64,000 nucleotides of DNA. Source: Xiphophorus maculatus (lineage: Eukaryota; Chordata; Actinopteri; Cyprinodontiformes; Poeciliidae). The DNA is taken from the NCBI RefSeq assembly GCF_002775205.1, contig NC_036456.1, positions 25,703,850 to 25,767,849 of the forward strand, given 5' to 3'. This document shows positions 1-64,000 of this stretch, in pieces (position 1 is the stretch's first letter; each line of letters begins with the position of its first letter). The translations under genes were made by a program, and so were the position numbers. Under the pieces are notes generated by a model. It had not been told where the DNA came from. It saw only the letters and a list, made by a program, of their open reading frames with translations, and ran no database searches.

Positions 1-321
1 ACAGTTTATAGGAACTCTGTGATAGAAAGGACATGCAGACATAACCTTCGTTCTTTCCATCACCTTTCTGTTGGATTTCTTTCAAAATAAATGCCACTAG
101 TGGCAAAAAAAAAGTGAAGTTCATGCTATGTTAGGACAGGAGACGAGATGTTTCCATCACAGAAATTATGGTGCATAGAATCACATGTCTAAGGATAAAC
201 TATGTTACAGAGAGTAAACCCAATAAAAACATGCTTTATCTATGGCATTGTTCATTAAAATGGCACATTTCTGATTAATTAAAATTAAATACGACAGGTA
301 CTCTTAATGGTATTGTATTAG

Positions 322-512
322 CGATTAGGTAATTCATTCACCAAGTACTTTTACTTTTAATACTTAAGTATTTTTAAAAGCCAGTACTTTTTTACTTTTA
401 CTCAAGTAAAAATGTTAATGTGCTACTTTTACTTTACTAGAATACATTTTTGTCTGTGTATTTGTACTTTAACTTAAGTACATTTTTTGAGTACTTTCTA
501 CACCACTGGCTA
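322..512 (-). repeat. AGTACTTTTACTTTT-type dispersed repeat
   Basis: Built of (t)acttttactttt and acttaagta motifs ending gagtactttctacaccactg. This is a common teleost repeat terminus. Other copies at 6905..7037, 15238..15326 and 37030..37160. Confidence 0.55.
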
Positions 513-519
513 CTACTGG

Positions 520-881
520 CCACGCCCCCAAATCAACGTTTACACTGATGTGCAATTATACAAGCGTAAATCTCTGAAAAGCAGAAGTGGAGTCTCCTGC
601 ACAGCCAACAAGAATGTAGCAAGTGGTTTCTGGATGGTAAGTCAACAACAAAACACTGCTCTTTTCCAGCAGCCATTGTACAGCGATAAAATCAGCTGAC
701 CAACTCTTCTGGAGCTCTGCTGCGGTTGCTAGATGTCGGTCAATGTTTGTGACGTTTGAAACAGTTCATTTTCCAGGCACCAAAAAACTTAAATTTACTT
801 CTGAAAAAACCATCTGGGTAGTTTTAATTAAGCACTTTGGCTGTTACATGCTAAATATGAATTTGATATAGTAAATCCACT
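520..881 (+). repeat. Dispersed repeat shared with 40820..41265
   Basis: Shares cagcagccattgtacagc, agtcaacaacaaaacact and a terminal gtccactttaa-type end (here aatccactttaa) with 40820..41265. The 70-codon frame at 487-699 is inside it and not a gene. Confidence 0.55.
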
Positions 882-885
882 TTAA

Positions 886-1271
886 CCTCCTGAGACCCGG
901 GCTTTTGTTTGATGTGCATTTTTTATGTCTCCTTACTATTTGGGATTAGTATGACCTAATTTTAGTTGAAATTCAATTTTAGCTTTCTATGTGCTCTTGA
1001 ACTATGTCAAAACCAATGCCCTCATATGAGGACAATGGGTCTGTTTTTGCATATACATTTCTCCTTGTCATTTGGGATCATAAGGACCCAATTGGCCTAA
1101 AAATGAAATTTCAGCTTTCTACAATAAGTGGTTTTCTCAAAACCCAATGTCCTCAGACGAGGACATTGGGTCTATCTGTGTGACGATAAGACCATTCAAT
1201 CAATGTTATTATTTACATCTGTGTTTACAAAAATGTAATGTCCTCATATGAGGATGCAGGGTCTCAGGAGG
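886..1271. mobile_element. piggyBac-type MITE (386 bp, TTAA target)
   Basis: Flanked by TTAA at 882-885 and 1272-1275. Terminal inverted repeats are CCTCCTGAGACCC and GGGTCTCAGGAGG, 13 of 13. TTAA duplication is the piggyBac signature. There is no transposase. Inside are three variants of a small palindrome (ctcatatgag or ctcagacgag) followed by gggtct. It lies in the gene A intron or flank. Confidence 0.8.
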
Positions 1272-1391
1272 TTAAATCTTATTTAATCTCTACACAACAC
1301 AGAGCAGATATGACAGGGGATTTGACTGTAGGGCATAAAGGACAGAAAGACAAAGAAATAAATAAAAACATCTAGAATGTAGCAGAATTAC

Positions 1392-2142
1392 CTCAGAGCT
1401 GGGAGGATGGTTGTCTGCGGTGATGTGTTGGCTTTGCTGATGTCAGATCGGATCCTTAGTTCAACATTAGTCACAGCTTTCCAGTTTATGATATTCTGTA
1501 TGTTACTTAGCCAGTTTCCACTTGCAAATCTACAATGAAAGTAGAGATAATTTACAACAGTCTGATGCATTTTGCTGTTTTATGCCTTTAATTAGAGGAA
1601 TCCAACAGATTCCTCAAGATTTTTTCAAGATTTTTTCCAGATATCTTGTGATTAGCCGAGCCACTGATATTTTAGAGTAGGCGCGTTAGATATAATATTT
1701 CCTCAGGAATATTGGAAGATTATAATTCAGTAAAGTGTCCAGAAGGACTTACTGAAGTGTAAGTGGAGAGTTGCTTGTCAGCTGTCGAGACGTCACTGCT
1801 TCTCTCTGGCACCATTCACCAATAATTTCATCAACTTTGGTTAAACCAAGGATCTGGGTCTCAGTCCCACAGTTTCCAGTGCAAGACCAAGTGTCAGTGT
1901 ATATGCATTGGTCATAGCTCACTTTGTAGTGAAGCTCAACCTGCAGATTTAAAGTGAAAAGGCGGTAAGTACAATCAAATGATAAAAGAGTAGATTTGAG
2001 AATCCCCAAAGATTTAACTTACAGAAGTAGATCCGTTTAGGTAAGCCTCCTTTGGGTCGTAGGTCATCATGACGCCATAGAAATGTGCAGCGTATGAATG
2101 GCTGACCAGCAGCAGCAGCAGCAGAACCACAGAGAGGAACAT
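1392..2142 (-). CDS. Gene A: 5' part of tandem secreted-protein gene (exons 1-3)
   Basis: Partial gene running off the left edge. Exon 1 is 2023..2142 (ATG at 2140-2142). It encodes a leucine-rich signal peptide starting MFLSVVLLLLLL, followed by HFYGVMMTYDP. Exon 2 is 1753..1940 (188 nt, start phase 0) and exon 3 is 1392..1529 (138 nt). All three donors are GT (gtaagt, gtaagt, gtaatt) and both acceptors are AG. Exon lengths, phases and motifs (CTGNCGTE and GEWCQRE in exon 2; W-K-A-V-T-x-V-E-L-R and SPQTT in exon 3) match genes B, C and D. The next exon, with the DPDGD motif, is not found in 1..1391 and is presumably outside the window. Function is not recognised; a secreted or cell-surface role is inferred from the signal peptide. 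It lies about 2.8 kb downstream of gene B in the same orientation. Confidence 0.8.
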
Positions 2143-4917
2143 GATGACTGTGAAAGTGTCTCCACACAAAGTCTGAGTTTGTTAGAAACCAGGAGGATTG
2201 ATGGTTTGGCAGCATGTGATCCGCGCCCTCTCACTGTTTACTGTCCCGGAAATGAAAATGTTTGTCTGTGGCTTTACACAGAAACCTGGCATGAGGAACA
2301 TTTATTTGACTGAAAGATGATGATCAGAGATAAAGTGAGTGAAGTGAAAACAAGGATGTGCACTAAGTATTATTTATGAATGTATGTATATCTGTGAGCA
2401 GCCATCTTCTTTATCAATGCCCGGTTGTGGCTTAACTTTCTTGTAGACGTTGTCAGTGTGTGACAAAGATTTATAGTCACCAGTATTTCCTGTGGTTGTG
2501 TCTCCACCAGTCATAATTACACATCTTCTCATCTCATTACCTTCACTTAACATCAACCACTTTGTCTCTTCTGCTCAAACAATAAAGAACTCAGCATCTC
2601 AGTGCATAATAACGTCTTTTGTTTGAAAGATTACCGTGTCTGTAGCTATCAGGTGTAACTGTATGCAGGAACAAAGCTGCAGTCTTTGCAAATAGTTGGC
2701 AGAAACAGGAGAAAACCACTGAGTAACTGGAATGATTCACACGAGGAACAAGGAAGAAATTCCCTGTCAAGACTCCAGCAACTCTTGAAATTCACGAAAA
2801 CAACTTTAATAGCAGAACAAAGCATTTCAGTCCCACTGTCACAAAGACACTTCAAAACCCAAAGAAAAGGAGAAATCTACCAAAATATCTTGATTATCAT
2901 TTTGTAAATGGTTTTTAAATGTGACTTAGAGAGTTTAAATCACAATTTTAGAGAAAACATGTTGGTGGAACTGATTCAAATGTTTATTTCGTTTGCAGAT
3001 TGTTTATGCTAAAAATAAAACCCAACATATAAAATATTCATCTCGTGTGCTTAGCTTTTAATATGAAACATAAAGCTGTTTTTGCTCATTCATAATCATG
3101 GAAAAGTGTTTTACAGGACAACAAAAATAAAATAAAGTAAAAGGATAAAGAAAAACATGTTAAAAAGCATAAAGAGAAACCAATTAATCAATTAATCAGA
3201 TTATTTTCATTCAAAAATTGGCGAAAACAAAAATAAAACAGAAAATTAAAAGTCTTGTCCGATTGGATTAGTAAAAATTAAATATTGTATCTCATTAAAT
3301 GACAAAACATAACTTCCTCACAAGCAAACAATCCACTTAACATTTAATCTGACTAATTTTATTATTCATATACTTACCTTCTAATTGTTTTTCACTAATC
3401 TGTTGTGAGCTTATCAGTTTGTGAAACAACAGATAAGATCAAATTTTAGAGTCGATGCCCTGAAGAAAAAAAAAGAAAAAACTGCTCCAACCAGATTCAG
3501 TTCTGGATGCTACTTCCTGTTTAAAGATCAAATCTCTGAAACGGGCTTTGATCAGAATATGTGGACTGGGCAGAACCGCTGAAGGTGTTTTCCACTGTTT
3601 GATTGACAACTGAGCAGGAAACGTCACCGCCATCGTCAGCCACGCTTTTAATATTTTATTGTTTTCTGGCATCACCCACATTGAAATTTTTGATTTCTTA
3701 GACTGACAATGAAGTATTAATGTAGTTTTTAGACGCAGGGCGAATGTTTCATTTTTTTAAAGTATTTAGTCAATTGCAGAAAGTCAATATTTACTCAACT
3801 ACACTGTAAAACACTGGAAGGTGGTTTAACTTAGGAATTTAAATCCACCTGCTGCTTTGAAAATGCAACTTAAGTCAACAAGAAAATAGTTTGGGTTTTA
3901 ACTCAGAGATTAAAGTTCATAAAGTTGATTTAATAACAAGAGACAAGTTGCCTAAACATTGTTTTTAAGGTTAATTAATTTTGAATTGTGTTTTTACTTA
4001 ATGCTGAAATTTAAACCAATTATTTTTACAACATGCAGGACAAAACCTGCACTCAGCTGGTTAAAGAGCCACATTTTTCTACTATTTTACTCACAATATC
4101 AAGTTATAATAACTACTCAGAATAATTTTAATTCTTGCTTCAAATTGCCTGAATAAAATTTCTGATATAATTAATTTTCTTAAACATCAAAATGAATTCA
4201 GCTCAGAAACATTTATCGTGAACAGGACATTAAAATAAACATTTGTCTTAATAAAACACCAGAGTCAGATCAATGTAGCGCACTTCCACCTCAGGATACA
4301 AAAACAAGCCGCTAAGCATTCTGGGAAATAGTTCTCACTCCTGTTTTTTCTTCTTTCAGTTTTTTTAAGTGCTAACCTAAAAACTCCACTTTATTCAACT
4401 TTTGGAGGTTTGACAAAATTAATAAAAAGTTAACAAAACTTATATTATTGTAAGTTTATCTTTCACAAACTCACATTTAGGTTGAAAATCTAAAACAATT
4501 TTATTTGACTTTAAGATAGTAGATAGTAGACACAACTAAATGCGGCTCAAATGTTTTACAGTGCATTTAAGATATTAAGCTGAATAAAAATCCCAGAGAT
4601 ACAAATGCTACACATGAACACAGAGGAGTAATCCCTCTGTAAATATCCGCTTTAATAAAAACGTGATGCCAAATATTGACCTTATTTACATTGGTTTACC
4701 TTATATTGATAACCTATAATAATAATTTGTGAAAGTTTCCCTATTTTATAAAAAAAAACTATTGACACAAACTAAATTTACTGAAAACAACCATAACTCC
4801 CTGAAGTATTTAGAATATACAAGAATTAAAAACAGATTAAATCATATTTAAACAGATTAAATCATATTTAATCTGCTTTTAATCAGATTAAATCAGATTC
4901 ATTCTAATATTTGGCCA
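2143..4917. other. Intergenic A-B: no gene seen
   Basis: AT-rich. It holds the gene A upstream region, the CACTGTAAAAC-bounded element and the gene B 3' flank. Open frames here are short and lack splice context or domains. Confidence 0.6.
3803..4563. mobile_element. MITE-like element with CACTGTAAAAC termini
   Basis: cactgtaaaac at 3803-3813 and its exact reverse complement gttttacagtg at 4553-4563 bound a 761-bp AT-rich non-coding stretch. It lies between genes A and B. Confidence 0.5.
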
Positions 4918-4928
4918 CTAGGGGGCAG
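4915..4928 (+). promoter_or_regulatory. CTCF-like motif at gene B stop codon
   Basis: CCACTAGGGGGCAG matches the vertebrate CTCF core. The CTA of the motif is the gene B stop codon read on the other strand. The homologous position in gene C also carries a match. Confidence 0.5.
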
Positions 4929-7900
4929 CTGTTTTATTAGCTGGACCGAATCTGCGCAGGCGAACCTTTATGTCTGCAGGCAGCCCTCCTGCAACCAGTT
5001 TACCTTTAATCTGCAGAAGAAAACATGAAATCTGTGTTAGATACAGTCATTTAAAATCTTCTCATTAAAAGTGGAAAAAAGTCAAGTGTTTAATTTAACT
5101 ATCACAACACAATATTTTAATAAAATAAAGATTTATAGAGAAGAGGAACTTTATATTATTGTAGATATGAAACATAAAATCTAGCAATCTAGTTTTCTAG
5201 TTTTTAAAATCTCATTTAAAAACTCTACAACCTATATATTAAATGTTGATAGTTTTTCTATTATCTTTGGATTTTTTGTGTTTTTCTCAGCAACAAGATC
5301 TGGATCAGTCATTCTTTACAAACTTTTGCTTTATTTGGTGAAGTTTACTAAAATAAATTGTGTAAAAGCCACTGAATGTTTGTGGTTCTGTTTAGTATGA
5401 AATTTTAGTTCTTCCATATTTAAGAGACTTTATTTTGTGTCTTTTTTGAAAAGCAGTGACATTTTTTTTAACTGCATCAACCTCCAAACTGGAGCTGGAG
5501 AAACAAGTTAGAGTTGCAATCGAGGGCCAAAAACTTGGACACCTCTGCTTTATTTATTTATTTATTGCAAACAGATAAATAGTAAAAACAGGGGAAAAAA
5601 TCATAATAAAACAGATTATTATGCGCATTGACATGCAATTTTACATCATTTGTTCGAAAAGAAGCAGACAGAAGATTTCATGACTTCCTGCTGTCATGGA
5701 AGAAATTACTTTAGCAAGAGTCTGGATGAGAGGAAATAAGGAATTTATTAAAACCTTGCAAGGTGAGAACAGCAATACAGAGTCGTAGGAATCTGTCAAG
5801 TCTGCTCTGACCAACAGTGGATCTGGTTTCCTTTTATAGGTGGTCAGAGAAGAGAGACTTGATTGGACTATAGGTGTGAATCCCTGATTGTGATGTACCA
5901 GAGATTCTGTGGAGACCAACACAGATAGTCTGGCCATTTGTCTATTGTTAAGGAAAGGAGGTTGATCTTTCATGCTAACGGGTTCAGATAAGTCCTGATT
6001 TGGGGAAGTAACACTTAGATCGTCTCCAGAGTCAAGCAGCTCCTGCTGTTATATGACACTGTGGAGGTCTATGTGAAAGCAGCTTGACCAAAATCATGAT
6101 AAGATCATGCAGACACATGATCTCACAAAAGGGGTGAATTTATAAAATGCAAATTATAAAATGTTCCATTGCACTGCCCGTCTTTTATTCATTACAAACA
6201 TTTAAGTTTCCCCTCACCAGATAAACTCTTAAATTATTCCCTCATTTAAACCTCACATTCTCATCCTACAATGTACAATTATTAATGCATTTTTTAATAA
6301 CAAAAATAGGCCCATCCTATACACCACATTTTCTTTTTGAACAATTTTTAAGCTGGTTTATATTTGTATGAATTGCGTGGAAGTTGATTGTTTCTTACTT
6401 TAAAGATTAATTTAAGTTATGAAATGACATTCGGGATAAATTAGTTTGAATTAAACTCAATTTGTGATGATTTGGGTTAAAAACCAGGACATCACTTACC
6501 GCTTTCTCGATTTCGTCTTGTTTGTCTTTCAGTGACACCGTAGTGGAGATCTTCAGCTTCACAACCGTAAGACGAGCTGAAAGAACTAGAGATAAACATG
6601 GTGTAAAGAACTACTTCCTGTTACCTTCACTCCTGTTTCCGTCTTACTACTTACATTTAGTAAGTAGTAAGACTTACATGTTGTGGGAGGAGGACTTGTA
6701 GTTGTCAAAGGGACAGTCATTGCAACAACAGTTGAAGCTGATAGAAATATCATAAGTTTATGAAATAAAGTTTTAAAAAAGTAAGAATAAATCAATTAAC
6801 TCCCTCACCTTTTCCAACCGTCACAATAACACACCGAAGCTCAGACTGGTAGATCGAACTGGAGACACAGTGGAGATAATTCAGTGCAAGAAGACATTTA
6901 ATGTGTTAAATACAGAGTTGGGTAGCAACTAGTTACATTTACTTGAGAAACTTTTTTGGGGAAAAAATGTACTTTTAGGATAATTTTTAGTAAATACTTT
7001 TACTTTAGTAACTTAATTATCAAGTATTTCTACTCTCATTTGAGGATGTTAACGGTGGAGCATCGTGTAATGCGACCTGTATCCGATCTTTCCATGATGT
7101 CTCAACAGCACAGATCGATTCTTGCGTATCCGGTACGTATCCGATTCTAACGCGACCGAACGTCACTGATACTCGACAAACGTCACTATTCTGCGTCCTG
7201 ATACGAGCAAGCGGAAAGAAAAACAACAACTATGACGGACTTTAAAGAGGATTAAGTTGTTAATATGCTGCTCCGGTCAGACAACAACTTCAAATATGTA
7301 AGTTATGCTCCACCGTTAGCATCCATGTTTACATCTGCAAACACTGAGCACTTCTTCTTCTTTATGACGGTTGGCAGAACGCTGAGAACGCAGACGCTAT
7401 TGCGCCCTCTACTGCGCATGCGGGACACTTTCAGGTCGTTTGCCGTTCACACTGGAGATCACATTCAGGTCGCATTGGAAGTGTGAACGGTCATGACCTC
7501 TGACATTTACATATTTTATACTCTGACAGTGTTGGACATTTTTCATAAACTGTCATATTTATTATCATCACTATGAATGTGCAAATACTGACCTTGCTTG
7601 GACGATGAAACAGATGGGGTGGCTCTGTCCATCTTCACGTAAAGATGGCGTCCACTTCAGGGTGAAGTTCCCCGGTCCTGACGAACTCTTGACCACGTTG
7701 TACGGCCCGCTGAACAGGACCCCACTGATGCTTTATCGATTATAAATACAGGTTTACTATGTGATGTTTACACTGCAAAAACACAAAATCTTACCGACTG
7801 TTTTTAGTCTGGGCTTTTATCTTATTACACTTGAAATAAGCAATAAGTATAGGAGCTTGATTTAAGTAAATAATTCCTTAATACTGATGAAAAAGTGCAG

Positions 7901-10900
7901 GTTCTATTGGCAGATAAATTTACTTATAACAACCTTGCTTGGACAATAAAACAGATGGTGGCACAGTTGCCTTGCAGTAAGAAGGTCCTGGGTTCGATTC
8001 CCAGCTCGGGGTCTTTCTGCAGAGAGTTTGCATGTTCTCCCTGTGCATGGTGGGTTCTCTCCGGGTTCTCCGGCTTCCTCCCACAGTCCAAAAGCATGAC
8101 TGTCAGATTAATTGGTCTCTCTAAATTCTCCCTAGGTGTGAGTGTGTGTGTGGTTGGGGGGGGGGGGGGGCTGTGCATGGTTGTTTGTCCTGTATGTCTC
8201 TGCGTTGCCCTGGGACAGACTGGTGACCTGTCCTACCCCACCTCTCGCCCGAAACGTTCACTGGAAATAGGCACCAGCCGACCCAACTAGAGACAAGGGT
8301 GTTAGAAAATGGATGGATAAATGGATGAAGACATTGGACACCCCTGGCATAGCGTGTCATGAATGCTCAGGCTATTCATCAACGGATTTTCTGTAACTGA
8401 GAGTAGTTAGCACATTTAGCAACGAGTACATAAGGATGATTGACAGCGCTATCCTCTTGGCACTGATTGGTTGTTTTTGGTCGTTAGTGGTGCATTTCTT
8501 CAGACAGCAACAGCAGCTCAAGGAGGAGGTTGAGGAGATTGATGTTTTCACAGATTATTTGTCTCCTAACAAATATGGTAATATAAAACATTTCGTATAA
8601 AATAAAAGTAACAAACTGCAGCTTTAAGCCAAATGTTACCAAACACAACCTGATTTAAATAAAGCACCTGCTCTATTTATCATACTGGATTCATTGTTTG
8701 TGTGTTTTGCGTTTCCTTACTTAGACTGAGCTGCTTCTGCCCTGATTTTGATCTCCAGAGTCTGACTGACGGGGCTGTAGAACCGAGCTCCATGTTCTGG
8801 AGTTGGAAACACAAATCTGGGCAGATAAACGCCGTCTGTGCAGGACAGAGCAGCAGAACCCACTGGAACACAGCAAGAGAGAAACAACCTCAGTCTGAAC
8901 TGAAAATATTAATGCAGAACTGTTTGTGTGTAAATTATGTCTACGGCACAAATTATCCTGCAGAAACGTGTTTAGAAGATGAAACTTCCTGTGATAATGT
9001 ATTACATCACAGTACATCAGCATATTAGCACAATTATTTATTTCAGTAATCCCATTCAACAAGTGAAACTCCTGTTTCTACTCAATTCATTACACAATGT
9101 TAGATATTTAAAATGTTTATGTCTTTTACTGTGATGAGTAAAGTTGAAATAATATAAATTAGGATCAATGAAAAAGGAAATTTAATGCAGGTCGGACGTA
9201 CGGATGGTTAATTTTATCTCCTTTTAAACTTTAATTTGTCAGATTCCCAGCTGCGCTGCTGAACACAATCAACACAACTAAACACCTGAAATTATTTGCT
9301 CCTTGTTGTTGTTACTATGGTAACCAGGTGATCAGTTGACTGTACCTTGAAAAGCAAACTGGACAGGAATCTTGCTGATTGGATTGTTGGTAGTTTTCAC
9401 CTCCTGTGACCCGTTAGTCTGAGTCAGAGTGATGGATTGTCGGGGGAAATCCTCCATCACCATCTGGACGGCGTACCAGCCTTCATCACTGCTGGAAGTT
9501 GCCCTGAATGACAGGATGCAGGTCTGCAAAATCAGAAAAATTTAAATAATCCTAAGGGAAGCTGCCAGATTAGTACACTGCATTTTGTATTTAAATAAAT
9601 CTTACGGCAGGTTGACAAAAACGCCTCAAGTTTGACACTTTGAATACAGACGATGCTGCATTCTCACCAAGCGCGTTTCGCGTCTCTGGTTTACATTCAA
9701 AGTCCATGTGGAGGCGCGTCAGATGCATCAGCATCGCTCTAGCCGTTGTTTTCCTTTGCCTGCTATTTGTAGGATGCCTTGGATGCACTTGACGTGTCAA
9801 ACGCTCAAAATCTTGCCACGCTAGACATGTGAAACGCGTCGTGACGGGCCCTCGACGCTCCTCCACATAAGCTTTGCATGTATAGCAAACGCGCCTGACG
9901 CTCAAAATGCGTTTGGTGTGAATGCACCATTAGTATTCTAAGCATTTTAGCAGTGAATATCACCACAAACTTATTCTAGGGACAAAGTAATTCCCACCAA
10001 AAGTGAAATAGCTGAAGACAAAGACGTAGCTATTTTACATTTTTGAAGAGGCTTGCCATGTAAGTGAAAAATCTGCCAAAGTCGCTTAAACTGGCTCTGC
10101 TAAATATAGAATTCTTACCAGCAAAAGGACTTTTACTATTATGCTCATATTATTGTAATTTTTTTGTTAAATATTGATCATATATATCATATTATATATG
10201 ATATATATCATGTAGCATTTTGAACTGAATGTGTTGTAGAAATAAATCTCCTTGTTACTTACAGGTGAGAGGCTGAGAACAACTGGAGGCGTGCAGGGCG
10301 AGTCGCACTCTGATGAGGAAAGTTTGGCATATCTGCATTTAACCTTGTCTCCATCGGGGTCAAAGGCCAACAGGCTAATATTTCTCTGACAGTTTGAAGG
10401 AACGCTGAGGGAGAAAAGATACATTCATTACTGTGGAACACGGCTGTATTCACTTCTTGTTGTCCCATTATTAATGTTTTGCTCTTTTTCCCTGATTAAT
10501 CTTATAATTTATACATTTTTAAAATTCCTTATTGGTGCCTATAAATTGAGGCATTTTTCCTCCTTTGATGATATATATATATTAATTGCTAGAATACAAA
10601 AATATTTAATAATAGTAATAGTAATTAATTTGATTCAATTTGATCCAAATGGGAAGTCTGGATTGTAGCACTGTTGTCCAGCTGTAATAATTAATAATAT
10701 GAGTTACAGCAACATTTAATTTCCCTCTGGGATCAATAAAATACTTTAAATTTCAATATGAAGGTTTCAGATTCCAGCCTAATTAAAAATAACATCTAAT
10801 TAAAATCTCTTTACTGAAACTTCTGCTCACAATTGTTTCACAGTCAAGTCTTGCAAGATCACTTAAAACTTAAAATTAAAAGCAGTTTATTTTTTCCAAA

Positions 10901-11536
10901 AAGCTATTCAAATGAAAACATCTGATTTTACTCCTTGTAACTCACAAAATATTCGTCCAATGTCCAGCCTGCTGCCGACAGATAACTCATCTAAATATGG
11001 ATTTCACTAATTATATCCAAGTTTATAATTTTCTTTTCATGAATTTCATAACTTGTGATCCAGATGGCAGCAGAATCACCTCAGAGCTGGAAAGATGGTG
11101 GTTTGTGGTGATGAGTTGGGTTTGTTGGTGTCGGACCGGGTCCTCAGTTCAACACCAGTCACTGCTCTCCAGGTTACAATGGCATGACAATTATCTAACC
11201 AATTTCCACCAGTAAACCTGGATTGGACAATCAGAAAAGGTTTTCAGACGGAGTCAAAAACGTCTCTTATAATTTCAGATCTGTCTCAATAAATAACCGA
11301 ACTTTCCAGTCAATGATGAAACACGCGATAAAGAAAGTTTGTAATGTTATAATTTACTAACTACTTTTTTTTTTTCATTTTAAAATATAGACATTTATTT
11401 TACAGCAGAGTACAAGATACATGATGTGGTACATTAGTGGAGAAACACAAAATAAACAAACAAACAAAAAACAAGGAGAATATTGTGTATTAATGAATGA
11501 AGATTAATAACTGTGTGTGTGTGTATGTGTGCGTGG

Positions 11537-11567
<31 letters not shown>

Positions 11568-13856
11568 GGGGTGTGTAAGTAGTAATGGTGATCTGAATGA
11601 CATTATCAATGTGTGGAGCAATTGGAAAAAAAACAATTGCTCCACACTATTATTATTATAATAAAAAATAATAATTCTAAATCAATTAATTATCTGAGAG
11701 AGGCATATAGACATACATTGGATCATTTAATAGATTTTATAAATTATTTCCACTAGGGGGAGTTTGTTGTATTGTATACAGGAACTACATGGGATGAGAA
11801 AGGAAGAATAATGCAGAAAAAAGGGAAAAGCAGAGAAAAACAATGATTATAGTACATAAGTTATGTTGTTTATAGTATAAAAGAGCTTCTGAGTTTCTAC
11901 ACCATGTTCCAAATTATTATGCAAGTGATATTTTCTCAGGTTTTCTTAAATGATCAGTGCAAATGATGGTCAGTATAATTTTCAAGTCATGAACTATTAC
12001 AGTATAAATCAAATTTTACTGAACAAAGCTCCCCATGAGAACAGTATTTCTTTCAAAAATTAAAAACTCAAAATGCAAAATGTTCCACATTATTATGCAC
12101 AGCAGATTTTCTAAACATTTTATGGATTATAAAGAACTGCAAACCATCATTCTTTGAATGTGCAGCATTAAATGGTCACATGAACTAAAATCAAAAGCTA
12201 TTTCAATCAAAAACATTTTAACAGACAGAGTTACATGTTAACATGGGACCTTCTTTGATATCACAGCACAATTCTTGATCCATTGAACTTGTGAGTTTGT
12301 GGAAAGTTTCTGCTTGAATTTCTTTGCAGGATGTTAGAAAACCTTCCCAGAGCTGCTGGTTTGATATGAACTGCATTCAGATCTTCTGCTTGAGGAAACT
12401 CCAAAGGTTCTCAATAGGGTTGAGGTCAGAGGTCAGAGGAGGATGGTGACCACACCATGAGTTTCTCCCCTTTTATGCCCATAGCAGCCAATGACACAGT
12501 GGTATTCCTTGCAGCATGAGATGGTGCCTAGTCATGCATGAAGATGATTTTACTACAGAAGGTACGGCTCTTCTTTTGGAACCATGAAAGAAAGTGATCA
12601 GTCAGAAAGTCCAGATACTTTGCTGAGGTCATTTTCACACCTTCAGGGTCTCTGAAGGGGCCGACCAATGATTCTCTCCCCATGATTTTGCCCCAAAGCA
12701 TGACTCCACCACCTCCTTGCTGACGGCCATCCACCACTGCGTCCATCTGGACCATCCAGGGTTGCACATCAGTCATCAGTGAACAAGTCTGTTTGAAAAT
12801 TAATCTTCATGTACGGCTGGGCCCACTGCGACCGGTTCTGCTTGTGAGCTCTGGTTAGGGGCTGAATAGTAGCTTCATGCACCGCAAGCCTCTGGAGGAT
12901 CCTCCACCTTGAGGTTCCAGAGGCACCAGCAGCTTCAAATAACTGTTTGCTGCTTTCTAAGGGCATTTTAACAGCTGCTCTCTTAGTCCGATGAATGTGT
13001 CTAACAGAACCTTCCTCATTCTGCCTTTATCTGTACAAACCCATCTTTGTTCTGAATCAGCCACAAATCTCTTCACAGTACGATAACGTTTCAGTTTTCA
13101 TTAAATATCTTATGTGTTCATACCTTGTCATCCGGCTCTACACTATCTGATGATTTTTGTCAGCAGTGATTCTTTCTCTTTCCCATATTGCTTGAAACCT
13201 GTGGCCTGCTTAATAATGTGGAACATCCTTCTTCAGTAGATTTCCTTTAATTGAGCTCACCAGACAAACTAATCTACCAGCTCTGAAATTAATTATAGTA
13301 ATTGAAAGAGCCCTGACACACAATACCATCTATAAATTTAATAGCACAACAAAAAAATTAATCTTTATGACACTTAGATCTGATTTACATAATAATTTGG
13401 GACACGGTGTAATTTTGCTCACATTGATGATTTAAACAGCCAAATGTTGCATTAGACATTTAAATGTGGACTCACGCAAGCTGAAATGGAGAGTTGTTGG
13501 GAAGCCGCCGAGTTGTGATTTTTTCACTCTGACACCAAGAACCACTCACTTCCTCAATCTTGGTATTTACAAGAATCGTACTTTCAACACCACAGTTTTG
13601 AAATGTGCAGCCAAATGTACCATCTTGGCAAGAATCAAAGTTAAACTTTACGCGAAGAATCACCTGTTGGTTTTTAAGAAGTGAGATCAAGTTTTAAAAC
13701 ACTTAAAAACAGAGAAATGTATAAATAATTTGTACTTACGGAGATGGATCCGTCTGAGTTAGTTTCTGCTGGGTAGTAAGTCATCATAGTGCCACGATAA
13801 TGAGTGGATTGAGCATCGCTGACCAGCAGCAGCAGCAGCAACGCAGAGAGCAACAT
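4918..13856 (-). CDS. Gene B: secreted protein, complete, 11 exons, 440 aa
   Basis: Exons: 13740..13856, 13476..13663, 11080..11217, 10263..10404, 9346..9523, 8721..8862, 7593..7730, 6809..6858, 6678..6737, 6500..6576, 4918..5010. These sum to 1323 nt in one frame, ending at TAG (4918-4920). Residues 1-17 are a signal peptide (MLLSALLLLLLVSDAQS). Then come GTMMTYYP; a Cys-rich exon 2 block with SGSWCQSE; exon 3 with W-R-A-V-T and V-E-L-R-x-R-S-D; exon 4 with AFDPDGDKVKCRY (acidic DPDGD loop); exon 5 with EDFPRQSITL; exon 6 with SCTDGVYLPRFV and PTPEHGA; exon 7 with GQSHPICF; exon 8 with SELRCV. Exon 9 is a short Thr/Pro stalk, probably O-glycosylated by inference. Exons 10-11 end in IKGKLVAGGLPADIKVRLRR. 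No transmembrane segment follows the signal peptide, so a secreted product is inferred. I know no named family. Introns contain Tc1, SINE and MITE insertions. Stop and last exon overlap a CTCF-like motif. Confidence 0.85.
5011..6499 (-). other. Gene B last intron
   Basis: About 1.5 kb. The 110-codon frame at 5641..5973 has no recognisable domain and no splice support. Nothing else is identified. Confidence 0.5.
6905..7037 (+). repeat. AGTACTTTTACTTTT-type dispersed repeat
   Basis: Starts cagagttgggtagcaactag, then atgtacttttaggat and aaatacttttactttagtaa. Same family as 322..512. Confidence 0.5.
7044..7324. mobile_element. Inverted-repeat element (281 bp) in gene B intron
   Basis: Left arm ggatgttaacggtggagcat (7044-7063). 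Right arm is its reverse complement at 19 of 20 positions (7305-7324). The interior is rich in CpG (taacgcgaccgaacgtcact), unlike its surroundings. No gene. Confidence 0.55.
7395..7500. repeat. Short CpG-rich inverted-repeat fragment
   Basis: ccgttcacact and agtgtgaacgg form an inverted pair around ggagatcacattcaggtcgc. It looks like a transposon terminus fragment. Confidence 0.35.
7776..7932 (+). repeat. Teleost dispersed repeat fragment
   Basis: Begins cactgcaaaaacacaaaatc and contains cttattacacttgaaata and aggagcttgatttaagtaaa. It is recognised as a common fish repeat by pattern only. Confidence 0.45.
7955..8330 (+). mobile_element. SINE-like element with pol III B box
   Basis: tRNA-like head with ggttcgattcc (perfect B box) after cagtaagaaggtcctg. 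The body contains gtttgcatgttctccctgtg and cttcctcccacagtccaaaa, then a (tg)n and poly-G stretch, ending in an atggatggataaatggatg tail. Plus strand, antisense to gene B, within intron 6. The overlapping 131-codon frame is not a gene. Confidence 0.7.
9655..9930. mobile_element. MITE-like CpG-rich element in gene B intron 4
   Basis: gcattctcaccaagcgcgtt on the left and gcgtttggtgtgaatgc on the right are imperfect inverted repeats. The centre is CpG-rich. The 104-codon open frame within has no domain. Confidence 0.45.
11515..11576 (+). repeat. (GT)n microsatellite
   Basis: Interrupted GT repeat of about 60 bp between exons 2 and 3 of gene B. Confidence 0.9.
11900..13409 (-). mobile_element. 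Tc1/mariner-like transposon with broken transposase
   Basis: About 1.5 kb between TA dinucleotides (11898-11899 and 13410-13411), with inverted termini CACCATGTTCCAAATTATTA and, reversed, CACCGTGTCCCAAATTATTA. The minus strand encodes transposase pieces in different frames: 12769..12966 (SKQLFEAAGASGTSRWRILQ) and 12528..12776 (GGGVMLWGKI, IIFMHD). Around 12367..12440 is a DLNPIENLW-type motif typical of Tc1/mariner DDE transposases. Frames are interrupted, so it is inactive. It sits in gene B intron 2. Confidence 0.8.
12360..12966 (-). pseudogene. Degenerate Tc1/mariner transposase
   Basis: Fragments of a DDE transposase inside the 11900..13409 element: helix-turn-helix-like part, GGGVMLWG block, and NPIENLW block. 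Stops and frame changes separate them. Confidence 0.7.
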
Positions 13857-13996
13857 GTTGCAGCAATCTGACTCTACAGGAAAACTGAGCTGCTGGAGAT
13901 CAGGAGGGTTTATACTCCCACAGGAAGCCTCTCCTCTCAGTTTCTACTGACGTCTACTGAGTTTTAACATGGATGTGGGCCAAATATTCACATTCA
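13857..13996 (-). promoter_or_regulatory. Gene B core promoter and 5' leader
   Basis: A TATA box (TATAAA on the minus strand) lies at 13909..13914, about 53 bp upstream of the ATG. Initiation around 13880 is inferred. The block up to about 13996 is almost identical to the same region of gene C, and identity stops abruptly at about 13996. Confidence 0.6.
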
Positions 13997-14719
13997 ACAT
14001 GATTATCATGCAGGAAAACAAAAAGAGAAAAACAAACCGATGCCATACTGAAAAATCAAGAAATGCAGGAAGTAAACTGAAGTCAATTTGCATATTTCTA
14101 TTTAACTGCTTCTTTTAAAACATCAATGAGGCTTTATTGTAACGGCTCCATTTAATCTTCACTCTTTCCGCTTGGATCCAGATAATTTAACTCACTATTT
14201 TCACTTCATCATTGATTCTAGCAGCTGTTTAGTTTGTTTTTGTGTTTTGTTTTGGGCTTTTTATAACTAACTGCAACATCGAGTAGGAAAAAAGAATCCC
14301 TGGCCAAGCAGGTGGAGCCCTAATGTTGTAAATTTGAATAATGTTTGAATGTTTGCAACGTTATGAAAGAAGAGCCTTTTGTATGGCTGAGTCTAAAAAT
14401 ATGTGATTATTTTTTACGTTTATATTTGAGAAATTTATGCAGCTCTAAATTACTTGTTTGAGACCATCATGTGAAAGATAAACTAAAATTATTTTGTAAT
14501 AAACGTATAAATTCATCACTGTTTTTTTTTTTTCCAAACACTGAAATTGATTGAGTTAGATACCTGCGTTCAGGGTAAGAACACCTGAGCACAGGTAAAT
14601 GATTATGAGATAAATCTGTTTTCCTTCAACAGCACCTCAATTCTGACAATTTAATAACTTTAAAGTTACTTTGAAATATAAATATGTTCAGCTTCAAATA
14701 TATGTAAAGTTAAATATTT

Positions 14720-15140
14720 TTGTTTTACATCCACATCTGAGTTATCAGGTTTCATGCAAATATGTGGAGGTGAGGCCGTTTCACAGGGAACCATAAAAAC
14801 CGTCTTGTGTTTGCCACTGACTATGTTTGATGCATTTATTTTTGTCCTATTCAAAGTTTGCCTCTGCTCTGATGTTGATTTGCATCGTTGTTAGCAACAG
14901 CAAACAGCTGCCACCTGTAGCCATGCTAACTAGCCTTAGCATAGAGCAATGGGAGGAAGAGGTGGAGCGGCACACAAACTGGATTTACAGCATCAAGATC
15001 TGCTGGTTGTTTCTAGTTAGAACTGGGAGAAAATGGAGGAGCAAAAGTTTTTATTTGTCTCGTGTTATACTTTAACAACATGGTGACAATTTCAACAAAT
15101 TAGCAAAAGAAAAAAATATGTAAAAGTTACATACTGAACC
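14720..15140 (+). repeat. Dispersed repeat fragment, non-coding
   Basis: catgctaactagccttagca, gagcaatgggaggaagag and agttacatactgaaccttca are typical of a fish dispersed repeat. The overlapping 82-codon frame has no domain. Between genes B and C. Confidence 0.4.
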
Positions 15141-15237
15141 TTCATCTATATATTCATTGTGATTATTTTTGTTCAGTAGAGAAAATTATTTCTCAAATAT
15201 TGTGCAAATAAGTGCAGCAGTACTTTAAAATAACGTT

Positions 15238-15326
15238 ACCCAGGTAAAAATAAATAGTACGGTGTAGTAAAAAATACTCCTAAAAGTACATTTTGTCCAA
15301 GTTACTCAAGTACAAAAGTAATTAGT
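15238..15326 (-). repeat. AGTACTTTTACTTTT-type dispersed repeat
   Basis: Contains tactcctaaaagtacatttt and gttactcaagtacaaaagta. Fragment of the same family. Confidence 0.5.
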
Positions 15327-16254
15327 TTCTGCCCGCCTGTTTCTGCTGAGCCTTTAGTGTTTGTGAAAACATTATAAACTTTAGGGAAAATAAAACTAGA
15401 CAAACAAACAACATGTTCATGTATTTGCAGTATCAACATAAACATTTGAAAAGTATTTTTGCTCCATTGAAATGTCTCTGGAAGGTCAAGGTGGCGACTG
15501 ATGACGTCTTGTCCCGAGTTATAACTGTAAGGAGCCACATTAGCCATTTTATAGGTTTACTGCCACCTGCTGGCAAACATGTGTCAGTGCATAACAGATG
15601 ACTAACCATTTTCTTCTGAGGGTTTTTTATCGTTAAAAAGAAAAACAAACAAATAAAAAAGGAAAATCTATACTATTGATACAGAAAGCAGATAAAACCT
15701 CTGTCGGTTTAGTGGTCCTGTAATCAAATCACAAAGAGTTAAAGGTTGAAATAATTTTACCAAAACTGCAGAGCAGTTCAGTAAAAATGATCAAAGCAAA
15801 TGCCAAATGAAGTCAAGTTAATTTCTTGGAAAGAATTATGCACTGAAGGCGACCCGTGTTTTTATCATGCCTTAAATTTATTCTAAATTAGACAAAAAAA
15901 CGACTAAAACACAACAAATGTCACATCTATGCTTCTCAGCTCTAGAGAAAAACCTGGCAGATGTGCAGAATTATTGAAACACATTTAGTATTTAGGTCCA
16001 AGGTATTTTTTCAGTTCATGTCTTTCTTTATTTATTATTAATATTTAGTAAATAAAATCAACAGAGTGACTATTGAAAACACCAGACCAGATAATTAATC
16101 TGGTTTATAACACCTTCAGACTGATATGCAGATTGTTTCTCATCTCTAGGACTTTATTGGTGCATCTTTCTTCAAAATGACTGAAAACACATTTTATTTT
16201 AATGAACATGATTGATTTTTATGTTAAAACCTTTCAAAACTACAACAGAGTTTT

Positions 16255-16407
16255 AGGGCCATGCTAAAAAAATGATAAATAAAATTAAGACGAAATTATA
16301 TATATTCATAATATTACAACTTTATTCTCATAATACTATGACTTTGTCATACATTTGTTTTTTATCCTCATCATAATTTAGCTTTATTTTTTTATTAGCA
16401 TGGCCCT
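16255..16407. mobile_element. Small MITE (153 bp)
   Basis: Inverted termini agggccatgctaaaaaaat and, at the right end, attagcatggccct bound an AT-rich core. Between genes B and C. Confidence 0.6.
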
Positions 16408-16752
16408 CATACTCCTTTGTACAAAATGAAAACATATTCTAAAAATAAGTTCAGCAAAAAAAAAACTAATTATGTTTCTTACAGGTTTTAAAAATGAGAA
16501 GCACTTTCTCCGTTCAAACCCAGTAGACGACAAAAAATATTTCTTTACAGAGATCCAAGAATTACTTAAAAGTGAGAGAATATTCGAGGAAAAAAATCAT
16601 TAGCAGATTGTTAAAGCCGATGAGTTAAAATATATTAAATTGTAACTATATTGTTGAAGCCGCTGAAGTTCGGGTTTAATGTCAGTAACAGGTTCTGAAA
16701 TGTCCAGATAAAGTGGTTCCGTGTCCAGCGCTTTTCCACAAATGGTTCATTC

Positions 16753-19700
16753 TCAAAGTTGGCCACCAGGGGGCGCCTGCTGCGTTGTTACCACTGACCC
16801 GTCGCTCAGCAGGCGCACAGTTATGAATGGCGGAAATCCTCGGTTCGTTATCAGTTCTTCTTTTATCTGGAAAAGAAAAATTCAGCTTTTAGTAAGGATG
16901 CGATCATAACTGGACCAAAGATAAAATATATTTAGAATCTGGGTTAATCCACTGGATGCGAGTACAAAACCGGTGCAGCGGATTTAAAATAAATTAAAGC
17001 TGCAAGCAGCCTCGGGCGGCCCTCGCAGCAAGCGCCGCTCCGGCCTATTGGCCACCGCGGGGGTTCCGGCCACCGCAGAAGCTCTCGCGCGTTTTCCAGA
17101 GTCGCAGCCCGCTCCCCACCGCAGAAGCTCTGCCGCAGTTTCCAGCATCGCCGCCCACTAGCCGCCGCAGAATCTGTCGCGCATTTTCCCCACCCGTCCA
17201 CCGGGCGACAGGCGTGAATGCGTTCGGCGGCGCTCCCCGACGACTGTCGAAAAATCTGGCGCAGATCGGTCTATGCGTCGAGGAGATACAGCCCATGTAT
17301 TAACTTAGGGGGCGCAGTGGAGTCAAATTACATCTCAAACCCGTTGGGCTCTTTAGAGGTGAACAAAGGTCATACCTATCCAGTTTGGCGCCAATCGGAT
17401 GATCTATGCGTGAATAAGAGCCAAACGTATGCATATGGCGAGGGACTGATATTCGCCATTTTGCCACGCCCACACGGTTCAGCCAGCAGCGAGCATTGAC
17501 AGAGTTTATCATCCGAATCATCTTGATTAGGTCAAGAGAGCCATAAACGGAGCTTTCCAAGTAAAAAAATAGCACTTCCTGTTCCGAGGGGGCGGGGCCT
17601 AAGTGATGTCATCATTTGACCATTGGATATTATTGGACACTCGATTATGATCAATCACTGAACGTTTGGTGTCTCTGTGAGTTTTTGTGTTAGAATTACT
17701 AATTATTTAATTTTTTCCTCCATTACAACATTGAACTTTCATTCCGTAGGGCAATGCTGCCCTCTGGTGTCGAATTACTGAAATAATGAAACTATTTCAG
17801 TGGGCAGCAGAGGGCAGCATTGCCCTACAAACAACGAACATGGACTGTTTATTATGTAATTACACAGAAGATCTGTCTAATTCATTCTGAGGGGGCGGGG
17901 CTTAGATGACGTCATAATATGATGACATAGCATTGTCAGGCATCACACCAGGATGAGTCAGGCCAAGTTTGGTGCAGCTCGGTCGAAATATGTGGAATCT
18001 AGAAGCAAACGTATGGCATCGGCCTTACAGGTCACTTCGCCACGCCGCCACAGCCAGCTGCTTCATCGCAGCCAGTCAGGGCTTGAATCCTCAACACACC
18101 AACATGTCTTCTGTCTCTGGACACAGTTTAATATTGATTATGTCAAAGGGCTAAGATAGCGACCGTTCACAGTAAAACATGACACTTCCTGTTCTCAGGG
18201 GGCGTGGCCTAAGTGATGTCATCATTTGACCACAGGGTATTTTTGGACACCTAATGATGATCAATAATTTAAAGTTTGGCATCTCTGTGAGTTTCTGTGC
18301 AGGATATATAAGAGTTTCGTGTTTCATGGCGAGTAGGTGAACTTTGACCCCTGGTAACCCCCTTCAGCAAGCTCATACAGTCACCAATTTGATAACTTTA
18401 AATCAGACATGCCTTATGATCAGACTGACCGAGTTTGAAGCCGATCAATCGAAATCCCTAGGAGGAGTTCGATCAAATGCAAAGGCTGTAAACGTCAAAA
18501 TCGAGGTCAAATGAACTTCAATCTAAAATGGCCGACTTCCTGTTGGGTTTAGAGCATGGCTCTAAGAGACTTTTTTGTACGTCCCGACAAGATACACATG
18601 TGTACCAAGTTTCGTAATTCTAGGTTTAAGCATGGCTTGGGGCTGTTCATTTAAAATACTCTAGGGGTCGCTATAGAAAAATTAGGCCACGCCCACCAAA
18701 TATCGCTATGGATTCCTGTTCGGGGATGGATAAGGATCCATCCTAGTGAGTTTGGAGCAGCTCACCCCGAAACTGTGGAATTCAGAGCCAAACGAAATTC
18801 GATGGCGTTCGCAACGCCGCCACGCCCACCTGCTTCATCGCAGCCGGTCGGGGTTGGAATCCACAACACACCAACATGTCTTCTGTCTCTGGACACAGTT
18901 TCATGTTGATTAGGTCAAAGGGCTAAGATAGCGACCGTTCACAGTAAAACATGACACTTCCTGTTCTCAGGGGGCGTGGCCTACATAAAAAAAAAATTTC
19001 ACTGCAGGGTATTTTAGGACACCCGATGCCGATCAATCACTGAAAGTTTGGTCCCTCTATGTGTTTTTGTATATGAAATATAAGAGGTTTTTGTTTCATG
19101 GCGTGTAGGTGAACTTTGACCCCTGGTAACCCCCCTTCAACATGCTCCAAAACTCACCAATTTGATAACTTTAAATCAGACATGCCTTATGATCAGACTG
19201 ACCGAGTTTGAAGCCGATCAATCGAAATCCCTAGGAGGAGTTCGATCAAATACGAAGGCTGTAAACGTCAAACTCGAGGTAAAAAATGGACCTTCAATAC
19301 AAAATGGCCGACTTCCTGTGATACTTGCACTATGACATTACTTGTAAATTCTGAGCGTCTTAGTGAGCTCTACAACTGTACCGAATTTGAAGTCTCTACG
19401 ATGAAGTAAGTGAATAGCAATGGGTCTGTTGAAAATTGCTAGTTGCTGCCGTTGAGCAATTTTTTTTGCGATTTTTGCGACGACCTTAAAATTCAAAATT
19501 TTTAAACCGCCTAGTCGCTTCCGCCAAGTTTGGTGAGTTTTTGAATATGATAAAGCCCCCAAAAAGGCGCACGAAGAGGGGGGCAGAATCGTAAGAAGAA
19601 TAATAATTAAAGCTGCAAGCAGCCTCGGGCGGCCCTCGCAGCAAGCGCCGCTCCGGCCTATTGGCCACCGCGGGGGTTCCGGCCACCGCAGAAGCTCTCG

Positions 19701-22700
19701 CGCGTTTTCCAGAGTCGCAGCCCGCTCCCCACCGCAGAAGCTCTGCCGCAGTTTCCAGCATCGCCGCCCACTAGCCGCCGCAGAATCTGTCGCGCATTTT
19801 CCCCACCCGTCCACCGGGCGACAGGCGTGAATGCGTTCGGCGGCGCTCCCCGACGACTGTCGAAAAATCTGGCGCAGATCGGTCTATGCGTCGAGGAGAT
19901 ACAGCCCATGTATTAACTTAGGGGGCGCAGTGGAGCCAAATTACATTTCAAACCCGTCAGGCTCTTTATAGGTGAACAAAGGTCATACATATCCAGTTTG
20001 GCGCCAATCGGATGATCTATGCCTGAATAAGAGCCAAACGTATGTATATGGCGAGGGACTGATATTCGCCATTTGGCCACGCCCACACGGTTCAGCCAGC
20101 AGCGAGCATTGACAGAGTTTATCATCCGAATCATCTTGATTAGGTCAAGAGAGCCATAAACAGAGCTTTCCAAGTAAAAAAATAGCACTTCCTGTTCCGA
20201 GGGGGCGGGGCCTAAGTGATGTCATCATTTAACCATTGGATATTATTGGACACAAGATAATGATCAATAACTGCAGGTTTGGTGTCTCTGTCAGTTTTTG
20301 AGTTAGAATTACAAATTATTTAATTTTTTCCTCTTTAATTCAACATTGAACTGTCATTCCATAGGGCAATGCTGCCCTCTGGTGTCGAATTACTGAAATA
20401 ATGAAACTATTTCAGTGGGCAGCAGAGGGCAGCATTGCCCTACAAACAAAGAACATGGACTGTTTATTATGTAATTACACAGAAGATCTCTCTAATTCAT
20501 TCTGAGGGGGCGGGGCTTAGATGACGTCATAATATGATGACATAGCATTGTCAGGCATCACACCAGGATGAGTCAGGCCAAGTTTGGTGCAGCTCGGTCG
20601 AAACATGTGGAATCTAGAAGCAAACGTATGGCATCGGCGTTACAGGTCACTTCGCCACGCCGCCACAGCCAGCTGCTTCATCGCAGCCGGTCAGGGCTTG
20701 GATCCACAACACACCAACATGTCTTCTGTCTCTGGACACAGTTTAATATTGATTATGTCAAAGGGCTAAGATAGCGACCGTTCACAGTAAAACATGACAC
20801 TTCCTGTTCTCAGGGGGCGTGGCCTAAGTGATGTCATCATTTCACCACAGGGTATTTTTGGACACCTAATGATGATCAATAATTTAAAGTTTGGTATCTC
20901 TGTGAGTTTCTGTGCAGGATATATAAGAGTTTCGTGTTTCATGGCGAGTAGGTGAAATTTGACCCCTGGTAACCCCCCTTCAGCAAGCTCACACAGTCAC
21001 CAATTTGATAACTTTAAATCAGACATGCCTTATGATCAGACTGACCGAGTTTGAAGCCGATCAATCGAAAACCCTAGGAGGAGTTCGATCAAATGCAAAG
21101 GCTGTAAACGTCAAAATCGAGGTCAAATGAACTTCAATCTAAAATGGCCGACTTCCTGTTGGGTTTAGAGCATGGCTCTAAGAGACTTTTTTGTACGTCC
21201 CGACAAGATACACATGTGTACCAAGTTTCGTAATTCTAGGTTTAAGCATGGCTTGGGGCTGTTCATTTAAAATACTCTAGGGGTCGCTATAGAAAAATTA
21301 GGCCACGCCCACCAAATATCGCTATGGATTCCTGTTCGGGGATGGATAAGGATCCATCCTAGTGAGTTTGGAGCAGCTCACCCCGAAACTGTGGAATTCA
21401 GAGCCAAACGAAATTCGATGGCGTTCGCAACGCCGCCACGCCCACCTGCTTCATCGCAGCCGGTCGGGGCTGGAATCCACAACACACCAACGTGTCTTCT
21501 GTCTCTGGACACAGTTTCATGTTGATTAGGTCAAAGGGCTAAGATAGCGACCGTTCAGAGTAAAACATTACACTTCCTGCTCTCAGGGGGCGTGGCCTAC
21601 GTAAAAAAAAAATTTCACTGCAGGGTATTATAGGACACCCGATGCCGATCAATCACTGAAAGTTTGGTCCCTCTATGTGTTTTTGTATAGGAAATATAAG
21701 AGGTTTTTGTTTCATGGCGTGTAGGTGAACTTTGACCCCTGGTAACCTCCCTTCAACATGCTCCAAAACTCACCAATTTGATAACTTTAAATCAGACATG
21801 CCTTATGATCAGACTGACCGAGTTTGAAGCCGATCAATCGAAATCCCTAGGAGGAGTTCGATCAAATACGAAGGCTGTAAACGGCAAAATCGAGGTAAAA
21901 AATGGACCTTCAATACAAAATGGCCGACTTACTGTGATAGTTGCACTATGACATTACTTGTAAATTCTGAGCGTCTTAGTGAGCTCTACAACTGTACCGA
22001 ATTTCAAGTCTCTACGATGAAGTAAGTGAATAGCAATGGGTCTGTTGAAAATTGCTAGTTGCTGCCGTTGAGCAATTTTTTTTGCGATTTTTGCGGCGAC
22101 CTTAAAATTCAAAATTTTTAAACCGCCTAGTCGCTTCCGCCAAGTTTGGTGAGTTTTTGAATATGATAAAGCCCCCAAAAAGGCGCACGAAGAGGGGGGC
22201 AGAATCGTAAGAAGAATAAGAAACAGTACAGATACAATAGGCCTTCGCAGCGCTTTGCTGCTCGGGCCTAATTAAAGCTGCAAGCAGCCTCGGGCGGCCC
22301 TCGCAGCAAGCGCCGCTCCGGCCTATTGGCCACCGCGGGGGTTCCGACCACCGCAAAAGCTCTCGCACGATTTCCAGAGCCGCAGCCAACTCCCCACCGC
22401 AGAAACTCCGCCGCAGTTTCCAGCACCGCCGCCCGCTAGCCACCGCAGAAGCTGTCGCGCATTTTCCACGCCCGTCCACCAGGCGACACGCGTGAATGCG
22501 TTCGGCAGCGCTCCCCGACGACTGTCAAAAAATCTGGTGCAGATCGGTCGATGCGTCGAGGAGATACAGCCCATGTATTAACTTAGGGGGCGCAGTGGAG
22601 TCAAATTACATCTCAAACCCGTTGGGCTCTTTAGAGCAGAACAAAGGTCATACATATCCAGTTTGGTGCCAATCGGATGATCCATGTGTGAATTAGAGCC

Positions 22701-25700
22701 AAACGTATGTATATGGCGAGGGACTGATATTCGCCATTTGGCCACGCCCACACGGTTCAGCCAGCAGCGAGCATTGACAGAGTTTATCATCCGAATCATC
22801 TTGATTAGGTCAAGAGAGCCATAAACAGAGCTTTCCAAGGAAAAAAACGGCACTTCCGGTTCTGAGGGGGCGGGGCTTAGATGACGTCATAATATGATGA
22901 CATAGGGTCGTCAGGGATCCCGCCAGGGTCACTCGTGCAAAGTTTGGTGCAGAAGCTATCGACCGTTCACAGTAGAATTACAAATTTTTAATTTTTTCCT
23001 ACATAACAAAATTGAACTCTTTCATTCCGTAGGGCAATGCTGCCCTCTGGTGTCGAATTACTGAAATAATGAAACTATTTCAGTAATGTCAGTAATTCGA
23101 CACCAGAGGGCAGCATTGCCCTACACATGACAAAGCCCTTTGTATTACACAGTCGATCACAGGGGAACTTTGAGCCTTGCTAACCCCCCTTCAACATGCT
23201 CCAAAACTCACCAATTTGATAACTTTAAATCAGACATGCCTTATGATCAGACTGACCGAGTTTGAAGCCGATCAATCGAAATCCCTAGGAGGAGTTCGAT
23301 CAAATACGAAGGCTGTAAACGTCAAAATCGAGGTCAAATGAACTTCAATCTAAAATGGCCGACTTCCTGTTGGGTTTAGAGCATGGCTCCAAGAGACTTT
23401 TTTGTACGTCCTGACAAGATACACATGTGTACCAAGTTTCGTAATTCTAAGTTAAAGCATCGCTTGGGGCTGATTTTTTAAAATATTCTAGGGGACCGTA
23501 TAGAGAAATTAGGCCACGCCCACCAAATTTCGCTATGGATTCCTGTTGGCGGGTGGATAAGGATCCATCCTAGTGAGTTTGGAGCAGCTCACCCCGAAAC
23601 TGTGGAATTCAGAGCCAAACGAAATTCGATGGCGTTCGCAACGCCGCCACGCCCACCTGCTTCATCGCAGCCGGTCGGGGTTGGAATCCACAACACACCA
23701 ACATGTCTTCTGTCTCTGGACACAGTTTCATGTTGATTAGGTCAAAGGGCTAAGATAGCGACCGTTCACAGTAAAACATTACACTTCCTGCTCTCAGGGG
23801 GCGTGGCCTACATAAAAAAAAAATTTCACTGCAGGGTATTTTAGGACACCCGATGACGATCAATCACTGAAAGTTTGGTCCCTCTATGTGTTTTTGTATA
23901 GGAAATATAAGAGGTTTTTGTTTCATGGCGTGTAGGTGAACTTTGACCCCTGCTAACCCCCCTTCAACATGCTCCAAAACTCACCAATTTGATAACTTTA
24001 AATCAGACATGCCTTATGATCAGACTGACCGAGTTTGAAGCCGATCAATCGAAATCCCTAGGAGGAGTTCGATCAAATACGAAGGCTGTAAACGGCCAAA
24101 TCAGGGTCCGAAATGGACCTTCAATCCAACATGGCCGACTTCCTGCGATATTTGCACTATGACATTACTTGTAAATTCTGAGCGTCTTAGTGAGCTCTAC
24201 AACTGTACCGAATTTCAAGTCTCTACGATGAAGTAAGTGAATAGCAATGGGTCTTTTGAAAATTGCTAGTTGCCGCCGTTGAGCAATTTTTTTTGCAATT
24301 TTTGCGGCGACCTTAAAATTCAAAATTTTTAAACCGCCTAGTCGCTTCCGCCAAGTTTGGTGAGTTTTTGAATATGATAAAGCCCCCAAAAAGGCGCACG
24401 AAGAGGGGGTAAGAATAATAATAATAATAATTAAAGCTGCAAGCAGCCTCGAGCGGCCCTCGCAGCAAGCGCCGCTCCGGCCTATTGGCCACCGCGGGGG
24501 TTCCGGCCACCGCAGAAGCTCTCGCTCGGTTTCCAGAGCCGCAGCCCGCTCCCCACCGCGGAAGCTCCGCCGCAGTTTCCAGCACCGCCGCCCGCCAGCC
24601 GCCGCAGAAGCTGTCGCGCATTTTCCCCGCCCGTCCACCGGGCGACACGCGTGAATGCGTTCGGCGGCGGTGCCCGACGACTGTCGAAAAATCTGGCGCA
24701 GATCGGTCGATGCGTCGAGGAGATACGGCCCATGTATTAACTTAGGGGGCGCAGTGGAGCCAAATTACATCTCAAACCCGTCGGGCTCTTTAGAGGTGAA
24801 CAAAGGTCATACATATCCAGTTTGGCGCCAATCGGATGATCTATGCATGAATAAGAGCCAAACGTATGCATATGGCGAGGGACTGATATTCGCCATTTGG
24901 CCACGCCCACACGGTTCAGCCAGCAGCGAGCATTGACAGAGTTTATCATCCGAATCATCTTGATTAGGTCAAGAGAGCCATAAACGGAGCTTTCCAAGTA
25001 AAAAAACGGCACTTCCTGTTCTGAGGGGGCGGGGCTTAGATGACGTCATAATATGATGACATAGGGTCGTCAAGGATCCCACCAGGGTCACTCGTGCAAA
25101 GTTTGGTGCAGAAGTTATCGACCGTTCACAGTAAAATACGAGACTTCCTGTTGTCAGAGGGCGTGGCCTACGTGATGTCATCATTTGACCATTGGATATT
25201 ATTCTACACCCGAGGATGATCAATATCTCAAACTTTGGTGTCTCTGTGATTTTTTGTGTTAGAATTACAAATTATTTAATTTTTTCCTCTTTAATTCAAC
25301 ATTGAACTGTCATTCCGTAGGGCAATGCTGCCCTCTGGTGTCGATTTACTGAAATTACTGAAATAGTTTAATTATTTCAGTAATTCGACACCAGAGGGCA
25401 GCATTGCCCCACACATGACAAAATAATCCCCTTTGTAATTGACTGTGTAACATATTACACAGTCAATCACAGGGGATCTTTGAGCCTTGCTAACCCCACT
25501 TCAACATGCTCCAAAACTCACCAATTTGATAACTTTAAATTAAACATGCCTTATGATCAGACTGACCGAGTTTGAAGTCGATCAATCGAAATCCCTAGGA
25601 GGAGTTCGATCAAATGCGAAGGCTGTAAACGTCAAAATTGAGGTCAAATGAACTTCAATCTAAAATGGCCGACTTCCTGTTGGGTTTAGAGCATGGCTCT

Positions 25701-28700
25701 AAGAGACTTTTTTGTACGTCCCGACAAGATACACATGTGTACCAAGTTTCGTAATTCTAGGTTTAAGCATGGCTTGGGGCTGTTCATTTAAAATACTCTA
25801 GGGGTCGCTATAGAAAAATTAGGCCACGCCCACCAAATATCTCTATGGATTCCTGTTCGGGGATGGATAAGGATCCATCCTAGTGAGTTTGGAGCAGCTC
25901 ACCCCGAAACTGTGGAATTCAGAGCCAAACGAAATTCGATGGCGTTCGCAACGCCGCCACGCCCACCTGCTTCATCGCAGCCGGTCGGGGTTGGAATCCA
26001 CAACACACCAACATGTCTTCTGTCTCTGGACACAGTTTCATGTTGATTAGGTCAAAGGGCTAAGATAGCGACCGTTCACAGTAAAACATTACACTTCCTG
26101 CTCTCAGGGGGCGTGGCCTACATAAAAAAAACATTTCACTGCAGGGTATTTTAGGACACCCGATGTCGATCAATCACTGAAAGTTTGGTCCCTCTATGTG
26201 TTTTTGTATAGGAAATATAAGAGGTTTTTGTTTCATGGCGTGTAGGTGAACTTTGACCCCTGCTAACCCCCCTTCAACATGCTCCAAAACTCACCAATTT
26301 GATAACTTTAAATCAGACATGCCTTATGATCAGACTGACCGAGTTTGAAGCCGATCAATCGAAATCCCTAGGAGGAGTTCGATCAAATACGAAGGCTGTA
26401 AACGTCAAACTCGAGGTCCAAAATGGACCTTCAATACAAAATGGCCGACTTCCTGTGATACTTGCACTATGACATTACTTGTAAATTCTGAGCGTCTTAG
26501 TGAGCTCTACAACTGTACCGAATTTCAAGTCTCTACGATGAAGTAAGTGAATAGCAATGGGTCTTTTGAAAATTGCTAGGTGGCGCCGTTGAGCCAATTT
26601 GTTTGCGATTTTTGCGGCGACCTTAAAATACGAAATTTTTAAACTCCCCGTATGCATCCGCCAAGTTTGGTGAGTTTTTGAATATGCTAAAGCCTCCAAA
26701 AAGGCGCCTCTTTGGGGGGGCAGAAAAATAAGAATAATAATAATAATTAAAGCTGCAAGCAGCCTCGGGCGGCCCTCGCAGCAAGCGCCGCTCCGGCCTA
26801 TTGGCCACCGCGGGGGTTCCGGCCACCGCAGAAGCTCTCGCGCGTTTTCCAGAGCCGCAGCCCGCTCCCCACCGCGGAAGCTCCGCCGCAGTTTCCAGCA
26901 CCGCCGCCCGCCAGCCGCCACAGAAGCTGTCGCGCATTTTCCCCGCCCGTCCACCGGGCGACACGCATGAATGCGTTCGGCGGCGCTCCCCGACGACTGT
27001 CGAAAAATCTGGCGCAGATCGGTCGATGCGTCGAGGAGATACAGCCCATGTATTAACTTAGGGGGCGCAGTGGAGTCAAATTACATTTCAAACCCGTTGG
27101 GCTCTTTAGAGGTGAACAAAGGTCATACATATCCAGTTTGGCGCCAATCGGATGATCTATGCGTGAATAAGAGCCAAACGTATGCATATGGCGAGGGACT
27201 GATATTCGCCATTTGGCCACGCCCACACGGTTCAGCCAGCAGCGAGCATTGACAGAGTTTATCATCCGAATCATCTTGATTAGGTCAAGAGAGCCATAAA
27301 CGGAGCTTTCCAATTAAAAAAACGGCACTTCCTGTTCTGAGGGGGCGGGGCTTAGATGACGTCATAATATGATGACATAGGGTCGTCAAGGATCCCACCA
27401 GGGTCACTCGTGCAAAATTTGGTGCAGAAGCTATCGACCGTTCACAGTAAAATACAAGACTTCCTGTTGTCAGGGGGCGTGGCCTACGTGATGTCATCAT
27501 TTGACCATTGGATATTATTGGACACAAGATAATGATCAATAACTCAAACTTTGGTGTCTCTGTGAGTTTTTGTGTTAGAATTACAAATTATTTAATTTTT
27601 TCCTGTTCAATTCAACATTGAACTCTCATTCCGTAGGGCAATGCTGCCCTCTGGTGTCGAATTACTGAAATTACTGAAATAGTTTCATTATTTCAGTAAT
27701 TCGACACCAGAGGGCAGCATTGCCCTACACATGACAACGGATACCCTTTGTATTACACAGTCGATCACAGGGGAACTTTGAGCCTTGCTAACTCCCCTTC
27801 CACCTGTTCAAATGTCACCGTTTTGATAACTTTGAATTAGACATGCCTTATGATCAGACTGACCGAGTTTGAAGCCGATCAATCGAAAACCCTAGGAGGA
27901 GTTCGATCAAATGCAAAGGCTGTAAACGTCAAAATCGAGGTCAAATGAACTTCAATCTAAAATGGCCGACTTCCTGTTGGGTTTAGAGCATGGCTCTAAG
28001 AGACTTTTTTGTACGTCCCGACAAGATACACATGTGTACCAAGTTTCGTAATTCTAGGTTTAAGCATGGCTTGGGGCTGTTCATTTAAAATACTCTAGGG
28101 GTCGCTATAGAAAAATTAGGCCACGCCCACCAAATATCGCTATGGATTCCTGTTCGGGGATGGATAAGGATCCATCCTAGTGAGTTTGGAGCAGCTCACC
28201 CCGAAACTGTGGAATTCAGAGCCAAACGAAATTCGATGGCGTTCGCAACGCCGCCACGCCCACCTGCTTCATCGCAGCCGGTCGGGGTTGGAATCCACAA
28301 CACACCAACATGTCTTCTGTCTCTGGACACAGTTTCATGTTGATTAGGTCAAAGGGCTAAGATAGCGACCGTTCACAGTAAAACATTACACTTCCTGCTC
28401 TCAGGGGGCGTGGCCTACGTAAAAAAAAAATTTCACTGCAGGGTATTATAGGACACCCGATGCCGATCAATCACTGAAAGTTTGGTCCCTCTATGTGTTT
28501 TTGTATAGGAAATATAAGAGGTTTTTGTTTCATGGCGTGTAGGTGAACTTTGACCCCTGGTAACCCCCCTTCAACATGCTCCAAAACTCACCAATTTGAT
28601 AACTTTAAATCAGACATGCCTTATGATCAGACTGACCGAGTTTGAAGCCGATCAATCGAAATCCCTAGGAGGAGTTCGATCAAATACGAAGGCTGTAAAC

Positions 28701-31002
28701 GTCAAAATCGAGGAAAAAAATGGACGTTCAATACAAAATGGCCGACTTTCTGTGATAGTTGCACTATGACATTACTTGTAAATTCTGAGCGTCTTAGTGA
28801 GCTCTACAACTGTACCGAATTTCAAGTCTCTACGATGAAGTAAGTGAATAGCAATGGGTCTTTTGAAAATTGCTAGTTGCTGCCGTTGAGCAATTTTTTT
28901 TGCGATTTTTGCGACGACCTTAAAATTCAAAATTTTTACACCGCCTAGTCGCTTCCGCCAAGTTTGGTGAGTTTTTGAATATGATAAAGCCCCCAAAAAG
29001 GCGCACGAAGAGGGGGGCAGAATCGTAAGAAGAATAAGAAACAGTACAGATACAATAGGCCTTCGCAGCGCTTTGCTGCTCGGGCCTAATAATAAACAGT
29101 ACAGATACAATAGGCCTTCGCAGCGCTTTGCTGCTCGGGCCTAATAATAAACAGTACAGATACAATAGGCCTTCGCAGCGCTTTGCTGCTCGGGCCTAAT
29201 AAGAAACAGTACAGATACAATAGGCCTTCGCAGCGCTTTGCTGCTCGGGCCTAATAAAAATCTAAACTGGTTCAATTAAACTGCTACTTTTTGACATTAT
29301 TCTCAACATAGTTACTGACTGAATCTTGGATGGCATTTCTGTTGTCCTTTAGTGAGAGCGTGGTTGAGATCTTCATTCTGAGAACACGAACGTGAGTCAC
29401 GGGTGGTTCTGTGAATAAAACAGCAGAATCACAGAAACACGATCAGGTCACGAAAAAAAAAAGATAAATTAATGTAAACAAGAGAAAATGTAGAAAATTA
29501 AACTTACCTTTAACATTCACAACAACGCATCGAAGCGCAGACTGAAAAACAGAAGTGCTGACACTGTGGAGGTGGATTTTTAAACATTTACTTTGGAAAA
29601 TAAATATTTAGTTTTGAACTAAACATTTACCGTAGTTTGAAAACTATACAGTAAATTCATCCATCCATCCATATCATCTTACATGCTTATCCCTAGTTGG
29701 GTCGCTAGGGGTGCTGGTGCCTATTTTCAGCGGCATAAATTTTAAATTAGCAAGCCACATATTTAGCATCCTAGCTAAATATTAAATCTGCAAACTAAAT
29801 AGTTAGCTTTCTGGCTAAATATTTAGTTTAGCTTTAGCTTTCTAGCTAAATATTTAATATGAGAGCTAAATATATATTTTGTAAACAAAATATTTAGCGT
29901 GTGAATTAAACATTTTGTCTGGATCTCAAGAAAACCCACATATTTTTCTCTTTGACAGACCAAATAAATCAAAACATCGCTGTTATTTTTTTTACAGTGT
30001 AACTTTACAAACAGAACCTGATAGAAATAATAAACATAAACTTAACTTGATTTGACTTTGAGCAAACGCCTCTTCAAAAGTCTAGTTATTTTTATCCATC
30101 CTTACCAGCAGGGAACACAGTAGTCCTTTATTTCAGTATTTCTTCTAAACATTTTATGCATTTTTTGGAAATAATGACAGAATACTGACGTTGCTTGGAC
30201 AACAAAACAGATGGGGTGGCTCTGTCCTTCTTCACTTGCAGATGGTTTCCACGTCAGAGTGAAACTTCCTGATCCTGATGAAATCTTGACCACGTTGTTC
30301 GGCCCGCTGAACAGCAGCTCAGAGATCCTTTATCGATAATAAAATATACAGACGTGTTTCAAATCTACAAATCAGCTTCAGTTTCTTAACATTTTAATGG
30401 TTTTTTAAAATATATTTTAATCTAAAAAGTGGAACAATTCCATTAAACTGTTTAATAAAACTGAAACCATCAGAACAGAAATTATTTTTTCAACATTTAT
30501 TTCACATGATATCTGTAAATCTTTTCGCCAGGACAAAAGATTCGGTCCAATTCCATCTTGACTCAAATGTAACCAAAAACATCCTGATTCAAATAAAGGA
30601 ACCTATGTGTGCACCGCCTTTTGTTTTCCTTCAGCTGAATCTATTTTTCATGTGTTTTGCATTTCCTTACTCAGAATTAGTCGCCTCTGCTTGTATGCTG
30701 ATCGCCACGGCCTGACTGGGAACAACGGAAAGCTGAGCTCCATGTTCTGGAGTTGGACTCACAAATCTGGGCCGATAATATCCTTCTGTGCAGGAAGATA
30801 CTGCAGGATCCACTGAAAACATCGGGAGAGAAACCAGGTCAGACATCCTGAACTGAGAATCTAAACTCAGTTCTGTGTATAAAATGGTTTAGAAGCTGAA
30901 ATCATGATTTTTTTTGTTTTGGTTTCAAGTTTCTTTATTCCAGACATTTGTAACGGAAACGCAGCTTGTGTTTGGTGGATCTTGAAGCTCCGACTCCAAC
31001 TG

Positions 31003-31081
<79 letters not shown>

Positions 31082-34000
31082 GTTTATTTGTATAGCCGGG
31101 ATGTCGAACTCAGTTTCATTTTGGGCCTCATCAAAAATCTTTTTAATGTTTTTAAAGGGCCGGTTGTGCCAGAATGTATTGATAAAACCCATTAAACTGT
31201 AAAAATATCAATAAATAGATGTTTGTTTCAACATTCAGTGAGTGTTTCTTTAAATAATATTACAAGATACTATATTATATTACGATAATATAACATCTTT
31301 TTACACTGGTCAGTCCATGCAGGATTTCATAATTGCTTTGGTTCTTTTTGTTCAATCAAAATCACAGATTTTGTGGAGCTAATTTAGAAATATTTGTAAG
31401 AACGTTTTACAATATTTGCCCTAATATTTGATGTTAAATGTAACTTTTTATTAATCGCCATGTTGGTCCTGGACCATAACTTGACATCAAGTAATATTTT
31501 GGCCAATTTTGAGAAAAATAATTGTAGTAAAGGTCAGAAAAAATGTGGGGATCTGTTGATTTTGTGTGAATTTGTGACTTATTTGATATAATTTGCAGTC
31601 TAGAGGGCCACATAAAAAGCTACGGCGGGCCAGATTTGGCCCCCAGACCTTAGGTTTGACACATTAGTAATAAAGGGTGTTGTTATTGCCTGCAGGACAA
31701 ATTTAGAGGCCATAACAAATGCAGCAATTCATGCCAAATCAGTCTGAACTGAGTACTGAGTCCAGACACTGTTCACTTTATGGACATACTCTTATTAAGA
31801 AAAAACACTCTGGTGATAACATTTTATTTCTTAATTAGTTTTATTTATTATTTTTAATTTTTAAGAATCCTACTGTTGGTTTTTCTTTTGTTTTTTTTTT
31901 TTGTTTTTTTAGCTTTAGGACATAATTAACACTTAAACACCTAACATAAATCAATTTAATGTCAATTTTGCTCTTCATAGTTGTTACTATGGTAACCAGG
32001 TGATCAGTTGACCACCTTTACCTAGAAAGGGGAACTGGATCGGTATCCTGCTGATGGCATCTTTGGTAGTTTTTGCGACCTGTGACCCGTCAGTCTGAGT
32101 CAGGGTGACGGACTGTCGGGGAAAATCCTCCATCACCATCTGGACGACGTACCAGCCTTCATCACTGCTGGACGTCGCCCTGAATGACAGGATGCAGGTC
32201 TGCAAAAACACAGAAAAACCACAACATTAAACCAAAACAAAAAGTCAGATTAGTAACTTTAATTATGCGTTCAAATAACTCATATTGATTTCTGATTGGA
32301 CATTATAGTCTTATTTTTATTATTCAAAGTTAGCTGTTAATATAAACATTGTATGCCACTGATGTGAATAATTTAGCGACTAAATTGTTATCTTCTATTT
32401 TCATAATTTACCGTATATTATAAGAGTGACTCTTAATTTTTTATTCCCTGCTACGGCGGTGGTAAAATTACCGTAAAAACTGGATATTGGCTGGAAAACG
32501 CAAAGTCTCCCCTTTCAGAAACCGTTGGAATTTTTCAGATAGCGCACCCTGTAGCGGAATTACGGTACTGCAAATTTGGCTTGATCGCCGGCGCTCGTTT
32601 AGGACTTAAAGGTTTAAACAAAGACATGCAATTACTGTAAAGTTGAGCTGACCGTCCAGGAATGAGCCACGGTATTTAAAATTAGCCACAGTTTGAACAG
32701 GTTGGCCACCGAGTGAAACCGGAACCGCTTTCAGGTCTTGTTTAGGTCTTTTAATTAGCTCTACATCCTTAAGAAAATGAAAAAAACATGATTTTTTTTT
32801 ATCAGAGACTCTTTTACTGCGCCAGTAATGCCGGAATTAATCGTAAATAATAAAGACTTTGTGGTATTCTGATTTAGTATTTGTTAGTTGTGTTACCACC
32901 CCACGCCACTAGAGGCAGTAGCAGACCCGAAAAGATGCAACAGAGGAGCAGATTTAGAAGTACGGAGAAAGCTACAGAATTTCAAAACTGAGTTGTACTG
33001 AAGTGAATAAGAGAGAGAAGTTTAAATACATGCTGAGAGTGAAACTCCTTCCTAAAGACGAAGGTATATCACAGATTTAAAAAGAAAATAAAAACCAGAG
33101 ACCACGGATAATATAGGAAATAGCGCCCCCTTCACTTGAAGTGCAATGGTCCCATTTCCAAATAAGGTGGTGTTGGTCTGCCATGTGGTCCGTCCTCGTC
33201 CCTTTCTGGTTGTTGCAGCGAGGTGTAGCTACTTGTAAAATGTAAAAAAAAAAAAAAAAACTTGTAAAATGTTTCCATTCAGCGTATTTATTTCTGTAAT
33301 TCCAATTTGCGCAATTTTAAAATCAATCTGAAGGAGGGACAGAGGAGATGTTCAGGATATGACTGCTAACTGGAAAGTCTGCCCTCAAGGAAAAATAACC
33401 AAACAGGAAATCCACTGTTAGAAAAATTTATTTTTTCTAACATGAAATAAATTTTTGTTACTTACAGAGGAGAGGCTGAGGACAGGTGGAGGTGTGCAGG
33501 GCGATGCACATTCTGTTAAAGAAAGGCTAGCATATCTGCACTGAACCTGGTCTCCATCGGGGTCAAAGGCCAACAGGGGAATATTTACTCCACAGTTTGA
33601 TGGTACCCTAATGGAACAAAATCATAAAGACATTAATTAATGTAAACATATCTGCTTTTATTTGCTGCCATTATATCAAAGAGGTATTTGAAGATCAGAC
33701 TCCAGCGTTCATTTTTAAATTCTGATCAAACCGAGCTCACTGTAAACAAATAAAGGAGCATTTAAATTAACTTTAATCTGATAAGTTTAAATTGTAGCAC
33801 TTTTGCGTTGACGTAAGAAGGTTCTGGGTTCGAATCCCTAAAACCTTAACACACTTATTTCACTATTATGGTTCTATTCTAGACATATTTTAATGGATTG
33901 AATTTGAATCTGTTTATTTAAGTTAAATCCATTAAGTCCTCCTAAAAAAACAAAAATGTTTTAAAACGTAAACAATTTGTGTTTTGTAAGAAAATATTAG

Positions 34001-35663
34001 CTTTTGCTTTTTGTAACATTTTGTCACAACACCTTCCTCTGACAGATAAACTAACACAAATAAATAAAAGAATTATGACTGAATGTATTATTTTCATTTA
34101 TTGAAATTAGTTTCAATTATTGATAATTACACAGCTTCTCATAATATGCTACCATTTAGAAGAAGAATGGATTTAGAAACCAGCAGAATTACCTCAGTGC
34201 GGGAACCACGGTGGTTTGCGGTGATGAATTTGGTTTTTTGGTGTCGGATCGCCGCCTCAGCTCAACGTCGGTCACCGCTCTCCAGTCCACAATCCCATTT
34301 AAATTAGTAAACCATGCATTGCTGGAAAACCTGTAATCAACATTCGTTATAGGTTTTAACAAGAACGTTTATTCAACTTCAGCTCTGTGTCATTAAATCA
34401 TTGACTTATCTTTAAAGATTTGGTATTTAGTGGAGCTAATAAAGCTTCTGAGTTTCTAATCTCTCCTCATATTGATGATTTAAACCAGGAGGTCCAAACT
34501 TTTGCCAAATGGGCCAAAATTGTAGGCACCTAAAATCAAGAAATTAAAGTAGTTTGATATTTATTGTAGATCCAAAACTTTATGACGGTTTATTAGGGCC
34601 GTTGTAGACGGAATAAAATTTGTAAATTTTCACCTAAAACTCAATAACTTTGTGCTTAATCTCAGAAAATTTCCAGAAAAGTTTTCAAAATAACATTTTT
34701 CATTTGAAATACAGAAATTACCAAGGATTTTGCAAAAACAAAATTCTGATATTAATCTAAAAATTTTATTTTTTTTAGAAAATGTTAAGATTATTTGAGT
34801 TTTTTGCATAAGTTCCTATTTACTACTAATTTAATTTTGGACGTTTGCCGTACTGAAAGAAAGACATTTAGCTTTCTTTTTTGGGGCTCAGTAATAAGAA
34901 CAGGATTTGGGTCTCTTTCTTTCAAAACATTTGCTATTTTTAGCCAAGTTTAAGAAAGAGTAAAAGCTGACTTGGGTGCAGTAAAGTCACATCTTCAGTC
35001 AAAGTCTCTGTAAAAATTTAGTTTTACCTTTTGCTTAAACTTGGTTATAAAGAGACAGATACTTTTTGTTGTACTTTGTACAAAAATCATGTTGGTAACA
35101 ATTTTTACCGATTACAAATTAAAAATCTCCTTTTGCATCTCCATCTGGACAAATTTGTATAATTTTTAAATTGCAGCTGGGGGCCGGACAAAATCAGTCC
35201 AATGGCCACAAACGGCCCCCGGGCCAAACTTTGGACACCCCTGATTTAAACAGCCAAACATTTAGACATTTAAATGTGGACTCACGCAAGCTGCAATGGA
35301 GAGTTGTTGGGAAGCAGCCGAGTTGTGATTGTTTCACTCTGACACCAAGAACCACTCTCTTCCTCAATCTTGGTATTTACAAGAATCGTACTTTCATTAC
35401 CACAGTTTCCAGAACAATCATAAGTACCATCAGTGCAGGTTTGGTGGTTAAACCTAAAGCGAAGAATCACCTGTTGGTTTTTAAGAAGTGAGATCAAGTT
35501 TTAAAACACTTAAAAATAGAGGAATGTGTAAATAATTTGTACTTACGGAGATGGATCCGTCTGAGTTAGTTTCTGCTGGGTAGTAAGTCATCATAGTGCC
35601 ACGAAAATGAGTGGATTGAGCATCGCTGACCAGCAGCAGCAGCAGCAACGCAGAGAGCAACAT
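16753..35663 (-). CDS. Gene C: secreted protein, 10 exons, 430 aa, with a 12.4-kb repeat-filled last intron
   Basis: Exons: 35547..35663, 35286..35470, 34193..34330, 33466..33607, 32022..32199, 30671..30812, 30190..30327, 29508..29557, 29320..29408, 16753..16866. These sum to 1293 nt, ending at TGA (16753-16755). It is close to gene B in exons 1, 2 and 5 (signal peptide MLLSALLLLLLVSDAQS; THFRGTMMTYYP; PLLAFDPDGD; EDFPRQSVTL; SPTPEHGAQL; GQSHPICFVV). The Thr-rich exon 9 of B and D is absent. The exon before the terminal one is 89 nt instead of 77. The terminal exon (IKEELITNRG..., VRLL) is homologous to those of B and D. It sits beyond the tandem repeat array, so the last intron spans 29319 to 16867. 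If that intron is not spliced, translation stops at 29284-29286, 12 codons past the donor gtcagt, giving a 404-aa form. Which form dominates cannot be told from sequence. Function not recognised. Confidence 0.8.
16763..16777 (+). promoter_or_regulatory. CTCF-like motif in gene C terminal exon
   Basis: CCACCAGGGGGCGCC is a near-perfect CTCF core, lying in the terminal coding exon of gene C just before the stop. It is the positional homologue of the 4915-4928 motif. Confidence 0.5.
16992..19604 (+). repeat. Array unit 1
   Basis: 2613 bp. Contains CRE TGACGTCA at 17907-17914 and hairpin 17746-17828. It joins unit 2 through a short AAT-rich junction without the 55-bp tail. Confidence 0.75.
17746..17828. 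repeat. Fold-back hairpin, unit 1
   Basis: The left arm is gtagggcaatgctgccctct. The right arm ends agggcagcattgccctac. The inner right arm is rearranged (gtgggcagcagagggc), as in unit 2. Confidence 0.7.
19605..22270 (+). repeat. Array unit 2
   Basis: 2666 bp. CRE at 20522-20529 and hairpin at 20362-20443. It is the only internal unit ending with a copy of the 55-bp tail motif (about 22217-22270), directly abutting unit 3. Confidence 0.75.
20362..20443. repeat. Fold-back hairpin, unit 2
   Basis: Same structure as the unit 1 hairpin, including the rearranged inner right arm. The left arm starts tagggcaatgctgccctct. Confidence 0.7.
22271..24428 (+). repeat. Array unit 3
   Basis: 2158 bp, shortest unit. 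CRE at 22882-22889 and hairpin at 23029-23124 with two full arms. It lacks about 500 bp present in units 1 and 2 around the hairpin. Confidence 0.75.
23029..23124. repeat. Fold-back hairpin, unit 3
   Basis: Near-perfect inverted repeat with arms of about 40 bp, from gtagggcaatgctgccctct to agggcagcattgccctac. It is the most complete hairpin of the array. Confidence 0.8.
24429..26744 (+). repeat. Array unit 4
   Basis: 2316 bp. CRE at 25041-25048, hairpin at 25317-25412. It closely resembles unit 5 around the hairpin. Confidence 0.75.
25317..25412. repeat. Fold-back hairpin, unit 4
   Basis: Arms of about 45 bp with few mismatches (tcgatttact against tcgaattact) around an AT-rich centre. Confidence 0.8.
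26745..29032 (+). repeat. Array unit 5
   Basis: About 2290 bp. CRE at 27357-27364, hairpin at 27633-27728. It leads directly into the 55-bp tail tandem repeat. Confidence 0.75.
27633..27728. repeat. Fold-back hairpin, unit 5
   Basis: Arms of about 45 bp, essentially perfect, around a short aaatagtttcatt centre. Confidence 0.8.
29033..29255 (+). repeat. 55-bp tail tandem repeat, four copies
   Basis: Copies begin (acagtacagatac) at 29041, 29096, 29151 and 29206, an exact 55-bp period. Each ends cgggcctaat. The block ends 29 bp from the gene C intronic stop at 29284. The same unit occurs once at the end of array unit 2. Confidence 0.9.
29656..29731 (-). mobile_element. SINE-like 3' fragment
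   Basis: catccatccatccatat tail with gtgctggtgcctattttc. This is the 3' end of the same SINE-like family, reversed. Gene C intron 8. Confidence 0.5.
31004..31080 (+). repeat. (AATC)n microsatellite, about 19 copies
   Basis: Perfect tetranucleotide run of about 77 bp followed by aagtttatttgtatag. Gene C intron. Confidence 0.95.
31095..31662. mobile_element. hAT-like non-autonomous element
   Basis: Starts gccgggatgtcgaactcag and ends taggtttgacac, with internal agggccggttgtgcc and gcgggccagatttggccccc. This is the pattern of a widespread teleost repeat. Termini are degenerate and no clear target duplication is seen. Gene C intron. Confidence 0.5.
33795..33840 (+). mobile_element. SINE-like 5' fragment
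   Basis: gtaagaaggttctgggttcg with the B-box part ggttcgaatcc. Fragment of the same family in a gene C intron. Confidence 0.45.
34486..35243. mobile_element. hAT-type non-autonomous element (758 bp, 8-bp TSD)
   Basis: Perfect 8-bp direct repeats atttaaac flank it (34478-34485 and 35244-35251). The termini CAGGAGGTCCAAACTTT and, reversed, CAGGGGTGTCCAAAGTTT are imperfect inverted repeats. There is no coding capacity. It lies in gene C intron 2; the homologous gene B intron has the empty site. Confidence 0.8.
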
Positions 35664-35803
35664 GTTGCAGCAATCTGACTCTACAGGAAAACTGAGCTGC
35701 TGGAGATCAGGAGGGTTTATACTCCCACAGGAAGCCTCTCCTCTCAGTTTCTACTGACGTCTGCTGAGTTTTAACATGGATGTGGGCCAAATATTCACAT
35801 TTT
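35664..35803 (-). promoter_or_regulatory. Gene C core promoter and 5' leader
   Basis: The TATA box on the minus strand is at 35716..35721, at the same spacing from the ATG as in gene B. The sequence is nearly identical to 13857..13996, so B and C should respond to the same inputs at promoter level. Confidence 0.6.
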
Positions 35804-38365
35804 ACTTGATTATCAAGAAAGAAAAATGGGGGTGAGGGGTAAAAAAAGGTCTTGTTTTAAAGCCTGTTAAATATTTGGGGGTTTTGTGATTTTTTCTATC
35901 TGAGAAATTCTACAACTTTTAAATTATAAACATTAATAATCATAACAATAATAATCCTTATTGTTCACAAACATGTAGAAATTTGCCTTTGGTTAAAAAC
36001 ACAATACATGATAAAAAAGGGATTTTCAAACACAAATTCATGTCTGAATAACAATTTAGTAACATTATTATATTTGGGATAAGCGCAAAAACCGACACTT
36101 TGTGTTGGTTTTTAATATTAATAACCATTACACAACAACTACTGATTCACCATGTTTCAGAAAAGTTTACATTTATTTATAGAAACAGGTTAAACAAAAA
36201 CACAAAATCTGATAGATACATTTAATTAACCATGTTATTTGTGTTGTAACGCACTTTGTTTGAATATTTAACTAACCAAATAAATGCAAACAAACAATGC
36301 AAACGAGCTTAGAGAGACAAAACCTGCAACATGAAGAAAGGTGAGTTAAAAATGAAACTTCAACAAAATGATGTCAGATTCTGCAGCTTTTATTATTCTA
36401 GAAGCTTAAATAACGATGTGATAGATTTTCATGTAAACAGTGATGTGCACATTGAAAATTAAGGAACAATTAATGCAATTGGACTTTTTTTTTTTTTAAA
36501 TAAACCCCCAATTGTATCTTTCATTCACTGTTTTCATTAAGGCTGATTAAGTTTCGTAGCTTTTTTTATTTTTCTACAAAAATTTTCACATAAAAATTCT
36601 AGATAACTGAGAGTCAAAGAAAATATTTGATGATTGAAATGACAAATTTCACCCATCAACAAACAGCTGGGTGTTGATATTTTAACAACTTCAGAGCTTT
36701 ATGAAACCATCTTCACTGTTTTAACACCATGTCGTGTTTGGTAAGAAGTCTACTTAACTGATCAAACCATCAATCATTTAATATTTTAAAATAACATCAT
36801 CAGACGGACCAAAATATAAAGTTAAGTGGACATTTGTGTATCTTAAGGACCAAAATGACAAAAATTCATACAAGTAACAACAAATAACAAAATCAGACAA
36901 CAGAAAGTTTCCAAATCAGCTTCTTTCAATAAAAAAACGTATAAAACTTTAACAAAACCTGCAGGTGTGTGTCTGTGTCTGGTGAATGTTTGGTTAAAAC
37001 ATGTTTGTTTTTCACTCAGTGGGTAGAAAATCCAGAAATTTTACTCAAGAGTAGAAATACTTCATAATAAAATGACTAAAGTAAAAAGTACAGTGTAGTA
37101 AAAATACTCCTAAAAGTAAATGTTTTCAGAGAAGTTACTCAACTAAATGTATTTGCTATGGATGAGAATAATGAACCACCAGATCAGGTCAAACTCCGGG
37201 CCTCAGCTTCCTTAAAGCTCGCTCTGTGATCGTTTTTCTAAGCAAACTTTGACTGTGTGAACTAGACAGACTACATATGGAAATCACCACCAGAGCTGCT
37301 GATTTCCATGTTAAAGCTGAGCTCTGTTGTCTCGAGTTTCCACAGGAAACATGGCAGACGGCATAAAGGATGCATGATCCCCTATAATCTGCTCAAACAA
37401 ATTACCGAGTTTTCACACCTGATCGTCCCAAAGACTCAGGTGGATTTGAGACCAACTTTGCAACATTTGTTGCATTTTCAGTTGGTGTGCAGGGCGGCTG
37501 GGTGAACAACCTGCAACCAAAATGGAGAGCCGTCAGGTCTTAGCGGTCGTAGGATTTCTCCACAAGCCATTTCTCTGTTATGCTAGACTCGTGCGTTTGA
37601 GTTACCAGCAAACTGTGTGTCAGATCCACACGTGTTTGTGTTTTCTTTCTGTTCATTTCCAGGTTTAATATGATGGTCTTGCCACAGTCTGCTAATTCTC
37701 TGTTGTTTATATTTGTCATTAGGGTCGTTTCATGTTAGTCCACTGATTCCTTGTGTTAAATTTCACACCGCAGGCAAAAGCAACCCAGACTGACTTTTAC
37801 ACGTCACTCTGAATGGTGCTATTCCAATCTTTTCATCCAAATAAATCTGATTTCTGCCACTTCAACATGTAGGTCATGCCAAATTTCATCCAACGTTTAG
37901 TTCATTAAAGCTGCAGTGTTACTTTAATAAAAAAATGTTGTTTTTTTACATATTTGTAAAAAAACATATTTGACAGTTTATAAAGTGGATCATCTGTGAA
38001 GAGTCTTTAAATTAAATGATTAAATTAATTATCTGAAACTATAAAAATGAATGCAGATGATGATTAACATTAAAATGGTTTATTTCATGTAGAAGAAAGT
38101 TATAAAAACTAAAACAGACACAAATAACTGTGATAACAAAAAAGTTGCTCAACAACCCGTCCATCCATTCATGGTCTATTCCAGATTATTTTTAAACCGT
38201 CAGGAAGGAGATTTGATCTTTCTCCAGTGGATATCAACAGAAATATATCAACTAAAATATTTGTGATCATTAACATAATATGTAACAAAAAGCGATAGAT
38301 CCCAATTTCAGGAAATGCATCACTCAGCAGAAGTATAGGTACGAAGAGTGTGTCCCAAATTTAAA
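35804..38365. other. Intergenic C-D: no gene seen
   Basis: AT-rich. One repeat copy at 37030-37160. A candidate gene D poly(A) hexamer (TTTATT on plus) lies near 38079. Short frames have no support. Confidence 0.55.
37030..37160 (-). repeat. AGTACTTTTACTTTT-type dispersed repeat
   Basis: Contains actcaagagtagaaatactt, tactcctaaaagtaaatg and gttactcaactaaatg. Same family, between genes C and D. Confidence 0.5.
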
Positions 38366-41300
38366 TCAAGCCGTCCTGTGGAGGCGTACGTTCATGCTTG
38401 TGTGCAGCCCTCGTCTAGTCAGTTCATCCTTAATCTGGTTTAAAAAAAACAAGAAATACAAATAGTGTCATCAGTTCCACATAAAGAAGAAAATGATCAG
38501 TGTTTGTCCTCAGACATTAGAAACAAAACCAAACTAAAAATCTGAACTGAACCAAAGGAAGGAAAAACTGGCCTTTAGTTGACAGTAAACTGGTAAAACC
38601 AGCAGAATCAACAAAGTTACTGACCTGTTTGACGAGAGCATCATAATAATTCTCCAGTGATAATGTAGCTGAGATCTTTCCTCTGAGAGCTACAACATAA
38701 TCTGGAAACAGAGTCGTAGTAATTAGAGGGGCTGCGTTCGACAGAGGGGAGGTTGAGTTGGTTTAAATACTGCTGGGAGTTTAATGGTTGTTATGAGTAG
38801 AGTGGATTATTAACTTACCTCCATAACTTGAATTATTACATTTTGAACTTGAAATTTGATGGTTTACAGTGAACACCTGGATTTTTCTGAGAAACTTCAC
38901 TCTAAATAATTTGCAGAAAATCTGAATTATCTGGGATTTTTTTCATAGGCATAAATAAGAAATTTTAAAGAAAATGCAACATGGAAAGTTTGTAAAAGTG
39001 AAATGCTGCTTGACTTTCTCTTGACTGGTGTTCAAAGCAGCCAATCCAGGAGCGGCATTCGTTTACACTGACGCTACCCAAAGAGGGTAAACCAGGAAGA
39101 CTGTAGATGTTCTCTTCTAATTTTTCCAATGTATATTAATATATGACAAACTATATTTTTGTTTAAACTATAAAAATAGGCAGTTTTAAGGAGTCATAAG
39201 TCTCAATTCAGTTCTTGGAAGGCAGTTCAGGTTTATAAACGTTGTGAATATCGGAGGTTCACTGTAATAAATAAAGAATAGACAGATGTGTGTCGTGAAT
39301 AAAGTAAACTAACTAAATTAATTTTAAATCTCTGGTTAAATTTGAGGAAAATCCAACTTTTTGCAATTTTTTTTGTAGTGCAAGTCTACAATATAAAAAT
39401 ATGCAGTTTTGGTAACTGAAATACCCAATGCTACTTGACTCGCTATTGACTAGCGTTGACGTCAGCCAATCAGCAACAATTGTCCTTACTGCTGATTGGC
39501 TGAACCCCAACAGTGAACATCAGGAAGGAGTGCTAAAGCCGTTTCCACTGTGTGCATTAATGAATATTAAGGTATATTCAGTGAACTACTAAAATAGGCA
39601 GGTTTAAGTATTTTTAGGTGGTGTGTCATGACACTGGTCTGGGTGTCGGTGTCAACATTGGGTTGTATGGTTGTTAACATCATGGGTTCAGTTTTTTGTT
39701 TTTGGGTGGTTGTGGTCATGGATGTTGGTAATGAAACTGGTGTTGCTGTGGTTGAAGTCACTGGAGCTTGATGGGGATTGATTGGTTGGTTATAGTTGAC
39801 ATTGTTTGAGTCTTTTGTGGTTGTTTTAGACAACATGGATACAATTCCAGCTGATCAGTTTTGGAAATAACCAACAAAATATTTAAAAGAAAAACAAAAT
39901 TAACTTACAGTTTCCAACGGTCACAGTGACACATCGGAGGTCAGAGTGGTAGGTGTTACTGTTGAAACTGTGGAAATAAACCAATACAGAAGATTAAATC
40001 ACATGTTCAGATGTAGCCTCACAAGGTTCTAACAGAGCCACGAATTTCTTTCTGTCCAATTCCTAAATGTTATTGAAAAGAGTACATTAAAACACACTGT
40101 CTGGTTTTGGCTCTTTCTGATTATTTATGGGGATTTTTAAAAGGATGGTGCTTTTGAGCCAAGGAACTTCAGCACCAGCCGAAGCCGGTAAGTTAAAAGA
40201 AAGCTTAAAAATAAGACGACAAAGCAAAGCACACCATAACAAATTAAGAATTTAATTCAAAGCACAATAAAATGATGCAGTTAAAAAGATAAAATAAATC
40301 AAAGAAGAAAAGTGGTGTTAGGTTCTGGACTCTACAGGACTCAGTCCAAAATCAATATCTTATAATCATTAACCTGTTGATCCACCATTCAGCCTTGAAG
40401 AACGCTGACATTGCTACCAAACTGAAGCTTCTCAAAGCAACAGTTAAATAGTTTTTCAAGGTTTAAAATGTTAATTTCTTCATTCTTTCTGAAATTGAGT
40501 CTATTATTTGTCTTAACTGAGCAATATCTCTAAAAATTTTACTCAAACTCACATGAATCTGGTTGATGATCACTTAACTCTTTGTTGTTGTTTAACATAT
40601 TCAGACTTTTCTCTTTTCATTTTGAAGTTGTGTGACGTCCATCCAACATTATAATAGTACTAACCTCGTCTCGACAACAAAACAGATGGGGTGGCTCTGT
40701 CCACTTTCTCTTGCGGATGGTGTCCACCTCAGGGTGAAGCTTCCTGATCCGGATGAACTCTTAGATACATTGTGAGGCCCGCTGAACAGGAGTCCAGTAA
40801 CGCTTCAACAGGAAACAGATATTGCAGTCGTCATGCAAATATCAGCCGCACGTGAAAATGGCTGGCAAACAGCTGCGCAATTATACAACCATACATCTTT
40901 GAAGAGCAGAAGTGGAGCCTTCTGAATATAGCAAGAGGTTTCTGGGTGGTGAGTCAACAACAAAACACTTGTCTTTTCCAGCAGCCATTGTACAGCACAT
41001 ACAGCGGTAAAACCAGTTAACAAAATAAGCTGGAGCTCAGCTTGTGTTGCTAGGTAACGGGCTGGGCGTCATTTTGGTTGCTAGGTGACGGGTAGTCCCT
41101 GCTGATTTGTGACGTTACATTCCTGCAAATTTTCCAGATACCAAAATCAGCTTTGTGGGAACTTTTTAAAGATCTTGGTCTGTTTTCAGAAGCAGTCGAG
41201 ACTCAAATGGAAGACCAGAAACAAGCAAAATGTCAATTTTATATAATAAGTCCACTTTAAGAGGATTTTTATTTTTTTTTTAGTTTGAAAAAAGCTTCAG

Positions 41301-44300
41301 GATAAATGTATTTTCTGTTCCAATGTTTATATTTTGCGTTTTTAATGTTTGTGTTTGTCAGTAATTTGCCATTTAAATTTCCTGAAGTAAACTACAGTAT
41401 CTCTGCAGCAAAGGTCAAAATTTGAAGCCTGTGATATGGGTTCCCTCACTTACTTGGAATGAGTTGCTTCTGCTCTGATGTTGATTTCCAGCACCTTATT
41501 GACTTGGATGAATTTCTGAGCTCTGTTGTCTGGAGTTGGAGGCACAAATCTGGCCACATAGGATCCTTCAGCACAGGATGGCACCTCAGGAATCACTGAA
41601 GAGTTTTAGAAAAAGCGAGAAACACAGATACGAAATCAAATAGTGCAGCAGATAAAATAATACGTTAGTAGAAGCTTTCTAATGGTGATACAAGCACCAA
41701 ATGTGGCATAGATACTTAGATCCCAGATATCCACCATTTTCAAAATGGCTGCCGTATAGGGTGCAGAATTGTTACATTTTGCTATAAATATGGAAAGACT
41801 GGCCCAATGTAGAGGATTCTGGGATCAAATTGTATATTTTTGACCGTTTGAAAACCAAATCTGGGACTTTAAATCTCTCAGCATTTATGAGGTTCAACAG
41901 TTTGACTCTAATTTTTCTGAATATCTTGGTTCAGAATGAAAATTCTTGCAATTTGTGTGTTTATTTAGACAAAGCAATGGACAGAGAGAATTCAGAAAAT
42001 CAAAGATCAAAGCTCAGCCAAGAAATTGACTTTTTTTAAATCAAACAAAGCCCTTTCGTACCTGTAGAAGAAGAAGATCTAAATATGGGGTCGTACCTTT
42101 CAAGGCAAACTGTAAAGGTATCTTGCTGATGGCGTCGCCGGTAGTTTTCACTTCCTGTGAGCCGCCGGTTTCAGTCAGAGTAATGGTCTGTCTGGGAAAA
42201 TCTTCTATCACCAGCTGGACTGCGTAACGAAGTTCAGAGCTGGTGCTGCTTACAGGGGAGCTGAATGTCAGAGAACAGGACTGCAAAAAGAAGAGAGACC
42301 AAAATATTCTAAATTACATGACAGAAAGTTAAATACCTGGTTTAATTTACGCCCACCCTTATAAATTACACTTATGCTGTTTATTTATAGATTCAAATGT
42401 GACTCTGCAGAAGCAGAACTGAAATAAAACTAGTGATGATAGAAGTAGATTTAACACAATTAATGACAACCTAACAACCTATATCTATGCTAAATATATT
42501 TAGATGAGACACAAGTAAAACATTTCAGTAACTGCATAATTTATTAATTACACAAACATTTCTTACTTACTGATGAGACATTGAGGACAGGCGGAGGATT
42601 ACAGGGGTTACACTCTGAATCTGTTGTTTTCCCATATCTGCATTTAACCTCATCTCCATCAGGGTCAAAGGTCAACAAGTTAATAGTTCTTGGGCAATTT
42701 CCTGGAACTCTGAGAGAAAATAAAAAGGATTACAGCCATAGCTGAACGATGCCCAGAGGGGTATGAAAAGTTGTATTTTATTAAATTCAATAAAAGGCTG
42801 AAGTTTGAAATTTGAAGTCGACTTGATTATAACATGACAAAGATGCTAATGCTAATAGAACTACCTTAAAGCTGGGAGGATGGTGGTCTGTGGTGATGTG
42901 TTGGGTTTGCCAATGTCGGACCGGTTCCTCAGTTCAACAGCAGCCACAGCTCTCCAGTATCCAACACCATTTGAAATGCTGTTTATCCACCCTCCGCCAT
43001 CCAATCTGGAGCGGAAGTTTAAGTAGAAGTATTCAAACTTTACAAATTGTTTGATGTAGTGTGTGTTTCCACATTTGTTAGGCCCAACAAGAAAAGGTTT
43101 ATTTGTATTTCCAGGAGCTGATAAACTGGGGACATAGAGTTACTTTCGCCGGTTCACTTTTAATTGATGCGTGTTGGAGATGTGCCTGTGCTCTTGTGGG
43201 TCAGGTCCAGTGACACAGTGTGTGTACCCTGTGATAATATCCTACAGGCGCTCCTGGAGTACGCTATACTACTAATGTGCATAAATAAATAGATTAATAA
43301 AAACTAAGATGAAGCTGAATTAGGTGTAGTTTAAGTCCAGCAGTCTGGCTGCTGAAGTGTAGAAACTGTTCCTCAGCCTGGTGGTTTTGCTCTGGATGCC
43401 CCTCAGCCTCCTGCCTGAGTGGAGCGGCTGGGTGGAGACCTTGATGATGAGGAGTGACCCCCTCCTGCTGTGTACGGGTCCGAGGTGGAGGAAAGGCTGC
43501 TCCCCACAGTCCTCTGCAGAGCGATGCTCTAAGCAGAAGTGCAGCTACCGTGCCACACGGTGATGCAGGTGCAGAGAATGTTCTCCACCACATGGAGATA
43601 GAAGCTCCATATTTTTATTGTATTTAATCAAGTCTAGAGAACCCCAAAGTGCTTCACGCTACATTCAGTCACCCATTCATGCAAACATCCACACTATCAT
43701 GATGGGAAGCTCTTGAAGTGATAGCTGTCAAACTCCCACCACTATTGTCCATTAGGTATTCCAGCTTCACAAATTGTATTTTATTTTGAATATTTTAGAT
43801 AAGCTCTATGTTGTATTTCTTCAAATTATTTGGACTTATGTCCCTTAGAATAGGTGAATCCACAAATACACAGCTGTCCACTATAGTGTATATTATGACA
43901 TTCAAAGTCCAAAATGTAATAGTGCAAGTTATACAGGTAAGTTCAACACTCAGTCAGTCAACTGTGATTTTAAATAGTCAGGCTACATTTGGTAAGACAT
44001 TAAAATGGACTCACTTAGTCTGAAATCCAGTGTTGTTGGGAAGCTGACAAATTATGATTCCTTCTGTCTGACACCATTCACTGCTAACTTTGTCCACTTT
44101 GGTTAATGGAAGCGTCTGAGTCCAAGACCCACAGTTGCCATCGCAGTCCCAGGTGTCACTTTGTGAGCACCCGACAAAATTCTGCTTGTAGCGAAGGATC
44201 ACCTGTGGATTACATAGAGGTTAAGTAGCATTAAAGGCAGCCATACGTTACAAACAGTGCCCACTTACTGATACATATCCGTTAGTTTGAGTTTCCCCTG

Positions 44301-44379
44301 GGTAGTAAGTCATCATAGTGCCAAGAAAATGTGTAGCTTGTGAACCGCTGACCAGCAGCGACAGCACAAAGAGAAACAT
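38366..44379 (-). CDS. Gene D: secreted protein, most diverged paralogue, 10 or 11 exons
   Basis: Exons: 44269..44379, 44015..44202, 42865..43005, 42571..42709, 42097..42280, 41454..41595, 40665..40802, 39909..39958, (39635..39850), 38625..38701, 38366..38434. With the bracketed exon the model is 1455 nt (484 aa); without it, 1239 nt (412 aa). Both keep frame. The signal peptide is MFLFVLSLLVSGSQA. Family motifs are kept: GTMMTYYPGE, SSEWCQTE, TFDPDGDEVKCRY, EDFPRQTITL, CAEGSYVARFV, GQSHPICFVV, SDLRCV. The optional exon encodes a Thr/Pro-rich stalk of about 70 residues (for example TTATPVSLPTSMTTTTQ), a longer counterpart of gene B exon 9. Its donor (A|gtgtca) is weak, so it may be alternatively used. 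Small codon indels relative to B occur in exons 3, 4 and 5. It is the most upstream member in the direction of transcription. Function not recognised. Confidence 0.8.
40820..41265 (+). repeat. Dispersed repeat shared with 520..881
   Basis: Contains cagcagccattgtacagc, ggttgctaggtgacggg, tgtgacgttacattcc and aagtccactttaa. It lies in gene D intron 6 (between the 41454..41595 and 40665..40802 exons). Confidence 0.55.
43330..43600 (+). repeat. Retroposon-like fragment in gene D intron 2
   Basis: GC-rich block (gaaactgttcctcagcctgg, ctcagcctcctgcctgagtg, gatgcaggtgcagagaatgt) unlike the AT-rich intron around it. It resembles a fish LINE-associated fragment; class uncertain. Confidence 0.4.
43640..43765 (+). 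repeat. Dispersed repeat fragment
   Basis: aaagtgcttcacgctacatt followed by cacccattcatgcaaacatc, a pattern recurrent in teleost genomes. Gene D intron 2. Confidence 0.4.
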
Positions 44380-45445
44380 GGTGGCAGAGTGAGAGTCTTT
44401 ACACAAATACTGAGAAATAAGTCAGATGAATTTAGGAATCCAGTGAGCATTTACATAATGATCCAGGAAGCTACTTTGCATGAGGAAATGTTCCACATGG
44501 GATTAGTGTTGAAAAATTCAAAGTGGAGAAATTGTATATTATAAAAATTTGGTAAACACAGAAGGGGAATCCCCAGACTTCCTGGCAAACCTGTAATGAA
44601 TTATTCTCATGTAGTTTGATATGGTCAGTCAGGCTGGATGGGTTTGATAACAGCCATTTTTAAGTCTTTCGTGGGATGTTTTCTTAAATAATTATAATCT
44701 GCATTTGCCTACTCTTATACAACGCTCTGTACAAAACAATGAACAAGCTACTTTCACAGAAAAACATCCCTACAGAACAAACCTCCCATCTTTATGCTTT
44801 ACAGTAGAAGCATAGTGAAGGTACAGTCAGAGTTTTGTGTAACACTAACAATCCCAATATTAGATTTTTGCACTAATGACTTCCTCCAGTCATTACAGTG
44901 ACTTACAGTGATGAGCTAGTTCAGCAGTTTTCACTTTTTAATGATCAGTCGGCACTTAAATGTCATCATACGACAATAACTACTTCAATGTGCTTTCATA
45001 AAAACTGATAAAAACCAAAGGAATTATGACGAGACTAAACTTAAAACTATCTCAAGATCAAAACACTTGTCATTTATCAGGCAGGTTTTCATGAGTCATG
45101 AAAATTCATGTGAAAACATGGATGGGACCATAACTTTCTTAAAATAAACACAATTACATCAGACATTCACTGTCAAATATTAAAATTGTTTAAGTTCAGT
45201 ACTGTTGTTCAGGCTTTCAACACATCATTCACAAAACTCCAAACTACATTTTTTCTTAGTTTTAAATTCTTTATTTTTGGGTTAAGTTATGAAACAAACT
45301 TCTCCATAAATTTATAGATGACATTTCTGGAATGAACAGGGTTTAAGTATAGAACCTCTGAAGAAACTAAAAGGAAATGAAGGAGATAAAAAAGGATGGA
45401 AAGAACAAGGGAAGGATTTTGGAAAAACAGGAGAGTTTGGACACA
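44380..45445. other. Intergenic znf638-D: no gene seen
   Basis: AT-rich upstream region of gene D. I see no TATA box comparable to those of B and C and no coding segment. Confidence 0.55.
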
Positions 45446-45722
45446 ACCAGCTAGTAGCTAGCAGAAGCTACAAGCTACTACTCGCAGGTAGCGAGTAGTA
45501 GCATTTAGCTTCTAGTAATAGTTTCTAGTTTGAAGCTACTAGCTAGATGCAACTACTAGCTACTAGCTTGTTTGAAGCTAGTTGGTACTAGCTAGTAGTT
45601 ACTAACTTCTAGTTCCAACTATTAGCTAGTAGGTTCCAGTTGGTACAGGCATCAAACAAGCACTGGATTCAAACAAGCTACTAGTTACTACTAGCTAGTA
45701 GCTGCTGTACCAATTAGTACAG
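45446..45722. repeat. CTAG/AGCTA-rich degenerate array
   Basis: About 275 bp made almost entirely of permutations of agctac, ctagta and tagctag, with many nested small palindromes. It lies beyond the znf638 poly(A) signal. Confidence 0.8.
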
Positions 45723-45960
45723 AAGCCAGGAAAAGACAGAAAGGAGGAGATGTGGAGAAGGAGGCAGGAATGATGGACAGGAAATAGGATGCATAGAAGA
45801 AAGGAAAAAACAAGAAGATGACAATGGAAGAAAGAAAAGAAAAAAAATAGGGCACAGGGAGGGAAAGGAAGGAAAAAACATACAGCAGAACCAAAGACAA
45901 AACGACAGAGGAAGGAAGGTTGCAAAAAAGCAAATAAGGGAGTAAGGCAAGAAGAAGGAA
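45723..45960 (+). repeat. Polypurine tract
   Basis: About 240 bp that are almost all A and G on the plus strand (gaaaggaggagatg, ggagggaaaggaaggaaaa). It produces long Phe/Leu/Ser-rich frames on the minus strand that are not genes. Confidence 0.8.
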
Positions 45961-45995
45961 AGACATTACATTTACAAAAAAATGGCTCAACAAGA

Positions 45996-46001
45996 TTTAT
46001 T
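45996..46001 (-). terminator. znf638: znf638 poly(A) signal AATAAA
   Basis: AATAAA on the minus strand, about 300 bp beyond the znf638 stop codon. It is followed downstream by the polypurine and CTAG-rich tracts. It is the first canonical hexamer I see after the stop. Confidence 0.5.
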
Positions 46002-46296
46002 ATACAAAAACTTTTCCATACTTTCCCAGAACGGAAAGGAACTATGTTTGTTTCTTTTTTTCCCCACTTAAACTTTACAATATGTCTGTCAATGTTTGCA
46101 TCTAAAACTAAAGAAAGCACGAAAAAATTAAAATCCAGAAGATTTAAGAAAAAGATTGAAAAAATGTTCTGACTGATGTCATCATGGTTCATGATGAACA
46201 CATAAAATGGGTGAATGAAAGTCTCTGGTTTCACTTATAGAAAAATTAACTGCAGTTGTAAATTGATCAGTCGGAAGAAAGACTCTTGGACGTCGT

Positions 46297-49200
46297 TCAT
46301 GAAGTTTTCAGTTTTAGCTTCTGGTAATGTTTCTGAGAGAGAAGAAAAAAGAAAATGGGAAACCAAAAATGAGCCAATAATTAGTTTTATAAGTCTTTTT
46401 TTAAATTTTTTTATTAAGGTGATTGTGCGTACCTGCAGGTTGTTGTAATGTTTCTGGCTGCTACAGTGGATTTTCTTGGCTGTGGTTTCATTGAAATAAA
46501 AAATGGAGCACAAGTTACAGAAAAATCCAGACTTGGGAACCACAAATTCCTCACCTGGAAACAAACAGCGGAAAAAAACATGACTATGAATTTCAATTGA
46601 ATGAATTTCAATCTCTCTTTAGTTTTTATTTTTTCTTTAAATGTGTGAATTTCTCACCCATAGGATTGCTGGGATTAAATGGAGGCAGCTGGAAGTCCAC
46701 AGGAACATTCGGAGACTGAGAACAGGATCGCTTTGCTTTGGGTTCAACAAACTCTTTCTCCCGTTTATCAACAACTGAAGAAGAATGAAAACTCATGAAA
46801 ACATCTTACAACTTTTCCTCGTTCTGTAAGAATTCAAATTAACTACTTTGCAAATAAATCTGTGCTAAAGTCCTTCCCATTTCTTGATTTTTCTGATTTT
46901 AGACATAATGAATAAAGCAAATAAATGAAACACCACAACTAGAATATAAAAATCATAGTTCTACTTAACCGTTCTAAAATCTTGTGGCTGAAAAAGTCCA
47001 TGAAGCCATTAATTCACTTTTATTTATTTTAATGTAAACCTATCAGTCACTGTTGAGAAAAGAAGCCAATACTCCCCACTTGTGATTTATGAAAACCAAA
47101 AACCAGTTTGTTTGTGTGGACTAATGGCCTGCAAAACTACCGTTTGAAAGACGCCATCATTGTTTATTAATTATAGAAAACAAACCTGTGTTGTCGTCAT
47201 GTTTACGTTTAGAAGAGTTTGAAGTTTGTACGTTTTCCTCCTTATCTTCTTTCTCGTCAATTTTACCAGCTTCATCTGAAGTCGACAAATTCTAAAATGA
47301 AACATGGTGGATTAATGGAGCTTAAAGCAATCATCTGAGCTGTTTGTTTTTTTTTTGTTTACGGAATCAAAACTTTAATGTTTGTACCTGTGCCTGTAGA
47401 CGGCCCACTGATTGCTCCTGAGTTCCCTGCTTTACCAGTCGATCCTCTTCTGCCTCATTAGGAGCAACAACCTCCTGAGTTTCTTCCTCTGTGATCTCTC
47501 TGTTGTAAGTCGCAGCATCCGACACGTCTTTCTCTCCTCTCTCAGGTAGAATCACTGATTCATCAGTAGCGGCTTCCATCTTCTCCATATCTTCCTCATG
47601 ATTCTTTGTTTCATCGCTCGCCGTTCTCCCACTCACTCCATCCTCCTTCTCTGTGCTGAGGCTCAATAAAACATCTGTTGATGTTGCATTATTTGTCTTT
47701 GGTGACTCTTTCCTCTTCTCTTCTTTCTTAAAGTCTATTTTTGATGCACTCCTCTGTTTTTCTGCAGGTTGGTCCTCTTTAGCGACCCCTGTTTCATCAT
47801 CCTCCCCTCCAGTAGCTTGCTGTGGATCTTTTATCTGTGAGGAAACTGTATTGTCATTTGTCTCACGTTCTTTCTGCAGACTGGATTCTACAGTCATGTT
47901 TTTTTCTTGATCTTGTTCTAGAGAATCTACAATCTGATAAACAGGCTCTTCTTTTTCTTCCACTGTTTTTTTACTAGTTTTACTGTCCCTCTTTGGTCTT
48001 CCTCTTCTTGGTTTCTGTGTAGTTGGTTGGTCATACTCAACATTGTCCAGTTCCTGATGAGTAGCGTCCGCCTCCCCAGTGTCACTCGTCTTTGTTGGTG
48101 CACTTTCCTTTAGAGGAACATCTTTATTTGGAGTTTTCTCACCATCTTTTTCCTTTGAATCTCTGACTGGTGTGTGTCGTCTTCTTGTGGGGATCTTGTC
48201 TTGCTTCGTTTTAGTATTTTGTTCAACTTTCTTTGCTGCGTTTTGTCTTCTTCCTCTAGTCGATCTCGTCACCACTGGTTTGTCACTGGGACTTTCCTTT
48301 TCCACAGAGTCTAAAACTGTGAACACGTCCTCCTCTTTGCGGTCAGATTTTTTAGGTTCTACAGGGGTTGATGTCTTCTCATCTTTTTTGTTTCCTCTTG
48401 GTGTCCGTCTCCTACTACAACTCCCTGTGGTTGAGGGCTCTTTAACAGAATCATCTTCAATAGAGTCTACAACTTCATAGACCATTTCCTCTAAATCTTT
48501 AAGACTCTCTTCCTCTTTTTCTGTCTTGCTGTCTTTTGTTCGTACTGGAGGCTTTGTTTTGTCCTGTTCCTTTGGTGATTGTTCATTTTCACCTTCAGAG
48601 GTTTTGCTTTTTGACTGACCTTGTCTAGTTGGTTTGAGATCTCTAGAGACGATTTTACTGTCTTTTGCTGCTTGTTCTGATTCCGTCTGAATTATTGTTG
48701 GTGGATCGTCCAATGAATCTATGACCTCGTAAGACTCTTCATCTGCAGGTTCATCATCTGCTTTAGACAGTAGGTCAGTGGAAACTACAAGTTTCTGGTC
48801 TTTCAAAGTGTCTTTGCTGCCATTGTGGTCTTCTTCATTAGAGGTTTGACCAACCTCTTTGGAGGTTTCACAGACTCTCTCTGATAAAAGGATGTCATCT
48901 TTTTGTTTTACACCACTGCTATTTGGAGTCTCATTGGTTTCTTCACTTGTCACTTGGTTTTTATCAGATGTATCTCTGACCGATGATCCGTCAGAAGTCT
49001 GGGCTTCTTTAGTCTCATCATTTTCAGAAACCTGCGTCATTGTGGGAACTTCTTCTTCATCATCAGCTGTAGCGGCCTGATCTTTAAGTGCACCGTCTTG
49101 CAGCTTGGTAGACTCATCTACTTCCATTTCCTGGCACTCATCTGATCGACCGTTGTCATTATCAGCTCCCTGCTGAATGACATGGTCTTGCTCAGATCCA

Positions 49201-52200
49201 GGTATTTGAATTTCAGTTCTTCTGTCTTGGTTCTCCTTGTTTTTCTGTTCATCAGATTTTTCATTGATTGAATCAAGGACTTGTTTATTCTCATCGTCCG
49301 TCTTCTCCTCTGTGCTTTTTCCATTTTTCTTACCCTTTGCTTGAGTTTTCTTCATCTCGTTGATAGATTCATCTTTTATTGCAGAACAGCTCTCTGCTGA
49401 CACCTGGTGGTCAGACTTTGCCACTGCACCCTGTGCAGGTTTTACATCCTTTTTATGCACTGACTGAGTTTTTACAGATGATTTAGTGGCTGCCACCGGT
49501 GAACAGACACTTCCGCCCGAGGATGAGGGTTTTGATGACCTAACGGGACGCTTACTCTGGTTTGACTGAAATTTCTGACCAAAGGAAGGTGGAGTTTTCA
49601 CAGACTTTGAAAGTGAGGAGGAACTTTTAGTTCCCTTGGCAGAAGTAGTTTTGGTTTGAGATTTCTTGAACTCATGAACGCTCTTTTGGTTGTTTGCTGA
49701 TGAAGATGTCGATCGAGAGGATGAGTTGCCTTTTGAAAACTTAGATGAGGAAGAGGCTGACTTTGTTGACGTCTTTCTGGAAGCTGAACTCTGCTCGTCT
49801 TTTGTCTCTCTGGATGTTGGCTTAGATGAGGAAGGGTGAACTTCTACAACCATGTCTTCAACGTCTTCATTAATTTCATCAACTGTTACGAAATCTCCAG
49901 AGTAAAAGTCAAGCTCACCAAATTCTCCTAAAGAATTAATAGTTTTGTCCTGGGTGGAGATAAAATGTCAGTTAGACTTTAAGACTATTTATGTAAATTT
50001 TGTAATCAAAATGCAAGAAAGATATTGTTCTTATGTACAAAACAGACTAAAAAGGGGAGGGAAAAAAAACTTACATTTACTTTTGCATGCGGTGGGTTTT
50101 TCTGTTTTGCATCCTCAGGAGTTGTCATGCTTACAGTAGTGTTCTGCAAAACAAAAATAAAACTGTTAAAAAATAATTTTCCCTGATTAAAGAGCAACTT
50201 AACTGAGTTTAACAGCATCATAGTTAAGTTCTGAGTAAAAGTATTTATGAACCATCTTTAACACTTGATGGAAAATCAAGACTTATTTTGAAAGTATAAA
50301 TAAAGCCACCATTACCTCTTTGTTCTTGCTTTCAGATGTGGCTCCTTTAGTCGGTCTGTTCTTGTTAATTGCTGTTGTTAAAGTCTTGAAGCTGTTATCA
50401 TCCACATGGCGAAGTTCAGCAACATTTTTACCCGGATCACTGACAGGTGTTATGGTGGAGGATTCAGCAGAAGCTTTTGCTGGTGTTTGAAAAACTGTAC
50501 AAAAAAAAAGGAGAAAATATTTTCAAGGACCCAACTGAGCCGTATCCATACAAAATGTTATAAAAAACCAAAGCAATTCTTTTGTTTTTTTTAGTAGAAA
50601 CTAACCTCGCCATGCATCTGCCTTCCTTAGAGACCAATTTCGCTTTTGCCCAGCTTCAGTTTTGGTTTTCCAATATTCCACAGAACTGGAAGTCACTGTA
50701 CTTTTCAGCTTCTCTGATAAAGTTTTTACAGATTTTGCTTCCGATTTCACAGATTTTTCTTCAGCTTTTGCAGATTTCTCTTCAGCTGTGACAGTGGTTT
50801 TTGGTTTAGAAGTTTTTCCTGCTACGGTTTTGTTAGGCTGCTTTCTGACCTTTGAGGCCTTAATCGGTGCAGATTTAACACCATCTCTCACGGGTTTTGA
50901 GTTCATCACCAGTTTTTTAGCCTTATGAGCAGGAGGTCTCTTTCTTGCAAGCTTGGATTTTGGAACCACTGAAGCCTCATTTTTCCCTCCAACCATCTTC
51001 CCAGTACTTTTTGCATTTGTACTGGATTTGCTGACAGTTTTAGAGACCTGCTTTATTGAGATGCCTTTTGCTTTGGAAACCAAGACTTTTGCTTTTGAGA
51101 CAAATTTGCCTGCTGTGGTGTTTTTAGTTTTGGACGATGCGGGCTTTTTTACTTTCACAGTGACGTGGGATTTGGTAGTTCCAGAACTTGAGACACCAGA
51201 TTTTCTGTGAAGAAGAAAGTCAGTAAAAAGAGGAAATAGAAATGAAGCACCTTGGCAAATTTTTTTAGTTCAAAACATCAAAATTTATTCTCATAACTGG
51301 CTTTTTTTAAGCATTTCAAACTGAGTATCCTGAGGCATAACTTACTTTTGTGGAGCTGTCTTCTGCAGAGACTTCTTCAAAGTGATGCCCTATAAATAAA
51401 TAATACATTGTAAGTGAGCTGATGAAGGTGTAACATTAGTGTAGGTGTGGACAAAGTGAAGTACCAGTGGCTTGTCAACAAAGATGGGCAATCCATTCAC
51501 AATGCACCTCGTCAAGCACTGCAGTTTCTTTGCGTCCTCTGCTTTCTCAAAAATCACACGCGCCTAGAGGAGAAAACGATAAAATAAAATTTTCATCCAC
51601 CCCAAACTGGATGGATGTTCTGGTGTGGCCCAGTCAAAGCCCAGAACTCATAGGTAGAGACTGAGCTTGAACATAGCTCCATAGTGGAACTACAACCAAA
51701 AAAGGCATCTAATAAATACTGACTTCAGGGGAATTAATCTGTCATTTTAGGTTAAATATTTTTATTTAATTTTCATTTTGTAGAAATATGGTTTTACTTT
51801 GACATTGAGAAAGAATTTCTGTACATATTTTGTCAAAAATACTTATTTTGTTGATCCCAATTGATTTTTCAATGCAAAATTAAAAAACACATACTTTTTA
51901 TAGGCAGAGTACAACAAAATAAGCAGATGTACAGTATGTAAACGAGGAAAGAAAATACATACCTTCTTTGTTAATCTGTACATAAGTAGAGATTTTACTT
52001 TGCCATATTTCTCCATGGATTCGACCATGTCGGTGTGTGAAAGAGAAGAAAAAACACCAGAAAACGTCACCATGCAGGGTGTCGTGGATCTACCAGGCTG
52101 AACCAGGAGAGGATGGATAAATAAAATAAATTAATAAACTGCTTAACAGATTTTTTTAAAAAGCGGCCATATTTGCTTAACGAAACCAACCGCAGGCTTT

Positions 52201-55200
52201 GTTGAAGAGCTTGTCCCGCTGGATGTGGCCTTGGATGATTTATGAGAAGAGGTCTTCTCTGTCTTTGAGGATGACGAGGCAGCGGAGGATTTTAAATTCA
52301 CCAGCTCAGCCAGTAAAACGGGAGCCAGAGTTTTAACCATGGCCTCCAGGTCGGACTGTTTGGACAGAGACTGAACAGCTAGAAAACAAAGAGACATTTT
52401 GTCAATTAAAAGTAGGAGTTTACCAACTTCTTTAAATGCTAAAGATTAAAAATCTTTGATATGCAAACCTTTCTTTCCCAGGATCCTTTTAGCCAGTCTG
52501 TCGGCACTTATGGACCTCCTATGCTGAGATACTGATCTCTCGCCTGATGACTGCCTTTCATAGCTTCTCCTCGGTGACGAGCGTCTCTCGTCGCTTCTTC
52601 TTGGAGACGATCGGCACTCATAGCTTCTCCTCGGTGACGAGCGTCTCTCGTCGCTTCTTCTTGGAGACGATCGGCGCTCATAGCTTCTCCTCGGTGACGA
52701 GAGTCTCTCGTCGCTTCTCCTTGGAGACGATCGGCGCTCATAGCTTCTCCTCGGTGACAACCGCTCGGCTTCCCTCCTCCTGGGAGAGGATAGTCTGTCG
52801 TAACTTCTTGAACGTGAGCGGTAGTGTGACGAAGTTTGGCGATCATAAGAATCAGAGCGGGGCCTAAAAGAGGGAATTAAAACATTTTAATACCATAAAA
52901 TTCTGTCTGTATCTTGTAAAGAAGTCTTTTTCCACACCTGTGAGTGTGTTTGGAGGTGTGCGGCGACCGTGATCTGCCACTCCGTCTCTCTCTTCTACTT
53001 TCAGAGCCATGATGATGGAGTGGACTCTGGGGTCTTGCAGGGCTAAATCTTTTGCCCTGTTTTTCCTTTCTGTCCTCTGACTGACGTCGGCGGTGAGGAC
53101 TGAGCGAACGCGATACGTTCTCTTGAAATGATGTCTGTTGGCGGTTCTGCAAATTATGGCCAGGAGTTGTGTGTTCAGGATGAGAATGTAAAGCCGAAGC
53201 ACTACAAAAAAAAAGAGATTAAAGTACAGTTAAAGCAAAACCTTAGAAACAGCACAATAAGACTCTGTCATAACTATTAGGGATTAAAATATATGAAAAT
53301 AAATACTACCCTACCCTTTTGATTCAATAAAAATAAAACTACCACACTAAATTCTTTGCATAAGTGCAAAGAGTCTGCTGTTAAGTATCAGACAGTGTCA
53401 GCTGTGGCGGTAAAGTTGTAAAAGAGGGTCAGGATAATGAATGTATTGACAATTAAATCTTTCCTAAGGATAATATTAACCTCTTAAGATCAAAGTATTG
53501 TGGCCCAAACTTTGGTTTATTGACATCCGAAAACAATTTCTCTTCAAACATAATTAATTCTTTCTCCTGACAGACGTATGGATGAATTTCATCCACAGTG
53601 AGTCTTCTGGACAATCACTTACCTGATGATAGAATGATTTCAATAATTCATGTCCACAAATGCCAACAAAGTATGAAATAAGTAAAATCTACCTTGATAA
53701 CAAACTTGAGGACTCACTCTGGATAAAACAGATTCGTTTGATCCGTTATGAGAAATGTAACTACTTTTGTTATTTTTTCAGATGTTAAAAACTCTAGGTT
53801 TTGACTAAATCAATGTTAAGATGTCAACATGAAAGTTATGACAGCTTCCTTTGCCGTTTCATGTAAACGATGTTGGGTTTTTTTGTTCAATTGGTATAAG
53901 CTGCTTGTTTATTATACTTTTGTTGAATTATTTTTTATTTTGACATTAAATATAAACACACCAAAGTTTTGATTGTTGAAAAAAAAATGTTCTTGCCACA
54001 AATAAAGTTTGGATAAAAGGTCTTTCCAATCCAAGCTATTAGTCAATCTCTTTCCCTTCACTCCCCCTCCAGCAACACAAACTGCAACATGCAAATATAC
54101 ACCAATATTAATGCATCATGAATCCCTATTGCAATAACTATTAATGCAATCCAGCTGAAAGGCCAGAGTTACCTCAAAAACTCTGGAGTCCTCCCGTCCC
54201 ACTCAGGGTATCTGTGGAAAATCAAACATACCAATTAAAATCAAAACTTCTGGGATTTGTTTGTGGACAATAACAGGAAAAAAACAGCCCTGCAGAATAA
54301 CAATGGATGTGATCCAAGGTATAATATCACGCTTCAGATCGAGTCATTTTTAAAATGGAACATGAGACTGGAACACTACTGGCTGGAGTTTGCACACCAG
54401 TCCAGGAGCTATATGCATTGCACAACAATGCATTTTCCTTGACACTGACTGGCTGTTGACCTTAAAAGTGGATAAGAGAGAGAGTAGATGTTGATTTTCT
54501 GCAGTAGTGCCAAGATGGCTTCCTCTATATTACTGCATAATAGAGTATTTTTGGTGATTGATTTGGCAGTTATAAGCAATTTTAGATAAGATCTCATGTA
54601 CAGTATTTGCAGATTTTAGCTATTCACATGTGGCTGTGGTCCCTAACCAAAACAAATATCAGGAGTCCACTGTTCTTGTTCTTGATGTGTCTGTTTTGAA
54701 GTTATACCCTCAGTGGTGTATCAACATTTTGATACACCATGCAATTAAGTTGTGAAATTCTTAGACAACTTTTATGTGTACACTTTGCAAAACATAATCA
54801 GGCTACAATGCATTGTTCTAAAAAGTTTGGTTTTCCCAATGTAGTGTTTTACCACCCTGTAAGAAGATGTTTACAGTAAAACAGAGACTGTACTGGCTGC
54901 TGCAGGTCCGGTCTGCCTGCATTATTTGATCTGGTCAGAGAGGAGAGCTTGAATATTTCCAGGACAAAAAATGCTAGTCAATACATTTTAAAACACTCAA
55001 ATTAAAAGACTCACGTTTATGACGGAGAATAATTTTTTTACATAATGTTCTCACTGGATGATAAACCAGAACACTGAAATATTTTAGAAGCCAAATTATT
55101 GACTTGTAAGACCAAGCAAACATGCTAATGTTTGGCTAGCACTTTCAGCAAAAACATCAATAGTAAGACATGAGTTATGTCAACTCAGACATAGCCTGAA

Positions 55201-58200
55201 AGACAAAGTATCATCCAAACATTATAGTAGGGTTCTTGACCCAGTTGATCCTGTCTTACAACACCCAAAATGTTCATTGTGGAGAGTGTCTAGCCAGACA
55301 CACAAAAATAAATTAAAAAGATAAGACTAACCTCTCCCTTAGGAGTGTGGTGTTCCCACGATGAAGGACAGTATTCTGGTGGGAGAGCCAGTCCTAATCA
55401 CAACAAAAAATGTTTTAAACACCATACTTGTTAGCATATCCTAAAGCAGTTTTTCTCAATTCCACGCATCAGTGATCACTGCGCTGAATATTTTAGATGT
55501 GCCACCTGATTCGAGTGATTGCATGACCTCCTCTACATGCCATCAAGTCCTGTTTATCACCCACTTATTCAAGTCAGGTGTGTGGCACAAGGTTAATACC
55601 TAAAACATGCAGGTCAGTAGTCCTTGACAACCAGAAATGAGAAGTACTGCCCTAAAGTAAGTCAGTGAAAGCTTTAAAAAGAAATGTTTACAAATCTCTG
55701 AAATCTCAAATGTACAATGAACTAAACAGCTATTTGCAATAAAAGAAAAAGAAATGCTAGCAAAATTCTGAAGGACCCGTACCTTATAAAACCCAAACTT
55801 ATTCATATTACATTTGATCTTGAATGCAACAATTTACAAATCTTGGTTATAATAACCAATGTCTTCAACATTTTCACAAAGTAAGCAAAAGCTTGATAGA
55901 CTCCTTATGGGGCTTGGGGAACTCCAGTGTCCATCTCTTTGGTCTTCATCAGACTTTGAGGTTCCTGAAGGGTCATCTGGAAGGTGGTCCGCATCATGTC
56001 AGGATAAAAACACTCCAGGAGGGGCAATTGTAGCTGAAGAAAGAGATGGTTGTGGACCAGAAGGTGGGAGACCATTCCATCCATTGTCCATAGCCATTGA
56101 CCCTTCAATGGTGGTGAGTACCTCTCTCCAACAGACATCGGGTGAGAGGCTATGTAAACCCATGACAGGTCACATGTCGATCGCAGGGTAACGCAGAGAT
56201 ACACTGGAAAAACATACATGCACACACTCATAACTAAAGGCAATTTAGAGAGACCAATTAACCTCAGCAACGTTTTGGACTGGGAAACCAGAGTACCTGG
56301 AGAGAACGCACACATGCACAGGGAAAACATGCAGGAAGACCCGAGGCCGGGATTTAAACACAGGGCTTTCTTGCTGCAAGGCTCAGCAATGTTTATATTT
56401 AAAAAATACAAACTTTAAATGAAACAGAAAGTTCTGTTTTAAAAAATATGTCTTAACTCCGACATCAGGAGTTATAAATGGTTCCAAAGAAAATGTATCC
56501 TCTTTCCTCCTTCAGCAATAAACTCAAACACCTTGTCAAGTCCCAATGATCTGTCGGCTATTCCAGATTGTTTTTGTTCATGTCCATAAAGACACTCGTT
56601 TCCATTTTCGTCAACTGAATCACAGCTTGGTTCCACATCCTTTCATATGCAGTTATAAAACAACTATGGCGAATCTAGTAACATCCATGTTATCCAAAAT
56701 AAATCTCTATAGGTCCAATTAAAAAGGGGTTTTCTGATGAATGTCAGTCCATCAAATTACTTCAAAATAGCAAAATTCTACTACTATGAATTACAAAATA
56801 GTTCAGAATCATCAAAGGTAGAAACATTTTGGTACACAACCCTAAGTTTTGAAAGCATGATTGTTAGCAGTCTAGGCTAAACAATAACCTACGCCTTTCC
56901 TTAAAATAAGCTTCTCATTTTGTCAAATAAAAAAAAAAAATTATCAGGAATATGTCCAACACATACCAACCATATCCTACTTGCTACAGGAGAAATCTGC
57001 AACCATCCACTCACCTTCAAATTGGTACATTGTTTAATACAAAGAGAACAGGTATGAGGAAATAGTCTTGGAGTTGCTGTAGAGCAGTCTTCCATCAGGG
57101 TTAGCGGCGGCAGATGGTTTGGCGGCCCAGCACGAGTCATGGCATCCATCTTGCTTGGCCCTCGATTAGGTGGAGCAGGACGCATGTGTTGTAGAAGTGG
57201 TGGTGGCTTTGTCGCAGGAAGATTTTTAGGCTGTCGACGTCCCTGGTGCATCTGGAGCTGCTTCTTCGGTCCACCCTTGGTTTCATTCTTCATCTCCAGA
57301 TCAGGAGCTTTTGAGGCTTGCCCTGTAGATCTGCGCTGATCGTCATCATGACTCTGGACACTGCTGCCAATAAGCACGAGCCCAGGGCGCCCAGGATGAA
57401 CTCCACGGATCAAACTCAAGGGTGGTTTGGACACCTGGGTTTCAGAGGCTGCCTGGTGAGCTGGTTCTGGGTTCTTCGATGGAACTTCAGACATGAGTTG
57501 TCTTAAATCAGTATCCTTGTTCAGTTGTCTAAAAGAGGACAACTCTGATTTTGAGGAATGTCCATAGTCAATCACTTTGCTTTGATTGACAACCGTCAAA
57601 GTTACTTGATCTGGATCCAACACTGGCCCTCTGGGGTCCATTTCACCCATACTCCTCATGGGTTGAGCTTCACCGTAGGATGTTGAGTGAACTGAAGTTG
57701 GCGCTCTCTTCTCCTTCTCCAGTCGGATTTGCCTTAAGATGAAAGGCAGGTTGTCGGGGGTGATCTGATATTTGTGGTATGACGTTAGGTGGTGCAGGTC
57801 TTCCTTCAAAAGCCCAAACTGCTGGAGGATGTCCACAGCCGATTCTGAAGTGTACGCAGATTTAATGGTCTCCTGAGGAGGTGCCGATTTGTCAGACATA
57901 GAAGTGTCATAATTACCCAAACCAGCAAATGTCTGCTTCCCACCTTCACCACTGCCTAGAAAGCTGGGTGAAGCAGAAGGATACATTTTTGACGACTCTT
58001 CCACCGAGGCCCAGTTCAATGAGGTGCTGCCTCTATCAACAGTGAAGGGTCTGTTCACTTGAGCAGCAGGAGGTGGCAAATATAATTGCATCCCGGTGTT
58101 TGTGGATGGAAACGTGTCTCTTTGAACATTGATAAATTGTGTGTTTCGGCTTGCAGAATTTTGCATATCCTCCTCCCTGGCTCTGCTGATGTTCAAGTCC

Positions 58201-58466
58201 AAACGTTGGCCTATGTCCTTCTCTATTGGTACCATACTTCTCTCAGGTCTGTAGGTTATTGGTAAACTCAGAAGGGACGGTATAGGTCCTCCAGATGGTC
58301 CACAGTTGATGGCAGTAGATCCAGAAGAGCCAAAATTGGAACCAGCGCCAGGGTGAGGTGGTGGCCTCTGAGGGTTCATCTCAATTTGTCCACCAGAGTG
58401 TACATATTGTCCTTGGGGACGCATCCTCTTACCAGGGTTGATAGGATTATACATGGGATGAGACAT
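46297..58466 (-). CDS. znf638: ZNF638: matrin-type zinc finger, RS-like and RRM nuclear protein, about 2155 aa
   Basis: Coding exons: 57015..58466, 55332..55393, 54173..54211, 52938..53201, 52469..52863, 52191..52378, 51963..52097, 51465..51563, 51346..51389, 50606..51204, 50316..50494, 50075..50143, 47388..49949, 47186..47291, 46658..46774, 46433..46554, 46297..46332. Total 6468 nt in one frame, TGA at 46297-46299. The start has good context (ACACC before ATG). Domains: a ZNF638-type N-terminus with [13 protein letters not shown] and [14 protein letters not shown] (residues about 215-255); a first C2H2 matrin-type finger split across exons (about 470-500, HTCSLC...H...H); SPRRS repeats (about 640-710); an RRM (about 801-878, CMVTFSG ... 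[12 protein letters not shown]); a Ser/Lys-rich stretch; a giant exon starting with [10 protein letters not shown] and holding repeated D-S-[ILV]-[ED] motifs and RGR(P) basic patches; and a C-terminal finger ([11 protein letters not shown] ... HCSSQKHY). The human protein is nuclear and implicated in DNA binding and splicing. Donors 52463-52468 (gtttgc) and 52185-52190 (gttggt) are weak. Identity is from family recall, not a database search. Confidence 0.85.
52561..52760 (-). repeat. znf638: 60-bp coding minisatellite in znf638 (RS-like repeat)
   Basis: 3.3 copies of a 60-bp unit, each encoding 20 residues ([20 protein letters not shown] type). Copies differ by a few substitutions only. It lies within the 52469..52863 coding exon, in frame. 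Confidence 0.9.
55447..55649. mobile_element. hAT-type MITE (203 bp)
   Basis: Imperfect inverted termini cagtttttctcaattcc and agaaatgagaagtactg, flanked by tcctaaag (55439-55446) and ccctaaag (55650-55657), a 7-of-8 target duplication. The interior is largely self-complementary. It lies in the znf638 intron between the first two coding exons. Confidence 0.65.
56160..56392 (-). mobile_element. SINE-like element, minus copy
   Basis: Reverse-oriented, more degenerate copy of the 7955..8330 element (reversed: ccttgcagcaagaaag, gcatgttttccctgtgcatg). It lies in a znf638 intron. Confidence 0.6.
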
Positions 58467-58716
58467 GGTGTCTTCAGAAGGTTCAGGAGACCGATGCCCA
58501 CAGCAGTCGGCGAAGGTGGTTTTGTGGGTAAGTCCGCAGCAGGTGCGTTGGGAGTTTGTCGTTCAGGTCACAGGACAGCCACGGACCAGGAGGACATTGT
58601 TCATAGATCTAGTTGACCCAACTGGAAAGATGAAGCCTGCCCTCTGGGCAGTGGCAAGCTCCCGGGAAGCCCGCCAACATGGGGGGCTTCTTCGGTGCCC
58701 AGGAGCACAACACAGG
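58467..58716 (-). other. znf638: znf638 5' UTR part of the first coding exon
   Basis: The stretch from the inferred acceptor (RC aattgcag|CC) to the ATG at 58464-58466. It is assigned as 5' UTR because the znf638 reading frame begins with ATG in good context and the upstream exon is expected to be non-coding. Confidence 0.5.
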
Positions 58717-59379
58717 CTGCAATTCTATAAAAGCAAAGAAAAGCTGAAAAGTTTAAAGAAACAGAGATTGGGGTTAGCGACTGGGGCTATACTTTAGCTT
58801 GGTGGATGAATGAAATCCAAGAATTAGAGGTTCCCTGCCTATTAGCCAACTCTTCTCACATAAGTGAGAAAGAATAGAAGACCAATGTTTCCACTATTTA
58901 AGAATGAATGGAGGAAACATTGTCACTGGAATTAATACAGCCCTAGAATTTGTTTGTTTTGATTTTGTTGTATTTGATAAGCAACTAAGAAAGTCTTTTA
59001 GCCACCACAGGTTTGTCATTTTAGATGGCTGTATCTGTTGGAACCTTCTGGTTTACTACAACTGGCCATAATTTTTATAATACAATCAGTTTTAAGAGAA
59101 TAAAATTATATTTGTCTTGACAAGTCCTAAAACTCAAATAATCTGTAACAGAGCTTCCTGACTAGTAATAAGTCTAATAAAGACCTGGAACCTAGAGCAG
59201 AAAGGTTGCATTTTAAAATATGTTAATCTCAACAAACATGGATAAAGCATTTGCCTCTCCCTTTCTAATGGCACATTTCTGAATTAATGTGAAGTAAAAA
59301 AAATACAATGCATAATTGTGTCTGATTTTCAATATTTTGTTATTTTATTTATTTCAGACAACAGAAAGGGGGGGCGGAG

Positions 59380-60180
59380 GGGACAGTACTCCGATGTTGT
59401 TACATAACCGGTAAAATCTGGTTTAGGATTTTCAAAATAAAAGATCCGGAAGTAGTTCATTATTTCTTGCGCGGCCCGGACCACTGAGTTAGATGATTCT
59501 TCGGGTGGGAAAATCCCACCGGAAAAATCCCGTATAAACTGTTTCACAGCTCCATCCAAACAGCCTTCATGACAGTAGGGAGTTGTTACAGAGCTGCTCG
59601 GCAAACGGGGGGAAGGAAACCGAGCTATAATGGGGCTGTGCTAGCGCCATTTGACCTGGAAAACCATATGCAGCATAAACAATTCTCAAGCAAACATTAA
59701 AATCACAGAATATAGTAAAACAAATATTAAATAATCATTGAGACGCATCCTTAAATATGTTATATCGCTATAACACCTCATTTTTCATTCGGCTTCGTCA
59801 GCAGTCGATAAATGTTACAGATTAATTTTATATTAAGCAACGTTGATGCTAATATTTCCCTCGGCTACATGGGAGCACAAACGGTCAAAATGAAACCCGA
59901 AAGCAGCGACTTCTCATCATTCTGCATTTTTTACATTCACTTCAGTTACATACCACTCGGTAAAAGTGTGGTAAAAGTCCACTTATCACAACTCAAACAG
60001 CTCCACGGGTCGATCAAAGATTTATTTTTAGCCTCCTCCATTCACGACTTTCGTTCCTAGCATCGGTGAACGGATATGACCTTTAGGTGTTTCCGGTTTG
60101 AGAAACTTCAGTGTAAAAGCATGAAAGCGAAGAACCAGAGAAGGGGTCCGCACCATTTTCACGACGGCGTATGCCGGAAA
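59380..60180 (-). promoter_or_regulatory. Putative znf638 promoter and first-exon region
   Basis: The region between the two ZNF638-like genes is locally GC-rich. It holds a consensus ETS/GABP site (CCGGAAGT, 59446-59453) and a YY1-like CAAATGGCGC (minus strand, about 59643-59652), as in TATA-less housekeeping promoters. An acceptor (aattgcag) at about 58717-58719 precedes the first coding exon, so an untranslated first exon is expected upstream. I could not fix its donor; ggtatgt near 59949 is one candidate. The ATG-less frame at 59329-59604 is probably leader or chance. Confidence 0.4.
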
Positions 60181-60810
60181 AATCACCTTTACAATCACAA
60201 CATACATTTTAGCCCCAAGAACAAACTAAAACTTTAGAATTTTACATGACTTATACATATAAGCTATAGAAAATTCGTCATTTAGTGCCTTAAGACGAAA
60301 AGCATTTTAAACATGCACCTAATGACAATAAAGGAACTCAATGCAATTATTCCAATAAAAAAACTATTTTGCATTTGTTTTAAAACTAAGCTTAAAAATG
60401 ATATTTAAAAACCATAAGTGACTATCATTTTTCATTTAAAAGCAATACTGGATTTAGAAATTCAGATCAAATTCTTAAAGTCAGATATTACTCTTAAGTT
60501 TTGATTAAGGCCTTTAAGGCGAAAAACAGAAGTTCAATTTTAATATGAACAAGAAAAAAAAATTCAGGTTAAAAAGTGGCAAAAAAAAAAAAGTAGTAAG
60601 ACATAAAGAAAAATGGCTCATATGTGTGGCACATACACCAAAAAACCCAGTGATGTTTTAATTCGTTTTTAATCATCTCAGTCATCAGTAAAGTCACAAC
60701 AGAAAAGGATTCAAAATGACAAACAACCTTTAATCACTCACACAGTTCAAAATTAACTTTCAAATCAGATAATTACACTTTATGAATTTGTTTACATGTG
60801 ACAATGCGTT

Positions 60811-60816
60811 TTTATT
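60811..60816 (-). terminator. ZNF638-like paralogue poly(A) signal candidate
   Basis: AATAAA on the minus strand about 590 bp after the paralogue stop codon at 61401-61403, before the znf638 promoter region. Candidate only. Confidence 0.35.
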
Positions 60817-61400
60817 GTATTTTTAAATAAATGTAAAGAAATGAAACAACCTATTGGACCCTTGTTTAAAGAGAAAAGTCACAACATAAACAAAAGCTGA
60901 GTCTCATAACTGCCAAACTAAATGCAGAACAGGAGCTTCCATTAGCCAGGTACTGTTAGTAAGTCATGCTTAAATAAAACTGAACTCAACTTTGCATGAA
61001 ACTGATGCACTATGCTGTGACACTGATTGACAAATTCCTGTGCAAAAGTTGATGTAACGTAACCTTTTGATTTGTAGAATAAATCTATCATTTGAACAGT
61101 CCACATTAGTAAACAGTATTTCATTTACTGCCTGTTTATCTCAAAATTTACTGAGTCGGCAATAACTGTTAGTTATTTTTCTTCCTAATTAAGTTAGGAG
61201 CAAACTACTCCAAAATATGTATATTTGCCACTCTTAGCTGTGGAATACATAACTTATGTATAAAGAAGGTACAAGAAACTCATGAAATACCGAAAGATTT
61301 AAGAAAAAAAAGATAAAGAACCTAAAAGTTACAGCTCAGACCATCATGGGTGCTGGAAAGCTTTGGTGGTTTCTCATGTTCCAGGAAAATAATCTGCAGT

Positions 61401-64000
61401 TTAAGCTGATCCGTCCGAGAGCGAGCCTTGGACATTTTGTTGAAGTCTCTGGTAATAGTTCTGAGAAAGAGGAATGGAAGACAATGAAAGACCAGGATTG
61501 AGTAAAGGTTTTGTGTTATAAACTTTGAGCCTGTTTGTGCGTACCTTCAGGTTGTCGTAGTGCTCCTGGCTGCTGCAGTGGATTTCCTTGGCCGTATCCT
61601 CGTTTAAGTAAAAAACAGAACACAAACTGCAGAAAAACCCAGACGTGGGATTCACAAATTCCTTACCTGGGCGGGAAAAGGAAGAAAACAGGAAATGATT
61701 CCCTTCCATTTTGCATCTATTTTTCTTGTTTTGGTATTTTAATGTGTGTGTTTCTCACCCAGAGGATTTTTGGGATTAAACGGCGGCAGCTGGAGGCTCA
61801 CAGAGACACTCGGAGGCTGAGAGCGAGATCGTTTTGCTTCGGGTCCAGTCGGCTCCTGCTTCCGTTTATCCACAACTAACAGAACAAAGATCATGAATAC
61901 AGGGTGAAGTCTTCCCCACTTATTTTACCTCAGATTTCAAATTTAAGCAGTAAAACCTGTTTTACAATTTGGAAACAGTTGAAACTGTACACCAACTGGC
62001 CTAGGTTAAAATATTAAAAAATATATTTTTGCTGGCAATATGACAGGTAGGCCGTAACTACACATTCATATTGGCTTTTCTACAAACCTGTTGAAGCTGC
62101 TCACAATTATTTTTTAAAGTATTCTATCGTAAATACATGCATGGTGGTTCATTGCAAGGTTGCATTAATTTGCTGTGAAGCAAACTGTAATTAATCGCAA
62201 TTTATTGCATTTTAATCAAAAGACATATATAATTGACAGAATAAGCAATATTTTCAATAAATTATTAAATAAATAGACATATGAGCTCAACAATAAAGAC
62301 ATTTATTGCTTGTAATCTATTATTTAGATGATTCAACCATTAGACTGGTGCAAAGTGCTAATATACACATTTGATTTTCAGGTGTTTCAACAACCCCTGA
62401 TATTCATGGATCTTTGAAAAAATCCTTCTTTAGAAATGCGGCTTTTGGGACATCAGCCCGTTTCGTGGCGTTTAACATGTTATGTACCTTCAACACCGGT
62501 CCTTCTGTGCTCTCGTCTCTCTGCTTCCTCAAATCCCAATTTCAGTCCATCTTTAGGCAGAGGTTGATGTTCGGTAGAAGCAGCTTCGGTGTTCTTCCCC
62601 TCCTCTATCCTCTGGGTCTCACACTGAAAGTCACCTGATGGACCAGATGTGTTCAGAGTCGAGGAAGAATCCAGTGAAGCAGAGGGGAGGGATTTATTTT
62701 CTTCCTCTTCTTGTCTATGTTTTTCTTCCTTCACTGTTTTGCCTCTGGCAGATTTTCTCACTGTAAAAGGAAATTAGTAAATTGAGTTTAAAGCTTTACT
62801 GTCTGATTGAAGCTTTAAACAGTTGTGTTTGTGTTACCAGGAGTCAGTCGGCTTCTCTTCCTGGGTCGACCTCTTCTTGTTACTGCCTCCTTTTCCTCCT
62901 CTTCCTCAATCTCTCCCACCTCATCAACAGTGACAAAGTTCCCACCTTCCTCTAAAACAAAAGATTAAACCATTTCATACTCGTATTCAAAATATTCTTT
63001 TCAAAACTGAGTTTTAGATTAAGAACAGAGTTATGCAAAACAGAAAACATTAAAAATGTTAAACACAATATAGACTTATAAAAATAAATGTTTCAATATG
63101 CTCCACAGGTAAAAATGTATGCCACCAGTTGTACCTAAAGTTGTACCACTTTGAGGCAATTAGGCCAAAACTATTTCTATTGAGAGATTTATTTCCACTA
63201 CAGTAGAATAAACTGGAGTCTATAAAACAAAATAAATCTTAGGGTGTTTTCACGCTCAATAGTTTGGTAGACTCGGTTCGATTCGGGACTAAAATTGCAA
63301 CATTTGTTACATTTTGAACTGGTGCGGTTCGCTTTCACACGGCACTGTGACAAACAAACAAAATCCTTTGAGCGCCTTGTTTTCCTCCTCGCCTGTGAGG
63401 GCGCTGGACCAAGAACCACTGAATGAAACGACACAAGGAAAATGTTTCTGTGGCTAAGGTCCAGCAGTGAACGCCAGGACGCTTGTTTTACCAGGCAGAA
63501 TTAGTGGTTTAATAAGTTAACGTCAGCCTCAGTTCAGGATTTTCAGCATAATGAAGCTGGTTACTCTTTACCTAGACCTGTTGCCATGGTTACTTGTGCA
63601 GGAAATCTAACCCTCTCGATATGAGATTAAACCAAAAAGATTGATGGCAAAGTCTTCGAAGGACATTTGTCACAAACCTGTGATGTCATCAAGTTTATGT
63701 TTAGAAGAGCTTGAAGGTTCTTTTGGATGATTATCGTCATCTTTGTTGTCCTCAATCTGGGTGGTTTCTGTCGAAGTTGGCAAGGTCTAAAAGGAGGCAA
63801 ACAAGCCAGTGAGATTCATGATGTCATCTGTGACATAATATTCGATTCAAACAAGCTATAGTTGGATCTCAACCATACCTCTGACTTTAGAGAGTCCTTG
63901 AATTGGCTCTCCAGACTCTGAGGCGGGGCTTCAAGCTGTCCTTCCTCTTCCTCAACAATCTCATCCAATGTAACGAGATCCTGCAGTTCTCCCTCTGCGA
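61401..64000 (-). CDS. ZNF638-like paralogue, 3' portion (7 exons, runs off right edge)
   Basis: Exons: 63879..>64000, 63678..63786, 62838..62951, 62488..62760, 61759..61875, 61545..61666, 61401..61460, with TAA at 61401-61403. Phases are consistent throughout. The last exons mirror znf638. The 117-nt exon (VVDKRKQEP ... LQLPPFNPKNPL) and 122-nt exon (GKEFVNPTSGFFCSLC, HCSSQEHY) have exactly the same lengths as znf638 exons 46658..46774 and 46433..46554. The 109-nt exon (SSSSKHKLDDIT) matches the 106-nt exon ending [10 protein letters not shown]. Acidic exons carry LVTLDEIVEEEE and NFVTVDEVGEIEEEE. An AT-hook-like RRGRPRKR follows the second. The matrin-type C2H2 finger is complete. The RRM and N-terminus, if present, are beyond the window. 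It sits upstream of znf638 in the same orientation, so tandem duplication is inferred. Confidence 0.8.

Follow-up and report, generated by a model that had tools for sequence, protein, structure and literature searches.

The question raised by this stretch of Xiphophorus maculatus DNA (C14:25703850-25767849, 64,000 nucleotides, hereafter the window) is what kind of protein is encoded by four head-to-tail genes, A to D, all on the minus strand, which had been taken to represent a secreted family without a name. The gene models are collected in Table 1. All hand-placed introns have GT/AG ends, whereas those placed by script have them by construction, the script also disfavouring stop codons. Every one of the four proteins opens with a hydrophobic leader peptide. 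Gene D, which contains a Thr-rich repeat exon, continues beyond the window start, on C14 below 25703850. The last exon of gene C had been overlooked by eye, since the last intron houses tandem copies of a 2.2-2.7 kb unit; between 16900 and 29300 five of these GC-richer units and a 55-base repeat take up most of the intron, and the open frames present there on both strands appear to be repeat-derived. Inspection by eye of gene A also revealed a short duplicate of the 3′ end of exon 7 (the ICFIVQA region) at 7930-7970 in intron 6, upstream of the true exon, and, on the minus strand of intron 2 (12100-13300), a sequence resembling what we take to be a broken transposase of the Tc1/mariner type. 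The minus-strand region at 46235-61754 probably belongs to a different gene, with long low-complexity exons, an 866 aa open frame, an RS-like repeat (52446-52886) and a U1-type zinc finger scoring under cutoff in one of six open frames scanned; perhaps it is something like ZNF638.

Table 1. Gene models and associated features, in window positions (exons listed in the direction of transcription)
Feature	Position	Strand	Description	Exons	Lengths from exon 2 onward (nt)
Gene B	38366..44379	-	10 exons, 415 aa; spliced model, every intron GT/AG	44379-44269, 44202-44015, 43005-42865, 42709-42571, 42280-42097, 41595-41454, 40802-40665, 39967-39909, 38701-38625, 38434-38366	188/141/139/184/142/138/59/77/69
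Gene C	16753..35663	-	10 exons, 432 aa; final intron ~12.4 kb	35663-35547, 35470-35286, 34330-34193, 33607-33466, 32199-32022, 30812-30671, 30327-30190, 29563-29508, 29408-29320, 16866-16753	185/138/142/178/142/138/56/89/114
Gene C last intron	16867..29319		tandem array, 5 copies of ~2.2-2.7 kb unit; 55-base repeat at 29033-29257		
Gene A	4918..13856	-	11 exons, 443 aa; exon 6737-6678 is a Thr/Pro-rich linker	13856-13740, 13663-13476, 11217-11080, 10404-10263, 9523-9346, 8862-8721, 7730-7593, 6858-6809, 6737-6678, 6585 (or 6576)-6500, 5010-4918	188/138/142/178/142/138/50/60/86 (77 with alternative acceptor)/93
Gene A exon 4	10263..10404	-	carries the domain 2 signature DPDGDxVxCRY, the seed that led to the bacterial relatives		
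Gene D	1..2142	-	exons 1-3, plus 16 bases at the start of exon 4	2142-2023, 1940-1753, 1529-1392	188/138/139/181/142/138/50 or 59/variable/77

The original prediction of a four-gene head-to-tail family between 1392 and 44379 is borne out, with the start of gene B at 44379 and the end of the third exon of D at 1392. Its extent needs amending, however, in that D runs off the window, C has a further last exon and the array extends over hundreds of kb. The proposed rigid exon code is real in that lengths and phases recur, but small differences exist between the genes. Similarly, each of six motifs thought to be shared is found in two or three of the four genes but none in all four within the window: GTMMTYYP and EDFPRQ occur in three (D has GVMMTYDP and EDFPLQ), GQSHPICF in three, WCQSE and PTPEHGA in two each, and DPDGD in A, B and C, the copy of D lying outside. 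Identity to protein A amounts to 56% for B, 71% for C and 55% for D (the latter over 148 residues). That tandem duplicates have their exon structure in common is what descent predicts, and it is in itself unremarkable.

A search of the fish's own genome (704 Mb, 101 contigs) with protein A gave at least 100 matches, every one of them on C14, where they form two blocks (25.38-25.75 Mb and 26.45-26.61 Mb); of 220 candidates, 95 were scored. One match represents one exon copy and is no proof of an intact gene. Matches of the exon 5 type, counted by hand among those listed, number at least 31, all on C14, in agreement with the expanded tandem family that had been proposed. Among the matches listed, the plus strand carries 2 of the 28 exon 5 matches of the first block and all 3 of the second, so the head-to-tail order is not strict across the whole array. 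In the flanks examined, 120 kb below and 40 kb above the window, extra copies are present below only; they comprise six nearly complete models (E, H, J, L, M and N) as well as the fragments G (exons 1-4), I (whose exon 3 contains a stop), K and a further one lying at C14 25591517-25593967. A plus-strand copy of the second block (L051, C14:26459000-26468999) was modelled from exon 5 on, including the tail; its upstream exons were not found within this interval. Fragments and a stop-bearing copy of this kind would suit an array generated by unequal crossing-over, having little function and with many copies decaying, and so would the ratio of about 1 between amino-acid and silent change obtained for domain 1 in the E-N group (see below). 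Such a neutral array is nevertheless very unlikely in our opinion, as no stop codon occurs in the models adopted for A-D, E, H, J, L and M (made with a script that disfavours stops) and as the comparison of A with B, C and D yields ratios of 0.28-0.34 in domain 2, indicative of constraint.

Direct searches did not place the proteins in a known family. Pfam scans of the A-D proteins gave nothing significant, and among these four proteins and nine modules (four from the A-D genes; five of the nine lacking part of domain 1) there was no fish match at the curated cutoff. The same scans contained no match to SIBA-E_N (PF24907), none to cadherin repeats at E up to 10 and no listed zona pellucida domain; a VWA domain was likewise not matched in A-D at E up to 10, the complete proteins A, B and C being just 415-443 aa long. 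One of the nine modules, from paralogue M, matches PF24908, the second Ig-like domain, with an E-value of 1e-4 and 22.8 bits, under the curated cutoff of 27.8. PF24910, the third Ig-like domain, is matched weakly by two of the nine, in M at the correct place, domain 3 (E 0.19), but in paralogue E over domain 2, which is the wrong place (E 0.063). NCBIfam yielded nothing meaningful for A and B, and a PDB sequence search with A nothing. The PF24907 profile found no match in the fish's own genome, but the control genomes were likewise without a match, which makes this negative uninformative. Using tblastn, a single match at E 3 was obtained in plasmids and none in phages, and pattern searches produced 16 matches in genome contigs with the fish alignment and, in viral contigs, 29 with the fish and 68 with the bacterial alignment, none of which was confirmed. 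Relatives in other animals, we presume, may already be deposited as 'integrin beta-like protein'. Our literature searches found no account of this fish family, and the combination of 'integrin beta-like protein' with 'teleost' returned nothing. An 'Integrin beta-like protein A' figures among the genes altered by microbial patterns in a clam study, in the portion of it consulted here, a name that does not by itself identify it with the fish family (PMC7430831). A mussel protein was set aside, since the domains given for it are those of an ordinary integrin beta (PMC7148315).

The signature in exon 4 leads to the bacteria. A degenerate DNA pattern for DPDGDxVxCR[FY] run on a prokaryote genome collection hit six loci labelled Myxococcales, Kofleriaceae or Deltaproteobacteria, whose open frames encode a leader, then A[TS]HFR and then a module colinear with that of the fish, where the mature protein begins with [TA]H[FY] in A-D versus [GA]Y in the E-N group. 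Between fish and bacterial sequences, blastp reaches an E-value of 6e-9 in its best single match, and the comparison of the unmasked profiles gives one of 4.4e-10. Because the bacterial loci had been picked by the motif, this motif was masked in further tests, and most of the signal of single-sequence searches was then lost: at E up to 10 the fish HMM recovers none of the six bacterial sequences, and with the bacterial HMM only D (8.2e-5) of nine fish sequences beats the best of 2000 shuffles (0.0086), the other eight falling to noise. The motif thus holds much of the signal and, DPDGD loops being common, it could be argued that generic Ig/cadherin-like domains have converged on such a loop with no homology to the Sib ectodomain discussed below. 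We regard this as highly improbable, since the masked profile comparison still aligns in the same register (E 1.6e-4, probability 50%; best of 60 column shuffles 0.024), the H[FY] start just after the leader is common to fish A-D and the bacterial proteins, and the fish HMM places bacterial modules without the exact motif on top. This HMM ranks the nine module-length bacterial matches of the genome survey below first among 95 open frames (L036 at E 0.12 only); six of the nine were never chosen by the motif, these having been found by a profile that itself started from motif-chosen loci.

Among 282 Myxococcota genomes, the bacterial profile has a module-length match in 9, three of which had contributed rows to it, and any match in 20. 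The fish HMM matches in all six seed-locus genomes and in just 3 of the 282, all already known; the relation is therefore a distant one. The Myxococcota surface proteins (L001-L006, L032-L037) have the colinear module and a similar mature N-terminus but, unlike the fish proteins, are bacterial, with open frames of 478-2441 aa in which the fish tail is not seen. In several of them the module is followed by TSP3-like, Cys-rich or RTX calcium-binding repeats, and the varied tails of these fusions also include Flg_new repeats and one weak MYXO-CTERM end. SIBA-E_N scores over the Pfam cutoff in 8 of 11 bacterial relatives, namely five of the six seed loci and three of the five newer ones scanned (L033 was outside the scan).

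Given that the fish profile recovers myxobacterial proteins bearing SIBA-E_N and that paralogue M weakly matches the second Ig-like domain, the fish proteins most likely carry a three-domain Sib-type ectodomain, a name that follows from a chain of evidence with no single decisive match. The view that the family is unrecognised accordingly survives for direct Pfam scans of A-D, but the module is most likely related to the SibA-E ectodomain, and the absence of any named relative is countered by the myxobacterial intermediates together with one weak direct match (PF24907, PF24908, PF24910). On this same basis the likeness to the SibA-E proteins of Dictyostelium ('similar to integrin beta') would comprise a leader, an N-terminal domain and two Ig-like domains in the same order. 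In contrast, SibA-E are receptors of the type I membrane class that possess a VWA domain, a single glycine-rich helix spanning the membrane and cytosolic talin-binding NPxY motifs, according to the sections of the papers drawn on here (PMC9197732, PMC9453864, PMC4510845), and no Sib VWA, glycine-rich membrane helix or talin-binding motif was found in the fish proteins. Hydropathy over 19 residues, taken after residue 25, peaks at 0.85-1.28 in seven of eight proteins (D without its tail), whereas residues 357-375 of protein A reach 1.72, a borderline membrane helix with one glycine and one lysine that we read as a probable strand plus linker. With NPxY in none of the eight and no clear membrane helix in seven, the fish proteins should be soluble, and the predicted secretion is upheld by the leader peptide. 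There are 12 or 13 cysteines per module and 3-9 N-glycosylation sequons per protein, counts that would fit an extracellular rod. We file the family as a putative case of the Sib-type ectodomain put to use in a vertebrate, in soluble and tandem-expanded form, and not as a Sib receptor.

An AlphaFold model of the bacterial module (six sequences, mean pLDDT 77) has three beta-sandwich domains. In fold searches domain 2 was closest to protocadherin and cadherin-23 repeats; for domain 3, the first row was the ligand-binding region of SraP, a staphylococcal adhesin, tied with other Ig-like chains. Domain 1, barely probed by the fold search, is PKD-like solely by sub-cutoff Pfam scores of the bacterial sequences, and Foldseek with the whole model retrieved generic Ig chains only, with poor superposition (TM about 0.2). 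The resemblance to cadherin/Ig-like structures is thus one of fold, in domains 2 and 3 of the bacterial model and at middling Z, whereas the fish proteins, unlike cadherins, have no sequence-family match. Carried over from this model, the same folds may be expected in the fish protein; the cysteine-rich protein with a DPDGD loop foreseen earlier gains from the fact that the bacterial relative of the loop domain resembles cadherin repeats when modelled.

In the E-N group, the stretch of domain 1 between REY and WINN is aromatic-rich and the most variable of all (of 396 windows, only this and one other are as high), which suggests a ligand-facing loop. On the other hand, the ratio of amino-acid to silent change by event count is 1.02 in the loop, so that amino-acid change is no faster than silent change and relaxed constraint is equally possible. 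The corresponding values are 1.00 for domain 1 and 2.00 for domain 3 (p 0.13). Between E, H, J and L, pairwise ratios for domain 1 reach 0.92-1.28, and pN/pS is 2.97 in domain 3. We make no claim of positive selection, because the event counts show no significant excess of amino-acid change. Secretion, tandem expansion and a first domain with the greatest variability could also be the marks of egg-coat, ovarian-fluid or seminal proteins built on the same adhesive module and evolving fast by sexual conflict or species recognition, and tandem-expanded arrays are common among gamete proteins. We consider such a reproductive role unlikely, as the sequence offers no feature peculiar to reproduction and Pfam lists no zona pellucida domain. 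A structural component of extracellular matrix or mucus, in the form of an adhesive, soluble rod that bears a mucin-like linker, cross-links the matrix or mucus and has no ligand diversity, seems to us about equally unlikely. It would accommodate the Thr-rich repeat exon of D, the cysteine content of the module and the cadherin-like domains of the bacterial model, but a high copy number and a concentration of change in domain 1 would be unusual for it.

The reading that we prefer, and hold to be probable by a modest measure, is that the window is one end of a large tandem fish family of secreted proteins built on the three-domain Sib-type ectodomain and acting as soluble adhesins or opsonins. 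An N-terminal PKD-like domain would directly follow the leader, beginning with [TA]H[FY]xG in A-D and [GA]YxG in the E-N group; domain 2 would be a cadherin/Ig-like domain with the DPDGD loop and domain 3 a second one, after which would come a linker whose length varies, in several genes rich in Thr and Pro, and then a tail some 40 residues long. The two rear domains may form a rod stiffened by calcium and disulfides, the aromatic-rich loop of domain 1 at the exon 2/3 junction may bind ligands, glycan or protein, that microbes or cells display, and the role of the tail might be to oligomerise or anchor the protein, yielding a soluble adhesin or opsonin diversified by duplication. Our best guess is hence a calcium-dependent, opsonin-like or adhesive soluble family with a hypervariable aromatic-rich loop in domain 1, where calcium binding, the class of ligand and the tissue of the fish proteins are what we infer. 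A bolder version, rather doubtful although not the least likely of the ideas considered here, would have at least 31 secreted, loop-diversified recognition proteins in which an ancient adhesive module of bacteria, amoebae and animals, borne in amoebae by phagocytic adhesion receptors, was recast in fish as soluble microbe-binding factors.

In this context, inactivation of SibA or SibC in Dictyostelium partly abolishes the ability to adhere to substrata and to particles, as stated in the relevant part of one report (PMC9197732); that the Sib ectodomain module itself does the binding is an extrapolation on our side. A table from 2009 gives Sib proteins among eukaryotes for Dictyostelium only, with partial bacterial similarity (PMC2651865), and SibA is termed an Amoebozoan-specific adhesion receptor in a passage of another paper (PMC9453864). 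Should a vertebrate indeed possess the ectodomain in the form of a large secreted family, the module would be older or more mobile than these statements imply. The fish array would, if so, gain a testable hypothesis for its function, namely calcium-dependent adhesion to particles or bacteria.
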